In this document: positions 1 through 64,000 of the stretch, one piece after another | Position numbering within the stretch: position 1 is the stretch's first letter | How the letters are laid out: each line of letters opens with the position of its first letter | NCBI RefSeq assembly: GCF_000424545.1 | Contig: NZ_KE384209.1 | Span: 3,149 to 67,148, forward strand | Length of the DNA stretch: 64,000 bases | Reading direction: 5' to 3' | Source: Butyrivibrio sp. NC3005 | GTDB taxonomy: Bacteria; Bacillota; Clostridia; Lachnospirales; Lachnospiraceae | Program-made: the position numbers and the translations under genes | The notes under the pieces: generated by a model | Database searches by the model: none | What the model was told of the DNA's origin: nothing | The model's input: only the letters and a program-made list of their open reading frames with translations

Positions 1-94
1 TTAGCGCATTACGTACCACTACGTTTATAATCAAGCGAAAGCGTGTCTGCGACGAAATATACAAACAGTAAAACGGACTATATAGAAACAATAA
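1..94 (-). repeat. Partial copy of 188-bp fold-back repeat A
   Basis: This is one arm of the repeat found complete at 25454-25641 and 53503-53690. All 94 bases equal the reverse complement of 25454-25547, ending in the terminal sequence AACAATAA at 87-94. The other arm lies before the window start, so the element is cut by the window edge, not by deletion as far as can be seen. Confidence 0.9.
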
Positions 95-102
95 ATTTTT
101 AT

Positions 103-131
103 TTGGCATGGTTTTTACATTTCTTTATGAA
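103..131 (+). promoter_or_regulatory. Candidate sigma-A promoter of the phosphoesterase gene
   Basis: TTGGCA at 103-108 is followed after 17 bases by TATGAA at 126-131, about 30 bp before the start codon. The match to TTGACA/TATAAT is five of six and four of six. It lies just beyond the repeat end, so the gene probably has its own promoter. Prediction by eye only. Confidence 0.35.
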
Positions 132-160
132 AACAAAAAACTATAAAGAAGGAGAATAAT

Positions 161-715
161 ATGAAATTTATGATTGCATCTGATATACACGGTTCTTTTT
201 ATTATTGTAATAAGATGATTGAAGCATTTAAAAGAGAAAATGCAGACAGATTAATTCTTCTTGGTGATATTCTTTATCATGGACCAAGAAATGATTTGCC
301 AAAAGACTATGCTCCCAAAAAAGTTATATCGCTTCTTAATGAGTACAAAGATTATATTTTGTGCGTAAGGGGAAATTGTGATACGGAAGTTGATCAAATG
401 GTCTTAGAATTTCCAATTATGGCAGATTATGCTATTCTAAATATCGGAGAAAGGATTGTTTATATGACACATGGACATGTCTTTAACAAGAATAATTTAC
501 CGCCTTTAAGAAAGAATGATATTCTTTTACATGGTCATACACATATTCCAGTATGCGAAGAACTTAAAAATGGAGTTTTGTACATAAATCCGGGCTCCGT
601 TTCTATCCCTAAAAACGAGAGCCCGAATAGTTATATCATATTAGAAGATAATACTTTTGTCTGGAAAACACTTGATGGTGAAGGTTTTGATAGTAAAAAT
701 CTTACTATGCAATAA
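161..715 (+). CDS. yfcE: YfcE-type metallophosphoesterase
   Basis: A 184-residue calcineurin-like phosphoesterase, the same length as I recall for E. coli YfcE, which hydrolyses phosphodiester model substrates with Mn. The metal-binding motifs appear in order: SDIHG (residues 7-11), LGDIL (34-38), GNCD (71-74), THGHV near 105 and HGHTH near 124. The ATG has an ideal AGGAG (151-155) upstream. It stands alone behind repeat A, and its last 85 bp overlap the 3' end of the convergent VanZ-like gene. The natural substrate is unknown; an equally good name is a generic YfcE/MJ0936-family phosphodiesterase. Confidence 0.85.
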   Translation: MKFMIASDIHGSFYYCNKMIEAFKRENADRLILLGDILYHGPRNDLPKDYAPKKVISLLNEYKDYILCVRGNCDTEVDQMVLEFPIMADYAILNIGERIVYMTHGHVFNKNNLPPLRKNDILLHGHTHIPVCEELKNGVLYINPGSVSIPKNESPNSYIILEDNTFVWKTLDGEGFDSKNLTMQ

Positions 716-1197
716 ACAGAACAAGTGATAAAAGCAGCCAGTACATAACCGATTGCATCAAGTCTTAAATCTGCAACATCAAAATGTCTATACATTACGA
801 ATATTTTGTGAACTTGATCTGTAAAACTGCAGATAAAACAGAATGAAACAGATAATATAAAACTCTTAATTACGGAGCGAGATTTGTCAAACTTTATTTC
901 ATCTTTTGTAGATGGTGCAAATAAAATCATAAGCGTTGAAAAAAAGGAAAGAGCACCAAACTCATATATATGAGCAAGCTTCCTTGCTCCGTTAAGTCCA
1001 AGTGACATCCATAACCTGCTATCATAATTTTCTGGAAATGCCTTAGGGAAAAGAGAAACTACAAGAGCTTGGGTGCTAAGTGTTTCATGACCCGATTGCA
1101 TTGTTAAATAACAGATAACTGCAATAGTACTTAAACAACAAAAGGTTACAACGTAGAAAAATACGTCTCGAAGGATTCTAGTTTTAGCCGTATTCAT
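631..1197 (-). CDS. VanZ-like membrane protein
   Basis: A 188-residue integral membrane protein with about four hydrophobic segments. The VanZ pattern is recognisable: an RKLAHIYEFGALSFF helix near residue 75, then SFTDQVHKIFVMYRHFDVADL followed by a glycine-containing helix (GYVLAAF). VanZ proper gives low-level teicoplanin resistance by an unknown mechanism, but most relatives in Firmicutes have no known role. The ATG at 1197 is chosen over an upstream GTG at 1206 because GGAGG lies 8 bases before the ATG and would abut the GTG. The tail runs through 85 bp antisense to the phosphoesterase gene and is not conserved-looking. Confidence 0.75.
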   Translation of the reverse strand: MNTAKTRILRDVFFYVVTFCCLSTIAVICYLTMQSGHETLSTQALVVSLFPKAFPENYDSRLWMSLGLNGARKLAHIYEFGALSFFSTLMILFAPSTKDEIKFDKSRSVIKSFILSVSFCFICSFTDQVHKIFVMYRHFDVADLRLDAIGYVLAAFITCSVYCIVRFLLSKPSPSSVFQTKVLSSNMI

Positions 1198-1705
1198 AAA
1201 AAACACCTCCTCGATTTCTTAAGTACTAGTATAGTGTTCATATTTAAAACGCTGATTAAACAAATTTGTACGAAGAATGAACAATATGTGACCTTGAAGG
1301 GGGATTTTCATGTGTCTATATGCGTTAAAATGATATGTAAGCTCAGGAATAAATTCTAAAGAGTGACTGCGCAAACAATTCGTGGTAATTTTGACGATAT
1401 TAGTGTTGTAGATATTCCGTGATGCGCAATTATTTTTCTCTTAATTGTATGCATACCCTTTGAAAAGCTTTTAAAATGGGCTTTTTAATTCAAAACATAA
1501 GATTCAAAAAAATTAAGTAAATATGTCAAAATGAAAAAACGCACAAAAATCTTTGTTATTGTAAGGGTGTTTTTGTGATAAAATATTTAAGCATAATTAT
1601 TAAATTGATTTTTTTGGAGCATTGCGACAAAAATAAAAGGGGTTACTGGTAAAGGTACAATAAAGAAAACAGTAACTGTAAGGGAAGTAAAACAGGGGCA
1701 TATTG
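1198..1705. other. Intergenic region between divergent genes
   Basis: About 500 bp of AT-rich DNA between the divergently transcribed VanZ-like gene and the GGDEF gene. Apart from the ribosome binding sites at either end (GAGGAGG near 1207, GGGG at 1695-1698) I see no open frame with coding character, no strong hairpin and no repeat. TAAAAT at 1579-1584 could be a minus-10 element for the rightward gene, but no good minus-35 sits at proper spacing. Confidence 0.5.
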
Positions 1706-3553
1706 ATGAGAAAAATTGCTTTAATCGCTGATGGATGGAAACAGTATGTTGTCTATGCATGGGCAGAAGGCATGCTTCGGAAAATTCGTGCAAGTAATGA
1801 TGATATTGGTATTTTTATGTATAATTGCTTTGGTAATTGGAATAGAGATGCAGATCATCAGAAAGGCGAATATAATATCTTTAATCTTCCAGATTTAAAG
1901 TCTTTTGATGGAATTGTTATTGATATTACCAACATAGCCGAAGCATCTGTTAGAAAAAATCTTATAAATAAAGTTTTAGAATCTAAAGTTCCAGCAATTA
2001 GTATCGGGGTTGAAATTCCTGGAATGTATTATGTTGGAATAGACAACAGACAGCCGATTTTGACGATTATAGATCATTTACATAATGTTCATAATTGTTC
2101 AAAATTTGTTTTTGCTGCCGGACCTAAAGAAAACTATGAGAACTTTAAGAGAGTAGAAGCTTATAAAGAAGGCATTGCCAAGTACGGTCTAAATATAGAT
2201 GAAAATCCCATTTTCTATGGTAATTTTGAGTATGCTAGCGGCATTGAGTTAATGCATAATTATTTAAAAAAGAAACTTGAATTTCCAGATGCATTTATAT
2301 GTGCAAATGATAATATTGCTGTTGGATTATGCAGAGAAGCTGAGAAAAACGGCTATAAAGTCCCAAGAGACTTTATTATTACCGGATTTGATAACCTTGA
2401 AAAAGCAAGGTTTTATGCACCGCAGATTACTACGGCCAATTTGGATAGAGAGAATATTGCGGAGAAAGCGTTAGAATTGTTAAAAGAAATCTGGAATGAT
2501 AATTATCCTCAGATTTTCAATTATGTAAGTGCAGATATTCTATACGGCGAGAGCTGCGGATGTCCTAATAATGGACTTGTAGAATATAGAGAGTATATAA
2601 AAGAGAGTATTGATGTAGCAGCCGAGAAGGAAATCATGAGTAATAGATTGTTGCTCATGGAAGGCAAAGTTGCAAGACAGGATACTTTTGCAGGCAAATT
2701 CGATATTATTAGAGATTATATGAAGAAGAATAATCTTGAAGGATATTATGTCTGTGTTGATAAGAAGCTTTTTTCTCCGGATTTAGATACAAAGTTTCCA
2801 AAAGTTGGTTATGATTTGGACAATTTTGTTATTCCCGTTGCAATGGAGAAAAAGGAAAGCCTAGAGTTTGTAAGTGTTAATGAGTTTTATTCCTATATCT
2901 ATGAGCGATGTGCTGGAAATCTATATTTGTTTACACCAATACATTTTTCAGATGAAGCTGTTGGATTTACAGTGATTAAAAATCCATCATTTCTTTATTG
3001 GAATCCGAACTGGTATGAAATGGAGATTGGTGTTGTTCATGCTTTTCAAAATCAGTTCAGAAAAGATCAGTTAAGAACTGCAGTAACAAGATTAAAAGAT
3101 ATATATAATAGAGATCAGCTTACAGGAATTTACAATAGGCTTGCTTTTTCTGAATATTTTGAAAAAGATTTTGAGGACTATAATAAAAAAGGTGTTGTAA
3201 ATGCTGTGTTTTTTGTTGATGCTGATAGTTTTAAAATCATGAATGACACCTATGGTCATGAATTTGGGGATAAAGTTTTAAAAAAAATTGCTCAGACTAT
3301 GTCTGATTTTATTCCGGAACATGGAAATGTTTGCAGGTATGGAGGAGATGAATTTGTAGCAGTTTATCCGAATGCAACTCCTCAAAATGCTAGAAATTAT
3401 ATTGATCAGGTTCGTGGAACTCTTCAAAGAGAGAATATAAGTGTTAGTATAGGAATGACACTTACTACAGGATTTTCAGATATTTCTTTATCAGAATATG
3501 TTTCTATTGCTGATCAGAATATGTATAGAGCTAAGAGAAAACAAAAAAATTAA
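1706..3553 (+). CDS. LacI-type sugar-receptor domain fused to GGDEF diguanylate cyclase
   Basis: A 615-residue cytoplasmic protein. Residues 1 to about 290 form a periplasmic-binding-protein/LacI-type ligand domain that starts directly at its first beta strand, with no helix-turn-helix and no signal peptide. A middle linker and sensor-like region follows (about 300-450). The C-terminal GGDEF domain (about 470-615) has DQLTGIYNR, VDADSFKIMND and an intact RYGGDEF, so cyclic-di-GMP synthesis is expected. No RxxD inhibitory site precedes GGDEF. ATG at 1706 is preferred over the in-frame TTG at 1703. It probably couples a small ligand, perhaps a sugar given the xylanase genes downstream, to c-di-GMP; the ligand is inference. 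Confidence 0.85.
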   Translation: MRKIALIADGWKQYVVYAWAEGMLRKIRASNDDIGIFMYNCFGNWNRDADHQKGEYNIFNLPDLKSFDGIVIDITNIAEASVRKNLINKVLESKVPAISIGVEIPGMYYVGIDNRQPILTIIDHLHNVHNCSKFVFAAGPKENYENFKRVEAYKEGIAKYGLNIDENPIFYGNFEYASGIELMHNYLKKKLEFPDAFICANDNIAVGLCREAEKNGYKVPRDFIITGFDNLEKARFYAPQITTANLDRENIAEKALELLKEIWNDNYPQIFNYVSADILYGESCGCPNNGLVEYREYIKESIDVAAEKEIMSNRLLLMEGKVARQDTFAGKFDIIRDYMKKNNLEGYYVCVDKKLFSPDLDTKFPKVGYDLDNFVIPVAMEKKESLEFVSVNEFYSYIYERCAGNLYLFTPIHFSDEAVGFTVIKNPSFLYWNPNWYEMEIGVVHAFQNQFRKDQLRTAVTRLKDIYNRDQLTGIYNRLAFSEYFEKDFEDYNKKGVVNAVFFVDADSFKIMNDTYGHEFGDKVLKKIAQTMSDFIPEHGNVCRYGGDEFVAVYPNATPQNARNYIDQVRGTLQRENISVSIGMTLTTGFSDISLSEYVSIADQNMYRAKRKQKN

Positions 3554-3572
3554 CAATGTAAAATGCACAAAG

Positions 3573-3614
3573 AAAGATGTCGATATACTTTTTGGTATAT
3601 AGGCATCTTTTTTA
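3573..3614 (+). terminator. Rho-independent terminator after the GGDEF gene
   Basis: The stem AAAGATG...ATATAC pairs with GTATAT...CATCTTT around a short T-rich loop and runs into TTTTTT. It ends just before the ribosome binding site of the next gene, so some read-through is possible. Confidence 0.75.
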
Positions 3615-3630
3615 ATAGTTGGAGAATCGT

Positions 3631-6111
3631 ATGAAACAAATATCAAAGCTTTTTGCCAAAATTGAAGAGTTTGAAATTTTTCTGGTTGAAGTGAAAGAGT
3701 CTAAAGAGTATCAAAATTCATCAGATATATTGCTGATTTTTTGCCAATCAGAAGTAAATGAGAAAGTTACAGAAAATGTAACTTCATTAGTTTCTGATAC
3801 CCTTCCTAAAGTGAAAATAGTTGGATGTAGTATTGATACGAATTTTTCCAGCGACATGATAAAAGGTGGAATGTTTGTTTCAAGTATTCTTTTCTTTGAG
3901 AAAAGCTATGTTGATATATATGAATATGATGCTGATTCAACAGATGAAGAGCTGATAGCTCAAAATATTTCTGAGCATGCAAACACAATGGACTGCAAAG
4001 GAATGTTTTTGCTTATGAATGTTGTTGCGTTCAATAATCAGGAACAGTTCTTTGAAAAGCTAACAATAGATAGCAGGAAAGTTGCTGCGATGGGAGTTTG
4101 TGCAAGTGTAAAGAAAAATCTGCATGGAGATATTTTTATTTATGGTAAGAATATTTATAAAAACGGAGTTATAGCAGTTTTTTTGAGGGGAGAGAGTCTT
4201 GTTTGCAAGACTATATGTGCAACAGGTTGGCAAAAAATGGGTATTTTGCACGAGATTACCTGCGTTCCTGAATGCGGTATTGTAACATCTATAGATGGGA
4301 TGACGATTGCAGATGCTTATAAGAAATATGCAAATCTGATTATTGATTCAGCTAATGATTTAGAAGTAATGGGATACCCTTTATTAAAAAAGGTTGGAGA
4401 TACCATGATTCCAAGGTCGTGTTTATATAGAACAGAAGAGGGAGGATTGTTTTTTCCGGGAAAGGATTTGCACTTAGGTGATAAGGTTTATTTCTCCATT
4501 GGATATGATAAGAAGATTCTTAAGAGTTCAAGACGCAAAGTCTGTGAGCTTGTTCCGTTTCAAGCGGAAGGTCTTCTGGTAACAATATGTCTTGAAAGGC
4601 TTATGTATTTAAAAGATAGTCTTAAGGTTGAATATGGTTTTTTTAAATCTCTATGTCCGGATTTTGGATATTGTCCGACTTTTGGTTCGGTTGTATTGGA
4701 AAATGGTAAGTTTATTTATAGAAATTGCGCAATCTCAGCTTTTGCTCTTAGAGAACAGGAAGTCACAAATAAGAATATGCGTGCAATAGTAATTCCTGAG
4801 ATAGAAGACTATAATAAATCGGATTATATATTTGATAAGATGTCGAATATGATGGAATGCATGGAGCAGGATTATATTGAGTTAAAGAAAAAACAGGACG
4901 AATTAAAGGAAGTGGCAAATCAAAAGGAATCAGAAGATAGAACCGCCTGGATGGTTAAAATGTCTAATGAGGTTCGCGAAAATTTAAAAGAATTATTGAC
5001 GATTAATAAGAAAATTTACATAGACAGCAATGAAGAAAATATTAAGAACGATTCAAAGACAATTGCAGTATGCGGCAAAAATATCACAAACCTTTTGAAT
5101 AGTATACAGGACTATACAAGAGTTAAAAAGAAAAGGTTCAAGATTACAAATCTTCCTTATTCGCTTTCGGCTTTTCTTAATAATGTAGATGAATCTTTCA
5201 GGGAAAAAGCTGATAAAAAAGGAATCAGATTTTTTATGATTATCGACAACAATATTCCTGATAAGCTTTTTGGAGATGAAATGCGTTTGATGCAGGTTAT
5301 GAGTGGCATTTTGGATAACGCTATAAAATATACCGATACAGGATCTGTTCAAATAAAGGTGGATTACGAAGAAAAATCTTTTGACATGATTTCTTTGAGT
5401 ATTAGAGTATCAGATACTGGTATAGGTATGAGAGAAGAAGATGTTGAGAATCTTCTGGATTCTTATGATTATCCTGAGAAAGGATATGAACCAAAGGAAG
5501 GAATAAATCTGGGAATAAATATTGTACAGAGTCTTCTTTCACTTATGAATTCAGAACTTAAAGCAAAAAGCGTTTATGGAAAAGGCTCAGATTTCTGGTT
5601 TTCAATCAATCAGAATGTTGAGAATTGGAATCCAATAGGCGACTTTAAACAGAAAAATCTTCTTAAGATTGATAACATCATGATGAAAGGAGATCATTTC
5701 TTTGCACCGCTTGCGAAAATTTTAGTAGTGGATGATAAAGATATGAATCTTATAATTTTCCAGAATCTACTCAAACGAACTTTGGTGCAGGTAGATACTG
5801 CAAGACTTGGAACTGAAGCAGTTGGAAAAGCAACTCAGATACAGTATGATGCTATATTCATTGATGAAAGAATGCCGGAGCTTGACGGGGTGCAGACTAT
5901 GCATATCATACGAAAGTTTACCAAAAATGCAGCAAGCTATATGGCTCCAATAATAGCTATAACCTCAAATGCTATTATTGAACAAAAAGAAAAACTGTTA
6001 AATGAAGGGTTTGATGATGTTCTTACGAAACCTTTAAGCCCGCAGGAAATAGAATATTGTCTTTCAAAATGGATTCCTGCTAATAAGATAATGTATTCTA
6101 ATCAAAAGTAA
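3631..6111 (+). CDS. FIST sensor hybrid histidine-kinase-like protein with receiver domain, lacking the phosphoacceptor His
   Basis: An 826-residue cytoplasmic protein without membrane segments. FIST_N and FIST_C domains, predicted small-ligand sensors, occupy about residues 20-390. A coiled-coil linker (about 405-440) leads to a dimerisation-like helix, then an HATPase domain (about 545-670) with LDNAIKYT, SDTGIGM and GINLGINIV boxes. A receiver domain follows (about 695-815) with VVDDKD, phosphoacceptor-type IDERMPELDG and the TKP lysine. Where the H-box should read MSHEIR the sequence reads MSNEVR (codon AAT), so autophosphorylation on the usual His is not possible. It may be an allosteric pseudokinase or use another donor. 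ATG at 3631 follows GGAG at 3621; an upstream TTG at 3619 is unlikely. Confidence 0.85.
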   Translation: MKQISKLFAKIEEFEIFLVEVKESKEYQNSSDILLIFCQSEVNEKVTENVTSLVSDTLPKVKIVGCSIDTNFSSDMIKGGMFVSSILFFEKSYVDIYEYDADSTDEELIAQNISEHANTMDCKGMFLLMNVVAFNNQEQFFEKLTIDSRKVAAMGVCASVKKNLHGDIFIYGKNIYKNGVIAVFLRGESLVCKTICATGWQKMGILHEITCVPECGIVTSIDGMTIADAYKKYANLIIDSANDLEVMGYPLLKKVGDTMIPRSCLYRTEEGGLFFPGKDLHLGDKVYFSIGYDKKILKSSRRKVCELVPFQAEGLLVTICLERLMYLKDSLKVEYGFFKSLCPDFGYCPTFGSVVLENGKFIYRNCAISAFALREQEVTNKNMRAIVIPEIEDYNKSDYIFDKMSNMMECMEQDYIELKKKQDELKEVANQKESEDRTAWMVKMSNEVRENLKELLTINKKIYIDSNEENIKNDSKTIAVCGKNITNLLNSIQDYTRVKKKRFKITNLPYSLSAFLNNVDESFREKADKKGIRFFMIIDNNIPDKLFGDEMRLMQVMSGILDNAIKYTDTGSVQIKVDYEEKSFDMISLSIRVSDTGIGMREEDVENLLDSYDYPEKGYEPKEGINLGINIVQSLLSLMNSELKAKSVYGKGSDFWFSINQNVENWNPIGDFKQKNLLKIDNIMMKGDHFFAPLAKILVVDDKDMNLIIFQNLLKRTLVQVDTARLGTEAVGKATQIQYDAIFIDERMPELDGVQTMHIIRKFTKNAASYMAPIIAITSNAIIEQKEKLLNEGFDDVLTKPLSPQEIEYCLSKWIPANKIMYSNQK

Positions 6112-6132
6112 AAAGTTACAATTGTTATATTG

Positions 6133-6187
6133 CCTGTTTTTTTGCTCAAATTTGATTAGTCAGAGCAAAAAAACAGGTATTTTTTAT
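6133..6187 (+). terminator. Strong terminator after the FIST hybrid kinase
   Basis: CCTGTTTTTTTGCTC at 6133-6147 pairs perfectly over 15 bp with GAGCAAAAAAACAGG at 6163-6177, followed by TATTTTTTATTT. The stem is flanked by A and T runs and could work in both directions. Confidence 0.85.
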
Positions 6188-6676
6188 TTGATAAAAAACG
6201 AGACTTTCGAAAAGTATCACCATGAAAAATACATAATTGTAAATTGGGTTTTGTTACTGTTTAAGATACTTAAAAAGTGTTATTATCAAAAAATTACGAA
6301 AAATAGTTGATCTATTATAGGATAAATAATAAAAAACAGTTTAAAAATTACATGTCTGTTAAAAAAGTATTAAAAAATTAAATAGTTTATAAAAAACTAA
6401 ACTAAAAAAATCTTTTTAAAAGTTCAAGTAAAATATGGGTTTTTAGAGAAACTATATTTTTGGCTTTATAAAAGTTTTTTATATAGCAAAAAATGAGGAG
6501 TCCATCGCAAAAAATGATAAGTTTTACGAAAATTTTACTGATAAAATTAACTTACTCGCGAGGAAAATAATATTTTATTAACCTATTAATAATAGTAGTA
6601 ACGGTTTGATTATCTCAAAATTGCGCAAATGAGCAATCTAACTTTCTACTATAAGATCAAAAGTATGGGGTACGAT
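6188..6676. other. AT-rich upstream region of the xylanase gene
   Basis: Almost 500 bp of very AT-rich DNA with long A and T tracts and many TTAAA/AAAAA steps, of the kind seen in intrinsically bent promoter regions. No open frame here looks coding, and no convincing promoter can be singled out because too many TATAAT-like sites occur. The region presumably carries the xylanase promoter and its control sites. Confidence 0.5.
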
Positions 6677-8374
6677 ATGAACAAAAAGAAGACTATGCAT
6701 TTATTTAGAGGGTTGTTATCCAAACTATTGATTCTTGCATTTGTTGTATGCCTTTTTGGTGCAGGAAATGCGCAGATGAAAGTTAATGCGGCTACAACAG
6801 CAACACTTCTTAATACCTATGGTAAAACATATGGTTATTCTGGAACCTGCATTAATCTTTATCAGCTTAGAGATGCTAGAACATTATCTATTATTAAACA
6901 GCATTATAACAGTATAACACTTGAAAATGAGATGAAACCAGATGCTCTCCTTGGTGGTTCTGCAAAGCTTATCTCTGTTTCTGAAGCTAAGAACAGAGGT
7001 TATTATATTCCTTCAAACTACCGTGAAGCATATGTTCCACAGATTAATTTCAATACAGTTGATGAGGTCTTAAAGATTTGTCATCAGAATGGTCTTAAGA
7101 TGAGAGCTCATACACTTGTATGGCATTCACAAACTCCTACATGGTTTTTCAGAAATAACTATGCAGGAAACAGTGGCTTTGTAAATCAGGCTACAATGGA
7201 TGCTCGTCTTGAGATGTATGTTAAGACAGTTATGAATCATGTATATACAGGAAATTATGGAAGCGTAGTATATGCATGGGATATTGCCAACGAAGTTCTT
7301 CACGCTCAGAATTCCGGATGGGAAGCTGTTTATGGTAACAACCGTACAAATCCTTCCTACGTAAAGAAAGCATTTGGCTATGCTTATGATACTCTTGAGT
7401 ATTTTAAGCTCACTAATTCCGTTAAGCTTTTCTACAATGATTACAATACATATATGGAAATCAACAATGTAATCAAACTCGTAAATTATGTTAACCAGGG
7501 AAAGAAAGTTTGTGCTGGTGTTGGTATGCAGTCTCACCTTGGAACAAACTATCCTTCAGTTGATGGTTATGTTAATGCATTAAGTTCTTTCTTAAAAGCT
7601 GGTTTTGAAGTTCAGATTACAGAGATGGATATCACCAACAAGGGTGATGCAGATATGGCTAACTATGCATACAATCTCTACAAGAAAATCAATGCACTTA
7701 AGAAGAATGGCGGTAAGATTACAAGTGTAACATGGTGGGGAATTTCTGATCAGGTTACATGGATTAAGAACTCTGCTCCACTTTTGTTCTCAAATCCAAC
7801 AACACCTAAGCAGTCATACTACAAAGTAATTCAGGCTTATACAGAAACATTTGGTCAGCCTGGAAATAATACCCCAGCTCCACAGCCTCAGCCACAACCA
7901 CAGCCAGCTCCAAGCACAGATTCTGTAAAGATTGAGGATGGCTGGTACTACCTTAAGAATACAAACTCACAGAAGTATCTTACCGTAGAAGGAAACAAAG
8001 CTAATGGATGGACAAATGTATGTATTAGCACAGGAACAGGTGTAGATGGTCAGAAGTGGTATGTAACAAATACATCTGATGGTTATATTACACTTACAAG
8101 CAAACTTGGAAGCTTTATGCTCGATGTTGCAAATGGAGCAAATGAAGATGGTGCAAATCTTGGTATCTACAATGGATATTCAGGAGATGCTCAGAAGTTT
8201 GTTGTTAAGAAGACAAATAATTCTGGTATCTACACAATCGTGACAAAGGCATCTTCAGGAACAAAGGCAGTAGATGTATACAACCACGGTAAGACAGACG
8301 GAACAAATGTTTGTCAGTGGAAGCTCTATGGCAATCCAAATCAGCAGTGGCAGTTCGAGAAAGTTAATAGATAA
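6677..8374 (+). CDS. Secreted GH10 endo-1,4-beta-xylanase with C-terminal CBM13-type lectin module
   Basis: A 565-residue secreted enzyme that cleaves the xylan backbone. Residues 1 to about 38 are a signal peptide (hydrophobic core LLILAFVVCLFG, cleavage near VNAA). The GH10 barrel spans about 45-395 with ENEMKPD at 83-89, HTLVWHSQTPTW near 145, the acid/base in WDIANE (E206) and the nucleophile in QITEMD (E316). A Pro/Gln linker (about 400-413) leads to a ricin-type beta-trefoil (417-565) with QKW, QKF and QQW repeats. ATG at 6677 has GGGG at 6667-6670; the frame is open 16 codons further upstream, but that part is not a signal peptide. It likely acts with the GH43 enzyme downstream. Confidence 0.93.
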   Translation: MNKKKTMHLFRGLLSKLLILAFVVCLFGAGNAQMKVNAATTATLLNTYGKTYGYSGTCINLYQLRDARTLSIIKQHYNSITLENEMKPDALLGGSAKLISVSEAKNRGYYIPSNYREAYVPQINFNTVDEVLKICHQNGLKMRAHTLVWHSQTPTWFFRNNYAGNSGFVNQATMDARLEMYVKTVMNHVYTGNYGSVVYAWDIANEVLHAQNSGWEAVYGNNRTNPSYVKKAFGYAYDTLEYFKLTNSVKLFYNDYNTYMEINNVIKLVNYVNQGKKVCAGVGMQSHLGTNYPSVDGYVNALSSFLKAGFEVQITEMDITNKGDADMANYAYNLYKKINALKKNGGKITSVTWWGISDQVTWIKNSAPLLFSNPTTPKQSYYKVIQAYTETFGQPGNNTPAPQPQPQPQPAPSTDSVKIEDGWYYLKNTNSQKYLTVEGNKANGWTNVCISTGTGVDGQKWYVTNTSDGYITLTSKLGSFMLDVANGANEDGANLGIYNGYSGDAQKFVVKKTNNSGIYTIVTKASSGTKAVDVYNHGKTDGTNVCQWKLYGNPNQQWQFEKVNR

Positions 8375-8481
8375 GTTACAAAAGTATCTGTTTTCGAAGT
8401 TGTGACTTTATAGCAATATAAATTATAGTTACTAACAACGTTATAGATACTTAGTACTTATAAGTAATTACATAGTAATTC

Positions 8482-8517
8482 TTATTCCCAAGGCCGTAAA
8501 TTAGACCTTGGGAATAA
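8482..8517 (+). other. Perfect 12-bp stem-loop upstream of the GH43 gene
   Basis: TTATTCCCAAGG at 8482-8493 pairs exactly with CCTTGGGAATAA at 8506-8517 around a 12-base loop. No T tract follows (TATTATG), so it is a poor intrinsic terminator. It could be a weak terminator of the xylanase transcript, a processing or stability element, or an operator for the GH43 gene, which starts 42 bp later. Confidence 0.55.
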
Positions 8518-8558
8518 TATTATGACAACATATGATTTTCATGAGAAGGGAATATTTA

Positions 8559-10961
8559 ATGAAGAATAGATTAAGACTTTTTTTGTGCATGACAATGATG
8601 GGAAGCTTTCTTGCATGCAATACAATAACTTCCAATGCAGCTACAGTCATTGGAGGAAGTTATGTTAAAGCTGATAATGAAAACAATCCGATTGTAACTC
8701 AAAACTACGGAGCTGATCCAGGAGTTATGGTCTATAACGATACAGTATATGTATATGCCACAAATGATTCACAGGAACTTGCTGGTAATAATGAAAATAC
8801 ATATTCAAAGATTACAACTCTTAACTGTTATTCTTCCAAAGATATGGTTAACTGGACTGATCATGGTCAGGTTGCAGTTGCTGGAAGAAATGGTGCTGCA
8901 AAATGGGCTGGAAATTCATGGGCTCCATGCATTACATCAAAGAGAATTAATGGGAAAGACAAGTTTTTTCTTTATTTTGCAAACAATGCAAGTTCTATAG
9001 GTGTATTAACAGCTGATAGCCCGACAGGACCATGGAGAGATCCAATAGGTCATGCACTTATTACCAAGCAGACAGCAGGATGCAGAAACGTTGAATGGCT
9101 CTTTGATCCAGCGGTATTGGTAGATTCTGATGGAACTGGATATCTGTATTTTGGTGGTGGTGTTCCAGGGGGTCAGTTCGCTAATCCTAAGACAGCAAGA
9201 GTTATCCGTCTCGGAAATGATATGACTAGTACAGTAGGAACAGCTGCTACAATCGATGCTCCGTATCTTTTTGAAGATTCAGGAATTAATAAGATTGGAA
9301 ACACATATTACTATTCTTATTGTTCTAACTGGAATTGCAAAAATGGTTTCAGTAATGCAGCTATTGAGTATATGACAAGTAATAGCCCTATGGGACCATT
9401 TAGATATGCTGGTGAAGTAATGAAAAATCCTGGAGTATTCTTCCAGGGATCAACAGGAAACAATCACCATAGCATCTTTGAATTCAAGGGCAGCTATTAC
9501 ATGGCTTATCATACAAGAACAGTTGAATCCAGACTTATTGGAAAGAGTCTGGGATATCGTACAACTCAAATTGATAAGTTAAATGTATCTAATGGAAAAA
9601 TCAATTCCTTACGACCAGGTCTTGCAGGTGTATCACAGCTAAGCTATGTTAATCCGTATGCAACAGTTCAGGCTGAGACTATCTTTACACAGGCTGGAAT
9701 TAGAGTTTCAGGAAATGGAGCAGGCTATGCAGTTGTAACTGATATTAATAATGGTGACTTTACAAAGGTTAAGGGAGTTAATTTCTCTAAGGGACTTAAG
9801 ACTATTACTGCTAAAGTTCGAACAAACGGAAATGGAACAATTGAAGTTCATGACCAGAACCAGAGCGGAGCAATAATCGGAAAGATCGCATTAAGTAACA
9901 CAAACGGATCATTCAAGGATTTCACTGGTACTATGAATAATGTATCAGGTGTTAAGAATATTTGCTTTGTATTCCGTGGAAATATGGAATTTGACAGCTG
10001 GATAGCAGGAACATCTTCTAATACTCCGGCACCAGCACCGGCTCCAACTGATAGCGAAACAGTACACATAGAAGATGGTTGGTATTACCTTAAAAATACC
10101 CTTTCACAGAAATATCTTACTGTAGAAGGTAACAAAGCAAACGGATGGACAAATGTATGCATTAGTACCGGAACAGGTGTTGATGGACAGAAGTGGTATG
10201 TAACTAATACATCAGATGGCTACATTACACTTACAAGTAAACTTGGAAGCTTTATGCTTGATGTTGCAAATGGTGCTGATGAAGATGGTGCTAACATCGG
10301 AATCTATAATGGTTATTCAGGAGATGCACAGAAGTTTGTAGTAAAGAAAACTGCAAATAACGGAATCTATACTATTGTAACAAAGGCTTCTTCTTTGGCA
10401 AAAGCTCTTGATGTATATAACCATGCAAAGACAGATGGAACAAATGTTTGTCAGTGGAAACTTTATGGAAATCCTAATCAGCAGTGGCAGTTTGAGAAAG
10501 TAAACTCTGGCAGTAAGTCCAAAAATAGTGCTAACATGAAGACTGAAGATGCAACAAAGAATTCATCAGTAAGCGCTGCATCTGCTGAAACAGACAATTC
10601 TTCAAGTAAGGATTCTTCTTCAAAGAGTGAGTCTAATAGCGAATCTTCTGAAGATGCTGACGAAAAAGCAAGTGATTCACTTGATCTTTCGCAGACAATA
10701 AATAGCTGGGGAAGTGGATATAATGTAAGCTTCAAACTTTCTAATAATACAGGAAAAGATGTTAATGACTGGACTATTAGAATTAAAAAGAGCGATTTAA
10801 ATATTTCTTCAAGCTGGAATGTTACAGTGAAAGAAGATGGTGACAGCTACGTATTAACACCTGCTTCATGGAATAGTAATATTGCTAATGGCGCTAGTGT
10901 AGAATTTGGCGTACAGGGTGAAGGAACAGTTGAAAGTAGTATTCCATACGAAGTGAACTAA
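8559..10961 (+). CDS. Secreted GH43 arabinoxylan-active enzyme with CBM6, CBM13-type and CBM2-type modules
   Basis: An 800-residue multimodular enzyme, probably an arabinofuranosidase or arabinoxylan arabinofuranohydrolase. A signal peptide covers about 1-28. The GH43 five-blade propeller spans about 38-360 with the expected acidic triad: GADPGV (D53), LFDPAV (D183) and YLFEDSG (E239). A CBM6-like module (about 366-484), a Pro/Ala linker, a ricin-type trefoil (about 502-650), a Ser-rich linker (about 655-707) and a CBM2-like cellulose-binding module (about 708-800, with DWTIRI and GVQGEG) follow. ATG at 8559 is chosen for the GAGAAGGGA site just upstream. Two earlier in-frame ATGs lack such a site. 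The trefoil is almost the same as that in the xylanase. Exact linkage specificity is inference. Confidence 0.88.
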   Translation: MKNRLRLFLCMTMMGSFLACNTITSNAATVIGGSYVKADNENNPIVTQNYGADPGVMVYNDTVYVYATNDSQELAGNNENTYSKITTLNCYSSKDMVNWTDHGQVAVAGRNGAAKWAGNSWAPCITSKRINGKDKFFLYFANNASSIGVLTADSPTGPWRDPIGHALITKQTAGCRNVEWLFDPAVLVDSDGTGYLYFGGGVPGGQFANPKTARVIRLGNDMTSTVGTAATIDAPYLFEDSGINKIGNTYYYSYCSNWNCKNGFSNAAIEYMTSNSPMGPFRYAGEVMKNPGVFFQGSTGNNHHSIFEFKGSYYMAYHTRTVESRLIGKSLGYRTTQIDKLNVSNGKINSLRPGLAGVSQLSYVNPYATVQAETIFTQAGIRVSGNGAGYAVVTDINNGDFTKVKGVNFSKGLKTITAKVRTNGNGTIEVHDQNQSGAIIGKIALSNTNGSFKDFTGTMNNVSGVKNICFVFRGNMEFDSWIAGTSSNTPAPAPAPTDSETVHIEDGWYYLKNTLSQKYLTVEGNKANGWTNVCISTGTGVDGQKWYVTNTSDGYITLTSKLGSFMLDVANGADEDGANIGIYNGYSGDAQKFVVKKTANNGIYTIVTKASSLAKALDVYNHAKTDGTNVCQWKLYGNPNQQWQFEKVNSGSKSKNSANMKTEDATKNSSVSAASAETDNSSSKDSSSKSESNSESSEDADEKASDSLDLSQTINSWGSGYNVSFKLSNNTGKDVNDWTIRIKKSDLNISSSWNVTVKEDGDSYVLTPASWNSNIANGASVEFGVQGEGTVESSIPYEVN

Positions 10962-10980
10962 AAGTTTATTCAAGTAAAGA

Positions 10981-11004
10981 AAATGCCTTAAAATGGCGTT
11001 TTTG
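10981..11004 (+). terminator. Short terminator after the GH43 gene
   Basis: AAATGCC pairs with GGCGTTT (one G-T pair) around TTAAAAT and continues into TTTT. A second, stronger hairpin lies just beyond. Confidence 0.6.
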
Positions 11005-11016
11005 GCGTGGTATAAT

Positions 11017-11046
11017 AAGAGTGCATGTTTTTTCGTGCACTCTTTT
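11017..11046 (+). terminator. Second terminator after the GH43 gene
   Basis: AAGAGTGCA at 11017-11025 pairs exactly with TGCACTCTT at 11036-11044 around a T-rich loop, followed by TT. The first strand also holds TATAAT at 11011-11016, so this could instead be the start of the next transcript with an early hairpin. Confidence 0.6.
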
Positions 11047-11087
11047 ATATTGAAAAAAAGTGATTCAGAAGTGAGGAGGAATATTCT

Positions 11088-11408
11088 ATGAAGTTTGAAA
11101 GTGTGTTGTCAAATGTTAGAAAACTTGCAGAAAAAGCTGATGCAAGTGCTGTTGATTTCCTTGCAGTTCAGGTGAATCTTACAGATTGCGACCCTGGAGT
11201 TTTCTATGTAGAGGTCAAAGATCATAAGGTAAATGTTGAACCATATGATTATCATGATAGAAATTGTGCGATTTCAATGAAATCTGATGATTTCAATAAA
11301 CTTGTAAATGGTAAACTTGATCCGGTTGAAGCTTTTACAATCGGAAAATTAAAAGTTGATGGTGATATTGGAAAGGCTTTGGAATTTTCTGAATTGTTAA
11401 AAAAATAA
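11088..11408 (+). CDS. SCP2 sterol-binding-domain protein
   Basis: A 106-residue single-domain protein of the SCP2 type: a small alpha/beta fold with a hydrophobic tunnel for lipids. The sequence has the late MKSDDFNKLVNGKLDPVEAFTIGKLKVDGD block typical of bacterial stand-alone SCP2 proteins. The start has a textbook GAGGAGG about 10 bases upstream. It is a monocistron between terminators. The ligand and role in bacteria are not established; binding of a fatty acyl or isoprenoid compound is a guess. Confidence 0.8.
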   Translation: MKFESVLSNVRKLAEKADASAVDFLAVQVNLTDCDPGVFYVEVKDHKVNVEPYDYHDRNCAISMKSDDFNKLVNGKLDPVEAFTIGKLKVDGDIGKALEFSELLKK

Positions 11409-11415
11409 AAATTGT

Positions 11416-11470
11416 AAGAACCGTATCATACTAAATGATATTAACATTTTTATGGTACGGTTCTTGTTTT
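11416..11470. terminator. Bidirectional terminator between convergent genes
   Basis: AAGAACCGTATCATA at 11416-11430 pairs with TATGGTACGGTTCTT at 11451-11465 (one G-T or mismatch position). Runs of T follow on the plus strand (GTTTT) and of A precede it, so it can serve both the SCP2 gene and the LysR gene, whose stop codon it touches. Confidence 0.8.
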
Positions 11471-12383
11471 AGGCAAGTTTTGCGTTAGATATAGTCTCTT
11501 TTAATATTTCAATATAGATTGTCGTAAGTGTAGAGGGTTTAATGGATGCGGGCAGAATATAGCCTATTTCCATATAGTCATCAACATTAAGCGGCTTTGC
11601 AATGATATCTTGCCCGTTTAGTTCCTTATTTATAACACCGCTGCAGATAGTATATCCATTTAGTCCGATAAGCATGTTGAAAAGAGTGGCTCTGTCACAG
11701 ACAATCAGTTCTTTATCGCTATCTAAAGTACTGAGTATTTCTTCAGAAAAGTAGAAAGAATTATGATTTCCCTGCTCATAAGATAAACGGGGATATGGTT
11801 TTAAATCAGTAGTTTCAATAATCTTTTTATCAGCAAGCGGACTGTTTTTTCCAATAAAAACGTGAGGCGTTGCTGTAAAAAGTGGTTCAAAAACAAGTCC
11901 ATTATCACGTAAAGATTTTTTGATAACAGTTTCGTTAAAACGATTCATGTATAGAATTCCGATTTCGCTTCTAATATGCGCTACATCATCTATAATTTCA
12001 TAAGTCTGTGTTTCTCTCATATGGAATTCATATTTTTCTTTTCCATAATTTTTCAAGAGATTTACGAATGCTTCTACTACAAATGAGTAATGTTGTGATG
12101 AAACACAAAAACGTTGTTTTCTGATAGCTTTACCAGTATATCTTTCATCTATAAGGTCAATTTGTTCAAGAACCTGTCTTGCATATCCGATAAATTCATC
12201 ACCCTCGGGAGTTAATTCGATTCCTTTATTGGAGCGTGAAAAAATAGTAATATCGTATTCTTTTTCGAGTTCATGTATAGCAGAAGTAAGACTAGGCTGA
12301 GCAATGAAAAGATTCCTTGCAGCTTTTGTAATACTGCCTGTTTTTGCGACAGTAATAATATATTGTAATTGTTTTATGGTCAT
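11469..12383 (-). CDS. LysR-family transcriptional regulator
   Basis: A 304-residue LysR-type regulator. The N-terminal winged helix-turn-helix is clear (residues 1-60: QLQYIITVAKTGSITKAARNLFIAQPSLTSAIHELE), followed by the linker helix and a two-lobed co-inducer domain (about 90-300). ATG at 12383 follows GGAG by 7 bases; an upstream in-frame TTG lacks a site. The upstream DNA is the repeat block, which separates it from the MetE-type methyltransferase transcribed the other way. The family often controls a divergent neighbour, and LysR proteins such as MetR control methionine genes, so control of that gene is plausible but unproven. Confidence 0.88.
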   Translation of the reverse strand: MTIKQLQYIITVAKTGSITKAARNLFIAQPSLTSAIHELEKEYDITIFSRSNKGIELTPEGDEFIGYARQVLEQIDLIDERYTGKAIRKQRFCVSSQHYSFVVEAFVNLLKNYGKEKYEFHMRETQTYEIIDDVAHIRSEIGILYMNRFNETVIKKSLRDNGLVFEPLFTATPHVFIGKNSPLADKKIIETTDLKPYPRLSYEQGNHNSFYFSEEILSTLDSDKELIVCDRATLFNMLIGLNGYTICSGVINKELNGQDIIAKPLNVDDYMEIGYILPASIKPSTLTTIYIEILKETISNAKLA

Positions 12384-12412
12384 TAAATTCTCCAAATTTT
12401 CAATAGTTTGGT

Positions 12413-12466
12413 TTTTTGGAACGCAGTGACAAAAATCTATAGCTTTTTGTCACTGCGTTCCAAAAA
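12413..12466 (-). repeat. Perfect 23-bp stem-loop in the LysR leader, edge of repeat B block
   Basis: 12413-12435 and 12444-12466 are exact reverse complements separated by an 8-base loop. The core of each arm is GGAACGCAGTGAC and its complement, and A/T runs close both ends. It lies 30 bp upstream of the LysR start codon and is the junction sequence of repeat B folded on itself. With A/T runs on both sides it could act as a terminator for transcription from either direction. Confidence 0.85.
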
Positions 12467-12724
12467 CTACGCAAACTGGCCATTTGAAAAGGCTTCGCCT
12501 TGGACCAGTTTGCCACTTGACTTTTGTTCTCACGAAACTCGCAGTAAATGCGAGTTTCTGAATATAAGTGACAAGAAGTCATAGTTTTTTGTCACTGCGT
12601 TCCAAAAACCACGCAAACTGGCCATTTGAAAAGGCTTCGCCTTGGACCAGTTTGCCGCTTGACTTTTGTTCTCACGAAACTCGCAGTAAATGCGAGTTTC
12701 TGAATGAAGTTGACAAGAAGTCAT
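12427..12724 (-). repeat. Two tandem copies of 142-bp structured repeat B
   Basis: Two copies with a 142-bp period: the marker TGACAAGAAGTCA ends copies at 12569-12581 and 12711-12723. Each copy folds into two hairpins: GAAACTCGCA with TGCGAGTTTC, and GCAAACTGG with CCAGTTTGC enclosing AAGGC-TTC-GCCTT. The same pair of copies occurs inverted at 53695-53980. The unit has no credible coding frame; the short frames here are by-products of the repeat. It resembles REP/BIME-like or MITE-like intergenic elements. Confidence 0.9.
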
Positions 12725-12916
12725 ACTTTTTTGTTATTTGAACTAATTAGATGAGTTTTGCTGGCTTGTAATATTTCATGAGCAGAACTGTTTATAAACG
12801 TTGGTTCTTAGGCGCTGTTTTTTAGCGCATTACGAACCATTACGTTTATAATCAAGCGAAAGCGTGTCTGCGACGAAATATACAAACAGCAAAACGGATT
12901 ACATAAAACAAAAAAG
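12725..12916 (-). repeat. Diverged copy of fold-back repeat A, joined to repeat B
   Basis: Reverse-orientation copy of the 188-bp repeat, with several substitutions and eroded ends. The central hairpin is kept (around 12802-12839). At its stem one base pair has changed on both sides relative to the other copies: GGTAC/GTACC has become GGTTC/GAACC (12806 with 12835). The order B-B-A here is the exact mirror of A-B-B at 53503-53980. Confidence 0.85.
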
Positions 12917-12941
12917 AATAGTATTATAATTATACCTTTTG

Positions 12942-12960
12942 CCATAGATTAAATCTATGG
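12942..12960. promoter_or_regulatory. 19-bp perfect palindrome upstream of the methyltransferase gene
   Basis: CCATAGATT-A-AATCTATGG is a perfect inverted repeat about 190 bp before the start codon. It could be an operator, for instance for the LysR protein encoded on the other side of the repeats, or a small hairpin. The remaining 190 bp up to the gene are AT-rich with no riboswitch or T-box that I can recognise. Confidence 0.45.
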
Positions 12961-13149
12961 TCAAGTTAACAAAAATAGTATTTTCCTAAGTCGCAAATAA
13001 AACATATAGTATTGTTATGCGCTGTTTATCTTAGATAAAGCTAATAGATAATTACTAATTAATAGTCTCTAATCAAGAACTGTTTTAGTTATTGGTAGTA
13101 AGAAAATCTTTTTGAAGCTGGCACCAAAAATAATAGAGGAGAGGTTGAT

Positions 13150-14265
13150 ATGAACAGTTTAAAGACACCATTTAGATACGATTTTGTTGGGAGCTTTTTG
13201 AGAACAGACAGACTCAAAGAAGCAAAAGAAGCTTATAAAGCTTCTACAATAAGTGATGAAGAATTTAATAAAATCACAGAGGAGGAAATCACAAAAGTTG
13301 TTGAAAAGCAAAAAGAATTAGGGTTCCATGTAATTACTGATGGCGAATTCAGAAGAAGTTTCTGGCACCTGGATTTTATGTGGGGACTAGAAGGTGTGGA
13401 TCATAAAAGCACTGGCAATGGAGTAAGTTTTAATGGTGAGCTTGCTGTACTGGATGATACATATCTTGTCGGAAAAATTAAAGCAAAGGCACATCCGTTT
13501 GTGGAGTATTTTAAATTCCTCAAGCAGTTTGAAGATGAAAACACTGTTGCAAAGTACACAATTCCTGCTCCGGCACAGACTTTTCAGCAGATGATAGTGC
13601 CAGCCAATTATGAAAATACAAGAAAATATTATCAGACTAATGATGAACTTATAGAAGATATAGCAAATGCATATCAGGATATTATTAAGCAATTTTATGA
13701 GGCAGGATGCAGAAATCTTCAGTTTGATGATTGCACGTGGGGAGCTATAGTGGGTGATGCTGCAAAGCAAAGATATAAGGCTCTTGGTATAGACTTAGAA
13801 GATGTGAAAAAACAGCTTTTGAAAGTTAATAATCTTGCTCTTATTGGTAAGCCGGAAGATATGTTTATTAATTCTCATATTTGTAGAGGAAATTATCATT
13901 CAACATATTTTACCAGTGGACCATATGATACAGTAGCTGATTATGTTTTTGCAAAAGAAAATGTTGATGCACTCTACCTTGAGTATGATGATGCCAGATC
14001 AGGTGGTTTTGCACCGCTTTCGAAAGTTTCTGAGGATAAGATGGTAGTGCTGGGGCTTATTACTACAAAGACACCTGAATTAGAGGATAAGCAGTATATT
14101 ATTGACAGAATCCATGAAGCTGCAAAGTTTATACCTCTTGAAAGATTATGCTTAAGTCCGCAGTGCGGATTTGCATCCTGTGAGATTGGCAATAAACTTA
14201 CACAAGAACAGCAGTGGGCAAAGCTTAAACTTGTAAAAGAAATAGCAACAGAAGTTTGGGGATAA
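13150..14265 (+). CDS. MetE C-terminal-type (YxjG/YxjH-like) methyltransferase
   Basis: A 371-residue protein equal to the catalytic C-terminal half of cobalamin-independent methionine synthase, a size typical of the YxjG/YxjH group. Zinc-ligand motifs are present: NSHICRGNY (His and Cys near residues 244-246) and SPQCGFAS (Cys near 339). FDDCTWG and the FRRSFWHLDF block near residue 75 also fit. It would transfer a methyl group to homocysteine or a related thiol, but the natural methyl donor of this short group is unsettled. The start follows GAGGAGAGG at 13136-13144. It is a monocistron closed by a strong terminator. Confidence 0.87.
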   Translation: MNSLKTPFRYDFVGSFLRTDRLKEAKEAYKASTISDEEFNKITEEEITKVVEKQKELGFHVITDGEFRRSFWHLDFMWGLEGVDHKSTGNGVSFNGELAVLDDTYLVGKIKAKAHPFVEYFKFLKQFEDENTVAKYTIPAPAQTFQQMIVPANYENTRKYYQTNDELIEDIANAYQDIIKQFYEAGCRNLQFDDCTWGAIVGDAAKQRYKALGIDLEDVKKQLLKVNNLALIGKPEDMFINSHICRGNYHSTYFTSGPYDTVADYVFAKENVDALYLEYDDARSGGFAPLSKVSEDKMVVLGLITTKTPELEDKQYIIDRIHEAAKFIPLERLCLSPQCGFASCEIGNKLTQEQQWAKLKLVKEIATEVWG

Positions 14266-14271
14266 AAAATA

Positions 14272-14311
14272 CACATCTCAGAGAACTAAAGTCTTTGAGA
14301 TGTGCTTTTTT
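14272..14311. terminator. Terminator between the methyltransferase and DtxR-family genes
   Basis: CACATCTCA at 14272-14280 pairs exactly with TGAGATGTG at 14296-14304, followed by CTTTTTT and preceded by AAAAAATA, so it suits both convergent genes. Confidence 0.85.
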
Positions 14312-14315
14312 ATAG

Positions 14316-14687
14316 TTAAGAAGTTAACTTTTTCATGTGCTCTTTAATTGCATTGAAAGTGGTGTCACTAATATAATGCTCTACGCGACATGCATCTTCT
14401 GTTGCTGTTTTTTCATCAACACCTATATTCTTAAATAATTCAGAAAGAACTGTATGGCGCTCGTATATACGCTTGGCTATTTTTTCTCCTTCTTTGGTGA
14501 GAACAACACCACCATACTCATCTTTATCTATTAAACCTTCTTTACGTAATAAACCAATACCACGACTTACAGATGGTTTTGTATACCCCATATATTCGCT
14601 AATATCAATTCCTCGTACGATTAATTTTTCTTTTGATAATACATAAATTGTCTCCAAATACATTTCACCGGATTCTTGTAATGCCAA
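14316..14687 (-). CDS. DtxR/MntR-family metal-dependent repressor
   Basis: A 123-residue regulator with the DtxR fold: winged helix-turn-helix (about 5-60, ending SVSRGIGLLRKEGLI) and a dimerisation/metal-binding helix region with HTVLSELFKNIGV and EDACRVEHYIS (about 77-108). The SH3-like third domain of DtxR is absent, as in MntR-type proteins. Such proteins bind Fe(II) or Mn(II) and repress uptake genes. The start is a TTG with GGAGG 9 bases upstream, and the MALQESGEMYLETIY opening fits the family. It lies next to a transporter and siderophore region whose promoters share a GTTAG-N6-CTAAC box, so it is the likely repressor of that region. Confidence 0.88.
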   Translation of the reverse strand: MALQESGEMYLETIYVLSKEKLIVRGIDISEYMGYTKPSVSRGIGLLRKEGLIDKDEYGGVVLTKEGEKIAKRIYERHTVLSELFKNIGVDEKTATEDACRVEHYISDTTFNAIKEHMKKLTS

Positions 14688-14734
14688 CTAAATGCACCTC
14701 CTTCCATGAGTTTATAGCATTAATGTATCATAAT

Positions 14735-14764
14735 ATTATATCACATTTTTATACTATCGGATAG
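14735..14764 (-). promoter_or_regulatory. Candidate promoter and small palindrome of the DtxR-family gene
   Basis: On the minus strand, TATAAT (plus coordinates 14735-14740) is preceded by TGA, an extended minus-10. About 14 bp further upstream is CTATC-C-GATAG (14754-14764), a perfect short palindrome where a minus-35 would lie. It may be an operator, but it does not match the GTTAG-N6-CTAAC box. Low confidence. Confidence 0.35.
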
Positions 14765-14885
14765 ATATCAAGCTTTCATAGAATTAATTGTGAATAATAC
14801 TGCTAATGAAATAATATAAAACAGTAGATACTCACTTATTAAATAGAAGGAACAAAAGTGATAATAAAAATCAATAACGCATCAA

Positions 14886-14901
14886 GTTAGACATTGCTAA
14901 C
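14886..14901. promoter_or_regulatory. Candidate metal-repressor operator 1
   Basis: GTTAGACATTGCTAAC: perfect 5-bp arms GTTAG and CTAAC around 6 bases, extended by one more pair (A and T). The same GTTAG-N6-CTAAC pattern is at 25681-25696. A weak promoter (TTGCTA 14895-14900, TAAATT 14917-14922) overlaps it. It lies 88 bp before the first gene of the decayed transporter operon. GTTAG/CTAAC half-sites fit the TTAGG-type boxes known for DtxR-family repressors; the assignment is inference. Confidence 0.6.
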
Positions 14902-14988
14902 TATTGTTTTGTGTGTTAAATTCTTTGAAATCTTCGGAAAAAACTAAAATAGCAGCATGATTGAAAAATAAGAATGCAGAGGTGCTTT

Positions 14989-15687
14989 ATGAAAATAAGT
15001 CATTTGATTTATAAAGTTGATAATTTGAAAAAAGCAGTTGAAAGTTTTGAAAACTATGGATTTTGCGTAGAATATGGCAAAAGAGAACATCCATATAATG
15101 CACTGATATATTTTAATGATCATACTTATATAGAATTGATTCAAAATCAAAATATTACTCCTTTTTTGATTTTTTTATTAAAACTGTTTGGAATGAGAGA
15201 TTATTTGGAGTCGTCATTGGAACAGGAAAAACATGAAGAAGGCTTCATGAGATTCGCAATTCACATGGATATTGATGAAAAGAAAAGCATTCAAGACTTA
15301 TATAAAAAGTATTTTGGTGCAAAGACTATTTTTGTACCAATTAAGCGAAAAGATATTCATGGAAATATATTGAAATGTAAGTGCTTAATGCCAAGTAATG
15401 CTGCTTTACCATTTTTTAATACAGAGTTTAATAATGATTCTTTGTGGAATGTTAAGCACAAAAACAAAGTGACAGGTATCGAAAGAATAGTATATAGTGC
15501 ATCCGAATCAGAGCTATCTTTTTTTGATAATAAAAAGATAGATGATCGAGTGGTTCTTTTAAATGGCGGAAAAGGAATTATAGAAGTAGAGTTTTCATAT
15601 GAACAGGAAAGCTCAAATACTATAAGCTTTATGGATGGATGCTGGCAGATAGAAGACAATAGATTGACAGAGAGGATGGAAGGATGA
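14989..15687 (+). CDS. Glyoxalase-like (VOC superfamily) domain protein
   Basis: A 232-residue protein opening ISHLIYKVDNLKKAVESFENYGF, the first beta-alpha-beta unit of a vicinal-oxygen-chelate domain of the Glyoxalase_3-like type. HPYNALIYFNDHTYIELIQ continues the pattern. ATG at 14989 is preceded by AGAGGTG. It is the first gene behind candidate operator 1, and its end overlaps the start of the ABC remnant by 4 bases, so it belongs to the decayed transporter operon. The intact operon at 18.3-25.4 kb has no counterpart. The gene itself looks whole. Substrate unknown; a metal-binding or resistance role is possible. Confidence 0.65.
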   Translation: MKISHLIYKVDNLKKAVESFENYGFCVEYGKREHPYNALIYFNDHTYIELIQNQNITPFLIFLLKLFGMRDYLESSLEQEKHEEGFMRFAIHMDIDEKKSIQDLYKKYFGAKTIFVPIKRKDIHGNILKCKCLMPSNAALPFFNTEFNNDSLWNVKHKNKVTGIERIVYSASESELSFFDNKKIDDRVVLLNGGKGIIEVEFSYEQESSNTISFMDGCWQIEDNRLTERMEG

Positions 15688-16367
15688 AAAAAAAGAGTGT
15701 TTTTGCTAGGTTGTTTGGTTATATGGGGATGTTCAAGATAACTATGATTATTTCCATTTGTTTTGCAGCAATATCGGCGGTTGTTAATCTACAGGCGTTT
15801 ACATGTGTTTATGACGTTGCAAAAGAAATCATAAAGTGTAAGGGAGCTTATAGCACTTTGGATAAAGATGCTTTGGTTGAACAGGGATGGCGCGCAGTTT
15901 ATCTTATTTCTTCAGCGTTTGGTATGTATGGATTTGGACTGTTATTTTCACATATCACTGCATTTAATACAGTTGCCAGAATAAGAATTAAACTTATACA
16001 ACATATTGGAAAACTTCCGCTTGGATATCATTCAATTAACCCTAGCGGAAAGCAAAGGAAAATAATAGAGAAAAATACTGATAATATCGAAGTATTAATT
16101 GCGCATCAAATTACAGCTTCTATTGATCCTGAAAATGAAACAAAGATTCAGGAAGCAATCGGAAAACTTATTCAAAACAAAACAGTTCTTATAATAGCAC
16201 ATAAGCTTCGTTCAATTGTTGATTGTGACAAAATCGTCGTTTTGAAGGAAGGTCATATAGTTGAACAGGGTACGCATAATAAGTTAATGCAAAATGGCGG
16301 TTTATATCACAGATTATACGAACTGCAGAATGAAAGTGTTAACTGGATGATAAACGGAGGAAGATAA
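15684..16367 (+). pseudogene. ABC transporter remnant: N-terminal membrane part joined to C-terminal NBD tail
   Basis: An open 227-codon frame, against 566-579 residues for its intact relatives downstream. Residues 1-145 match the first two membrane helices and first cytoplasmic loop of a fused permease-ATPase. At about residue 146 (AHQI then TASIDPENE) the sequence jumps to the D-loop and H-loop end of a nucleotide-binding domain (LIIAHKLRSI). Walker A, signature and Walker B are all missing, so it cannot be an active ATPase. The reading frame survives the join, so a shortened protein may be made. The ends could come from one gene (about 340 codons lost) or from two adjacent ABC genes fused by a larger deletion. 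Confidence 0.85.
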
Positions 16368-16368
16368 A

Positions 16369-16970
16369 ATGAAAAAAGCAGTTGATACCAAAAAACTTAC
16401 AGAGAAAGACTTGATGGTTGTAGGAATTTTTACAGCAGTTTATCTTATTATTTACATAATGACAAGTTGTATTCTTGGCGTTATTCCAATTGTATCTCTT
16501 ACAATGACTTTTTTAGCAGCTTTCTTTTAGGAATACCTATGATGCTTTATTTTGCTAAAATAAAGAAATTTGGAATGGTACTAATCACCTACACAATAAA
16601 TGGTATTTTAATGTTTTTTCTAGGACTTGGTTTCTATTCACTTATTTTCGGAATTATCTGTGCTTTAATTGCTGAATTTATATTAAAAAGTTCTGATTAT
16701 AAAAGCATGTCGAGCATGATTCTTGCTTTTGCAATAGCTTGTGTGGGTGCTAATGGAAACGTAATTTGCTGGGTTTATGGCAGCAAAGACTTCCTTGATA
16801 AAACAGCATCATCAATGGGGCAGGATTACTATAATACTGTAGCCGGATATTTTGCAATATGGTGGGTTTTGCCTGCGATATTAGTATCGGGCTTTGTAGG
16901 CGGAATTTTAGGAGGACTTTTTGGCAAAAAGGTACTAAATAAGCATTTTGAAAGAAGTGGATTAGTATAA
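16369..16970 (+). pseudogene. MptD-type ECF transporter S-component gene with frameshift
   Basis: The first 53 codons (from ATG 16369, GGAGG at 16356) end at TAG 16528. The protein then continues in the minus-1 frame from about 16524 to 16970 (LGIPMMLYFAKIKKFG and onwards). Joined, the two parts resemble the intact S component at 22730-23320 in length and membrane pattern, for example the C-terminal GxxGGxxGxxLGKKVLxKxFExSGL-like end. The shift sits in a T-rich run (16521-16528), consistent with loss of one base. A sequencing error is possible, but the operon carries other damage. Confidence 0.8.
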
Positions 16971-17401
16971 TGGATAGCATCTTAAAACAATCAAGGCCTG
17001 GAAGAAAACAACTTTTTCTTGATCCAAGGACAAAGATTTTTTTGTGTTTAACAGTTTCGTTTCTTACATTAGCAGGAAATAATGAAGGAATTATGAAATA
17101 TGTAAAGATTTGTATTGCTGTTGTGCCACTATTATTTTTACTTGTACTTCGGAAACGATTAATGGCAGCCTATTATACAGGTTTATATGTATTTTCATTA
17201 TTTGCTTTAAAAATTGCGGCATTTATCCCTCCGATTATTAATGTTTTTTTTACTGGTGTGATTGTTACTTCAACACAGGCTATACCGAGTATGTCTATGT
17301 TTTGCTTTATGATTATGACTACTTCGGTAAGCGAATTTATAGCAGCTATGGATAAATTTCATGTTCCTAAGAAAATGACAGTACCCATTTCCTCTATGTA
17401 A
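16970..17401 (+). pseudogene. Truncated ECF transporter T component (CbiQ-like)
   Basis: A 143-residue frame, against 229 for the intact relative at 23317-24006. It begins DPRTKIFLCLTVSFL like the intact DPRTKLFLMIITLLY, and the similarity runs through SEFIAAMDKFHVPKK to TVPISSM, then stops. The C-terminal third, including the coupling helix with the A-R-G type motif that contacts the ATPases, is gone. The next open frame, 4 bp later, starts inside the following ATPase gene, so one deletion of roughly 1 kb explains both ends. Confidence 0.8.
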
Positions 17402-17405
17402 ACCG

Positions 17406-18119
17406 GTGAAAAAAACTAAAGTAACAGATGAGAAATTCATTATTGAGAATTTTGTTTATAACGTCAAAGGTAATGAGATTTTAAATATTAAGCATTTGGA
17501 ATTACCCCAAAATTCTGTTATTGCAGTTCTTGGTAATAATGGAGTTGGAAAATCTACTTTTGCCAAATGCCTGTGCGGTTTATTACCTAAAACAAAAGGA
17601 GTCTTGAATATACATGGCAAAAAGTATAATGACAGGAAAAGACGTGAATTATGTTATATGGTTATGCAGGATGTAAATCATCAGTTATTCTCTGAAAGTG
17701 TAATGGATGATGTAATGCTGGGAATAAAAGGTGATGAGATAACAAAAAAAGAAAAGGCACATGAAATATTAAAAGCTCTGGATATTGACGAATATGAAGA
17801 TGTTCATCCAATGTCTCTTTCAGGTGGTCAAAAACAAAGAGTTGCCATTGCTGGAGCGCTTGCTTCACATAAGGAAATCTTGATATATGATGAACCTACA
17901 AGCGGACTTGACTATACACACATGATTGAAGTGGCAAATTGTTTGCAGCAAATAGCAAAAACAGGAAAAACACAATTTGTTATTACTCATGATCCGGAAC
18001 TTGTGGCAGAGTGCTGTGATTACTTTATTTTTATTGATAATGGAAAAGTAACAGATCAGGGAGAATGGAATAAAGGGAATATTGAAAAAATAAAGAAATA
18101 TTTTTTGAAATCATGTTAA
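17406..18119 (+). pseudogene. Truncated ECF double ATPase: second nucleotide-binding domain only
   Basis: A 237-residue frame from GTG 17406, corresponding to the linker and second half of the 471-residue double ATPase at 24018-25433. The remaining domain is itself complete: GNNGVGKST (Walker A), MQDVNHQLFSES (matching MQDVNYQLFAES in the intact copy), LSGGQKQRVAIA and ILIYDEPTSGLD. No ribosome binding site precedes the GTG, as expected if the 5' half was deleted together with the end of the T-component gene. It could still make a functional single ATPase if translated, so pseudogene is an inference from the operon. Confidence 0.7.
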
Positions 18120-18158
18120 TTCTTATGTAAAAAAGCAAAATAAAATAGTGAAAATTGC

Positions 18159-18230
18159 TTGACAAACACCAAATGTTGCATTAAGCTAACTAAGGTTGGT
18201 GAGGGCTGACTGATGTTAACTTAATGCAAT
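18159..18230 (+). promoter_or_regulatory. Promoter with paired candidate metal-repressor operators before the intact transporter operon
   Basis: TTGACA at 18159-18164 is followed at 17 bases by TAAGCT, a weak minus-10. Overlapping it, GTTGCATTAAGCTAAC (18175-18190) and GTTAACTTAATGCAAT (18215-18230) form a 16-bp inverted repeat with two mismatches around 24 bases. The first matches GTTAG-N6-CTAAC at eight of the ten fixed positions, and the second is a looser match in the opposite direction. A repressor bound here would block the promoter. If transcribed, the same repeat could form a long hairpin. Confidence 0.5.
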
Positions 18231-18300
18231 TGGCTCGGCTAATCATAAATAGAAGCATACTTGAATTCATGAAAAAAACGTGTTAGGGAGGATGACAAAG

Positions 18301-20040
18301 ATGAAGAATTTCAAGCTTCTTTTAAAATGGGCTGGGGATGACAAAAAATTTATAGTATTATCACTTGTATGTGCGTTTGTTGGGGGATTGTTATCTATAG
18401 GATCTTATATTGGTATATATAAGCTTATGGATGCTTTTCTAAGACATGAATTCACACGTGAAGTTGTACTAGGCAGTGCCAGGATAATCACGGTTACTGT
18501 TATACTTAGACAGTTACTTATGGCATTATCCGGAGTATTTTCTCATAAGGGAGCATATGGCGCGTTGTTCAAAGTAAGATGTATGATAACTGAGCATCTT
18601 GCAAAAGTACCTCTTGGAGCTATCGATGAGAAAAGAACAGGAGATATTAAAACTGTTATAAATGAAGATATAGAAAAGCTTGAGCTTTGTCTTGCTCATA
18701 ATATACCGGAGTTTATCGGTTTTTTTACTGGTCCTATCGTCATATTCGTATATCTTCTAATGGTTAATGTACCACTTGCTCTCATATCACTTATTCCACT
18801 TCTTATCAGTGTGTTTATAATGGGAGTTGTCTTTAGTATTATGTCTGGAGTAATGAAGAGAATTTCCAATTCTTTAGCAGATTTTAACTCTGTTATCATA
18901 GAGTATATTTCAGGTATGAAGTTGGTAAAAGCTTATAATCTTGGTAGCAGCTCTTTCAAAAAATTTTCAGATGCTGTTGAAGAGGAACATAGTATCTGGA
19001 CTCTTATATCTAAGAAAACAGCTCCTTTATACGCTGCATTTATAGTTGTACTGGAAGCTGGAATAGTATTCCTTGTTCCGTTTGGCGGAAAAATGTATTT
19101 AAATGGTTCTATTACTTCAAGTGTTTTTCTTTTGTTTGCATATATTGGTTCTTTGTATCTTATGGAGATTTTACCTCTTCAGCAGTTTTCAATGGAACTT
19201 GCACAGTCAATGAATGGTGTTGAAAAGGTAAAACAAATACTCGAACTTCCTGTTTTTAATGAAGAGGGAAGTTTTCCTGAAAAACATGATATCGAACTAA
19301 GAAATGTAACATTTAGTTATGACAAGAAGCAGAATGTTATAGAAAACTGTAGCCTGAAGATAAACGAAGGCGAAAAGATAGCAGTAATAGGAAAATCCGG
19401 AGCAGGAAAGAGTACTATAGCAACTCTTATTTCAAGATATTATGATGCAGATAAGGGAGAGGTTCTAATAGGAGGAAAAAATGTAAAGAATATCTCATAT
19501 GATAAACTTCTTGCAAATATCTCAATTGTATTTCAGAAAACTTTCCTGACAACAGATAGTGTATTCGATAATATCAGAATGGGCAGCGATGCAACGCTTG
19601 AAGAAGTAAGAGAAGCAGCCAAAAAAGCTCAAATAGATGATTATATTATGTCTCTTCCAGAAGGATATGACACTAAGGTTGGAAGCTTTGGTTCGAGATT
19701 TTCCGGAGGTGAAAAACAAAGAATAGCAATTGCAAGAGCTATACTTAAAAATTCCGGAATACTTATTTTGGATGAAGCAACAAGTGCTGCAGATCCGGAA
19801 AATCAGATGGAAATTGATAAGGCAATTGCAAACTTATGTAAAGGAAAGACTGTAATAATCGTAGCGCATAGGCTAAGCGTTGTTAAAATGTGTGATAAGG
19901 TTGCAGTTGTTGAGAATAATAAAGTTACAAGCTTTGGTACACATGATCAGGTACTTAAAGAGAATGATTATTATAGAAAAGCTTGGACAGATTATGAGAC
20001 TGCAAGAGATATGACATACACAATGGAGGGGGAAAACTAA
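18301..20040 (+). CDS. Fused permease-ATPase ABC transporter, YbtP/YbtQ-like, first of pair
   Basis: A 579-residue exporter-fold ABC protein: six membrane helices (about 15-300) and an NBD (about 325-570) with GKSGAGKST, SGGEKQRIAIARA, LILDEATSAADPE and the IIVAHRLS H-loop. In yersiniabactin and mycobactin systems paired proteins of this architecture (YbtPQ, IrtAB) import the ferric siderophore in spite of the exporter fold. The next gene starts 1 bp after its stop, so the two should form a heterodimer. ATG 18301 is chosen because GGGAGG at 18286-18291 lies 9 bases upstream. Import of the siderophore made by the downstream operon is an inference from position and family. Confidence 0.8.
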   Translation: MKNFKLLLKWAGDDKKFIVLSLVCAFVGGLLSIGSYIGIYKLMDAFLRHEFTREVVLGSARIITVTVILRQLLMALSGVFSHKGAYGALFKVRCMITEHLAKVPLGAIDEKRTGDIKTVINEDIEKLELCLAHNIPEFIGFFTGPIVIFVYLLMVNVPLALISLIPLLISVFIMGVVFSIMSGVMKRISNSLADFNSVIIEYISGMKLVKAYNLGSSSFKKFSDAVEEEHSIWTLISKKTAPLYAAFIVVLEAGIVFLVPFGGKMYLNGSITSSVFLLFAYIGSLYLMEILPLQQFSMELAQSMNGVEKVKQILELPVFNEEGSFPEKHDIELRNVTFSYDKKQNVIENCSLKINEGEKIAVIGKSGAGKSTIATLISRYYDADKGEVLIGGKNVKNISYDKLLANISIVFQKTFLTTDSVFDNIRMGSDATLEEVREAAKKAQIDDYIMSLPEGYDTKVGSFGSRFSGGEKQRIAIARAILKNSGILILDEATSAADPENQMEIDKAIANLCKGKTVIIVAHRLSVVKMCDKVAVVENNKVTSFGTHDQVLKENDYYRKAWTDYETARDMTYTMEGEN

Positions 20041-20041
20041 A

Positions 20042-21742
20042 ATGAATCCATTTAAAAAGAATACTAAGTTTTATTTAGGAATTATTTTTACAGTCATCGA
20101 AGGAATCCTTTCTGCTTGTGTATACATGATGATTTATAATCTTTTAAAGATGCTTTTAGACAATGATGTGACAATGGATAAGCTCATGCAGCTTACATGG
20201 ATGATTGTCGGAATATTTGCAGTCAGAATAGTTTTGTATGGAACTGGATACACACTTGGTCAGATTGGCGGAGGTGATTCAACTTCACATTTAAGACTTG
20301 TCCTTGGTGATAAGTTTACAAGAATTCCTATAGGAAATTTTGTAAAAGGAAAAACTGGAACATACATCAATACTATGACAAGTGATGTCAAGAACTATGA
20401 GCAGCTTCTTACTCACAAGATTGGTAATCTTGTGAAAAACTCATCTCTTTCTGCAATGCTTATTCTTTTTGTAGGATATATGTATCTTCCTGCTGGAATA
20501 ATCCTTTTTGCAGTAAGTCTTCTTTTCATTCCTTATAGCTATCTTTCTGTGAAAGTAGTAGAAAAATATGGTGTTGCCCGCAACAAAATATATGCAGATA
20601 CCGTAAGTACTATTGTGGAATATATAAATGGATTGCAAACTCTTAGAGCATATAATATGTGCGGTTCCAAGAATAAGAAAACCAAAAGCATATTAAAAGA
20701 CTTCAGTGATGTAAGTTACAAATATGAAGCTACAGGTATACCAGTAGCAATTTCATTTAATATCATCATCTGGCTTACACTTCCTTTGGTAATGATGGTG
20801 GCTTCAAGACCATGGCTTGCGGGAACTTTATCAAATGAAAACTTCCTGATGGTGTGCATGATGCCAATGCTTTTAGCTAGAATGTTTGCTTCTATATCTG
20901 TTGATTTCTTCAGCTACAAAAATATGATGATTTCCAAAGGAAAAATTCAGGAGATTATTGATGAACCTGAAGAAAAAACAGGAGAAATTGTATTTGAACC
21001 AAAGTCCTATGATATCGAGTTTAAGAATGTGGATTTTTCTTATACAAAGGAAGAACAAGTCTTAAAAGATGTAAGTTTCAAGGTTGGTGACAGATCACTT
21101 ACTGCTATAGTAGGAGATTCGGGTTCTGGAAAGTCAACCATTATAAATCTTCTTTCTAAATACTACGACATTGACAGTGGAGATATAAAGATTGGAGGAA
21201 TATCTATTAAGAATATTCCACCTGAAGAAGTATTAAAGAAGATTTCCATGGTAGATCAGGATGTATTTTTATTTGATGGAACTATAAAAGAAAATATCAG
21301 ATATGCAAGAACTGATGCAACAGACAAAGAAATAAATGATGCACTTAAAGAGGCAAATTGTGACAGTTTTATAGATAAACTTGAAAAGGGAGTAGACCAA
21401 AGAGTTGGTGAAAACGGTACTTTCCTTTCTGGTGGTGAGAGACAAAGAATTTCTATCGCAAGAGCTATTATTAAAAACAGCCCAATTCTTCTTTTGGATG
21501 AGGCAACAGCTTCTTTGGATATTGAAAACGAACTTGCAGTAAAGAAAGCAATAGCAAACCTTTTAAAGAGTAAAAAGACTGTTATCATGATAGCTCATAC
21601 TCTTTCAGTAGTGAAGAATGCTGACAATATTATTGTAGTATCAGGTGGAAGAATAGTAGAGTCCGGTACTCATGAAAAACTTCTTCAAAAGAATGGAAAA
21701 TATGCTTCTATGTGGAATGCAGAAAAATTGATAGGAGCGTGA
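20042..21742 (+). CDS. Fused permease-ATPase ABC transporter, YbtP/YbtQ-like, second of pair
   Basis: A 566-residue partner of the preceding protein: six membrane helices (about 10-290) and an NBD (about 320-560) with GDSGSGKST, LSGGERQRISIARA, LLLDEATASLDIE and the MIAHTLS H-loop. GGAGGGGG lies about 8 bases before the ATG, inside the end of the preceding gene, so translation is coupled. As half of a YbtPQ-like pair it probably moves an iron-siderophore complex, but export of the siderophore cannot be excluded from sequence alone. Confidence 0.8.
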   Translation: MNPFKKNTKFYLGIIFTVIEGILSACVYMMIYNLLKMLLDNDVTMDKLMQLTWMIVGIFAVRIVLYGTGYTLGQIGGGDSTSHLRLVLGDKFTRIPIGNFVKGKTGTYINTMTSDVKNYEQLLTHKIGNLVKNSSLSAMLILFVGYMYLPAGIILFAVSLLFIPYSYLSVKVVEKYGVARNKIYADTVSTIVEYINGLQTLRAYNMCGSKNKKTKSILKDFSDVSYKYEATGIPVAISFNIIIWLTLPLVMMVASRPWLAGTLSNENFLMVCMMPMLLARMFASISVDFFSYKNMMISKGKIQEIIDEPEEKTGEIVFEPKSYDIEFKNVDFSYTKEEQVLKDVSFKVGDRSLTAIVGDSGSGKSTIINLLSKYYDIDSGDIKIGGISIKNIPPEEVLKKISMVDQDVFLFDGTIKENIRYARTDATDKEINDALKEANCDSFIDKLEKGVDQRVGENGTFLSGGERQRISIARAIIKNSPILLLDEATASLDIENELAVKKAIANLLKSKKTVIMIAHTLSVVKNADNIIVVSGGRIVESGTHEKLLQKNGKYASMWNAEKLIGA

Positions 21743-21754
21743 ATAAGATAGAAT

Positions 21755-22693
21755 ATGCGAACCTATGACAAGAAGTATAAATATAGAAAATATACAGTTC
21801 AAAAGGATGGATTTGCTGGTTATCTTATAGATCCTGATATTGATAAAGATCATGTTGTAATAGTTATTGTGGGTGGAAAACGAAGTGTTATTGATGGAAA
21901 GAAAATAGCTGAACGTTTTGCAGAATTTGGAATAGCCGGGATTTCAGTTCCCATGTATGGAGATAAAGGTCAAACAAAAGATATTGACCGTGTTGATCTT
22001 GATTTCATGAATACTGTCGTAGAAACGCTGCGAAGAAAAGAAGGTTTTAAATATGTTAGTGTATACGGATTCTCAGTTGGATCCGTATATGCTGCAATGA
22101 CAGCCAGACTTATTAAGGGTATTGATAATGCGATTCTAGTTGCACCTTCGCATGTTGCCTTTGAAGGAAGTAACATCAAAAAGAAACAAATGACAGGACA
22201 TTCTATGGTGATGTATAAGGGAAAAGAACTTTCATTTGTTAAGCCGGACTTCTTTCACTCAGGATATCTTGCAAAATACGTATTTGATGAAGACGTAAAA
22301 AGAGATGTAACCAATATGTGGGAGATTTATAAAAAATCCTATAAAGATAAACTTAGAGAAAGCAAAGCTTATTACGAACTTGAGAAGTCAAATTGCAGAT
22401 ATCTGTTTGTTGCAGGAAGTGATGATGAGGTGTGGCCTTCAGAATATTCAATTAATTTCATGCTCAATAAACTTAATAATGCAGGATATAAAAAAGAGTA
22501 TAAGGCACTGATATATCCTCATGGAAGCCATATTATCGGAATGATTCCAAGTCGCGATAAATATAAATGGCAAAAAAGAATGTTATGGCTAATTGGCAAG
22601 ATTTATAAGAGTTTTTCTTTATACAGAAGTGAAAGTACAAGAGCAATCAATGAATCAGAAAAGGCAATTACAGATTTTATATTAAGTACATGA
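21755..22693 (+). CDS. Alpha/beta-hydrolase of acyl-CoA thioesterase/BAAT C-terminal type
   Basis: A 312-residue cytoplasmic hydrolase. The nucleophile elbow is GFSVGS (Ser near 108), the acid is in AGSDDEVWPS (near 228) and the histidine in YPHGSH (near 263). The overall pattern matches the C-terminal domain of bile-acid-CoA amino acid N-acyltransferase and acyl-CoA thioesterases. It sits between the ABC pair and the ECF genes in one transcription unit. In siderophore loci hydrolases often open the imported ferric complex, but a thiazoline product has no ester backbone, so its target could instead be an acyl or sugar-acyl decoration. That last point is inference. Confidence 0.65.
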   Translation: MRTYDKKYKYRKYTVQKDGFAGYLIDPDIDKDHVVIVIVGGKRSVIDGKKIAERFAEFGIAGISVPMYGDKGQTKDIDRVDLDFMNTVVETLRRKEGFKYVSVYGFSVGSVYAAMTARLIKGIDNAILVAPSHVAFEGSNIKKKQMTGHSMVMYKGKELSFVKPDFFHSGYLAKYVFDEDVKRDVTNMWEIYKKSYKDKLRESKAYYELEKSNCRYLFVAGSDDEVWPSEYSINFMLNKLNNAGYKKEYKALIYPHGSHIIGMIPSRDKYKWQKRMLWLIGKIYKSFSLYRSESTRAINESEKAITDFILST

Positions 22694-22729
22694 TAAGCTG
22701 CGCATGGTTAAATGTGAAAGGATGGGAAA

Positions 22730-23320
22730 ATGGATAGAAAGTTTACAGTAAGAGATTTGATAGTAACAGGTGTTTTCAGTGCACTTCTTTTGTTTTGTGC
22801 GATGATTGGAGGCGGCATTTTTGCTGTTATGCCAACACTCACTTTCTTTTATCCAATAGGAGCAAGTGTTTTTGCAGGTCCTGTATTTATGTTATATCTT
22901 TCTAAAGTTCCAAAAAGGGGAGCACTTGTTATAACAGGAATTATTCTCTGCACATTCGGAACTCTTACAGGTATGCATTGGGGAATGAATTTTGGTTACC
23001 TTATAGCATGTATTCTTGCTGCTGTTTTAGCTGGAATGGGACATTTTGAAAACAAAGTTTTAAATGTCATCACTTATGTTCTTTACAGTATGGGTTCAAT
23101 GGGTACATATCTTGTATTCTTTTTCAGAAGAGATGATTGGGTAAGTTTTATGCTGAAAAAAGGAACTGAAAAGGAGTACATTGACAAAATGAATTCTGTT
23201 GCAGGACCAAAAGTAATGCTCATAATGATTTTTGGAACAATCATAGTAGCAAGTCTTAGCGGACTTCTTGGTCTTAGACTTATGAAAAAACAGTTCGAAA
23301 AAGCAGGTATTGCAGCATGA
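22730..23320 (+). CDS. MptD-type ECF transporter S component
   Basis: A 196-residue membrane protein with about five to six helices opening FTVRDLIVTGVFSALLLF, the pattern of MptD-family (trep_strep-like) substrate-binding components of energy-coupling-factor transporters. GGATGGG precedes the ATG by 4 bases. Its stop overlaps the start of the T component (ATGA). The substrate of this S-component family is not known. Close linkage to a siderophore operon in the same direction suggests metal or siderophore uptake, but this is only context. A frameshifted paralogue lies at 16369-16970. Confidence 0.78.
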   Translation: MDRKFTVRDLIVTGVFSALLLFCAMIGGGIFAVMPTLTFFYPIGASVFAGPVFMLYLSKVPKRGALVITGIILCTFGTLTGMHWGMNFGYLIACILAAVLAGMGHFENKVLNVITYVLYSMGSMGTYLVFFFRRDDWVSFMLKKGTEKEYIDKMNSVAGPKVMLIMIFGTIIVASLSGLLGLRLMKKQFEKAGIAA

Positions 23321-24006
23321 TAAGGATTGATCCTAGAACAAAACTTTTTTTGATGATAATAACTTTGTTGTATATTACGTTTATTCCTACTAACTGGTTT
23401 GAATTAATCTGGATAGGATTAATACTTTGCACAGGAATTTTGCTGGGGAGGGTATTCAAAACGGTAAGGGCAGCTGTTATTTTCATTTTAATGTGGTTAT
23501 TCTCAATATACATTTTGCCAATGCTTGGCGGAACACTGCATACATCTTTACTTGTATGGTTTGGACTTATTTTTAAGTGCTTTCCTTGCTTTATGTTAGG
23601 AGCAGTGGTTATTGGGACAACACATATTAGTGAGTTTATGGCAGCGATGTCCAAGATGAAAGTACCTAAGTCAGTGTTTATTCCAATGGCAATACTGTTT
23701 AGATATTTTCCTGTAATAGGCGAAGATTGGCATTTCATAAAAGATGCAATGAAGCTTAGAGGAATAAATCCTACACCAGTTTGTTTTATTCAGAATCCGT
23801 CAGTGGTAATAGATGCAGTTTATGTTCCAATGCTCATGGCTTCATCGAAAGCAGCTGATGAATTATCTGTTGCAGCAATTACAAGGGGAATTGAAAATCC
23901 GCTTCCAAGAAGCAGCAGAATAAAACTAAGGATTGGTGTAACTGATATACTATTTGTTATTTTATATATAACAGCTTTGATAGTAGCTAAATATATTGTT
24001 TTGTAA
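23317..24006 (+). CDS. ECF transporter T component (CbiQ family)
   Basis: A 229-residue membrane protein, the scaffold that couples the ATPases to the S component. It has the characteristic IDPRTKLFLMI opening, about five helices, the conserved PKSVFIPMAILFRYFPVI stretch and an AMKLRGI motif (near residue 148) at the coupling helix. It overlaps the S-component gene by 4 bases and is followed after 11 bases by the double ATPase. The paralogue at 16970-17401 lacks the C-terminal third. Confidence 0.85.
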   Translation: MIRIDPRTKLFLMIITLLYITFIPTNWFELIWIGLILCTGILLGRVFKTVRAAVIFILMWLFSIYILPMLGGTLHTSLLVWFGLIFKCFPCFMLGAVVIGTTHISEFMAAMSKMKVPKSVFIPMAILFRYFPVIGEDWHFIKDAMKLRGINPTPVCFIQNPSVVIDAVYVPMLMASSKAADELSVAAITRGIENPLPRSSRIKLRIGVTDILFVILYITALIVAKYIVL

Positions 24007-24017
24007 GAGAGGTACAA

Positions 24018-25433
24018 ATGGAAGTTTTACTTGAAAATATTAATTTTTCATATAATAAGTCAGATTCTGGAGCTTTGAAAAACCTAAATCTGAATATAAA
24101 GCAGGGAGAATGCGTCCTTTTGACAGGACCTTCCGGCTGCGGGAAAACAACCATTACTAGAATTCTGAATGGACTAATACCTTCTTTTTACAGAGGAAAT
24201 GTTACTGGAAATGCACTTCTTGACGGAAAGCCAATTTCACAGATGAAAAGTTATGAGATAGCAGAGCATATAGGGAGTGTTTTTCAAAATCCAAGGACTC
24301 AGTTTTTTAATGTGGATACAGATAGTGAAATTGCTTTTGGGCTTGAGAATAATGCGGTCCCTACTGATAGTATCAACGAGAGAATAAAGACTGTTACAAA
24401 TAGCCTTAAGATTCAGAATCTAAGAGGAAGAGATATTTTTAAATTATCAGGTGGTGAGAAGCAAAAGATTGCGTTTGCCAGCGTATATGCGATGGCACCG
24501 GATATATTCCTTTTAGATGAACCTTCATCTAATCTGGATGCTGCAGGAATAGATGAACTGGCCAAATGCCTTAAAAAAGTCAAGTCTGAGAAAAAAACAA
24601 TAATCATTTCTGAACATAGAATATATTATCTGATGGATATCGTAGATAAGGTTGTATGTATGAAAGATGGAAAAATAGTAAACATATATACAAGAGATGA
24701 ATTTTTAAAGCTTGAAAACAGTGAACTTAATTCTATGGGAATCAGAATTAGTCATGTGACAGATATTAATAAAAACAGGAATTTATTTGGCAACGAATTA
24801 AAGAACATTTCTTCATCTGCTGATAATACAAAATGTCTTAAAGTGAAAAATTTAAGCATAACAAGAGGAAAAAGAACTTTATTAAGTAATCTTTCTTTAG
24901 AATTTTATCCGGGAGAAATTGTGGGAATTACTGGTAGAAACGGACTGGGTAAGACTACGTTTCTAAGGACTGTTACAGGATTGTACAAGGATTTTAACGG
25001 AGAAATTTCTTTGGATGACAGAGTAATGAAATCTAAAGATTTATGCAAGGAATCTTATCTTGTAATGCAGGACGTAAATTATCAGTTATTTGCCGAGTCT
25101 GTTAGAGATGAATGTACACTTGGACTTAGAAATGCTGATAAGACAAGTGTTGATAATGTTCTTGATGTTTTGGGATTATTGAAGTTTGCAGATAGGCATC
25201 CTAACACTTTGTCAGGAGGTCAAAAGCAAAGATTATCACTTGCGGTGAGTATGATTAGTGATAAGAGGATAATAGCTCTTGATGAGCCTACAAGTGGACT
25301 TGATTATGAAAATATGATTAGAACAAGCACAGTAGTAAAAAAACTTGCAGAGCATGGAAAAATTATTCTTATTGTAACCCATGATGAGGAATTTATAGCA
25401 AATTGCTGCACACGCGTGATAAAGCTAGGGTGA
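24018..25433 (+). CDS. ECF transporter double ATPase
   Basis: A 471-residue protein with two nucleotide-binding domains in one chain. NBD1 (about 1-230) has GPSGCGKTT, LSGGEKQKIAFA and FLLDEPSSNLD; NBD2 (about 270-470) has GRNGLGKTT, LSGGQKQRLSLA and IALDEPTSGLD. Both look catalytically complete. GAGAGG lies 7 bases before the ATG. It ends the transporter operon, and repeat A begins 21 bp after its stop. Together with the S and T genes it makes a complete ECF importer, independent of the ABC pair upstream. Confidence 0.85.
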   Translation: MEVLLENINFSYNKSDSGALKNLNLNIKQGECVLLTGPSGCGKTTITRILNGLIPSFYRGNVTGNALLDGKPISQMKSYEIAEHIGSVFQNPRTQFFNVDTDSEIAFGLENNAVPTDSINERIKTVTNSLKIQNLRGRDIFKLSGGEKQKIAFASVYAMAPDIFLLDEPSSNLDAAGIDELAKCLKKVKSEKKTIIISEHRIYYLMDIVDKVVCMKDGKIVNIYTRDEFLKLENSELNSMGIRISHVTDINKNRNLFGNELKNISSSADNTKCLKVKNLSITRGKRTLLSNLSLEFYPGEIVGITGRNGLGKTTFLRTVTGLYKDFNGEISLDDRVMKSKDLCKESYLVMQDVNYQLFAESVRDECTLGLRNADKTSVDNVLDVLGLLKFADRHPNTLSGGQKQRLSLAVSMISDKRIIALDEPTSGLDYENMIRTSTVVKKLAEHGKIILIVTHDEEFIANCCTRVIKLG

Positions 25434-25453
25434 AAAAGACAAGAAGTCATAGG

Positions 25454-25641
25454 TTATTGTTTCTATATAGTCCGTTTTACTGTTTGTATATTTCGTCGCA
25501 GACACGCTTTCGCTTGATTATAAACGTAGTGGTACGTAATGCGCTAAAAAACAGCGCATAAGTACCAACGTTTATATACAGTTCTGCTCATGAAATATTA
25601 CAAGCCAGTAAAACTCATTTATCAAATATAAGTAACAATAA
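25454..25641 (+). repeat. Complete fold-back repeat A (188 bp)
   Basis: The element begins TTATTGTT and ends AACAATAA, a perfect 8-bp terminal inverted repeat. The two halves remain roughly complementary along the whole length: GTTTTACTG pairs with CAGTAAAAC, TATAAACG with CGTTTATA, TGGTAC with GTACCA and ATGCGCT with AGCGCAT around AAAAAAC. The copy at 53503-53690 differs at one base. No coding frame fits. The form suggests a MITE or a structured intergenic element. No target duplication is evident. Confidence 0.9.
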
Positions 25642-25680
25642 AGTATAGATTTTTGCAAGGGTAAATTTTTTTAAGTATGT

Positions 25681-25696
25681 GTTAGCTGAGTCTAAC
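25681..25696. promoter_or_regulatory. Candidate metal-repressor operator 2 at the siderophore operon promoter
   Basis: GTTAGCTGAGTCTAAC has perfect arms with the same N6 spacing as operator 1, extended by a T-A pair. It lies 19 bp before the first start codon of the biosynthetic operon and directly after a weak promoter (TTGCAA 25653-25658, TATGTG 25676-25681). A bound repressor would block transcription initiation or early elongation. Confidence 0.65.
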
Positions 25697-25714
25697 ATAA
25701 GAAATGGAGTAACA

Positions 25715-26455
25715 ATGAACAAAAATGGCTATTTTAGAGCTGATTCTTCTAGTAAAAGTAAAGTTCGTCTTTTTTGTTTTCCGTATGCAGGTGGAGGCGC
25801 TTCTGTCTTTAGAAAATGGCAGGATGCTTTGGGAAGTTATGTAGAGGTTTTACCGGCACATTATAAAGGTCAAGAAGACAGAATTATGGATAAGCCAATT
25901 TCAAGTATGAAAATACTGGTAGATGAAATATACGAAGAACTTTCATTGCTGGCAGATAGGCCTTTTTACCTGTTTGGGCACAGTGTCGGAAGTAGAGTTT
26001 CATATGAGCTTGCATTAAGGCTGGAAGAAGATGAAAACAGCTTTTTCAAAGGTTTGATAGTATCAGCTGGTCTTGCACCTGATAGACCTGAGGTTAATCC
26101 AATTTATAATCTTCCAGATAGAGAATTTTTTGAAGAATTAAGCAGATATAACAAAACTCCTGAAGATATATATAACGATAAAGCTCTATGGTCTGTATTC
26201 GAACCTATGTTGCGGGCAAATTTCAAGCTTGCTGATACTTATTGCAATAAAGACGAAATTAGTATTTCAGTACCAATTCTTGGATTAAGAGGAACAATGG
26301 ATCCAGAGATATCTTCGGAGGATTTACTAGAGTGGGGGAGATATACACAAAAAGGCTTTCAAAGTGAAAATATTGAAGGTGCTCATCTTTTTATAGATAC
26401 GAATCCAAGACAGGTTTTATCTAAGGTAACAGATTTTTTTAATAATTGCGCATAA
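25715..26455 (+). CDS. External (type II) thioesterase of the siderophore NRPS
   Basis: A 246-residue stand-alone thioesterase of the GrsT/YbtT family, which removes wrong or stalled acyl groups from carrier proteins. It has RLFCFPYAGGGASVF near the start, the GHSVGS nucleophile motif (Ser near 91) and the catalytic His in GAHLFID near 228. ATG 25715 follows GGAG by 7 bases. It is the first gene of the biosynthetic operon, 19 bp after the candidate operator; the next gene starts 11 bp after its stop. Confidence 0.88.
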   Translation: MNKNGYFRADSSSKSKVRLFCFPYAGGGASVFRKWQDALGSYVEVLPAHYKGQEDRIMDKPISSMKILVDEIYEELSLLADRPFYLFGHSVGSRVSYELALRLEEDENSFFKGLIVSAGLAPDRPEVNPIYNLPDREFFEELSRYNKTPEDIYNDKALWSVFEPMLRANFKLADTYCNKDEISISVPILGLRGTMDPEISSEDLLEWGRYTQKGFQSENIEGAHLFIDTNPRQVLSKVTDFFNNCA

Positions 26456-26466
26456 GGAGAAAATAA

Positions 26467-28044
26467 ATGAAATATGGAGAAGCTTTTAAGTGTTTTCAAT
26501 CTATAGAAGGTTGGAATAAAGGCACCATAGGCGAGGAAATGCTTAGGTGGTGTGATTTGTATACTGATAAAACAGCAGTAATATCTTCAGAAGAAAATCT
26601 TTCATACAGTGAACTTGGTGAAAGAATACTTCTTGCTTCAAAAGGTTTTATCAATGAAGGAATAAGATTAGGGGATAGAGTTATTTTACAACTTCCAAAT
26701 TCAATAAACTTTATTGTCTCGTTTTTTGGCTTATTGAGAATAGGTGCTATTCCTATTATGGCACTACCGGCACATAGAAGCAGCGAGATACTTGGAATGG
26801 TGAAGACAGCTAATCCTACAGCATATATTTGTCAGGATTTTTATGCAGGCTTTTCCTATGACGATTTAATTGAAGATGTTCGGAAAAAGGAAAGCGTGAA
26901 ATATATTATTACAGTTCCTGAAGGCGAGAGTATTCTTGATAATCTTGATTGCAAATATGAAGATTATATTCCTGCACCGGATAATCTTGATATTGCATTT
27001 CTTTCACTTTCTGGCGGGACAACCGGAATGTCTAAACTTATTCCCAGAACACATGGAGATTATTTATACGATTCAAAAGTATCAGTAGATAGATGTTTAT
27101 TAACTGATGAGGACAGGATGCTTATAGTACTTCCTATAGCACACAATTTTGTTTTGGGACACCCTGGATTTATAGGAGCTTTTAGCGTGGGGGCAACACT
27201 GGTATTAAATGAGTATTCGGATATGAATGAGGCACTGGAGAATATAGAAACATATGGTGTAACATTTATGTCTTTGGTTCCTTCTATGGCTAAATTGATG
27301 CTGGAAATATTGGAAGAGGAAGACTTTGATATTAGTTCATTACGTGTTCTTCAGATTGGAGGTTCCTTTCTTGAAGAAGAAGTTGCCGAGAAACTTATGA
27401 ATTTAAATTCTTTTACCCTGCAGCAGGTTTTCGGAGTAGCAGAAGGACTTAATACTATGACCTCATTAACAGATGAAAAAGACATAGTGAAAATGTATCA
27501 GGGAAAGAAATGTTCTTCATATGATGTTATTAAAATCGTTGATGAAGATGGAATAGAATGTCCTGCAGGACAAAGTGGTAATCTTTTGGTTTCGGGTCCA
27601 TATACTATCAGGTCGTATTATAACCACCCTGAAAATGATTCTTTTTTTACAAAAGATGGATTTTACATAACAGGTGACAGAGCTTTTGTTACAAAAGATG
27701 GAAATCTGAAAATTGTAGGAAGAGTTAAAGAAATGATTAATAAAGGCGGAGAGAAGATTCTTCCTTCTGAATTGGAAACTTTGCTTTATGAAATGGATAC
27801 TGTTAAAGATTCAGCTGTGGTAGGCATTCATGATGATAATCTTGGGGAAAAGATATGCGTATTTATAGTAGGTAGCAAAAAAACAGGACTTAGTGAAGTT
27901 AGAAACTATCTTTCACAAAAAAATATTGCTGCATTCAAACTTCCTGACATGGTTGTTCATATAGATAAGATGCCGCTTACAAAGATTGGAAAAGTAGATA
28001 AGAAAAAACTGGTACAAATGGGAGAGGAATCAAATGGAAAATAA
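26467..28044 (+). CDS. Aryl-acid-AMP ligase (DhbE/YbtE-like) with atypical pocket
   Basis: A 525-residue stand-alone adenylating enzyme that should activate an aryl carboxylic acid and load it on the ArCP domain of NRPS 1. It has LSGGTTGMSKLIPRTH (P-loop), the HN pair of the aryl family, YITGDRA, GRVKEMINKGGEKI and the catalytic lysine in TKIGKVDKK. In DHB-specific enzymes I recall the segment after HN as LSSPG, and in salicylate-specific ones as LACPG. Here it reads HNFVLGHPG, with His at the position that contacts the ring, so the substrate may be neither standard acid. It overlaps the next gene by 11 bases. No salicylate or dihydroxybenzoate synthesis gene is in the window. Confidence 0.85.
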   Translation: MKYGEAFKCFQSIEGWNKGTIGEEMLRWCDLYTDKTAVISSEENLSYSELGERILLASKGFINEGIRLGDRVILQLPNSINFIVSFFGLLRIGAIPIMALPAHRSSEILGMVKTANPTAYICQDFYAGFSYDDLIEDVRKKESVKYIITVPEGESILDNLDCKYEDYIPAPDNLDIAFLSLSGGTTGMSKLIPRTHGDYLYDSKVSVDRCLLTDEDRMLIVLPIAHNFVLGHPGFIGAFSVGATLVLNEYSDMNEALENIETYGVTFMSLVPSMAKLMLEILEEEDFDISSLRVLQIGGSFLEEEVAEKLMNLNSFTLQQVFGVAEGLNTMTSLTDEKDIVKMYQGKKCSSYDVIKIVDEDGIECPAGQSGNLLVSGPYTIRSYYNHPENDSFFTKDGFYITGDRAFVTKDGNLKIVGRVKEMINKGGEKILPSELETLLYEMDTVKDSAVVGIHDDNLGEKICVFIVGSKKTGLSEVRNYLSQKNIAAFKLPDMVVHIDKMPLTKIGKVDKKKLVQMGEESNGK

Positions 28045-28606
28045 TAGTGAATTTAACGTGTATGATCATCATGATATGTTTGAAGATATGGTAAAGGCAG
28101 AGGAATTTTGCTATAAGTACAATTCAATTCCGATGTCACATTTCGATGAGCGTTTAAGCCTTTTGAAAGGTTTCTTTGGAAAATGTAATGGAGATTTTTT
28201 GATTTTTTCGCCATTTAAATGTTCGCTTGGCTATAACGTGGAAATTGGAAATAACGTTGCCATCAATTCATATTGTTCAATACTTGATGGCGGCAAGGTA
28301 AAACTGGGCGATAATATCTGGATTGGTACCAATTGTGAAATTGTAAGTTCAGGTCATAGCGTTGATCCGGAAAAAAGAAAAAATGGAGTAGGATATGCTA
28401 ATCCTATTGTAATTGAAGACAATGTGTACATTGGTTCAAGAGTAACAATTGTATGTGGACAAAATCATGGAATAACCATAGGTAAAAATTCTGTAATAGG
28501 TTCTGGAAGTGTTATTACAAAGGATGTTCCTGAAAACGTGCTTGTAGTAGGTAATCCGGCAAGAATCGTAAGAAAACTCACAGAGGATGATAAGGCATGC
28601 GAATAA
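28034..28606 (+). CDS. Hexapeptide-repeat O-acyltransferase (Maa/NodL type)
   Basis: A 190-residue left-handed beta-helix acyltransferase. An N-terminal helical part with MSHFDERLSLLKGFFG precedes hexapeptide coils (about 70-180) with the catalytic-type SSGHSVDPEKR loop, NVYIGSRVTIVCG and NPARIVRKL close. Family members acetylate sugar hydroxyls with acetyl-CoA. Its start lies inside the AMP-ligase gene and its end inside the glycosyltransferase gene, so it is translated with the siderophore genes. The likely target is the sugar added by the next enzyme. Yersiniabactin and pyochelin loci, as I know them, have no such gene. Confidence 0.82.
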   Translation: MENNSEFNVYDHHDMFEDMVKAEEFCYKYNSIPMSHFDERLSLLKGFFGKCNGDFLIFSPFKCSLGYNVEIGNNVAINSYCSILDGGKVKLGDNIWIGTNCEIVSSGHSVDPEKRKNGVGYANPIVIEDNVYIGSRVTIVCGQNHGITIGKNSVIGSGSVITKDVPENVLVVGNPARIVRKLTEDDKACE

Positions 28607-29844
28607 CCGCTATAACACTTGGATCATACGGGGACATAATGCCTTTTATGCTACTGGGACAAGAACTAATAAAAAGAGGATATAAATATAGATTGGCAAG
28701 TTTTGAATCACTGCGACCTAAAGCGTATGAAATGGGACTTGAGTTTTCTAAAATATCCGGAGATATGGATGAACTTGTAGGAGTGTTGCTGGGTAACAGT
28801 GATAATACAAAAAAGGCAGGAATGAATGGACTTGAATATCTTATCAGCAAATATCCCGGTCTTTATGATGATCTTGATAGAGCAGTAAAAGACAGTGATG
28901 TTCTTATATATATGCAGTTTGGCGCGATAGCATATCATTTTGCTCAAAAATATGGAATCGAAGTTATAAGGAGTATGGCTTTTCCATTTGAAAACACTAA
29001 ATGCTATGCGGCTATGATGGATACTCTTACAAGGAATAGTATTAAGTGTTATTTACTGAACGTTATGTGTGAAAAAATGATGGCATATGCCGTTAGACAT
29101 ACAGTAAATGATTTCAGAAAACGACTTGGTCTCAAATCCTGGAATATTTTTAAGAGTTATAAGAAACTTCGTGGAAAAAGAATTTTGACACTTTATCAGT
29201 TTGATGAAGTTCTTGCAGATAGAGATAAAAAGTGGAAAGACAACATTTATCTTACTGGAAACTGGATAAAACAGGACAAGACAATAAAACCTGAAACAGA
29301 GAAACTATTAGATTTTATAGATAAACATGAAAAGGTTATATATGTTGGCTTTGGAAGTATGAACTATGCTCACATGGACGAACTATATGCAAGGGTTATA
29401 TGGATTGCGTTACATGAAGGGCGTTCAGTGATATTGCCAAAGTATGAAGAAAAGATGGTTAACGAAAGATTTTCGGCTTCAAAAGATAAGATTCTTCTGG
29501 CTGGATTTACACCTTATGAACAATTCTTTGACAGGCTTGAATGTGTTATTCATCATGGCGGAAACGGTACTGTTCATGCGTGTCTTAGAGCTGGCGTTCC
29601 ACAGCTTGTAATGGTGTTTGGAGCAGATCAGGCTTTTTGGGGTGGACAATGCTACTATAGAGGACTTGGTCCAAAACCTGTTTTTATCAAAAAGCCTATT
29701 GATGAGGCAGAATTTAGAGAAAAAGTAACTGATTTAATGGTAAATGATAACTATAAAAAATGTTCGCAAAGATTATCGAATAAAGTAACTTCTGATGGAC
29801 TTGTGCGTGCTGCAGATATTATAGAAAGAAGATTTCCTTTATGA
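28597..29844 (+). CDS. GT1-family glycosyltransferase in the siderophore operon
   Basis: A 415-residue GT-B fold glycosyltransferase of the UGT/MGT type. The N-terminal motif TLGSYGDIMPF (near 7-17) and the C-terminal sugar-nucleotide site GFGSM (near 251) and HHGGNGTVHACLRAGVPQLV (near 316-335), then FGADQAFWG, are all present. Enzymes of this family glycosylate natural products and lipids; IroB of salmochelin synthesis is a GT1 C-glucosyltransferase of a catecholate siderophore. It overlaps both neighbours (10 and 4 bases) and so is surely co-expressed with the NRPS. Glycosylation of the siderophore or its aryl cap is the likely role; sugar and site are unknown. Confidence 0.87.
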   Translation: MRITAITLGSYGDIMPFMLLGQELIKRGYKYRLASFESLRPKAYEMGLEFSKISGDMDELVGVLLGNSDNTKKAGMNGLEYLISKYPGLYDDLDRAVKDSDVLIYMQFGAIAYHFAQKYGIEVIRSMAFPFENTKCYAAMMDTLTRNSIKCYLLNVMCEKMMAYAVRHTVNDFRKRLGLKSWNIFKSYKKLRGKRILTLYQFDEVLADRDKKWKDNIYLTGNWIKQDKTIKPETEKLLDFIDKHEKVIYVGFGSMNYAHMDELYARVIWIALHEGRSVILPKYEEKMVNERFSASKDKILLAGFTPYEQFFDRLECVIHHGGNGTVHACLRAGVPQLVMVFGADQAFWGGQCYYRGLGPKPVFIKKPIDEAEFREKVTDLMVNDNYKKCSQRLSNKVTSDGLVRAADIIERRFPL

Positions 29845-32800
29845 ATATTGATGAAATATGGATGCAATTTGAAGAAAGAATAAGAAAAGCAGTAAAAAAC
29901 GATGAATTTATGCCTGATACAAAGCTTACGGAAGTAGGAATAGATTCTATTACTTTGATGAAGTTTGCGTCTTTTCTCAGAAGAAAAGGTTTGAAGGTTA
30001 ATTATGGGGAGTTAATAAAGAATCCCACATTAAAAGACTGGAAAGAACTTGTGTGGATGAAATTTGAAGCTTTAAGTGGGAATGAAGCTAATTCACAGAG
30101 GTCAAATGATGCTATTGAAAATAGTGACAATGGTTCAAGTAAAACTAAATTAAGTGAAATTGAGTTTGATTTAACAGATGTTCAGTATGCTTACTGGGCA
30201 GGACGTCAGGATGATCAGGAACTTGGCGGAGTTGGATGCCATGCATATTTTGAATTTGACGGAATAGGTGATGATGATAGTAGATTGCGTAATGCTTGGT
30301 ACAAGGTTCAAGATGCTCATCCTATGCTTAGAGCTGTTTTTACAGAGGAAGGAAAACAGAAAATTTATGCAAAAAGAAAGTATCTTGAACCTGTATTTCA
30401 TGATTTTAGAAGTTTTACAAGACAGGAGGCAGATGAAAAACTTCTTGAAATAAGAAACAGATTATCTCATGAAAAATTAAAAGTTGAAAACGGCGAGAAT
30501 ACGCATCTTGAAGCAGCTTTTATGAAAAATGGAGAAAGAAGAATTTTTCTTGATGTTGACCTTCTAGTGGCTGATGTTGCAAGCGTGCATCTTATAATAA
30601 TGGAGCTTACAAAAGCTTACTTGGGTCAAAAGCTTTATAACTATGAAATAGACTGTTTTAAGAAGTATCTTGATAAGAGAAAAAATGATGCAGAAACATT
30701 GACTGAAGATGTAGCATATTGGAAAGAGAAAATAACTGATTTTCCAGAAGAGCCAATAAGCCTTCCATTAAAATCAAGGCCTGAGGAAGTTAAGAAAAAT
30801 CATTTCGTAAGAATAAGTAAGAGCTTTTCTTGTGATGTATGGTCAGTATTGAAGGAAAGAGCAGCAAAATATGAGCTTTCACCTGCAATGTTTCTTTTAA
30901 CAGCATATGCGAATGTATTAAGCAGATATTCAGGGCAGAATAAATTCCTTATTAATATTCCACTTTTTAACAGGTTCGATGATGATGAACGTACAGAGAA
31001 AATAGTTGCTGATTTTACAAATCTTCTTTTGCTGAATACTGAAAATTCCGGAAACAAATCTTTTTTGGATTATGCAGTAGAAATAAAGGATAACTTTTCT
31101 AAAGATGTCTCACATTCTTCATATTCAGGAGTTAATGTTGAAAGAGATCTCTCGAAACACAACAAAGCAGTGCAGAATATGGCTCCTGTTGTATTTGCAT
31201 GCAATATAGATTTTCCTTTTGAAACAAAAGAAAGTCGCGATGTTCTGGGAAAACTGTCATATATGATTTCTCAGACTCCTCAGGTATGGCTTGATTTTCA
31301 GTCTTTTACAGATATGGGGAAACTTATTCTTTGCTGGGATTATGTAGAAGATCTTTTTAGTAAAGAAGTAATTGAAGAGATGTTTAGTGCTCTTACAGAA
31401 GAAATAGAAGAGCTTTATAACAGCGATGATTGGAATAAAGTATTTGATGTTCTTCCAAAGAATCAGAAAGAAAGACACGAAAAAGAAGAAGATATTCTTC
31501 CTATGGACATTGAAAATGTATCACTTTTGTCTGGCTTTGTTCAAAACGCGGTTAAAATCCCTGATTCACCAGCGCTTATTTCTGTAAAAGATTCCAGAAT
31601 AACTACCTACAAAGAACTTGCAGATATAGCAGGAAAAGTGGGTTCGTATCTTAAAAGCCATGGAATAAAAAAAGGTGACTATGTTGCAGTTACGCTTCCT
31701 AGAGGTTATAGACAGATATATGCCATTATGGGAATTCTATATGCAGGAGCTGTTTACGTTCCGGTTGGAATAAACCAGCCGGCAGATAGAAGAATCAAGA
31801 TTTATGAACAGATTGGAATTACTGCTGTTATAAGTGACTTACAAACAAAGGAAACGATAGAACTTGCTATAGATAATGTTATTGATCTTGATAAGGCAAT
31901 GGAATGCAGTACTAACATTGCTCCGGAAATATTACCAGATAATTCCGCCTACGTAATCATGACATCGGGTTCTACAGGCATGCCAAAAGGTGTAGAGATT
32001 GTTCATAAAGCAGCTATGAATACAATCACTTATTTATGCAAAAGATACAATTTCAAAGCGTTTGATAAAATGCTTATGGTATCTGCCATAGAGTTTGATT
32101 TATCTGTGTTTGATATTTTTGGAATGCTGTATTCTCAGGGAGCAATAGTTATTCCGGAAGAAGATTCATTCAAGAATCCGGAAGTGTGGCTTGAATTAAT
32201 TGATAAGTATGGTATTAACAGATGGAATTCTGTACCCATTCTTTTTGATATGCTTATTACCTATGCCGAAGGTAAAAAGAAAAAGGTTTATTTCGATACA
32301 GTTTTTATGTCTGGAGATTGGATTCCAGTAAATCTTCCAGGAAGATTCTATGATATTGCAGGCAAAAACAGCCTTGTTGTCGCAATGGGCGGAGCTACAG
32401 AAGCATCCATCTGGTCCAATTATCAGGAAGTTCCCAGAGTTATTCCGGATAACTGGCAATCTATTCCATATGGAAGACCACTTAAAAATCAGTTGTACAG
32501 GGTTATAGATGATTATGGCAATATTTGTCCTGATTATGTTGCTGGTCAGTTGTGCATAGGCGGAGCAGGGGTAGCTGCGGGTTATAAAGGCGATTTAAAT
32601 CTTACTCAAAAGAAATTCTTTAAAGAAGAAAACGGTATCAGATGGTATAGAACAGGTGATAATGGAAGAACCTGGAGCGACGGAACAATAGAATTTCTGG
32701 GAAGAAGAGACAATCAGGTTAAAGTTAAAGGCCATAGAATTGAGCTTGGTGAAATTGAAAACGCAATTAAGCAGTATCAGGGAGTTAGAGGCTCAGCGGT

Positions 32801-35800
32801 TCTGGCAATTCCTTATGAGAATAAAGGTAATAGAATTGTAGCATTTATTCAATCTGAAAAGATTAAGACCTCTTATAACAAAGAATATGAAATTTCAAAG
32901 AAAGTCTATTCTTTGGAGGAAATCAACAGTGGTAAAGAGAAATTAAAGCAGATTGGAATTTTGTCAGATGATTTTATACAACGAGCTGTAAATAATAATA
33001 AAGGTGTAAACAGCAATATTATTAAATATTGGAAGAAACTAAATGTTAAGAATGTAGGTGTAAGTATAGAAGATACCCGTGCTAATAAGGATATTACCAA
33101 GATGTACGAGAGTGTTCTTGATATACTTCCTGATATATTTAGTGGAAAGATTGATCCAATAGAGTATTTCTATGATCTTGCCAGTGATTACAGACCAGAT
33201 CAGCTGTTGGAAAAGCATCAAGAGACTGAAAAAGCCCATGAGCTGATTTTGGAAATGGTTAAATCATATCCTGTGAAAAAGGGTTTGAAAATTCTTGAAG
33301 TAGGAGGACGAAATCCTAAATTTACAGGTAGTGTTCTTCAAAAAATGTCCGGAAGAATTGAAAAATATACATATCTGGATAACACAGAGTTTTTCAGAGC
33401 CGGATATGAGGATATCGTAAAAGGCTTTTCGGAATTTGAATACAGTGTAAATGGTCTTGATGCTATCAGCGTAGATGGAACAATGTTTGACGTAGTCATC
33501 ATTCCAGAATCTATTCATAGACAAAAAGATATAGATAAAACAGTTAAGCTGTTTGGAAATATCACTGTTTCCGGGGGGATTGTAATAGGGTGTGAACCTT
33601 CTTCTAATCTAAAAATGATTAATACGATTCCGGCTATCCTAGAAGATGGTTTTGCAGAATATGACCTTGATAAGAGAGGCGGAAGTATCATTCCAGGCAG
33701 AGAGTATCTAGAGAAGACATTTAATGAAAATGGCTATGAACTTCTCCATCTTTCAGATAAAGCTGAAGAAATGGCAACTTATTCAATTATCTATGTATTT
33801 AGGCAGCAGTATATGCAGAATATAGATATTGATGGGTTAAAAGACTATCTTATTAAAGAAATACCATCTTATATGATTCCGTTTAAGTATTACAAAATGC
33901 AGGATTTTCCTCTTAATAAAAACGGAAAGATTGATAGAAAAAAGCTTCTTCAAATTTTTAAGGAAGAAAGAAATTCAGAAAACAATCAAGAGGAAAAAGA
34001 TGGAATTAGGTCTAAAACAGAGAATTTTGTAGCAGAAATACTGAAGAATATTTTAGGAGTTGAAAACATTGGAAGAAATGATAATTTCTTTTCGCTTGGA
34101 GGAGATTCTCTATCTGCGACAAAGTTTATAGCTATAATGCGAGACCAATATGGATTGCAACTTTCTATAAAGAATATTTTCGAGAATCCTGTAATTAAGG
34201 ATTTGTCATCGTTTATTGACGGACATAAGGATAATATTAAGGCAGGAGGCGATGAGAAATTCATTGTCCATAGAGAAGACTGGAATAATCCATTTCCTCT
34301 TACTCAGGTTCAGTTTGCATATTGGATTGGAAGAAAGGGTGCGTTTAGCCTTGGCAATGTTGCAACACATTGCTACTACGAGTATGAATGCAATCACATT
34401 GATATTCCTTTGTTCCAGAGAATATGGAATGAAATGATTAAGTACCATGGAATGCTCAGGACTGTAATAGATAATAATGGAATGCAGACAATGCTGGATA
34501 AAGTTCCATTCTATACCATGAAGACAATTCACGCAGAAGGTGTATCAGAAGATACAAAGAAGGGTATTCTTGAAAGTGTTAGAAATAAAATGGAAGCGTT
34601 GGTTACAGAAACTGATAAATGGCCTTTGTTTGATATAAGAGTAACAGTTTTGTCAGAGGAGAAAACTATTATTCATATAAGTTTCGACAATATTATTCTG
34701 GACGGATTTAGTATGTTCCATATTCTGCAGGAAATGGCAGAAAGATATAAAGAAGCTTTGTCGGGGCAGAGTATTCAAAGAAAAATTCCTGAAGTTTCTT
34801 TCAGAGACTATGTAATAGATCTTGAAAGAAAAAGGGCTTCGAGAAGATATGAAATAGACAAAGAGTATTGGACTAACAGGCTTTCTTGTTTTTGTAAAGC
34901 ACCAGTGTTTCCATTAATTAAAAATGAAGATGAAATAAAGGTTCCAAAGTTTGTAAGAAGACAGTATAAGTTATCACAAGACTGCTGGAACAAGTTAAAA
35001 GATGCTGCAAAAGAAATGGAGATTACTCCATCTGCATTTATTATTACTGCTTATGCAGATGCACTAAGAACTGAAAGTATTAATAAGAGTTTTTCAATTA
35101 ATCTGACGCAGTTTGGAAATGATATAAGTCATAAAGATGCAGATAAAATAGTGGGAGATTTTACACGTTTATCTTTGCTGGAGATGAAGAACATACAAGA
35201 AAGCTCCTTTAATGAAAGATGCAAGAAAGCAGCAAAGCAGATTTCAGATGATTTGGAACACTCTTTGTATAGTGCAGTTGAATATGAAAGAGAACTTAGA
35301 AAGCGTGATAACAATCCGGTTAATTCTATTATGCCTGTTGTATTTACGAGCGGAATAGGTGTAAGTGATTTGTCACAGGAAAAATCGCTCGGAAAGCTTG
35401 TATATAATATCTCGCAGACACCTCAGGTATGGATTGATCATCAGGTATTTGAACAGGATAAGGGGTTAACGCTTAATTGGGACTGCGTTGATGAACTTCT
35501 TTCAGCACAGCTTTTGGATAGAATGTTTGAATATTACATAAGTCACCTTATCGATATGATTGAAAACAAAGAAAAGCGTGCAGAAATTCAGGTTGTTGAG
35601 GATGATGAGCAAAATGAGCTTTCTTTGCAAAATAGTATTCCTACAGAAGTATCATTTCCTGATAACGAAAGTACAGAAGTAAAGAAAGAACCTGAAATAG
35701 CTATAGTAAAGGGCGGAAGATACATTTCAAAAGTTGCCCAGATATGGGAAAGCGTTCTTGGTGAGAAGGTTGTGGATATGGATAGTACATTCTTCGAACT

Positions 35801-35951
35801 TGGTGGTGATAGCCTTGGAATTGTAAAGATGATAAATGCTATAAGTCAGGAATATGATACTGAGCTGTCTATTATAGATGTTATTAATAACAATTCTATC
35901 AGGAAAATTGCAGGACTTCTGGAAAATGTTGTACAGGAAGGAATTATATAA
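29841..35951 (+). CDS. Siderophore NRPS 1: ArCP-Cy-A[E]-PCP-Cy-PCP (HMWP2/Irp2-like)
   Basis: A 2036-residue synthetase with the domain order of yersiniabactin HMWP2. ArCP: GIDS with the pantetheine Ser36. Cy1 (about 118-545): DLLVADVAS near 237 and PQVWLD. A domain (from about 555): TSGSTGMPKG near 707, A4 FDLSVFDIFG and NSVP. My by-eye specificity code D-L-F-N-F-S-M-I-W-K is close to the cysteine code D-L-Y-N-L-S-L-I-W-K. Inserted before motif A10 (NGKIDRK near 1360) is a methyltransferase-like domain (about 1020-1340) whose SAM motif is broken (ILEVGGRNPKF), as in the HMWP2 epimerase. PCP1 GGDSL near 1422; Cy2 (about 1480-1900) with DNIILDGFS; PCP2 GGDSL near 1988. It should build aryl-thiazoline-thiazoline. 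Confidence 0.92.
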   Translation: MNIDEIWMQFEERIRKAVKNDEFMPDTKLTEVGIDSITLMKFASFLRRKGLKVNYGELIKNPTLKDWKELVWMKFEALSGNEANSQRSNDAIENSDNGSSKTKLSEIEFDLTDVQYAYWAGRQDDQELGGVGCHAYFEFDGIGDDDSRLRNAWYKVQDAHPMLRAVFTEEGKQKIYAKRKYLEPVFHDFRSFTRQEADEKLLEIRNRLSHEKLKVENGENTHLEAAFMKNGERRIFLDVDLLVADVASVHLIIMELTKAYLGQKLYNYEIDCFKKYLDKRKNDAETLTEDVAYWKEKITDFPEEPISLPLKSRPEEVKKNHFVRISKSFSCDVWSVLKERAAKYELSPAMFLLTAYANVLSRYSGQNKFLINIPLFNRFDDDERTEKIVADFTNLLLLNTENSGNKSFLDYAVEIKDNFSKDVSHSSYSGVNVERDLSKHNKAVQNMAPVVFACNIDFPFETKESRDVLGKLSYMISQTPQVWLDFQSFTDMGKLILCWDYVEDLFSKEVIEEMFSALTEEIEELYNSDDWNKVFDVLPKNQKERHEKEEDILPMDIENVSLLSGFVQNAVKIPDSPALISVKDSRITTYKELADIAGKVGSYLKSHGIKKGDYVAVTLPRGYRQIYAIMGILYAGAVYVPVGINQPADRRIKIYEQIGITAVISDLQTKETIELAIDNVIDLDKAMECSTNIAPEILPDNSAYVIMTSGSTGMPKGVEIVHKAAMNTITYLCKRYNFKAFDKMLMVSAIEFDLSVFDIFGMLYSQGAIVIPEEDSFKNPEVWLELIDKYGINRWNSVPILFDMLITYAEGKKKKVYFDTVFMSGDWIPVNLPGRFYDIAGKNSLVVAMGGATEASIWSNYQEVPRVIPDNWQSIPYGRPLKNQLYRVIDDYGNICPDYVAGQLCIGGAGVAAGYKGDLNLTQKKFFKEENGIRWYRTGDNGRTWSDGTIEFLGRRDNQVKVKGHRIELGEIENAIKQYQGVRGSAVLAIPYENKGNRIVAFIQSEKIKTSYNKEYEISKKVYSLEEINSGKEKLKQIGILSDDFIQRAVNNNKGVNSNIIKYWKKLNVKNVGVSIEDTRANKDITKMYESVLDILPDIFSGKIDPIEYFYDLASDYRPDQLLEKHQETEKAHELILEMVKSYPVKKGLKILEVGGRNPKFTGSVLQKMSGRIEKYTYLDNTEFFRAGYEDIVKGFSEFEYSVNGLDAISVDGTMFDVVIIPESIHRQKDIDKTVKLFGNITVSGGIVIGCEPSSNLKMINTIPAILEDGFAEYDLDKRGGSIIPGREYLEKTFNENGYELLHLSDKAEEMATYSIIYVFRQQYMQNIDIDGLKDYLIKEIPSYMIPFKYYKMQDFPLNKNGKIDRKKLLQIFKEERNSENNQEEKDGIRSKTENFVAEILKNILGVENIGRNDNFFSLGGDSLSATKFIAIMRDQYGLQLSIKNIFENPVIKDLSSFIDGHKDNIKAGGDEKFIVHREDWNNPFPLTQVQFAYWIGRKGAFSLGNVATHCYYEYECNHIDIPLFQRIWNEMIKYHGMLRTVIDNNGMQTMLDKVPFYTMKTIHAEGVSEDTKKGILESVRNKMEALVTETDKWPLFDIRVTVLSEEKTIIHISFDNIILDGFSMFHILQEMAERYKEALSGQSIQRKIPEVSFRDYVIDLERKRASRRYEIDKEYWTNRLSCFCKAPVFPLIKNEDEIKVPKFVRRQYKLSQDCWNKLKDAAKEMEITPSAFIITAYADALRTESINKSFSINLTQFGNDISHKDADKIVGDFTRLSLLEMKNIQESSFNERCKKAAKQISDDLEHSLYSAVEYERELRKRDNNPVNSIMPVVFTSGIGVSDLSQEKSLGKLVYNISQTPQVWIDHQVFEQDKGLTLNWDCVDELLSAQLLDRMFEYYISHLIDMIENKEKRAEIQVVEDDEQNELSLQNSIPTEVSFPDNESTEVKKEPEIAIVKGGRYISKVAQIWESVLGEKVVDMDSTFFELGGDSLGIVKMINAISQEYDTELSIIDVINNNSIRKIAGLLENVVQEGII

Positions 35952-36974
35952 ATGGTATACGGAATAGTTGGAGCTTCAGGAGTCATAGGAAGTAAGGTTT
36001 CTGAATACCTTGAGAATAAAGGAAAAAATATTCTTAAAGCAGGTCGTCATTATTCTTTTTCTGGAAATGAGTATTGTCTTGATGTGTACAAAGAAGATGA
36101 GGTAAGAGAATTTGTTTCCAAATGCGATGTTGTAATTAATTGTTCTGGTCCATCTATGAAGACTTCAAAAAGTATTCTTCCTGAATGTCTAAATCAGGGT
36201 AAGGATTATATAGATGCCTTTGGATGGATGCCTGATATAACAAAGGTTTACATAGGAAACTGTAGAGTAGTTCTTAATGCAGGAATGGTTCCCGGTCTTC
36301 CGGGAATCCTTGCTGCATATATGAAAAACTATGGCGCAGAAAAGCTTATACTCTATAGCGGAGGTCTTGAAGAAGGCAGCAGGGCATCACTTGAAGATAT
36401 GCTGGAAACAAGTATTAACGGATATAGTAAACCGGGATTTATTGTAGAAAATGGAGAGCTAAAAAGACTTTCTGAGCCAAATCTGTTACTTGATGAAAGT
36501 ATCAATCTTCCAGAAGAATGTGAAATCAGTCCTTTATATACGGCTGAAATTGAAGAAATAAATAATATTTTAGGTTTTGGTAATATAGAGAACTATAATA
36601 TTTTTCCAAATAAAAAAATGAGATCTTATTTGATGGAAGGCTGTATGAAATATAGTCAGGTAAAAAGCAAAGAAGAACAGGAATCTGTAATCGAAGATAT
36701 ACTGGGAAAACTAAAAAAAGTCTGTGAAAATAAATCTTTCTGGTACAGATTTTACTTAAAGGCTGTTTCTGAATATGAAACGCAAGTTATTGATATTAAA
36801 ACCGATAATAGTGCGGTTATCACATCGACAGTTATAGGTCACATTGCTAAAAGGCTTTGTGAAAAAAAGTTTGATGCAGGTTTTTATAGACCATTTGAGA
36901 TAGCTGATGGACAAGAATTATTAGATGAACTTCAAAGTGAAGGAATTGATATAAATATTTATGGGGAAATATAG
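35952..36974 (+). CDS. Saccharopine-dehydrogenase-like NAD(P)-dependent reductase
   Basis: A 340-residue protein with an N-terminal Rossmann motif IVGASGVIGSKV, CDVVINCSGP (near 58-67) and NAGMVPGLPGILAAY (near 113), the pattern of the saccharopine dehydrogenase NAD(P)-binding group. Its ATG directly follows the stop of NRPS 1. It is a second reductase beside the thiazolinyl imine reductase. It may reduce another ring, or a C=N or C=O of the product. Which bond it acts on is not deducible from sequence. Confidence 0.75.
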   Translation: MVYGIVGASGVIGSKVSEYLENKGKNILKAGRHYSFSGNEYCLDVYKEDEVREFVSKCDVVINCSGPSMKTSKSILPECLNQGKDYIDAFGWMPDITKVYIGNCRVVLNAGMVPGLPGILAAYMKNYGAEKLILYSGGLEEGSRASLEDMLETSINGYSKPGFIVENGELKRLSEPNLLLDESINLPEECEISPLYTAEIEEINNILGFGNIENYNIFPNKKMRSYLMEGCMKYSQVKSKEEQESVIEDILGKLKKVCENKSFWYRFYLKAVSEYETQVIDIKTDNSAVITSTVIGHIAKRLCEKKFDAGFYRPFEIADGQELLDELQSEGIDINIYGEI

Positions 36975-36975
36975 G

Positions 36976-37965
36976 ATGAGTAAAGTAAGAGTATTACTGT
37001 GTGGAACTGTTTTTGGAAGTATTTATCTAGATGGGATAAAGAATTTAGATAATTGGGAGCTTTGCGGAATATTATCTAGAGGAAGTGATCGTTCAGTTAA
37101 AATCTCTCAGGAAATGGGTGTCCCGTTATATAAAGATGTATGTGATGTTCCGGAAGGAATGTTTGACGTAGCATTTGTTGTAATTCGTTCAGGAATCGTA
37201 GGCGGGGAGGGCCAAAAGATATCTGAAAAGCTTCTTGATAAACATATAAATGTGGTGCAGGAGCAACCGGTTCATGCTGATGAAGCTGCCGTTTTATTAA
37301 AAAGTGCGCTAAAGAATAATGTTTCTTATATTGTAAATACCTTTTATCCATATATGGAGTCTTCGACTGCATTTCATGAAAAACTTTCTGAGATTAGAGA
37401 AAACAATCAGATTATTAGTATAGATGGATGCTGTTCTCTTCCTGTGCTTTTGCCATTTATAGATCAGATTGGAAGAACAGCAGGCCTTCTTAGACCATGG
37501 AGTATAGAAAATGTCTTTTCAAACGGGGCATGTGACTTTGTTACAGGCAAAATAAGCGGGATCCCGTTTTCTATAAGAATTCAGGGAAGAAAGAGTGAAA
37601 GCAAGAATCAGGCTTTTGTTCTAAATCAAATAAATGTTATGACTTCATCGGGAAATCTTATAATGACCGATGTTAATGATCAGGTTATCTGGATGAAGAA
37701 ACCCTATGTTGTAGAAGAGTTTATAAAGAACGGAAGAGAAGATGATGAAAAAGACGTTTACGCATCTGAGATGATTTATGATGCCGGAACGAAAAAATAT
37801 TCTTTTCTTTATAAAAATATATGGCCAAAAGCAGTTGAAAATTTTCTTATACAGAACAAAGAGTTAATTCTTTCTCGAGAAAGAGACATAGGGTATATGC
37901 AGTACTATTTATCTGTTTGTAGTTTTTGGAAAGAGTTGTATAAAAAGTTGGAGGAGCTTGACTAA
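36976..37965 (+). CDS. Thiazolinyl imine reductase (Irp3/YbtU/PchG-like)
   Basis: A 329-residue oxidoreductase that reduces one carrier-bound thiazoline to thiazolidine with NADPH. The diagnostic blocks are present: VRVLLCGTVFGSIYLDGI, CGILSRGSDRS, AFVVIRSGIVGGEG, VQEQPVHADE and NTFYPYM. I start it at ATG 36976, with GGGGA at 36963-36967 as ribosome binding site; an ATG at 36961 is also in frame but lies within the previous gene. It overlaps NRPS 2 by one base (TAATG). Confidence 0.88.
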   Translation: MSKVRVLLCGTVFGSIYLDGIKNLDNWELCGILSRGSDRSVKISQEMGVPLYKDVCDVPEGMFDVAFVVIRSGIVGGEGQKISEKLLDKHINVVQEQPVHADEAAVLLKSALKNNVSYIVNTFYPYMESSTAFHEKLSEIRENNQIISIDGCCSLPVLLPFIDQIGRTAGLLRPWSIENVFSNGACDFVTGKISGIPFSIRIQGRKSESKNQAFVLNQINVMTSSGNLIMTDVNDQVIWMKKPYVVEEFIKNGREDDEKDVYASEMIYDAGTKKYSFLYKNIWPKAVENFLIQNKELILSRERDIGYMQYYLSVCSFWKELYKKLEELD

Positions 37966-40900
37966 TGAGAGATTTTTTGAATAGATGCAAAGAAAAAGGA
38001 ATTCTTATTTCTTTGAAGGATGGAAAGAATTTATCTTATAGAACTACAAAAGGGGCTATTGAGAAGGAAACAATTAGATATCTAAGAGAACATAAGAGTG
38101 AGCTTATTGATTTATTAAGAGAAAATAACGAGAGTGAGCAGATTAAAGTTAAAAAGAAAGAAGTTAATATAGAGGATCAAAAGAAAAACTATGATGTAAG
38201 TGAGAATAAAGAGGCTTGTATGTTTCCACTTACTGATATTCAGAGTGCATATCTGTCCGGCCGAAGCAGAAATTATGAACTTGGGGGTACTGGATGCTAT
38301 ACATATCTTATTTTGAAGACTGATAAGCTTGATGCTTCTTTATTTGAAGAGGCCTGGCATAAAGTTATCGAAAACCATGATATGTTAAGAGCTGTAATAA
38401 CCAAAGAAGGGCAGCAGTATATTAAAGAAAATGTTGAACTTCCTAAGCTTTGTATATATGAATCTGATACAGATGATATTGAAAATTCAGAAACGGAGAA
38501 AGAGATTCGCAGAAAACTGGAAACTTATGATTTTGATATTGAAAGTTTTCCAATGCACAAGATAATTCTTCATCAAGGCAGTAAAGAAAGTATTGTTCAC
38601 TTTTGTACAGATATGCTTATAGCGGATTATATAAGCATAAATGTTATATTAGATGATATTTTCAGCTATTATAAAAATCAAACTTTTATTCATGCAGGTA
38701 AAGGCGTAAGTTTTAGAAAGACTGTAGAGGATAAGAATAAAAAAGGCTATAGAGAAAAGTCTGAGGATTACTGGAAGAATAAAATAAGTACGCATGAATT
38801 CAGAAAGCCTCAGCTCCCTGTTAGAAGCGTTATAAGTACAGATAACGTGAAATTTACAAGACATGGATATATGCTTGGTAAAGATGATTTTATGAGTCTT
38901 AAGAATCTTTGCAAAAAGAACAATGTAACTGTTTCAAATACTATTCTTGCAGTATATGCAAGTGTTCTTTCCAAGTGGTCTGAAAACAGACAATTCTGTA
39001 TTAATGTAACTCTTATGGATAGAGGCGTACAGGAACTTGATACGGTAGGCGATTATACATCTGTTGACATTTTGGCAGTAGATACGAAAGATAAGACTTT
39101 TAGCGAGCTTGTACATGAAATTGGGATAGATATTCTGACTGATATGTCATATATGGATTATACAGGTGTTGATGTTCTTAGACAGGTTAGAAGAACAAGT
39201 TCTGACAATAACATCTTCCCTGTGGTATTTACCAGTACAGTAGGTGAGAGTAAAGAGGATGAGAAGAAGGATTATACGGTAATCGGTGGAATCAGTAGAA
39301 CTCCGCAGGTATGGATAGATTGTCAGATGATTTCTATCGGAAATGAACTTGATATTCACTGGGATGTCAGGGATGGAGTATTTGAAGAGAATGTTATAAA
39401 TGATATTTTTGATGCTTTCAAAAATGCAATCAGATTCATTTTATCTGAGGATAACTGGAATAGTAAAAATATAGCACGAGCATGTAAGCATCAGCTTGAA
39501 AAAAGAGGAAGTTATTGCACACAGGATGAATCATTGAAAGGGCACATGCTATATGAAGGTTTCATTAATAATGTTAAAGCTAACCCTGATAAAAGAGCAA
39601 TTATTTATAATGACAAGGTGTACACTTATGGAGATTTGGCTTTATATGCATCTTCTATTCAGAAAAAGCTCAAAGAAGCAGGAATTAAAGAAAAAGACAC
39701 AGTAGCAATCATTGAAGAAAGAGGTGTTCTTCAAAGCGCTTCAGCTCTGGCAGTTCTATTACTTGGTGCAATATTTGTACCAATTGATATTAATCAGCCT
39801 TTTAACAGACAAAAAGCTATAGTAGATCAGAGCAGCGCAAGCTACGTTCTTGTATCTGATAACAAGGCAGATTTTGTAGATGCGTTTGGCGATAAGCTTT
39901 TTTGTGTATCATCAATTACAAAATCAAATGAAGATGAATTAATTATTGCTGATACAAGACCTGATTCAACAGCATATATTATTTTTACTTCAGGAACGAC
40001 TGGAGTTCCAAAGGGAGTAATGATTTCACATCAGTCTGCACAGAATACTCTTTTGGATATTAATAAGAGATTTGGAGTTGGTGAAAATGATGTTTTCCTT
40101 GCTCTTACCAAACTATCTTTTGACCTTTCAATTTATGATATGTTCGGAAGTATGGATGCTGGTGCAACGGTAGTAATACCAAAGGAAAGCAACGCAGTTA
40201 ATCCATCTGACTGGGTAAAGCTTATCAAAAAATATGGTGTAACTATCTGGAATTCAGTGCCGGCTTTACTAAAAATGCTGTATTCTGAGGTAAAACTGCA
40301 GGATAAAGATAGTATTGAAAGTCTTAAGCTTATTCTACTTTCCGGGGATGTAATAGATGTGTCACTGCCTTCAAAAACAGCGGAGTATCTAAGTGACTAT
40401 AAGCTTATAAGTTTAGGCGGTGCTACAGAAGGATCTGTGTGGTCGATTTTCTATGATATTACAGGTCTTAGAGATGAAACAATTCTTCCATACGGAATAC
40501 CATTGTCAAATCAGAAAATGTATGTACTAGATGATGACTTATCTGAGTCTGCGAATATGGTAAAAGGAGAAATCTGTATAGGAGGATATGGCGTTGCGCA
40601 AGGATATTATGGAGATAAAGAATTAACTGATTCCAAGTATATTGTTATTGAAGATAAAAATGACAGAGTCTTTAGAACAGGTGATGTAGGATATATAAGA
40701 TCTGATGGAATCATGATGATAAATGGAAGAAAAGATAATCAGATCAAGATCAATGGTAACCGTGTTGAAACAGGTGAGATAGAAAGTGTTATAAGATCAA
40801 CTGGTGAAGTGGAAAACGTTGTTGTTTACTATCATAAGACAGGGCACTCAGGAAAGCTTTTTGCATTTTTAGAGCCAGGTTATGAAGAAACAAAAGACTC

Positions 40901-43520
40901 CTCATTGATGATAAAAGACTTGGAAAAAGAAGGCCAAAGTGAACTTGATATAATTGACAGAGATGGATTTACAAGATGGAGAAAACAGTCCGATGTTGCT
41001 GCCTTATCTGATATGATGGCTCTTTTTACTGATATAGGTATTTTTACAGAGAAGGACAAAGTATATTCAAGGCAGCAGATTCATGATGCGGCTAAAGAAA
41101 CAGAGGAGTTTCATTCTATTATTGATAGATTCCTAAGGGCAATGGAGCAGGCAGGAATAATAGAAAAAGTTGAAGAGGGATATCAGGTAACAAAAAAAGC
41201 CAAGCCTTATTATGATCGTGAAAAGAACTGGGATGAATTCATGAGAATTGGTGATGAAATTGATTATGGTCATGTTCTTATGGAATATCAACGACAGTCT
41301 GGAAAACACATAAAAGAGCAGATTAGAGGGGAAATTGCCGGTATTTCGTTGTTCTTCCCAAAAGGAGATACAACGGTTGCAGAAGCCGCATATAGAAATA
41401 ATATAATCAACCTTAGACTTAACAATATTGTTTCTGATATTATTAACCGTTTGGGAGAAAGAAATATTTCAATTCTCGAGGTTGGAGCCGGAGTAGGTGG
41501 AACGACTACTACTGTACTTAATAGACTAAAGAATAGAAATATCAAGTACTGCTTTACTGATGTTTCGCAGTTTTTTATCAATAAAGCAAAGGATAGATAC
41601 AAAGAATATGACAATATGTCCTATATGCTTATGGATATTAACAGGGATTATACCAAGCAGGGATTTAAGGATAAGTCTTATGACGTTATTCTTTGTGCTA
41701 ATGTACTTCATAACTCTCACAACATTGGTGAGAATCTTTCAAAGCTTAAAAAGCTTTTAAAAGATGATGGATATATTATTATTATCGAAGCCACAAAGGA
41801 ATCTTATCTTCTTACAACGTCACTTGAACTTAAGGGTGGTTTGGATGGATTTACTGATCATAGAAGAGGCGGAATAGATGTGTTTACTTCTGAAGATAAG
41901 TGGATAGAGCTTATCAAAGAAGCCGGATACAAATACTATTTCACACTGCCAGAAAGAAGTGACGAGCTTGCGGAATGTGGTCAGAGTGTTTTTCTATGTG
42001 GTAACGAGACAAAATCAGGTAAACCAAAGGTTAAACACAAGGTAAATGTCGAGTATATAGAAAAAACTATGGCATCTAAACTTCCTAAGTATATGATTCC
42101 TGATCAGATAGAGATACTTGATAGTATTCCTTTGTCTACTAATGGAAAGATAGACAGGAAAGAACTTGATAAAATATGTGCTGATAGATTAAAGGTTTCT
42201 TTAAAAATAAATGAGAGTAAGAAATCTAATCTTTCAGGATTAAGCAAGAGTGTTGCTGGTATATGGGAACAGGTTCTTGGTATAAGCGGAGTAACTTCCA
42301 AGGATAATTTCTATTATGTTGGAGGCGATTCACTTCTTATAACTCAGGTAGTTTCCAAACTTAGAGAAAATTATAAAGAATTAGAAAAACTTCCATGGGA
42401 TGAACTTATGCAGATTGTCCTTAATAATCCAACTGTAGAAGGAATGGCTGATAGCATTGGAATGTATATTGCAGATGATAACAGTCAGGGAAAAATAAAA
42501 GAAAAGGATTATGAGGAGGGTAATAGAAGGCAGCTTTTAGATAAAACATCCAGTAATAAATCTCTAGATTTATCAGATAGCTGCGTAAGAGTTTACCGTG
42601 ATAATCCGGAAAACAGAAGATGTGTTCAGGCATATATGCATGCAGGAACAGGAAGACTTGTGGATTATGATAGTCTTATTCCACAGATTCTAAAGAACAC
42701 AGGAGATGATGTTTCAGTAATAGGATTTATGTATGGAAATTCCAACGAATATCTTGATATTCCTGCAGAAAGACTGGTAAAGGAAAGAGCTGCAAAATAT
42801 GCTGAAATCCTTTTGGGAATGAATGCAAAAGAATATGAAATTATAGGATATTGTGTGGGAGGATTTATTGCTGTTGAAACAGCCAGAATTCTATTGGAGA
42901 AAGGCAAAAAAGTTCACAATGTTTATATGATTTCATCAGAGCAGGCAACTCACAAAATTAGTAACAGACTTATTACTGAAATGGCATACGGCGTTGCTGT
43001 AGGACTTGACGTATCTCTTGCCGGATACAATTTCGATACCTATGAGATGAAGGCTGCAATGTCAGATATTCTCAAAGACGAGAACAGAGATATCAGAAAC
43101 TCTGAACTTGTAACTCTATCTGGCAGATATAAGAGTCTTGGAAGAATGTTCCTTAGCCTTATAGATAAAGAGCATGATGAAAGACTTAAAGATATTTTCG
43201 AAAAGGCAGGTGGATCAAAATTCAACGGAGATGAAAGTACATTTGCCATGTTCAGTGTACTTTACAGAATATTTGAACATACATTTAGAGGTATGTCAGA
43301 ATATTCATTTAATGAATACTACCTTGGAAATGTAGTATATATGGATGCCCCAACAGATTTTTCATTCTATCCAGTTACGAGAAAGCTGAACAAGGTAGAA
43401 GATATCTGTATCGGAAACTTTGAGAAGATTCGTATTCCAGGAAATCATGCAACTTGCCTTGATGGTAATAATTACCTGATTGTATTTGATGAGATTAAGA
43501 AAAGAAGCTGCTGCTTCTAA
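37965..43520 (+). CDS. Siderophore NRPS 2: docking-Cy-A[MT]-PCP-TE (PchF-like)
   Basis: A 1851-residue synthetase with the architecture of pyochelin PchF. Residues 1-55 resemble a TubC-type docking domain. Cy (about 86-508) has DMLIADYIS near 214 and TPQVWIDCQ. The A domain has TSGTTGVPKG near 675 and the code D-L-Y-N-L-S-L-V-W-K, one change from the cysteine code. The inserted methyltransferase (about 1000-1340) has an intact SAM motif EVGAGVGGTT near 1171. PCP GGDSL lies near 1455. The C-terminal thioesterase (about 1540-1851) has GYCVGG near 1627, a Cys in place of the usual Ser nucleophile, and His in GNHAT. It should add, cyclise and methylate the third cysteine and release the product. 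Confidence 0.92.
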   Translation: MRDFLNRCKEKGILISLKDGKNLSYRTTKGAIEKETIRYLREHKSELIDLLRENNESEQIKVKKKEVNIEDQKKNYDVSENKEACMFPLTDIQSAYLSGRSRNYELGGTGCYTYLILKTDKLDASLFEEAWHKVIENHDMLRAVITKEGQQYIKENVELPKLCIYESDTDDIENSETEKEIRRKLETYDFDIESFPMHKIILHQGSKESIVHFCTDMLIADYISINVILDDIFSYYKNQTFIHAGKGVSFRKTVEDKNKKGYREKSEDYWKNKISTHEFRKPQLPVRSVISTDNVKFTRHGYMLGKDDFMSLKNLCKKNNVTVSNTILAVYASVLSKWSENRQFCINVTLMDRGVQELDTVGDYTSVDILAVDTKDKTFSELVHEIGIDILTDMSYMDYTGVDVLRQVRRTSSDNNIFPVVFTSTVGESKEDEKKDYTVIGGISRTPQVWIDCQMISIGNELDIHWDVRDGVFEENVINDIFDAFKNAIRFILSEDNWNSKNIARACKHQLEKRGSYCTQDESLKGHMLYEGFINNVKANPDKRAIIYNDKVYTYGDLALYASSIQKKLKEAGIKEKDTVAIIEERGVLQSASALAVLLLGAIFVPIDINQPFNRQKAIVDQSSASYVLVSDNKADFVDAFGDKLFCVSSITKSNEDELIIADTRPDSTAYIIFTSGTTGVPKGVMISHQSAQNTLLDINKRFGVGENDVFLALTKLSFDLSIYDMFGSMDAGATVVIPKESNAVNPSDWVKLIKKYGVTIWNSVPALLKMLYSEVKLQDKDSIESLKLILLSGDVIDVSLPSKTAEYLSDYKLISLGGATEGSVWSIFYDITGLRDETILPYGIPLSNQKMYVLDDDLSESANMVKGEICIGGYGVAQGYYGDKELTDSKYIVIEDKNDRVFRTGDVGYIRSDGIMMINGRKDNQIKINGNRVETGEIESVIRSTGEVENVVVYYHKTGHSGKLFAFLEPGYEETKDSSLMIKDLEKEGQSELDIIDRDGFTRWRKQSDVAALSDMMALFTDIGIFTEKDKVYSRQQIHDAAKETEEFHSIIDRFLRAMEQAGIIEKVEEGYQVTKKAKPYYDREKNWDEFMRIGDEIDYGHVLMEYQRQSGKHIKEQIRGEIAGISLFFPKGDTTVAEAAYRNNIINLRLNNIVSDIINRLGERNISILEVGAGVGGTTTTVLNRLKNRNIKYCFTDVSQFFINKAKDRYKEYDNMSYMLMDINRDYTKQGFKDKSYDVILCANVLHNSHNIGENLSKLKKLLKDDGYIIIIEATKESYLLTTSLELKGGLDGFTDHRRGGIDVFTSEDKWIELIKEAGYKYYFTLPERSDELAECGQSVFLCGNETKSGKPKVKHKVNVEYIEKTMASKLPKYMIPDQIEILDSIPLSTNGKIDRKELDKICADRLKVSLKINESKKSNLSGLSKSVAGIWEQVLGISGVTSKDNFYYVGGDSLLITQVVSKLRENYKELEKLPWDELMQIVLNNPTVEGMADSIGMYIADDNSQGKIKEKDYEEGNRRQLLDKTSSNKSLDLSDSCVRVYRDNPENRRCVQAYMHAGTGRLVDYDSLIPQILKNTGDDVSVIGFMYGNSNEYLDIPAERLVKERAAKYAEILLGMNAKEYEIIGYCVGGFIAVETARILLEKGKKVHNVYMISSEQATHKISNRLITEMAYGVAVGLDVSLAGYNFDTYEMKAAMSDILKDENRDIRNSELVTLSGRYKSLGRMFLSLIDKEHDERLKDIFEKAGGSKFNGDESTFAMFSVLYRIFEHTFRGMSEYSFNEYYLGNVVYMDAPTDFSFYPVTRKLNKVEDICIGNFEKIRIPGNHATCLDGNNYLIVFDEIKKRSCCF

Positions 43521-43580
43521 GATGTCTATAACCAATTACAGGATTGTAGCATGCTTATATAATAATTCCTGTATTTAACA

Positions 43581-43619
43581 AAAATCTATTAGGATCGTGT
43601 CGGTTCTAATAGATTTTTT
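43581..43619 (+). terminator. Terminator of the siderophore operon
   Basis: AAAATCTATTAG at 43581-43592 pairs exactly with CTAATAGATTTT at 43606-43617 and continues in T. A weaker stem (ACAGGA with TCCTGT) precedes it. Confidence 0.85.
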
Positions 43620-43782
43620 GGTAAAAAAATAAAGAATTTATAAAATATTCCGATATATGAGTGTAGAGTATTAGTATCTGGGATTTCTAATTTTGTACTA
43701 TAGTGAATCCTGAAAAATTTTTATCCTTGTCATAGTAGATTAATGGGAAAGAGTATTAAAAGAAGCGAAAGGAGAAGTGAGT

Positions 43783-44082
43783 ATGCTTAACATTGAGAAA
43801 AATGCAGTGGCAGATAAGTTAGAGGTGATTCTTTCGGGAAGACTTGATACAGCAACAGCACCTCAACTAGAGAGTGAATTAAAAGATGCATTAAATGAGG
43901 TAAAGGAACTTGTATTTAATCTTGCTGATTTGGAGTATATTTCATCTGCCGGACTACGAGTTCTTCTTTCAGTCCAAAAGGTAATGAATAAGAATGGAAA
44001 TATGGTAGTAACGAATGCTTCTGATGAAGTAAAAGAGATATTCGAGGTTACCGGTTTTTCAGATATTCTTACAATTGAGTAA
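43783..44082 (+). CDS. STAS-domain anti-anti-sigma factor (RsbV/SpoIIAA-like)
   Basis: A 99-residue single STAS domain. The phosphorylatable serine motif ISSAGLR lies near residues 54-60. In partner switching the unphosphorylated form binds an RsbW-type kinase and frees its target. ATG 43783 follows AAAGGAG by 8 bases; the GTG at 43777 is too close to that site. It is first in a run of signalling genes, 65 bp ahead of a MATE protein with an RsbW-like domain, a natural partner. Confidence 0.87.
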   Translation: MLNIEKNAVADKLEVILSGRLDTATAPQLESELKDALNEVKELVFNLADLEYISSAGLRVLLSVQKVMNKNGNMVVTNASDEVKEIFEVTGFSDILTIE

Positions 44083-44146
44083 ATCTAGACTATCGTCTTA
44101 ATTGTTACATGAATTTGCGAAGAATATAAAGCCGGAGAAAAAGAGT

Positions 44147-45925
44147 ATGAAAAAAAAAGAAAAAGATGTTATAGCCAGCATGTTTTTGCCAGCTGCTGTT
44201 GTTATGATTTTTACACAGATGACAGGAGTTGTGGCTAATATTATTGATGGTGTAGTAACAAGCAGATTTCTGGGAGAAGCTGCATATTCGGCAGTATCTC
44301 TTCTTGCTCCTATGGTGAACATTATTCTTTTGTTCGCAAGTTTCATATCTATAGGCGGGCAGATTGTATGTTCGAATAAAGTCGGAACTGGAAATAGGGA
44401 TGAGGCAAATGCTGTTTTCTCTTTCTCTGCTTTGTTTGGAATTATAATTGCAGCATTGTTTGTTACGCTATGCATTTTTTCGCCAGGAGTGCTTTTTCGT
44501 GTGTGTGGAGTATCTGTTTCTAAAAGACCAGAGCTCTATGAGCATATGCTAAATTATTTACATGGTTATGTGATAGGTATTCCTGCTGTTATTCTGACAC
44601 AAGTTTTAAGTCCTTATCTTGTAATGGATAACGGGAAAAAAATTGTATCATTATCTGCATCGGTTTTGTGTATTTCAGATATTGTTGGCGATTTTCTAAA
44701 TGTATTCTTCTTCTCTGGTGGCATATTTGGTATGGGAGCTGCGACCTCTATTGCTATGTGGTTGCAGCTTTGCGTCATAATGATTCATTTCATTAAAAAG
44801 GGTGGTTATTTTAGATTTTCATTAAAGGCATTAACATATAATCATTTTAAGGATATTGTAAAAAACGGGTCTCTATCGTTTATTAAAAGACTGGCCACTA
44901 TATTAAGAGATATTGGAACTAATAGAATAAATCTTTTTATAGCAGTCAGTACAGCGGCTGTTGCTGCCAAAGGAATGCAGAGTGATTTAAATATGCTGAT
45001 GTTTTGTATCAGCGTAGGTATTGGCAGAACTCTTTTGACGATGTCGTCTATGTATTATGGCGCATTAGATAAAGATGGACTAAAGAGATGCTTTTTTTAT
45101 GCAATGAAGATGTGTGTATGTGTAACGGTTACAGTTGGGATTATTGTATTTATTACAGCACCTATTCTTTCGAATATTTATACAAATGATTCAGAAGTAG
45201 TAGAATTATCGGTTTTTAGTATAAGGTGTATGGCATTAGGACTTCCTCTTGATGCAATAAGCGAGTCGTATCAGGACTATCTTCAGGGAATCCAAAACAG
45301 AAAAATGGTTAATATTCTTTGCTTTTCAGAAAGGCTTTTTATTCCTGTATCGATGGCTTTTGTTTTAGGCATGTTATTTGAATCAAAGGGTATTATGGCA
45401 TCTGTTGCTATTGGTAAAGCGCTTCTTATTTTGCTAATGTTTATTGCATTATGCATTAAAAATAAGGGAATACCAAAGAAACTGGAAGACTATATGTTTC
45501 TTAAAGAAGACTTTGGTGGTGCAAAAGAAGATAATTACGTTGCTCAGATTGCAGATATGAACGATGTTGTTAGCGAAAGCCGTAGGGCAGCAGAATTCTG
45601 CAAACAACATGGTGTTAATAAAAGGCAGGCAAATCTTGTTTCGCTTTTCGTTGAGGAGATGGCCGGAAATATTGTTGTGCATGGGGTTCCAAGAAAAGGA
45701 AGCAAAGTACTTGTAGATTACAGATTATATGCGGATAAAGACAAGATTTCTATTAGTTTAAGGGACTATTGCGCTGCTTTTGATCCGGAGAAGTATTATG
45801 AACTTCATAAAGATGATAATTCTAATAAAAATATTGGAATAAAGGCTGTAATGAGTCTTGCAAAGGACATTAGGTATATAAATACGTTTAATAGTAATTG
45901 TCTATTTATAAATATAGTGTTATAG
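44147..45925 (+). CDS. MATE-family transporter fused to RsbW-like ATPase domain
   Basis: A 592-residue fusion. Residues 1 to about 450 form a MATE efflux protein: twelve predicted helices in two repeats, starting with FLPAAVVMIFTQMTGVVANIIDGV. The C-terminal 120 residues are a GHKL ATPase of the anti-sigma kinase type with the N-box FVEEMAGNIVVHG and a degenerate ATP lid (RDYCAAFDP, NIGIKAVMSLA). ATG 44147 has GGAG at 44134-44137; an upstream TTG at 44102 is less likely. Its position right after a STAS gene suggests that transport is switched by the STAS protein, or that the transporter passes a signal to it. MATE substrate unknown. Fusion confirmed by one continuous frame. Confidence 0.82.
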   Translation: MKKKEKDVIASMFLPAAVVMIFTQMTGVVANIIDGVVTSRFLGEAAYSAVSLLAPMVNIILLFASFISIGGQIVCSNKVGTGNRDEANAVFSFSALFGIIIAALFVTLCIFSPGVLFRVCGVSVSKRPELYEHMLNYLHGYVIGIPAVILTQVLSPYLVMDNGKKIVSLSASVLCISDIVGDFLNVFFFSGGIFGMGAATSIAMWLQLCVIMIHFIKKGGYFRFSLKALTYNHFKDIVKNGSLSFIKRLATILRDIGTNRINLFIAVSTAAVAAKGMQSDLNMLMFCISVGIGRTLLTMSSMYYGALDKDGLKRCFFYAMKMCVCVTVTVGIIVFITAPILSNIYTNDSEVVELSVFSIRCMALGLPLDAISESYQDYLQGIQNRKMVNILCFSERLFIPVSMAFVLGMLFESKGIMASVAIGKALLILLMFIALCIKNKGIPKKLEDYMFLKEDFGGAKEDNYVAQIADMNDVVSESRRAAEFCKQHGVNKRQANLVSLFVEEMAGNIVVHGVPRKGSKVLVDYRLYADKDKISISLRDYCAAFDPEKYYELHKDDNSNKNIGIKAVMSLAKDIRYINTFNSNCLFINIVL

Positions 45926-45975
45926 GGACATAATTAACAAAATAAGCTGTCTACGAAGTAAAAAGGAAAATGTGT

Positions 45976-46830
45976 ATGCATGATTTTATGTTAGAAAAAA
46001 GGCTTCAAAATCTAGATCCAGATCTTCATAGAAGAATGAAAGACAGTGTAATCGTTCTTCAAAAAATGCTGGAATCATTTTTTTCATGGTTTCCTGATTT
46101 TACGGATCATTCATCATTACACAGCATGGATGTGCTTGACTTTTGTAATCAGATAATAGGAAAAAATATAGAGAAGTTTGGTGCAGAGGAGTGTTATGTA
46201 CTAATAATGTCTTGCTATCTGCATGACATTGGTATGGGGGTGAGCCGCAAAAGCTTTGATAAATTTACCAAAAAGATAGATTTGTCATCATATATGAAAC
46301 TTCATCCAAATGCTAGTGAAACAAAGATAATTAGAGATTATCATCATGAATTCAGCGGTCAATACATAAATGAATATTATGATTTTTTTGATATTCCAAA
46401 AGAACTTGTTTTTCCGATAGTACAGGTTTCAAGAGGTCATAGAAAAACAGACTTACTAGATGAAAAAGAATATCCTAACCTGGAGACTTCAAATGGAATA
46501 ATACGTACAGCGCTTTTAGCTTCCATAATTCGTCTTGCAGATGAGATTGACGTTGGATTTGATAGAAACCCAGAGATTTTATTTGATACATCAAAGCTTA
46601 CTAGGCAGGTAGATATAGATGCATTTGGTACTCATGAATCTATAAGAACTGTTGAACTTAGAGACAAAGAGATTGTTCTTATTGTTAGTTTAAAAGAACC
46701 CAGATTTAAAGAACTTGTCGAAAATCTTGCTGGAAAGATTCAGGGTACACTTGAATATTGTAAAGACGTGGCACTTAAAAGAAATCAGTTTATAATTTCT
46801 CAGGAAAAGGTAATTATAGAGTATTTGTGA
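45976..46830 (+). CDS. HD-domain phosphohydrolase
   Basis: A 284-residue protein with a complete HD-type metal site: DHSSLHSMDV (near 44-53), LHDIGMG (near 83), HHEFSG (near 120) and RLADEIDVGFDRNP (near 177). It resembles the HD domain proteins that act on nucleotides or cyclic dinucleotides, but no HD-GYP signature is seen. ATG 45976 is favoured over 45970 because AAGGA is 8 rather than 2 bases away. It lies within the partner-switching gene run and 24 bp before the STAS-kinase gene, so a role in that pathway is likely; the substrate is unknown. Confidence 0.75.
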   Translation: MHDFMLEKRLQNLDPDLHRRMKDSVIVLQKMLESFFSWFPDFTDHSSLHSMDVLDFCNQIIGKNIEKFGAEECYVLIMSCYLHDIGMGVSRKSFDKFTKKIDLSSYMKLHPNASETKIIRDYHHEFSGQYINEYYDFFDIPKELVFPIVQVSRGHRKTDLLDEKEYPNLETSNGIIRTALLASIIRLADEIDVGFDRNPEILFDTSKLTRQVDIDAFGTHESIRTVELRDKEIVLIVSLKEPRFKELVENLAGKIQGTLEYCKDVALKRNQFIISQEKVIIEYL

Positions 46831-46854
46831 TTTTTTATGCGAAAAGAGGTACTC

Positions 46855-48030
46855 ATGAACATAAAAAGAAAAGATGATGAACTTGTGATTGAATTAACAG
46901 GTCGAATTGATTCAAATAATGCCAGTGAAGTCGAAAATGAAATTATGGATGCTGTTAATCAGAATGATGGTGCTAAAGTTATATTTGATGCTGATGATTT
47001 GTCTTATATCTCCAGCGCAGGGCTTAGAGTTTTGATGAAGGCATGTAAGAAATCTGGTGGCAAAGTTACTATAAAAAATGTATCGAGAGATGTTTATGAC
47101 ATTTTTGATACAACTGGATTTACAGAAATATTTGATGTTCAAAAGGCTTATAGAAAAATTAATGTGAACGATTTAGAAGTTATCGGAAGAGGTTTTTTTG
47201 GAACTGTATATAGACTTGATAAAGAGACAATAGTAAAGGTTTATAAGGGAAAAGACAGTATTCCAATGATTGAAAATGAAAAGAAAATGGCGCGCAAAGC
47301 CTTTCTTGCCGGAATACCTACAGCAATTTCCTATGATATAGTGCAGGTCGGTGATGATTATGGTTCAGTGTTTGAACTCCTTAATGCCAGCACTTTTCAT
47401 GACCTTGTGCAATATGAGAAAGAGAATGTTGAAGATGTTATAAAAAGATATATTTCTTTACTAAAGCTTGTTCATGGAACAAAGATGAACAAAGGAGATT
47501 TTCCTTCATATAAAGAACGTTTTATTAAATATATTTCTTTTATAAAAAACTGCCTTGATGAAAATGAATATAATTCTTTAATGAAATTGTTTGAAGATAT
47601 GGAGGATGAAAATACAGTTGTTCATGGTGATGTCCAGATGAAAAATGTCATGCAGGTCGGAAATGAAGCTATGCTTATTGACATGGACACGCTGGGACTG
47701 GGAAATCCTGTTTTCGAATTGGCAGGTCTATTTGTAACATATCAGGAATTTGAAGAAGATGAGCCTGGTAATTCTATGAACTTTCTTGGACTTTCGCAAG
47801 ACAAGGTTGATTTGATATGGAAGCTTATTGTGGAGAACTATTTTACTTTTAGCAGTAAGGAAGAGGAAGAAAATACATTATCAAAGATAAGACTTGTGGC
47901 AGCAGTTAGATTTTTATATCTTCTTGAAAGTACCGATTTAAAAAATGGCGATCTTGGAGAAACGCGTATTAAGCATACAGTTGAGCATATTGATGAGTTA
48001 TTAAAGAAAGTCAAATCATTAAGCATTTAA
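46855..48030 (+). CDS. STAS domain fused to aminoglycoside-phosphotransferase-like kinase
   Basis: A 391-residue fusion. Residues 1 to about 100 are a STAS domain with ISSAGLR near 52-58, almost the same motif as the free STAS protein upstream. The rest (about 110-385) is an APH/choline-kinase-like fold: a glycine-rich loop GRGFFGTVY, ATP-site VKVYK, catalytic HGDVQMKN and metal-binding DMDTLG. Related kinase domains are known as the TIGR02172 family, from memory. ATG 46855 follows AGAGG. It may phosphorylate a small molecule or protein under control of its own STAS domain; the target is unknown. Confidence 0.8.
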   Translation: MNIKRKDDELVIELTGRIDSNNASEVENEIMDAVNQNDGAKVIFDADDLSYISSAGLRVLMKACKKSGGKVTIKNVSRDVYDIFDTTGFTEIFDVQKAYRKINVNDLEVIGRGFFGTVYRLDKETIVKVYKGKDSIPMIENEKKMARKAFLAGIPTAISYDIVQVGDDYGSVFELLNASTFHDLVQYEKENVEDVIKRYISLLKLVHGTKMNKGDFPSYKERFIKYISFIKNCLDENEYNSLMKLFEDMEDENTVVHGDVQMKNVMQVGNEAMLIDMDTLGLGNPVFELAGLFVTYQEFEEDEPGNSMNFLGLSQDKVDLIWKLIVENYFTFSSKEEEENTLSKIRLVAAVRFLYLLESTDLKNGDLGETRIKHTVEHIDELLKKVKSLSI

Positions 48031-48141
48031 AGTCTTTGTGGGTAGTAGTATTATTTCTAACTTAACGAGATTATTTTTAAATTTGTTGTTTTTTATAAGC
48101 ATATACTCCTTAACCTGTTGTTTTTATGGAGGTAGAATTTG

Positions 48142-48567
48142 GTGAGTGATATCATTATAAAACATGAATTAGAAATAGAGGCACTTACAGATAATCTGCA
48201 AAGTGTCATTGATTTTGTAGAAGAAAATCTTGAACTTACAGCATGTTCCATGAAAATAAAAATGCAGATAGATATAGCTGTAGAGGAATTGTTCGTTAAT
48301 ATTGCACACTATGCATACACTCCTGCAACAGGAAAGGCCATTATCACTATAGAAATTGATAATGATAACAAAGAGGTGAGTATTACATTTACGGATTCTG
48401 GTATTCCGTTTAATCCTTTAGAAAAAGAAGATCCGGATGTATCACTTTCTGCCGAGGAAAGAAAAATAGGCGGACTTGGAATCTACATGGTAAAAAAGAG
48501 CATGGATAAAGTTAGGTATGCATATGAGGATGGAAAGAACAAGCTTACCATCACTAAAAAAGTGTAG
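48142..48567 (+). CDS. RsbW-like anti-sigma-type serine kinase
   Basis: A 141-residue stand-alone GHKL ATPase with N-box AVEELFVNIAHYAY, D-box DSGIPFNPL and G-box GGLGIYMVKKSMD, typical of RsbW/SpoIIAB-like serine kinases. The start is uncertain: GTG 48142 or TTG 48139, both after GGAGG at 48128-48132. The SpoIIE-type phosphatase gene follows after 11 bp. It should phosphorylate a STAS protein such as those encoded upstream. No sigma-factor gene is in the window, so its final target may be something other than a sigma factor. Confidence 0.85.
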   Translation: MSDIIIKHELEIEALTDNLQSVIDFVEENLELTACSMKIKMQIDIAVEELFVNIAHYAYTPATGKAIITIEIDNDNKEVSITFTDSGIPFNPLEKEDPDVSLSAEERKIGGLGIYMVKKSMDKVRYAYEDGKNKLTITKKV

Positions 48568-48578
48568 GGGGAAGTCTT

Positions 48579-50165
48579 ATGCAACTAAAGAAACATAAAT
48601 GGGGAATTAATAGAAAGGCGCTTGCTGCTATAATCGTTTTTACTCTACTTATTAATGCATCAATGTGCGTCTGTGGTTCGTATATATTTGATAGGGTTAT
48701 TCAAAGGATATATAACGAGCGAGGCTACGTTGTAGCTAATATTATTCTGAAACAGATAGACCATGACAAGATAGCTGAATATTCCAAAACATGGAAAGCG
48801 GACGATTATTATGATCTGATGGTTGATTATCTTAAGTATATTCAGGAGTGTTCTGATGCCGCTTACATATATATTGGAGTTCCCTATGAAGATAAGACTA
48901 TAAAGTATATATATGATTCAGGGAGCGAAATTGGCTTTGTTGATCCTATAGCTGCTTCTTTTGATGAGGTTTGGAATTCGTTTAAAAATGGTAAAAGGCC
49001 AGATAGCTACCTTGTAAGGCATTCGAAGTATGGATTCCTGACATCTAGTTGTTTACCTGTAATCGACAGTATGGGAAATGTTGTGGCACTTTTATTTGTT
49101 GACACTAATATGGAGATTATTCAGTCGACTATTTTAAAATATCTTCTTAATATGTGTATTGTGGCAACTTTCCTTTTGGCTATATTCTGCGTGCTTCATT
49201 GGAATTATATGAATCAGAATCTTATAAAACCAATCATGCTTATTAGGAAAAATGTGAAGCAGTTTTCAGAAGATACATCTAGTATTGATAATTCTCTATC
49301 TACTATTACTACAAGAGATGAAGTGGAAGATCTAGCTATGGCAATTGGTAAGATGGAGAAAACAATTGTCGAGTATATAGAAGATATAAAAAATATTACT
49401 GCTGAAAAAGAGCGTATTAGCGCAGAATTAAATGTTGCTACGCAGATTCAGGCAGATATGCTTCCGAGTATTTTTCCACCATTTCCTAATAGAAAAGAAT
49501 TTGACATTTTTGCAACTATGACTCCGGCTAAGGAAGTTGGCGGTGACTTTTATGATTTCTTCCTGATTGATGATGATCATATAGCCCTTGTAATGGCTGA
49601 TGTATCCGGAAAAGGTGTTCCAGCTGCTCTATTTATGGTCATTGCCAAGACACTTATTAAGAACAGAACACTTATGGGTGGTGAATTATCACCTGCCCAA
49701 ATACTTATGGATGTTAATGATCAGCTATGTGAAAACAATAAATCTGATTTATTTGTTACTGTATGGTTTGCCATTATTGAGATTTCAACAGGAAAAGGAA
49801 TTGCTGCAAATGCAGGGCATGAACATCCTGTATTAAAGAGAAAAGGCGGCGTATTCGAACTTCAGAAATATAAGCATTCTCCTGCGGTAGCTACAATGGA
49901 GGGAATTAGATTTAGAGAGCATGAGTTTATCCTTTATCCAGGGGATGAATTGTTTGTTTATACAGACGGCGTTCCGGAAGCTACTAATAAAGAAAATGAA
50001 CTTTTTGGTGACGAAAGGCTTCTTTATGCAATGAATAATAATCCAGATGTAAGTGCCAAGGAAATTCTTGGCTGTGTGAAAAACAGTATTGATGATTTTG
50101 TCAAAGATGCTCCTCAATTTGATGATATTACGATGATGTGTTTTGTGTATAGCGGAGATAATTGA
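48579..50165 (+). CDS. Membrane-anchored SpoIIE/RsbU-type PP2C serine phosphatase
   Basis: A 528-residue sensor phosphatase: TM1 (about 13-35), an extracytoplasmic sensor region (about 36-185), TM2 (about 187-208), a HAMP-like segment and coiled coil (about 210-290), then a PP2C domain (about 300-525). Catalytic aspartates are in GGDFYDF, MADVSGKG, YTDGVPEA and FDDITMM. It is expected to dephosphorylate a phospho-STAS protein in response to an outside signal, counteracting the RsbW-like kinase encoded 11 bp upstream. Start ATG follows GGGGGAAG. Confidence 0.88.
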   Translation: MQLKKHKWGINRKALAAIIVFTLLINASMCVCGSYIFDRVIQRIYNERGYVVANIILKQIDHDKIAEYSKTWKADDYYDLMVDYLKYIQECSDAAYIYIGVPYEDKTIKYIYDSGSEIGFVDPIAASFDEVWNSFKNGKRPDSYLVRHSKYGFLTSSCLPVIDSMGNVVALLFVDTNMEIIQSTILKYLLNMCIVATFLLAIFCVLHWNYMNQNLIKPIMLIRKNVKQFSEDTSSIDNSLSTITTRDEVEDLAMAIGKMEKTIVEYIEDIKNITAEKERISAELNVATQIQADMLPSIFPPFPNRKEFDIFATMTPAKEVGGDFYDFFLIDDDHIALVMADVSGKGVPAALFMVIAKTLIKNRTLMGGELSPAQILMDVNDQLCENNKSDLFVTVWFAIIEISTGKGIAANAGHEHPVLKRKGGVFELQKYKHSPAVATMEGIRFREHEFILYPGDELFVYTDGVPEATNKENELFGDERLLYAMNNNPDVSAKEILGCVKNSIDDFVKDAPQFDDITMMCFVYSGDN

Positions 50166-50264
50166 TTTCTTTATTGAAGTTTTTGAAATTGAATTGAAGA
50201 TGATAATTCATTAACAGAGTTACTATAGTCAGGATTTTGTAATTCAAAAATGGAGGAAGTTCAT

Positions 50265-51356
50265 ATGAAGGTATTGTCTAAGATTATTAGAGAAAAAAGA
50301 TGTAGTATCTTTAAAGCTTCTATTATACTTATTCTAAGCTTACTGCTGTACATTAATTCTTATGAAAATGCTTTTGTAGTTAGTGCAGATGATATGGCTC
50401 CTTTATCTTTGTGGACGGACTCTGCAAGAGCCAAAAATGAGCTTATATCTTATGTTAGTGATGTTACTAATCCAGAAAGTAAAAACTATATTCCTCTTCA
50501 GGACAGAATTGCTGTGTTTGACTTAGATGGTACGCTTTTTTGTGAGACAGATCCTGTATATTTTGATCATCAGCTTCTTGAATATAGAGTTTTGGAAGAT
50601 AGCAGTTATAAGGATAAGGCAAGTGATGCAGAGAAAGCTGCTGCAAATAAGTCATTAGAATTTGCTAATACAGGCGTTTATCCTCAAGGCCTTGATGTAG
50701 AACATGGTCAGGCGGTTGCAAGTGCTTTTCGCGGAATGACAATAGATGAGTTTACAGACTATATTGCTAAGTTTAGAGATACTCCTGCAAATGGCTACAA
50801 CAATATGACTAAGGGCGATGCATTCTATCAGCCTATGATTCAGGTAATAAATTATCTTCATCAAAACGGTTTTATGGTTTATATCGTTTCAGGTACAGAC
50901 AGATTTATAGTACGTGGTCTAGTTAAAGGTAAGCTTCCTATTCTTCCATGCAGGATAATAGGTTCAGATGAGAGTCTTGTATCTAATCATCAGGAAAATA
51001 CAGATAGCCTTGATTATATGTATAAGAAAAACGATATGGTTGTTCTTGGCGGAAACTTTATAATAAAGAATTTGAAGATGAATAAAGTTAATGTCATTGT
51101 TCAGGAAATCGGGCAGCAGCCTGTACTTGCATTTGGTAATAGTTCTGGTGATTTTAGTATGGCTGAATATGTAACAAGTCATAATGCACATAAGAGCCTT
51201 GCATTTATGCTGTGCTGTGATGATACAGAAAGAGAAAATGGTAAGATTTCTTCTGCTGAGAAGATGTATCAATCATGTAAAGAGAATAACTGGATTCCTA
51301 TTTCAATGAAAAATGACTGGACTACTATATATGGCGAAGGTGTAAGTAAAAAGTAA
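50265..51356 (+). CDS. Secreted or membrane-anchored HAD-family phosphatase
   Basis: A 363-residue protein with an N-terminal hydrophobic helix (about 15-40, KASIILILSLLLYI) ending VVSADD, a signal peptide or anchor. HAD motifs: FDLDGTLF (motif I, near 84), VSGTDR (motif II) and FGNSSGDFSMA (motif IV). The Lys of motif III is not obvious. ATG 50265 is preceded by GGAGG 8 bases away; the ATG at 50250 overlaps that site. It lies 99 bp after the phosphatase gene of the signalling run. A role in phosphate scavenging outside the cell is likely. Confidence 0.75.
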   Translation: MKVLSKIIREKRCSIFKASIILILSLLLYINSYENAFVVSADDMAPLSLWTDSARAKNELISYVSDVTNPESKNYIPLQDRIAVFDLDGTLFCETDPVYFDHQLLEYRVLEDSSYKDKASDAEKAAANKSLEFANTGVYPQGLDVEHGQAVASAFRGMTIDEFTDYIAKFRDTPANGYNNMTKGDAFYQPMIQVINYLHQNGFMVYIVSGTDRFIVRGLVKGKLPILPCRIIGSDESLVSNHQENTDSLDYMYKKNDMVVLGGNFIIKNLKMNKVNVIVQEIGQQPVLAFGNSSGDFSMAEYVTSHNAHKSLAFMLCCDDTERENGKISSAEKMYQSCKENNWIPISMKNDWTTIYGEGVSKK

Positions 51357-51401
51357 TAAAAAGCCTTCGTAAGTCTAGGACCTGTATTGGGGATATAACA
51401 T

Positions 51402-53486
51402 ATGGTTTTAATTGATACTATAGCGACTAACAAAATAGGAGATTTAGAATATAGGGCAGGACGAGTGTTTCCTTTTGGGGCAAGTGTGGTTGAGAATGGA
51501 GTAAATTTTAGTATTTATTCTAAAGAGGCTACTTCCTGCACTCTTGTTTTATATCATCATGGCGCACTTAATCCATTTGTTGAAATAGAAATTCCAAGCA
51601 AGTTCAAGACTGGAAATGTTTATTCTATCATGGTGTTTGGGTTAAATGTTGACACTGTAGAGTATGGGTATCGTTTTGATGGGCCTTTTATTCCTGAAAA
51701 AGGGCTTTTATTTGATAAAAGCAAGGTACTGCTGGATCCTTATGCAAAATCCGTTTCTGGAATCAGTGTATGGGGAAAGAAACCTGATGAAAAAAATACA
51801 TTCATACAAAGAGGTCAGATTATAAGGGAAGATTATGACTGGGAAGGTGACAATCTCCTTGGTTATAACATGAACGAACTTTGTATATACGAAATGCATG
51901 TCAGATCATTTACTATGAATGATAAAAGCGTAAGGCATAAAGGAACCTTTTATGGCCTTATAGAAAAAATCCCATATTTAAAAAAGCTTGGTATCAATTG
52001 TATTGAACTTATGCCCATTTTCGAGTTTAATGAATTTGAAAATGAGCGAGAGTACAATGGAAATCGCCTTCTGAACTATTGGGGATATTCTACTGCATGT
52101 TTTTTTGCTCCAAAAGCCGGGTATGCAGTATCTTCAGTTTTCGGAATGGAGGCAGATGAATTAAAAAATTTGATTAAACAGCTCCATAAAAATGGTATAG
52201 AGATTATCCTTGATGTAGTGTTTAACCATACAGCTGAAGGTAATGAGAACGGACCATATATTTCATATAAAGGAATAGATAATAGAACTTACTATATGCT
52301 GACACCGGAAGGGTATTATTACAATTTCAGCGGTTGCGGCAATACTTTTAATGGAAATAATGCGGTTGTAAGAGTTATGATTCTTGATTGCCTTAGATAC
52401 TGGGTTTCTTCATACCATGTTGACGGCTTTAGATTCGACCTTGCATCTATTCTAACGAGAAATAGTGACGGAACACCTATGTTTTCACCACCTTTACTGG
52501 AACTTTTGGCTAATGATCCTGTTTTGGGGAAAGCGAAGCTAATTGCAGAAGCATGGGATGCAGGTGGTTTATATCAGGTTGGAAGCTTTCCCTCCTGGAA
52601 TAGATTTTCTGAATGGAATGGTAAATACAGGGATTGTATAAGAAGGTTTATTAAGGGAAGCGCTGAGGATGCGACAGAACTCTATTGGAGAATTGGCGGT
52701 TCTAAAGATATTTATGGCGATAGAGGTTCAACAGCTTCTGTTAACTTTGTTACATGTCACGACGGATTTACTCTTTATGATATGGTTTCATATAATGACA
52801 AACACAATGAAGCAAATGGTGAAAACGGATGTGACGGATCAAATGACAACAACAGCTGGAACTGTGGAATAGAAGGAAAAACAAATGATGAATCAGTAAA
52901 TACCCTTAGAATGAGGCAAATAAGGAATGCATTTACAATTCTTCTTACAAGCCGCGGAGTTCCAATGATTCTATCTGGGGATGAATTTGCCAATACTCAG
53001 TTTGGAAACAATAATGCTTATTGCCAGGATAATGAGGTATCGTGGCTTGACTGGAGCTATTTAAAATTAAACAAAGCTCTTTTTGAGTATGTAAGAAACC
53101 TTATAGAATTTAGAAAACGTCATCCTGTACTTAGGAATACGACTTATGATGAAGCTCCTAATGGAACAGGATATCCTGAGCTTTCTTTCCATAGTGAGAT
53201 TCCTTGGGAATACGATATTTTAGCTCCAAGGTTAGTGTTAGGGTACATGTATGCAGAAGACCACGTTAAGTATGGTTTAAAAAAAGATTCTTTCATATAT
53301 GTCGGAATAAATGCACATTGGGAAGAACATGTAATAGAACTTCCTATTATACCTTCTGGGATGAAATGGCATTTGGCAGCAGATTCCAGAAAAGGAGTAG
53401 CAAATGCTAATGCCAAGATAATATTGTGCGAAGAAGGACATGTGCTTTTAGAATCAAGAAGTGCTATCGTGCTTATAGCAAAATGA
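51402..53486 (+). CDS. glgX: Glycogen debranching enzyme (GlgX/isoamylase-type GH13)
   Basis: A 694-residue GH13 enzyme that cleaves alpha-1,6 branches. A CBM48-like N-terminal beta domain (about 18-140) precedes the barrel. Conserved regions: DVVFNHTAEG (near 276-285), GFRFDLAS with the nucleophile Asp (near 347), LIAEAWDAGG with the acid/base Glu (near 384) and FVTCHDG (near 452). The length and NYWGYST block fit GlgX/isoamylase. ATG 51402 follows TTGGGGAT. No other glycogen genes are in the window. It ends the block; repeat A begins 16 bp after its stop. Confidence 0.87.
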   Translation: MVLIDTIATNKIGDLEYRAGRVFPFGASVVENGVNFSIYSKEATSCTLVLYHHGALNPFVEIEIPSKFKTGNVYSIMVFGLNVDTVEYGYRFDGPFIPEKGLLFDKSKVLLDPYAKSVSGISVWGKKPDEKNTFIQRGQIIREDYDWEGDNLLGYNMNELCIYEMHVRSFTMNDKSVRHKGTFYGLIEKIPYLKKLGINCIELMPIFEFNEFENEREYNGNRLLNYWGYSTACFFAPKAGYAVSSVFGMEADELKNLIKQLHKNGIEIILDVVFNHTAEGNENGPYISYKGIDNRTYYMLTPEGYYYNFSGCGNTFNGNNAVVRVMILDCLRYWVSSYHVDGFRFDLASILTRNSDGTPMFSPPLLELLANDPVLGKAKLIAEAWDAGGLYQVGSFPSWNRFSEWNGKYRDCIRRFIKGSAEDATELYWRIGGSKDIYGDRGSTASVNFVTCHDGFTLYDMVSYNDKHNEANGENGCDGSNDNNSWNCGIEGKTNDESVNTLRMRQIRNAFTILLTSRGVPMILSGDEFANTQFGNNNAYCQDNEVSWLDWSYLKLNKALFEYVRNLIEFRKRHPVLRNTTYDEAPNGTGYPELSFHSEIPWEYDILAPRLVLGYMYAEDHVKYGLKKDSFIYVGINAHWEEHVIELPIIPSGMKWHLAADSRKGVANANAKIILCEEGHVLLESRSAIVLIAK

Positions 53487-53502
53487 TGACAAAAACTATA
53501 GG

Positions 53503-53690
53503 TTATTGTTTCTATATAGTCCGTTTTACTGTTTGTATATTTCGTCGCAGACACGCTTTCGCTTGATTATAAACGTAGTGGTACGTAATGCGCTAAAAAA
53601 CAGCGCATAAGTACCAACGTTTATAAACAGTTCTGCTCATGAAATATTACAAGCCAGTAAAACTCATTTATCAAATATAAGTAACAATAA
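53503..53690 (+). repeat. Complete fold-back repeat A (188 bp)
   Basis: It differs from the copy at 25454-25641 at one base over 188 bp and has the same terminal TTATTGTT/AACAATAA. It is in the same direction as that copy, and opposite to those at 1-94 and 12725-12916. It joins straight to two repeat B units. Confidence 0.92.
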
Positions 53691-53694
53691 AGTA

Positions 53695-53980
53695 TGACTT
53701 CTTGTCACTTACATTCAGAAACTCGCATTTACTGCGAGTTTCGTGAGAACAAAAGTCAAGCGGCAAACTGGTCCAAGGCGAAGCCTTTTTAAATGGCCAG
53801 TTTGCGTAGTTTTTGGAACGTAGTGACAAAAAACTATGACTTCTTGTCACTTACATTCAGAAACTCGCATTTACTGCGAGTTTCGTGAGAACAAAAGTCA
53901 AGTGGCAAACTGGTCCAAGGCGAAGCCTTTTCAAATGGCCAGTTTGCGTAGTTTTTGGAACGTAGTGACAAAAGTCATAG
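53695..53980 (+). repeat. Two tandem copies of 142-bp structured repeat B
   Basis: Copies start at TGACTTCTTGTCA 53695 and 53837, a 142-bp period. Each contains the GAAACTCGCA/TGCGAGTTTC hairpin and the GCAAACTGG/CCAGTTTGC hairpin. They mirror the pair at 12427-12724 with few differences (for example AACGTAGTGAC here and AACGCAGTGAC there). No spacer-like unique sequence lies between the copies. Confidence 0.9.
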
Positions 53981-53986
53981 CTAGAG

Positions 53987-54091
53987 TTGACAATCTTTTT
54001 TTTAGATTTTAAAATGAACATGTTCAGTTTATAAATGGGTGCTTATGTTATGTATACAGCTTACATGTTGTAAGTTTTTACCGACATGTAA
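53987..54091 (+). promoter_or_regulatory. Promoter and palindromic operators of the TetR-family gene
   Basis: TTGACA (53987-53992) and TAAAAT (54010-54015) are 17 bases apart, a very good sigma-A promoter starting 6 bp after repeat B. TGAACATGTTCA, a perfect 12-bp palindrome, begins on the last base of the minus-10 (54015-54026). Further down, TTACATGT (54061-54068) and ACATGTAA (54084-54091) are exact inverted arms. Both fit autoregulation by the encoded TetR protein. Confidence 0.6.
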
Positions 54092-54113
54092 TGTTAATCA
54101 AACGGGAGGGTGT

Positions 54114-54671
54114 ATGCCAAAGATTATTATGCATATTCAGGAGCAGATACTGATTCAGGCTGAGAAGATAATTGATGAAAAGGGTTCAGGAGAGCTTACG
54201 ATTAGAAGCGTTGCTAAAAGCTGCGGAGTAGCTGTCGGGACTATTTATAATTATTATTCGAGTAAAGATGCATTAGTTGCAGGAGTAATTATAAGAAGAT
54301 GGGACAAGTCCAAAAATAAGATAGATTATAGTATCGATGCAGCATGTTCTTTTGAGGAGGGAGTCAGGAGCATATTTATAATTCTTAATGAGTTTACTCT
54401 TGGCAATAGGAATATATGGCTTGAAACAACGTCATCTAAGCAGAGTTCTGATTATTACCACAAATATCACACGAAGCTTTCTAATGAACTTGCTTTTTTT
54501 ATAAGTCGGTTATTAAATCGTTTTCCAAAAGAAAAAGAGAATATGCTAAAAATTGGTGATATCGAGAAGACAATTTGTTTTATATCAGAGAATATATTGC
54601 TATGCGTAGGGAATACTAAGATGGATATCGATATTCTTATTAATCTTATTTCTAAAAAATATTTATTATAA
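54114..54671 (+). CDS. TetR-family transcriptional regulator
   Basis: A 185-residue regulator with the TetR helix-turn-helix at the N terminus (about 5-50: ELTIRSVAKSCGVAVGTIYNYYSSKDALV) and an all-helical ligand domain. ATG 54114 is chosen because GGGAGGG lies at 54104-54110; the frame runs open 25 codons further upstream through the operator region. It probably controls itself and the reductase/membrane-protein pair that follows in the same direction, which starts 95 bp later. Confidence 0.87.
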   Translation: MPKIIMHIQEQILIQAEKIIDEKGSGELTIRSVAKSCGVAVGTIYNYYSSKDALVAGVIIRRWDKSKNKIDYSIDAACSFEEGVRSIFIILNEFTLGNRNIWLETTSSKQSSDYYHKYHTKLSNELAFFISRLLNRFPKEKENMLKIGDIEKTICFISENILLCVGNTKMDIDILINLISKKYLL

Positions 54672-54766
54672 TTGCGTCTGATTATAATTGTGAAAGTATT
54701 ACTGTACGAGCATTATTGTACGAACAAGAAAATGCTGACAAGTTTTTATGGGAGGGTGCATACACA

Positions 54767-55621
54767 GTGAAAATATTATTGGCAGGTCCTTTTGGACACT
54801 TAGGACAGGAAATATTGAAAAGACTAATTGCTGACGGGCATGAAGTGGTAGGTCTTGGAAGAAACTCTAATAAAGAGATGGAAGAGTTTGACAATTTTAC
54901 TTTTGTTAAAGCTAACCTTATGGATTCTGATTCTATAAAAGGATGCTGCAAAGGTTGCGACATGGTTATTTCAACGGTCGGTCTTACTAAAGCCTCTGCA
55001 GTTGTAAATGCATACGATGTTGATTATAAAGGCAACATGAATCTTTTAAAAGAGGCTAAGGAGAGTAATGTGAAGAAATTTATCTTCATATCAGTTGTAC
55101 ATGCAGATGAGCATAAGGAAATACCACTGCTTGATGCTAAGGCAAGGTTCGAGAAAGAGCTTATGGCATCCGGAATAGATTATCTTATCTATCGTCCATC
55201 TGGTTATTTCTATGACATAGTACATGTATTAAAGCCTATGGTAGAAAAAGGTGTTATTACACTATTAGGGAAAAAATCCGGAGTCTGCAATGTGATAGAT
55301 ACAAGGGATCTTGCGCAGTACATTGTCGAAAACCTTGATTTTAATGAAAGTAAAATAATATCAATAGGCGGCAAAGAAATCTATGATTATGATGAAATAG
55401 CAAAGATGTGTTTTGACGCAGCTAAAAAGCCATGTGTCGTTAAGAAAGCACCAAGGTTTCTGTTCGATATACTTATTTTGATAAATGATATAAAAAAAAC
55501 TGGAAAGGCAGATATCATAAGGTTTAGTAAGTTCACGTTAACTGCTGATCTTGTGGGCGAGCAGAAAGTTGGAAGTCATAGCTTTAAAGAATATATAGAG
55601 GAGGAGTTTTCTTTAACATGA
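54767..55621 (+). CDS. NAD(P)-binding atypical short-chain dehydrogenase (NmrA-like)
   Basis: A 284-residue protein with the Rossmann motif GPFGHLGQEIL (near 7-17), VISTVG (near 74) and a KARFEKELMASGIDYLIYRPSGYF block typical of extended or atypical SDR and NmrA-like proteins. The classical Tyr-x-x-x-Lys is absent, so it may be a redox sensor rather than a dehydrogenase. The start is GTG 54767 with GGAGGG 10 bases upstream. Its stop overlaps the start of the next gene (ATGA). Expression is probably under the TetR regulator upstream. Confidence 0.75.
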   Translation: MKILLAGPFGHLGQEILKRLIADGHEVVGLGRNSNKEMEEFDNFTFVKANLMDSDSIKGCCKGCDMVISTVGLTKASAVVNAYDVDYKGNMNLLKEAKESNVKKFIFISVVHADEHKEIPLLDAKARFEKELMASGIDYLIYRPSGYFYDIVHVLKPMVEKGVITLLGKKSGVCNVIDTRDLAQYIVENLDFNESKIISIGGKEIYDYDEIAKMCFDAAKKPCVVKKAPRFLFDILILINDIKKTGKADIIRFSKFTLTADLVGEQKVGSHSFKEYIEEEFSLT

Positions 55622-56412
55622 GTATTAGTGAACTTGGTATTATTTTTGTTGTAGCACTTGTGTGCAGTTGTTGCGGATTTTACAAATATGTCTGGTTTAT
55701 GTCGATTGGATACGGTCTTGCAGTTGCAGGAATAGGGGTATCTTTACTTTTTATGTTTGGAAAAAGCCTAACGATAGGGACACTATTACTATGTATGGTC
55801 ATGATTATGTATGGAACAAGGCTTTCTTCTTTTCTTTTTGTAAGAGAGATGAGGAATAAAGCCTATCAAAAAGTACTTGCTAAGGTTTCAAAAAGTGATA
55901 AAAAGATGCCTTTTTTGGTAAAACTTATTCTTTGGTTTTTGTTATGTGGTATGTATGTTCTACAAACTATATGTGTATATAGTAGGTTCGCCCATAAAGT
56001 CGAAGATAGCATGATTGTGTATATCTCAGCATTTATTTCACTAACAGGCATAGTAATTGAATCACTAGCTGATTTAGAAAAATCTAATCAGAAAAAACTA
56101 AGAAAAGATATGGTTGCAACTAAGGGATTGTATAAATATGTCAGATGTCCTAATTACAATGGGGAAATCATATTTTGGACCGGAATATTTTTAAGCGGAA
56201 TAGGTGCTATTCATGGATATGTAGAATGGACTATGGCTTTTATTGGTTATGTACTGATTCTGTATGTTATGTTCGATGGTGCAAAGCGTCTGGAAAAACG
56301 TCAGAAAGAAAACTACGGTGAATTAGAAGAGTATTGGGATTATGTGGATTCTACTCCTATTTTATTTCCTTTTGTACCAATCTATCATTTGAGCAAAACT
56401 GCAAGAAGATAA
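55618..56412 (+). CDS. DUF1295/steroid 5-alpha-reductase-like membrane protein
   Basis: A 264-residue membrane protein with about seven helices. The C-terminal block GLYKYVRCPNYNGEIIFWTGIFL, then RLEKRQKENYGELEEYW, is the signature of the DUF1295 and isoprenylcysteine methyltransferase/5-alpha-reductase group, which binds a nucleotide cofactor at this end. It overlaps the reductase gene by 4 bases, so the two probably act in one step, perhaps reduction of a lipid. The substrate is unknown. Confidence 0.78.
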   Translation: MSISELGIIFVVALVCSCCGFYKYVWFMSIGYGLAVAGIGVSLLFMFGKSLTIGTLLLCMVMIMYGTRLSSFLFVREMRNKAYQKVLAKVSKSDKKMPFLVKLILWFLLCGMYVLQTICVYSRFAHKVEDSMIVYISAFISLTGIVIESLADLEKSNQKKLRKDMVATKGLYKYVRCPNYNGEIIFWTGIFLSGIGAIHGYVEWTMAFIGYVLILYVMFDGAKRLEKRQKENYGELEEYWDYVDSTPILFPFVPIYHLSKTARR

Positions 56413-56459
56413 GAAGTCAGTATTTTGTATAGCTTAATGCATAAAGTATGAGGGATAGG

Positions 56460-56484
56460 CGTTATAGTATTAAAGAGTATAACG
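56460..56484. promoter_or_regulatory. Inverted repeat before the small membrane-protein gene
   Basis: CGTTATA (56460-56466) and TATAACG (56478-56484) are exact arms separated by 11 bases, 16 bp before the start codon and next to the GGAGG at 56488-56492. A candidate operator; regulator unknown. Confidence 0.4.
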
Positions 56485-56500
56485 TCTGGAGGAATTAATC

Positions 56501-57001
56501 ATGGAAAAAAGTATTGTTGATGGGTATGAAGACTTTACGCTTAGTCTTGCTATAGTGGATGCTATTCCGGTTATGCTATTTAGTTTATGCTGTATATGCA
56601 TGGGAATAAAGATTGATAATAGTGTATTCTCTATAGGAGCATTTCTTACAATAACAGGAGGATTGTGTAAAGTTATGTGGAAGTTTTTACTGGCTACCAA
56701 AAAGAGAGATTATCATTTTCTTAATAGACCTCTTTTTATAGTATTCATGCCAATAGGGATGATTATTGTATGTATTGAAGTTTTTATATATTTTAGATTA
56801 TATGGCTTTGATAAGCTTTACATGTTTCCGACTTGTATTTTTCTTACATCAGGAATTCTTGGACTTGTCGCTATGACTCTATTTTTTAAATTTCATAATA
56901 AAAGCGATGTTAGAAATAACTGGATTGAACAATTTACGAATATATTTGCTCAATTTATGTTCTTGATAGTGGCTGTAATCATTTTATTAGACAACAGATA
57001 A
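56501..57001 (+). CDS. Small membrane protein of unknown function
   Basis: A 166-residue protein with four or five predicted membrane helices (about 18-37, 43-65, 75-97, 107-127 and 145-163). I do not recognise a family. GGAGG lies 8 bases before the ATG and the codon use looks like that of its neighbours, so it is a genuine gene. It stands alone behind an inverted repeat. Confidence 0.7.
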   Translation: MEKSIVDGYEDFTLSLAIVDAIPVMLFSLCCICMGIKIDNSVFSIGAFLTITGGLCKVMWKFLLATKKRDYHFLNRPLFIVFMPIGMIIVCIEVFIYFRLYGFDKLYMFPTCIFLTSGILGLVAMTLFFKFHNKSDVRNNWIEQFTNIFAQFMFLIVAVIILLDNR

Positions 57002-57130
57002 CGAAATAATGTATAATTGGATATGTAATAACAAATATGAATAAAGGGGAAGTTTTTGGCTTCTCTCGTTGTAGTGTAATTAAAATATTGCAGAATAAAT
57101 TTAGTTCTATGACTACTTTCTGAAGTTTAG

Positions 57131-57188
57131 AAAAATTATCAGCAAAAATCCTGATACTCGGATTAAAATTTTTCTGATGATAAGTTTT
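57131..57188 (+). other. Candidate structured leader of the PRPP synthetase gene
   Basis: AAAAATTATCA (57131-57141) pairs with TGATAAGTTTT (57178-57188) with one mismatch, and inside it AATCC (57147-57151) pairs with GGATT (57160-57164). The structure ends 50 bp before the start codon. It does not match a riboswitch class I can recognise from memory, and it may only be a chance fold in AT-rich DNA. Confidence 0.35.
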
Positions 57189-57237
57189 GGTCTGGTATAG
57201 TTATAGCAACATAGCATAAGATGGAGGTCATTTAATA

Positions 57238-58335
57238 ATGGCAGATAATCTTGGTATTATTACACTAGAATCTTTTTCAAAACAGGCAACGCGAATTAAT
57301 AATATTTTGTGTGAATGGCGAAATGCTGACAACTTTATTATTCCATCCAAATGTCCGAGATTTAGTAGCGGTGAAGGAAAATGTGTATTGGAAGAATCTG
57401 TCAGAAGCAAAGATATTTATATTCTTGTCGATATATGTAATAACTCCATTAAGTACAAAATGGATGGTGATTACAATCGCATGTCACCAGATGATCATTA
57501 TCAGGATTTAAAAAGAGTGATTATGGCATGTAATGGTAAGCCGCAGAGAATAACTGTAATAATGCCTTTTTTGTATGAGGGAAGGCAGCATAGAAAGACC
57601 TGCAGAGAATCTCTGGACTGTGCCATGATGCTCAAGGAACTTGAAAACCTTGGAGTTAATAACATTATTACCTTTGATGCACATGATCCTAGAATGCATA
57701 ATGTTCTTCCTCTAGGCGGAATAGAGATTATATCGACAGCCCTACAGTTTACTCAGGCTTTTTTGACAGAATATGAAGATGTTGAAATAAATTCAGAAAA
57801 GTTGATGTTCATAGCACCAGATGAAGGAGCTACGGAAAGAGTAGTTTTTTTTGCATCACTATTTGGTGTGAATATGGGAATGTTCTATAAAAGAAGAGAC
57901 TATGCCAATATTGTGGATGGCGTAAATCCTATCGTGGCACATGAATTCTGCGGTGGAAGTCTTGATGGAATGGATGCGATTGTGGTGGATGATATGATAG
58001 CATCGGGTGGAAGCCTTATAGATGTGTGTCGTCAGATAAAGGAGCGCGGTGCACGAAGAGTTTTTGTTTTTTCTTCGTTTGGACTTTTTTCAAGCGGATT
58101 TGACAAGATTGATAAGGCTTATGAAGAAGGTCTTTTTAATAGGATATTTACGACTAATCTTGTATATCAGAAACCTGAGTTGTTAGAAAAAGAATACTAT
58201 TTTAGTGTAAATATGAATAGGTATATAGCTGCCATTATCGATACCTTGAATAAGAATCAGTCTATGCAGCAACTAAGTAAACCTGAAAAGAGAATAAGAG
58301 AGACAATTGCAAGATTCAAAGGGAGCTCACTATGA
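57238..58335 (+). CDS. Ribose-phosphate pyrophosphokinase-like protein (divergent Prs)
   Basis: A 365-residue member of the PRPP synthetase/phosphoribosyltransferase group. A Prs-like core is seen: VIMPFLYEGRQHRK (near 108-121), FDAHDPRMHN (near 146), a phosphate-binding DEGATERV (near 200) and the PRPP loop VVDDMIASGGSLID (near 249-262). It is longer and more divergent than ordinary Prs of about 315 residues. GGAGG lies 10 bases before the ATG. It overlaps the following membrane-protein gene by 4 bases. It may make PRPP or pyrophosphorylate another sugar phosphate; loss of the canonical flexible loop cannot be judged by eye. Confidence 0.75.
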   Translation: MADNLGIITLESFSKQATRINNILCEWRNADNFIIPSKCPRFSSGEGKCVLEESVRSKDIYILVDICNNSIKYKMDGDYNRMSPDDHYQDLKRVIMACNGKPQRITVIMPFLYEGRQHRKTCRESLDCAMMLKELENLGVNNIITFDAHDPRMHNVLPLGGIEIISTALQFTQAFLTEYEDVEINSEKLMFIAPDEGATERVVFFASLFGVNMGMFYKRRDYANIVDGVNPIVAHEFCGGSLDGMDAIVVDDMIASGGSLIDVCRQIKERGARRVFVFSSFGLFSSGFDKIDKAYEEGLFNRIFTTNLVYQKPELLEKEYYFSVNMNRYIAAIIDTLNKNQSMQQLSKPEKRIRETIARFKGSSL

Positions 58336-59615
58336 AAAAAGAATCTGTAACAGTAGCACTAGCGTATGTTGGAGTTATAGTCGGAGCAGGTTTGTCTTCT
58401 GGACAGGATTTGCTTCAGTATTTTATAAGCTTTGGTAAAATAGGAATTTTTGGAGCGTTTCTTCTAGGTGTGCTCAATGTTTTGTTTGGCCGGATCATTA
58501 TAACGTTGGGGTCATATTATCAGTCTTCGAGCCACAAGGAAGTCTTTGAACAGATTACTACACCTATTTTAAACAAGATAATCGACTTTACTTTGATAAT
58601 CTCTAGCTTCGTCATGGGATTTGTCATGATAGCAGGTGCTGGTGCCAATGTTAAACAGCAGTTTGGCATTTGGTCATGGCTTGGTGCGCTAATTTGCTCA
58701 GCTCTAATAATCTTCGTCTCATTCCTTGATTTTGAAAAAATAACAAATATTCTTGGTATATTCACACCTATCATAATCGTTATTATTCTTGGCCTTATGC
58801 TTTTTTCTCTTGTTACAAAGCCTCTTGATTTTGCACTTCTTGATGTTGAGGCAAGGACTATTAAGCCTGCGCTTCCTAATGTGTGGCTATCTGTAATTAA
58901 TTATTTTTCCCTTTGTGTATTAACTGGCGTTTCTATGGCATTTGTACTGGGCGGTTCTATAGTTAGAATCGGCGTAGCGGAAAAGGGTGGAACACTTGGT
59001 GGTGTCCTTATAGGAATTGTGGTATTTTGTGCTACGATTACTCTTTTTACAAATATTGACGTGGCTTCTTCTGCAGAAATTCCAATGCTGATGATAATCA
59101 ATCAGATTAGCCCAGCTCTTGCGTTTATCTATGCGGTAGTTATTTTCGCACTGATATTTAATACAGCGTTTAGCCTTTTCTACGGACTTGCTAAGAGATT
59201 TGCAGGTTCTGACAAGAAAAAACTTCAGAAATACATGATTATTATCGTAGGCGCCGGATATATATGTAGCTTCGGAGGATTTAAGAATCTTGTGGCATAT
59301 ATGTATCCAGTGCTTGGATATATGGGAGTTGTCCTTCTAATAGTACTGTTATTGGCATGGTATAGAGAAAAAGGTAGTATAAATAAAGAAAAGCATATCC
59401 GCAGAAAGATGATATGGCTTCATTTAAAAAAGCACGCTAAAGGCGTTCCATATACCAAAAAAGATCAGGAACAGTTCGAAAAGTTAAGTAAGCAGTCGGT
59501 TGCAGATACCAAGGAACTGCAGAGCGATGTCAAAGACTATGTGCATGACATTATTAATAGCCCTATTGACGAGAAAGAGTTTGCAAAAAAGGAACTTAAG
59601 ATTGATAAGAAGTAA
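58332..59615 (+). CDS. YkvI-like membrane transporter
   Basis: A 427-residue membrane protein with about ten helices (residues 1-335) opening VALAYVGVIVGAGLSSGQDLLQYF, the pattern of the YkvI family, distant relatives of APC-type amino acid transporters. A charged cytoplasmic tail of about 80 residues follows (KKHAKGVPYTKKDQEQFEKL and onwards). It overlaps the PRPP synthetase-like gene (ATGA), so the two are co-translated. The substrate is unknown. Confidence 0.78.
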   Translation: MKKESVTVALAYVGVIVGAGLSSGQDLLQYFISFGKIGIFGAFLLGVLNVLFGRIIITLGSYYQSSSHKEVFEQITTPILNKIIDFTLIISSFVMGFVMIAGAGANVKQQFGIWSWLGALICSALIIFVSFLDFEKITNILGIFTPIIIVIILGLMLFSLVTKPLDFALLDVEARTIKPALPNVWLSVINYFSLCVLTGVSMAFVLGGSIVRIGVAEKGGTLGGVLIGIVVFCATITLFTNIDVASSAEIPMLMIINQISPALAFIYAVVIFALIFNTAFSLFYGLAKRFAGSDKKKLQKYMIIIVGAGYICSFGGFKNLVAYMYPVLGYMGVVLLIVLLLAWYREKGSINKEKHIRRKMIWLHLKKHAKGVPYTKKDQEQFEKLSKQSVADTKELQSDVKDYVHDIINSPIDEKEFAKKELKIDKK

Positions 59616-59706
59616 TGTAGGGTCTTGATATAACCTGTTTTACTGTTTGATTTCATTGCAGACATAATTTTCTGTTTGCAGGAATATTAGGGAGTCATTA
59701 TCTGAT

Positions 59707-61905
59707 ATGAGAAAAAAGTGCAGAAAGATAATAGTATTAATGCTACTAGGATGCAGTATTTTTCTTTTTAGAGATTCTATTTGTGAATCAAAAAAAAGTG
59801 CCGCAGCACTACAGGAACAAAGGTCTATTACTGTTGGCGTGCCTATAGATAGGTGTCCTGTTTTCTATATCGATGATTCTAATAAAATCGTTGGGATTGG
59901 TGCCGAGCTTATGAAAGCTGCCGCCTTAGAGGCGGGACTTGAGGTGTCGTTCAAAAGCCTTGATGGACTTACTCTCAAAGAGGCACTTGATAGTGAAGAA
60001 TATGATGTAGTAATGCCTTTTGGAAGTGCTATTATAAGCGCATCTGGTAAAAAAAGCATAGTTACTGCCAATTTTATGCAGACTCCTTTTACTCTTGTTA
60101 CTGATGGAGAAAAGGAGCTTTCTTCGCTTAACAACCTGCGCGTTGGAATGCTTAAATCTCTTGGAGGAGCAGCGGAAACTGTTCATGAGCTTTATCCGGG
60201 GATGGAAATTATACTATATGATTCAATGGCTGATAGTGTGAAGGCTCTTAGAAATAATAAAGTGGATTGCCTATTGCATAATTCCTATGTCTGGAGCTAC
60301 GTGCTGCAAAAGCCTTCTTATCATAATCTTGTTGTGCAACCTGCGCTTATGTTCTCTATGGATTTCATGGCAGGCGCAATAGATAATTCTGATAATAGAG
60401 TTCTTATCGACAAGCTTAATAAAGGTATATCTACTCTTAATGAGAATTATATTCAGTCAGTTACGCTGGATTATACATCCAGAAAACTTTACAGATACGA
60501 TTTGGAAGACTATATCTACGAATACGGAATTATCGCATTTCTTGTTGTTGTCCTGATTGTATCTATCTTAGTAATAGCAAGAGAGAAAATCAAGAAGGAA
60601 AAGAGACATCAAGAAGAAAAGCTTAATAATCTTATAAACACTGATTCGCTTACAGGTGTTCTTAGCATGGATGGTTTCCGTAAAAAAGCTGAAGAACTTA
60701 TCAGAAATCATCCGGAAATCCCATATATGATTTCTTTTAACAATATCAATAACTTTAAATTTATCAATGATAGTTTTGGATGGGAATGGGGAGATGAACT
60801 CCTTAAATTTTGGACATCCAAGTCTTTAGCATCTCTTTCAGAATATGAAGTAATGGGTAGAATAACCGGTGATAGATTCGCTGTTTTGAGAAAAATCGGT
60901 GGTGATGAAGACATGAATAGTGATAACGAGGAAATAATTACACCTATTAGAAATTTTTTCATAGACAGAGGAAAAGAGTATCAGATTCAGATTTGCAGTG
61001 GCGTGTATGTACTTACACCTGAAGATTATAAGAATATTGATATTGATCGAATGCTCGATTTTGCAAGAGTAGCTGAGAAAAAAGTTAAAGCCACAAGGAA
61101 AGACGGATTTTCTTTCTATAATCCTGAGCAATGGGAAAAGGGAAAAAATGTAGTTGAAATTTGTAATCATCTGCCGGTTGCACTAAAATCAGGTGAAATA
61201 CAGGTGTGGTACCAACCTCAGATTGATTATTCTAAAGGAAAAATAGTAGGCGCAGAAGCTCTGTGCAGATGGAATCATTATAAACTGGGATTTATCTCTC
61301 CGGCTAAGTTTATTCCACTACTTGAAGAAGCTGGAATTGTAGTCGATTTGGACTCTTATGTCTGGGAACAGGTATGCAAGGATTTGCAGAAGTGGAATGA
61401 ACAAGGAGACCATAGATATGTATCTGTGAACCTCTCTAGATTGGATATCAGAGAAGGATGGGATATCGCTGACCATTTTAATACACTTGTAAAAAAATAT
61501 GATGTTGCAACAGACCAGCTCAGAATCGAAATAACAGAGTCCGCTTTTGCAGATAATCCCAAGATGCTGATAGATAGCATTATCAAACTCAGAAAGTATG
61601 GCTTCAGAGTTGAAATAGATGACTTTGGAAGCGGTTATTCGTCACTTCATATGTTAAAGGAAGTCCCAGTTGATTGCATCAAGCTAGATCTCCACTTTTT
61701 GTCAGGAACAGGCAATATGGAAAAAGGCAATACAATCATTAGGTATGTAATCCAGATGATTAAAGCACTTGGAATGGACCTTATCGCTGAAGGTGTCGAG
61801 ACCAGTGAACAGGCTAATTTTTTAGAGAATAAGGGATGCTCTGAAATGCAGGGGTATTTCTTCTATAAACCGATGACTAGGAATGAGTTTGAGGTGTTGT
61901 TTTAG
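59707..61905 (+). CDS. Periplasmic-sensor c-di-GMP phosphodiesterase (SBP_bac_3-GGDEF-EAL)
   Basis: A 732-residue membrane signalling protein. A signal helix (about 8-24) leads to an extracytoplasmic solute-binding domain of type 3 (about 35-265). A TM helix (about 272-292, IIAFLVVVLIVSILVI) and a GGDEF domain (about 312-460) follow. The GGDEF active site has become ITGDRF, so no cyclase activity is expected. The EAL domain (about 485-732) has EALCRW, EITES, DDFGSGYSSL and AEGVET, all intact, so it should hydrolyse c-di-GMP. An amino-acid-like ligand probably controls it. The start has GGGAG 12 bases away, a little long. Confidence 0.88.
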   Translation: MRKKCRKIIVLMLLGCSIFLFRDSICESKKSAAALQEQRSITVGVPIDRCPVFYIDDSNKIVGIGAELMKAAALEAGLEVSFKSLDGLTLKEALDSEEYDVVMPFGSAIISASGKKSIVTANFMQTPFTLVTDGEKELSSLNNLRVGMLKSLGGAAETVHELYPGMEIILYDSMADSVKALRNNKVDCLLHNSYVWSYVLQKPSYHNLVVQPALMFSMDFMAGAIDNSDNRVLIDKLNKGISTLNENYIQSVTLDYTSRKLYRYDLEDYIYEYGIIAFLVVVLIVSILVIAREKIKKEKRHQEEKLNNLINTDSLTGVLSMDGFRKKAEELIRNHPEIPYMISFNNINNFKFINDSFGWEWGDELLKFWTSKSLASLSEYEVMGRITGDRFAVLRKIGGDEDMNSDNEEIITPIRNFFIDRGKEYQIQICSGVYVLTPEDYKNIDIDRMLDFARVAEKKVKATRKDGFSFYNPEQWEKGKNVVEICNHLPVALKSGEIQVWYQPQIDYSKGKIVGAEALCRWNHYKLGFISPAKFIPLLEEAGIVVDLDSYVWEQVCKDLQKWNEQGDHRYVSVNLSRLDIREGWDIADHFNTLVKKYDVATDQLRIEITESAFADNPKMLIDSIIKLRKYGFRVEIDDFGSGYSSLHMLKEVPVDCIKLDLHFLSGTGNMEKGNTIIRYVIQMIKALGMDLIAEGVETSEQANFLENKGCSEMQGYFFYKPMTRNEFEVLF

Positions 61906-61922
61906 GGGAGAAGAGTGAAGAA

Positions 61923-61949
61923 TTGAGTGTTTTTGCAGTATAATATAAT
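61923..61949 (+). promoter_or_regulatory. Weak candidate promoter of cas9
   Basis: TTGAGT (61923-61928) and TATAAT (61944-61949) are 15 bases apart; another TATAAT lies at 61939-61944. The 77 bp between here and the cas9 start show no repeat-like hairpin that would mark a tracrRNA. Confidence 0.35.
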
Positions 61950-62026
61950 TGTTGTTTCGTGAAAATAAACTTAAGTATTTATGAACTGATGTTTAATCAT
62001 ATTTGTGTTGGATGGAGAGGTGTTTT

Positions 62027-64000
62027 ATGGGATATACAATAGGACTTGATTTAGGAGTAGCTTCTGTTGGATGGGCAGTTATTAATGATAACTATGATGT
62101 TGTCGAGTCATGTTCTAATATTTTTTCATGTGCTGATTCTACTAACAATGTAGAAAGAAGAGGTTTTCGTCAGGGAAAAAGGTTATCTAGAAGGCGCAGG
62201 ACAAGAATTGATGATTTTAAAAAGATGTGGATTAAAGCTGGTTTTACTATTCCTGAGGAAGAATTAAATGAAGTTCTTAGGCTCAGAATAAAAGGTTTAA
62301 AGGAGCAGCTTAATGATAATGAGATTTTCTATGTCCTCCTTAATAGTTTGAAACATAGAGGTATTTCATATTTAGATGATGCTGATGATGGAGATGTATC
62401 AGATGAGTATTCTAAGAGTATAGCTTTTAATGAAAATCTTTTGAAATCAAAACTTCCATGTGAAATACAGTTAGATAGATTGGAGAAATATGGGGCATAT
62501 AGGGGAAATATTTCAGTATCTGATGGAGAAAATACTATTACTTTAAGAAATGTATTTACAACAAGTGCCTACAGAAAAGAAATCGAAAAGTTTTTATCGG
62601 TTCAAGCCTGTTTTAATAATATGATTACAAATGATTTTATAGATATATATTTGGATATTTTTAACAGAAAAAGAGAATACTATATTGGTCCTGGTAATGA
62701 AAAATCCAGAACTGATTATGGGGTTTATACAACTCAAAAAAATGAAGATGGAACTTATCATACAGAGGCAAATCTCTTTGACAAATTAATTGGTAAATGT
62801 AGTGTTTATACATATGAAAGAAGAGCAGCAGGTGCTTCATATACTGCACAGGAATTCAATCTGTTAAATGACCTTAATAATTTAACAGTTGAGGGAAGAA
62901 AGTTGACAGAAGAAGAAAAACATCGAATTATTGATATTGTAAAGAGTTCCAAAAGCATAAATATGAGAAATATTATTGCCAAAGTTGTAGGCGTTAAGGC
63001 TGGCAACCTTAATATGACTGGTGCAAGAATAGATAAAAATGACAAAGAGATATTTCATTCTTTTGAAGTATATAATAAGCTTCGTGAAGCTTTAAAATCT
63101 ATCGATTTTGATATTAATATAATGTCGATTGAAGATTTAGATTTGATTGGAGAAATTCTGACATTAAATACAAATAGAGAATCTATTCAAAAAGGTTTTG
63201 ATGATAATCATTTAAAGCTTCCGAGTGATGTTATAGATATTATCATTGATGTAAGAAAGAAAAACAGTTCTTTGTTTAACAAATGGCAGTCTTTTGGAAT
63301 ACGAATTATGAAAGATCTGATTCCGGAATTGTATGCTCAGCCCAAAAATCAGATGCAGCTTCTTACTGATATGGGGATAGTTAAATCTAAAGATGATAGG
63401 TTCATAGAATACGATTTTATACCTGCGACTCTTATTACCGAGGAAATATATAATCCAGTGGTATCTAAGACTGTAAGAATCACAGTTCGTATTCTTAATT
63501 CTCTTATCAAAAAATATGGTTATCCAGACCGTATTGTTATTGAGATGCCTAGAGATAAAAATACAGATGAAGAAAAAAAGAGGATAATAGATTTTCAAAA
63601 AAACAATGAAAAGGAACTTGGTAGTATTATTAAGAAAATTAAAGCGGAATATGGAATAAGTATTACTGAGGCAGATTTCAAAAATCATAGCAAATTAGGT
63701 CTTAAATTGAGACTTTGGAATGAACAACAAGGAATATGCGTTTATTCAGGAAGACCAATTAAAATTGATGATCTTCTTAATAATCCAAGCTTATTTGAAA
63801 TAGACCATATTATTCCTTTGTCTATTTCTTTTGATGACAGTAGATCAAATAAAGTCTTGGTGTATTCTACAGAAAATCAAGATAAGGGAAATCGAACTCC
63901 TATGTCATATTTATCTAATGTTAATAGACAATGGGATTTTCATGATTTTATGAATTATGTGCTTAGTACTTACAAAGGAACAGTTTATAACAAAAAACGT
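62027..64000 (+). CDS. cas9: CRISPR-associated endonuclease Cas9, 5' part, cut by window end
   Basis: 658 codons are open to the last base of the window. RuvC-I is IGLDLGVASVGW (D8). The arginine-rich bridge helix spans about 43-66 (RRGFRQGKRLSRRRR). A recognition lobe opens with LKHRGISYL near 108. RuvC-II is IVIEMPRD (E506) and the HNH domain is EIDHIIPL (H594) with NKVLV downstream. All catalytic residues visible so far are intact. The short REC lobe, with HNH starting near residue 580, points to a compact Cas9 of about 1,050-1,100 residues, as in II-C or small II-A proteins. GGAGAGG lies 8 bases upstream. RuvC-III, cas1, cas2 and the array would lie beyond the window. Confidence 0.95.
   Translation, partial: MGYTIGLDLGVASVGWAVINDNYDVVESCSNIFSCADSTNNVERRGFRQGKRLSRRRRTRIDDFKKMWIKAGFTIPEEELNEVLRLRIKGLKEQLNDNEIFYVLLNSLKHRGISYLDDADDGDVSDEYSKSIAFNENLLKSKLPCEIQLDRLEKYGAYRGNISVSDGENTITLRNVFTTSAYRKEIEKFLSVQACFNNMITNDFIDIYLDIFNRKREYYIGPGNEKSRTDYGVYTTQKNEDGTYHTEANLFDKLIGKCSVYTYERRAAGASYTAQEFNLLNDLNNLTVEGRKLTEEEKHRIIDIVKSSKSINMRNIIAKVVGVKAGNLNMTGARIDKNDKEIFHSFEVYNKLREALKSIDFDINIMSIEDLDLIGEILTLNTNRESIQKGFDDNHLKLPSDVIDIIIDVRKKNSSLFNKWQSFGIRIMKDLIPELYAQPKNQMQLLTDMGIVKSKDDRFIEYDFIPATLITEEIYNPVVSKTVRITVRILNSLIKKYGYPDRIVIEMPRDKNTDEEKKRIIDFQKNNEKELGSIIKKIKAEYGISITEADFKNHSKLGLKLRLWNEQQGICVYSGRPIKIDDLLNNPSLFEIDHIIPLSISFDDSRSNKVLVYSTENQDKGNRTPMSYLSNVNRQWDFHDFMNYVLSTYKGTVYNKKR

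Follow-up and report, generated by a model that had tools for sequence, protein, structure and literature searches.

Why would an operon for a thiazoline-type metal carrier also encode a glycosyltransferase (GT) and an acyltransferase (AcT)? The question is raised by a 64,000-nucleotide stretch of contig NZ_KE384209.1 from Butyrivibrio sp. NC3005 (Lachnospiraceae), referred to here as the window. Glycosylation of a catecholate siderophore is already known from salmochelin, in which IroB C-glucosylates enterobactin with UDP-glucose and the sugar is not known to be acylated. In the open-access literature searched, no report of a glycosylated thiazoline siderophore was found. Judged from gene content, the most probable reading (about 0.62) is that the locus is an equibactin-like operon for a thiazoline metallophore, which would be glycosylated, most likely with a 6-deoxyhexose, and O-acylated by operon-encoded enzymes.

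ORF reading together with Pfam and NCBIfam profiles places eight ORFs on one strand at 25715-43520 (Table 1). The ligase/AcT, AcT/GT, and GT/NRPS1 frames overlap by 11, 10, and 4 bp, and the SacDH/reductase and reductase/NRPS2 frames by 14 and 1 bp. NRPS1 and SacDH abut, and an 11 bp gap separates TEII from the ligase. The first-pass annotation had described eight genes, nearly all overlapping, with a GT1 glycosyltransferase and a hexapeptide O-acyltransferase in overlapping frames between the ligase and NRPS1. The placement of the pair was borne out and the gene count stood; "nearly all" becomes five of seven junctions. That gene list left the eighth gene (35952-36974, SacDH-like) unnamed and omitted the transporter genes directly upstream. 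The start of TEII has also shifted, as the ATG at 25715, with a GGAG ribosome binding site at 25706-25709, is likelier than a start at 25679-25681.

Table 1. Features of the locus and its upstream region (positions in the window; strand "." where none is assigned)
Feature	Position	Strand	Evidence and remarks
15-bp inverted repeat	18176..18229	.	TTGCATTAAGCTAAC / GTTAACTTAATGCAA, 24 bp spacing, 93% complementary
ABC half-transporter (permease-ATPase), EqbK/YbtP-like by type	18280..20040	+	Pfam; UBA2864 identity 89.7%
ABC half-transporter, EqbL/YbtQ-like by type	20042..21742	+	Pfam; UBA2864 identity 85.8%
Alpha/beta hydrolase (BAAT_C), EqbN-like by type	21755..22693	+	Pfam, GFSVG motif; UBA2864 identity 70%
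ECF transporter S component (Trep_Strep/MptD)	22730..23320	+	PF09605 167 bits, TIGR02185 117 bits; by position, EqbHIJ-type importer
ECF transporter T component (CbiQ)	23317..24006	+	PF02361 56.7 bits
ECF transporter double ATPase	24018..25433	+	Two ABC_tran stretches
Interspersed repeat copy, ~180 bp, MITE-like	25450..25630	.	Occupies the space from the ECF genes to TEII
Type II (external) thioesterase (TEII), EqbB-like	25715..26455	+	PF00975 125 bits, GHSVG motif
Aryl-AMP ligase, EqbD-like, atypical pocket	26467..28044	+	TIGR02275 472 bits
Hexapeptide (LbH) O-acyltransferase (AcT), LacA/Maa-like	28034..28606	+	Pfam/NCBIfam
GT1/GT-B glycosyltransferase (GT), predicted dTDP-6-deoxyhexosyl (rhamnosyl) transferase	28597..29844	+	Donor predicted from the rml genes of G729
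NRPS1, ArCP-Cy-A(Cys)[E-type insert]-PCP-Cy-PCP, EqbE/HMWP2-like	29841..35951	+	Pfam and motifs
Saccharopine-dehydrogenase-like oxidoreductase (SacDH), EqbM-like	35952..36974	+	PF03435 23.9 bits (cut-off 25.1)
Thiazolinyl imine reductase, Irp3/PchG-like	36961..37965	+	TIGR01761 181.5 bits (just below cut-off, 188.8)
NRPS2, TubC_N dock-Cy-A(Cys)[MT]-PCP-TE	37965..43520	+	Pfam and motifs

Expression signals were sought by pattern scans. The inverted repeat ahead of the ABC genes, with a TTGACA shortly before it at 18159, is a candidate operator; the scans yielded no iron-responsive operator that could be assigned with confidence. On the + strand, the interval from the ligase to NRPS1 has no terminator-like site. 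Promoter-like matches in the region number 58, fewer than in shuffled sequence (79.8, sd 9.7), so the scan gives no support for internal promoters. The MITE-like repeat has at least 40 genome copies of 154-181 bp with 88-100% identity (40 of 139 candidates scored).

The assembly line had been read as ArCP-Cy-A[E]-PCP-Cy-PCP and Cy-A[MT]-PCP-TE with no PKS part, accompanied by an imine reductase and an external thioesterase, and the profiles and motifs agree with this. Pfam finds two Condensation, one AMP-binding, and three PP-binding domains in NRPS1, and TubC_N, Condensation, AMP-binding, methyltransferase, PP-binding, and Thioesterase domains in NRPS2; no ketosynthase family is listed for either by Pfam or NCBIfam. 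Three DxxxxD cyclization motifs (DLLVAD, DNIILD, and DMLIAD) were identified by eye, along with three carrier motifs in NRPS1 and one in NRPS2. NRPS2 has the methyltransferase motif LEVGAGVGGT, and the corresponding LEVGGRNPKF of the NRPS1 insert is degenerate, which is consistent with an E-type insert. The nucleophile position of the NRPS2 thioesterase is Cys (GYCVGG). Comparing motifs with the specificity code, we take both A domains to be cysteine-type. The imine reductase and the EqbM-like oxidoreductase both score slightly under cut-off, that is, as resemblances. NRPS1 follows the HMWP2 order of yersiniabactin and NRPS2 the PchF order (Cy-A-MT-PCP-TE), with an imine reductase common to both systems; a structure match to PchE was found. 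Set against yersiniabactin (HMWP2/HMWP1) and pyochelin (PchE/PchF), the window locus is without a PKS, has its own ligase pocket, and carries the extra GT and AcT.

The locus is, by gene content, equibactin-like, and it is preceded by ABC, hydrolase, and ECF genes (18280-25433). The gene list of the equibactin locus, eqbA-N of Streptococcus equi ICESe2 (Heather et al. 2008), was taken from PMC3672683. By that list, the two loci share TEII, the aryl ligase, a HMWP2-like NRPS1, the thiazoline reductase, the EqbM-like oxidoreductase, a second NRPS with MT and TE, an EqbN-type hydrolase, an importer, and paired ABC genes, and they are alike in that a PKS is absent and salicylate is not made by the locus (PMC3672683). 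EqbG has no A domain and an Ala at the thioesterase nucleophile (PMC3672683), whereas NRPS2 has an A domain and Cys. Neither an eqbA-type (DtxR-like) repressor nor an eqbC-type PPTase is among the window ORFs given to Pfam. In the equibactin locus (eqbD-eqbE) and its Clostridium kluyveri relative (CKL_1504 onwards; CKL_1504-1505), ligase and NRPS1 are named consecutively (PMC3672683), whereas here AcT and GT intervene. The functions listed for equibactin include no GT or acyltransferase, and "glycosyl" and "acetyltransferase" occur 0 times in the main text of that paper (PMC3672683), in line with the earlier claim that the pair sets this locus apart.

The AcT scores over cut-off for PF00132, PF14602, and PF12464 (LbH repeats and Mac cap). 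Its best NCBIfam matches, maltose O-acetyltransferase (134.6 bits) and galactoside O-acetyltransferase (131.8 bits), are both under their equivalog cut-offs. A GH..D motif is conserved in all three aligned sequences, and we take the GHSVD of the AcT to be the surroundings of the catalytic His. The GT scores 50.5 bits for PF06722 (over cut-off), 26.1 for PF03033 (cut-off 26.2), and 59 for the macrolide (MGT) subfamily TIGR01426 (below 260). Its alignment has an N-terminal GD and an HHGGxGT ... DQ motif, which is presumably the donor motif of GT1 enzymes. The predicted model has a full GT-B fold (pLDDT 88.6), and fold matches agree.

The sub-threshold MGT match bears on a different role for the sugar. 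Some MGT-subfamily members inactivate antibiotics, and the sugar could mask the phenol or carboxylate that binds the metal for as long as the compound is intracellular, for self-protection or storage, and be removed outside or on export, leaving an unglycosylated siderophore. Two linked hydrolases (EqbN-like and TEII) would suit such a scheme; however, the equibactin locus has hydrolases of the EqbN and EqbB types too, and its paper mentions no GT there (PMC3672683). The operon itself shows no glycosidase. Those that the scanned window ORFs do include, GH10 and GH43 genes (6629-10961) and an amylase-type gene (51402-53486), have the look of enzymes for fibre or starch. Reversible capping is improbable on this evidence.

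Two relatives carry the AcT-GT pair. Lachnospiraceae UBA2864, the one matching locus in the named genome collection, keeps the operon order, and its AcT/GT and GT/NRPS1 overlaps match those of the window exactly, at 10 and 4 bp. Of the eight biosynthetic genes compared, the GT has the highest identity, 82% (the others are 46-78%, with NRPS2 covered by its first 641 residues only), and the two ABC genes, at 86-90%, are above it. Synonymous sites are saturated in eight of the nine genes giving a dN/dS value between window and UBA2864. In a genome of another family, G729, the pair is rearranged at the end of that genome's own thiazoline operon. There, AcT overlaps the ECF ATPase gene by 11 bp, and GT lies 42 bp downstream of AcT and shares 4 bp with an rmlA-like gene; rmlB, rmlD, and rmlC come next. 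These last three score over cut-off (431, 240, and 219 bits), and rmlA (353) is just under 360.65. The operon rmlB is the sole rmlB over cut-off in G729, and neither GT nor AcT was seen in its second thiazoline cluster. The recurrence in UBA2864 and, rearranged, in G729 argues against the pair being a peculiarity of a single genome.

One could still propose that the two genes are passengers, placed in the operon by coincidence, whose enzymes modify a cell-surface glycan or a foreign compound. In the stretches read, 12 of the 15 thiazoline loci examined are without GT and AcT (chance-level AcT matches in G136, E 0.088, and G088, E 0.29, are excluded from the count), so the pair is optional. This counts against the preferred reading as well, as does the possibility that sugar-nucleotide genes next to a GT serve a cell-wall polymer. 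However, the pair occurs in two arrangements, its frames overlap operon neighbours in both, and a sugar pathway adjoins it in one, which makes passengers very improbable. Because order and overlaps are kept in UBA2864 and the pair co-occurs, rearranged, in G729, its membership of the thiazoline pathway is supported by comparative gene order.

The G729 genes also bear on the donor. Because the GT there shares bases with the rmlA-like gene, beyond which lie rmlB, rmlD, and rmlC, a dTDP-6-deoxyhexose (rhamnose, +146) appears more likely than a hexose (+162). The first-pass annotation had predicted an aryl-thiazoline-thiazoline-(methyl)thiazolidine carboxylate carrying an acylated sugar, with a hexose as the expected mass; the kind of sugar is the part that changes. 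A plain hexose is possible but somewhat unlikely: the GT would use UDP-glucose, and the rml genes of G729 would be a lineage-specific donor swap. The closest solved GT, both by sequence and by fold, is a UDP-glucose enzyme, so a dTDP-deoxyhexose is no more than a probable donor for the window GT. Also against it, no rml genes are among the window ORFs scanned, and the window GT has only 41% identity to that of G729. In its favour, a profile search places rmlB next to rmlC elsewhere in the window genome, on C2.

GT relatives were counted in overlapping samples of genomes besides the window genome. Some GT match (E <= 0.001) occurs in 20 of 78 genomes of the genus, the best five at 30-31% identity. 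In the family, 4 of 396 match at E <= 1e-60 (G434, G004, G244, and G031; 27-32% identity), with thiazoline NRPSs absent from the stretches read. Six of 390 match in the class: G729 at 41%, G756, G781, G667, and G624 at 25-30%, and G602, which is outside those read. There were no matches in 89 other genomes of the family of G729, in 397 of the phylum (E <= 1e-90), or in 22 viral stretches, and the best among the plasmid matches listed has 28% identity. A wide distribution was thus not found across the genus, family, class, and phylum samples. Among the best 120 of 572 proteins, scores drop from 280 bits (P0063) to 230 (P0064) and 197 (P0065). A tree was built from 102 rows of 380-460 residues, after 18 near-copies (P0010-P0031), P0001, and P0002 had been dropped. 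A single clade of 31 rows (SH-aLRT 100) holds all three operon GTs, spread over both its main branches. On the score drop and this supported clade, the idea of the GT as a generic neighbour was rejected. The G434 GT, about 31% identical, is an outgroup; it lies 10 kb from equibactin-like transporters, and no thiazoline NRPS was found within 36 kb.

The aryl pocket is unusual. The ligase scores 472 bits for TIGR02275 against a curated cut-off of 723.55, placing it in the same family and not as a DHB equivalog. In the pocket alignment, His240, Ser278, and Asn330 do not fit the ligases for salicylate or those for 2,3-dihydroxybenzoate. At position 278, the three GT-bearing loci have Ser, Ser, and Gln, and all nine GT-less ligases read have Ala or Gly. 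No salicylate synthase scores over cut-off in the window genome, and together with the pocket this weakens salicylate as the probable substrate. Features such as one to three reductase hits, a fused ligase-salicylate synthase, and a Cys-type TE make the thiazoline loci of the class more varied than the equibactin model suggests.

The unusual pocket also suits a product that is not mainly an iron siderophore but an antibiotic or a carrier of zinc or copper, made by the same enzymology and compatible with the preferred reading. Yersiniabactin can act as a zincophore, according to PMC8636617, and a ZupT-like gene (96.6 bits, cut-off 252) lies upstream of the UBA2864 operon. Against this, the window has equibactin-type transporter genes, and the relative described in PMC3672683 has an iron phenotype. 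Equibactin is also an example of a locus of this type both making a metallophore and importing it (PMC3672683), which favours the preferred reading. A product that is not mainly an iron siderophore is unlikely.

In the glycosylated-metallophore reading, the ligase would activate an aryl acid, which is loaded on the ArCP. Three cysteines would be condensed and cyclised to thiazolines, the last module would C-methylate, at least one ring would be reduced to a thiazolidine, and the chain would be released. The GT1 enzyme would glycosylate a hydroxyl or carboxyl, either on the compound itself or on an intermediate still attached to a carrier. The sugar would most likely be a 6-deoxyhexose from a dTDP donor, for example L-rhamnose, and the hexapeptide acyltransferase would acylate that sugar. 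The ABC and ECF transporters would carry the product and its metal complex. From gene linkage, we infer that the product is glycosylated; the identities of sugar and acyl group, the attachment point, and the metal and transport roles are likewise predictions. The scheme resembles salmochelin in its GT1-type siderophore tailoring, and differs in its thiazoline scaffold and probable dTDP-deoxyhexose. Vancomycin GtfD and spinosyn SpnG are precedents for deoxysugar tailoring on other scaffolds, which are not metallophores.

The suggestion that the sugar hides the compound from host siderophore-binding proteins is unsupported, as nothing in the analysis bears on host proteins; yersiniabactin-type compounds are not known to be siderocalin ligands. 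Solubility, uptake privacy, and self-protection are equally possible roles. More tentatively, the Clostridia may hold a family of acyl-rhamnosylated thiazoline metallophores whose aryl cap, neither salicylate nor 2,3-dihydroxybenzoate, has an extra polar group as the sugar handle, so that metal binding stays intact and the sugar is a private uptake key; the polar handle is suggested by the residues at ligase position 278. If the glycosylated-metallophore reading is right, AcT-GT, with or without rml genes, would be a ready-made cassette, and mass shifts of +146 and +42 are predicted. It would also raise the question of why a metal carrier is sugar-coated, whether for privacy from competitors, solubility, or self-protection.

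Domain scans and ORF reading of the operon identify eight genes in one tightly packed row: a type II thioesterase (TEII), an aryl-AMP ligase, a hexapeptide O-acyltransferase (AcT), a GT1 glycosyltransferase (GT), NRPS1, a saccharopine-dehydrogenase-like oxidoreductase, a thiazolinyl imine reductase, and NRPS2. The first-pass annotation described these genes as nearly all overlapping; five of the seven junctions overlap and the other two do not. Its placement of the GT and AcT between the ligase and NRPS1 agrees with the gene row, and its claim of no PKS part also stands, with no ketosynthase family listed in the domain scans of the operon. By domain scans, NRPS1 reads ArCP-Cy-A[insert]-PCP-Cy-PCP and NRPS2 reads TubC_N-Cy-A[MT]-PCP-TE. 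The A-domain motifs of the two NRPSs, with positions assigned by eye, are D-L-F-N-F-S-M-I-W and D-L-Y-N-L-S-L-V-W, both close to DLYNLSLIWK, which we take to be the cysteine code. The solved PchE structure 7EMY is among the best matches of the first A domain (368 bits), with gramicidin synthase LgrA slightly higher. In the NRPS2 TE, Cys replaces Ser (motif GYCVGG); TE matches in other loci have Cys (8/12) or Ser (4/12) at the nucleophile position. Elsewhere, the same genome encodes an NRPS frame of 4241 aa that has five condensation matches (G000:C1:200117-210382).

Features of the window, with protein identity to the Lachnospiraceae UBA2864 locus
Feature	Coordinates	Strand	Identity
Eight-gene operon	25715-43520	+	
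TEII	25715-26455	+	77%
Aryl-AMP ligase	26467-28044	+	78%
AcT	28034-28606	+	75%
GT	28597-29844	+	82%
NRPS1	29841-35951	+	67%
Oxidoreductase			46%
Imine reductase			67%
NRPS2	37965-43520	+	66% (first 641 residues)
Transporter and hydrolase genes	18280-25433		86-90% (ABC genes)
Short transporter ORFs	15684-18119		
Row after the operon	43777-50165		
~180-bp repeat, copy a	12748-12914		
~180-bp repeat, copy b	25450-25630		
Inverted arms of copy b	25440-25464 / 25631-25655		
~180-bp repeat, copy c	53499-53679		

The gene order in UBA2864 (ABC-ABC-hydrolase-TEII-ligase-AcT-GT-NRPS1-oxidoreductase-reductase-NRPS2) matches that of the window. Both loci share a 10-bp AcT/GT overlap and a 4-bp GT/NRPS1 overlap, and no ECF genes lie at the matching place in UBA2864. 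As judged from gene organization, the AcT-GT pair appears to be a real part of the thiazoline pathway.

Fifteen thiazoline loci from 14 genomes were compared by tblastn and by reading the stretches: the window, UBA2864, G729 (two), G136, G147, G054, G088, G847, G531, G637, G615, G587, G153, and G698. Three carry both AcT and GT and 12 carry neither, in stretches of 32-51 kb (21 kb for UBA2864), some of which stop at contig ends, that of G615 inside NRPS1. G153, of the same genus as the window, has a different thiazoline cluster without AcT and GT. Two or three imine-reductase matches occur in each of the thiazoline clusters G729:C1, G729:C10, G615:C6, and G587:C6 (G615 and G587 each have a weak third match of 68 bits), along with several Cy-like proteins of ~480 aa. 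The 36 kb read in G434 (stretches L059/L060) hold no thiazoline NRPS; a GT of about 31% identity sits there, 10 kb downstream of ABC and ECF genes of the equibactin-like type.

The third locus with both genes belongs to G729, from another family of the same class. One of its two thiazoline clusters terminates in an ECF ATPase gene, an AcT that overlaps it by 11 bp, and a GT that starts 42 bp further on; neither GT nor AcT was seen in the other cluster. A 4-bp overlap joins the GT to an rmlA-like gene, after which come rmlB, rmlD, rmlC, and a second, broken AcT copy. Against NCBIfam models, rmlB (431 bits; cut-off, 365.1), rmlD (240; 224.05), and rmlC (219; 155.75) exceed their cut-offs, and the rmlA-like gene (353; 360.65) does not. 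This rmlB is the only one over cut-off in the G729 genome. We would replace the hexose proposed in the first-pass annotation by a sugar, probably a deoxyhexose, and keep its host-evasion role as no more than a possibility.

The search for GT homologues had 3850 candidates, of which 572 proteins matched at E <= 0.001. Among the best 120 of these, the close set runs from 81% identity (P0002) down to 36-38% (P0061-P0063), and among the matches listed the source names include Ruminococcus (P0006) and Peptostreptococcus (P0043), both MAGs. The tree built from 102 sequences places the operon GTs, three in all, in a 31-member clade (SH-aLRT 100), where both main branches include at least one of them. 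Should linkage to the operon prove ancestral, the other 28 members, one of them (P0048) nearly identical to the G729 GT, would become candidates for this function. The match with UBA2864 and the size of the family (334 genera sampled) would place the window genome in the class Clostridia and probably in the family Lachnospiraceae.

With DhbE as the alignment reference, the pockets of the ligases from the window and UBA2864 show His 240, Ser 278, and Asn 330, labels that we take to mix DhbE and GrsA numbering. DhbE itself has Ser, Ala, and Val, the solved salicylate ligase 5WM2 has Cys, Ala, and Leu, and the ligase of the GT-bearing G729 cluster has Cys, Gln, and Ile. Position 278 is Ala or Gly, and position 330 is Ile or Leu, in all nine GT-less ligases counted: those of G729's other cluster, G153, G847, G147, G088, G531, G637, G054, and G136 (whose pocket diverges at other positions). 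The ligases of G615, G587, and G698 lay beyond the stretches or were not found. For EqbD, the available text reports Gly and Ile at these two positions, respectively (PMC3672683). This split between GT-bearing and GT-less ligases, drawn post hoc with two GT-bearing lineages, may serve as a lead. Salicylate synthase exceeds its cut-off in 5/14 genomes (G054, G847, G637, G531, and G088), in none of the three GT-bearing genomes (window, G729, UBA2864), and is likewise absent from 6/11 GT-less genomes. In the window genome, a single chorismate-binding enzyme was found, a TrpE-like protein (514 bits; cut-off, 517.7). Therefore, the aryl cap is scavenged or comes from a route unrecognised in the present searches. 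In the G847 thiazoline operon, one 987-aa frame (L109:1032-3995) fuses an aryl-AMP ligase to a salicylate synthase that scores 435 bits against TIGR03494, over cut-off; a similar frame of 989 aa occurs in G054.

Domain scans place transporter and hydrolase genes directly upstream of the operon, beyond the range first annotated. Before them lies a group of small ORFs (ABC-like, ECF-T-like, and single-ATPase) with matches to portions of this intact set, plus a Trep_Strep S component without a BLASTP match to the intact one; the group may be a decayed set of transporters or a second one. The ~180-bp repeat is interspersed and MITE-like, with imperfect terminal inverted arms, and the genome holds 40 copies (154-181 bp, 88-100% identity; 40 of 139 candidates scored). 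Just after the operon are an anti-sigma antagonist, a MATE transporter fused to a HATPase_c_2 domain, an HD-CE protein, an RsbW-like kinase, and a SiaA-like phosphatase.

In the available text of Heather et al. 2008 (PMC3672683), eqbA-N encode a repressor (EqbA), thioesterase (EqbB), PPTase (EqbC), ligase (EqbD), two NRPSs (EqbE and EqbG), an importer (EqbHIJ), ABC proteins (EqbK and EqbL), an oxidoreductase (EqbM), and a hydrolase (EqbN); a thiazoline reductase, taken here to be EqbF, is also listed. Equibactin production is abolished without eqbE, eqbG, or eqbM, is reduced without eqbN, and requires added salicylate in defined medium. Because LC-MS reportedly failed at an identification, its product is taken as unsolved. 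Excerpts of other reports describe equibactin-like clusters in the human-faecal isolate B05, from antiSMASH (PMC6328661), and in Clostridioides difficile clade 3 (PMC6814731). A 2026 peptide metallophore survey names equibactin as a user of exogenous precursors, and its main text, as available, has 0 occurrences of "glycosyl" (PMC12971057). In the open-access PMC literature searched, we found no description of a thiazoline metallophore pathway with integral GT and AcT, or of a linked deoxysugar pathway beside such a locus (one lineage), and no report of this product type, which the first-pass annotation had believed undescribed.

Matched by type and not by alignment, the window has counterparts of EqbB, D, E, F, G, H-J, K, L, M, and N. 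Membership may be less than full because the ligase pocket differs and neither a PPTase nor a DtxR-type repressor was seen among the window ORFs scanned with Pfam. We file the locus as an equibactin-like variant that would work like equibactin.
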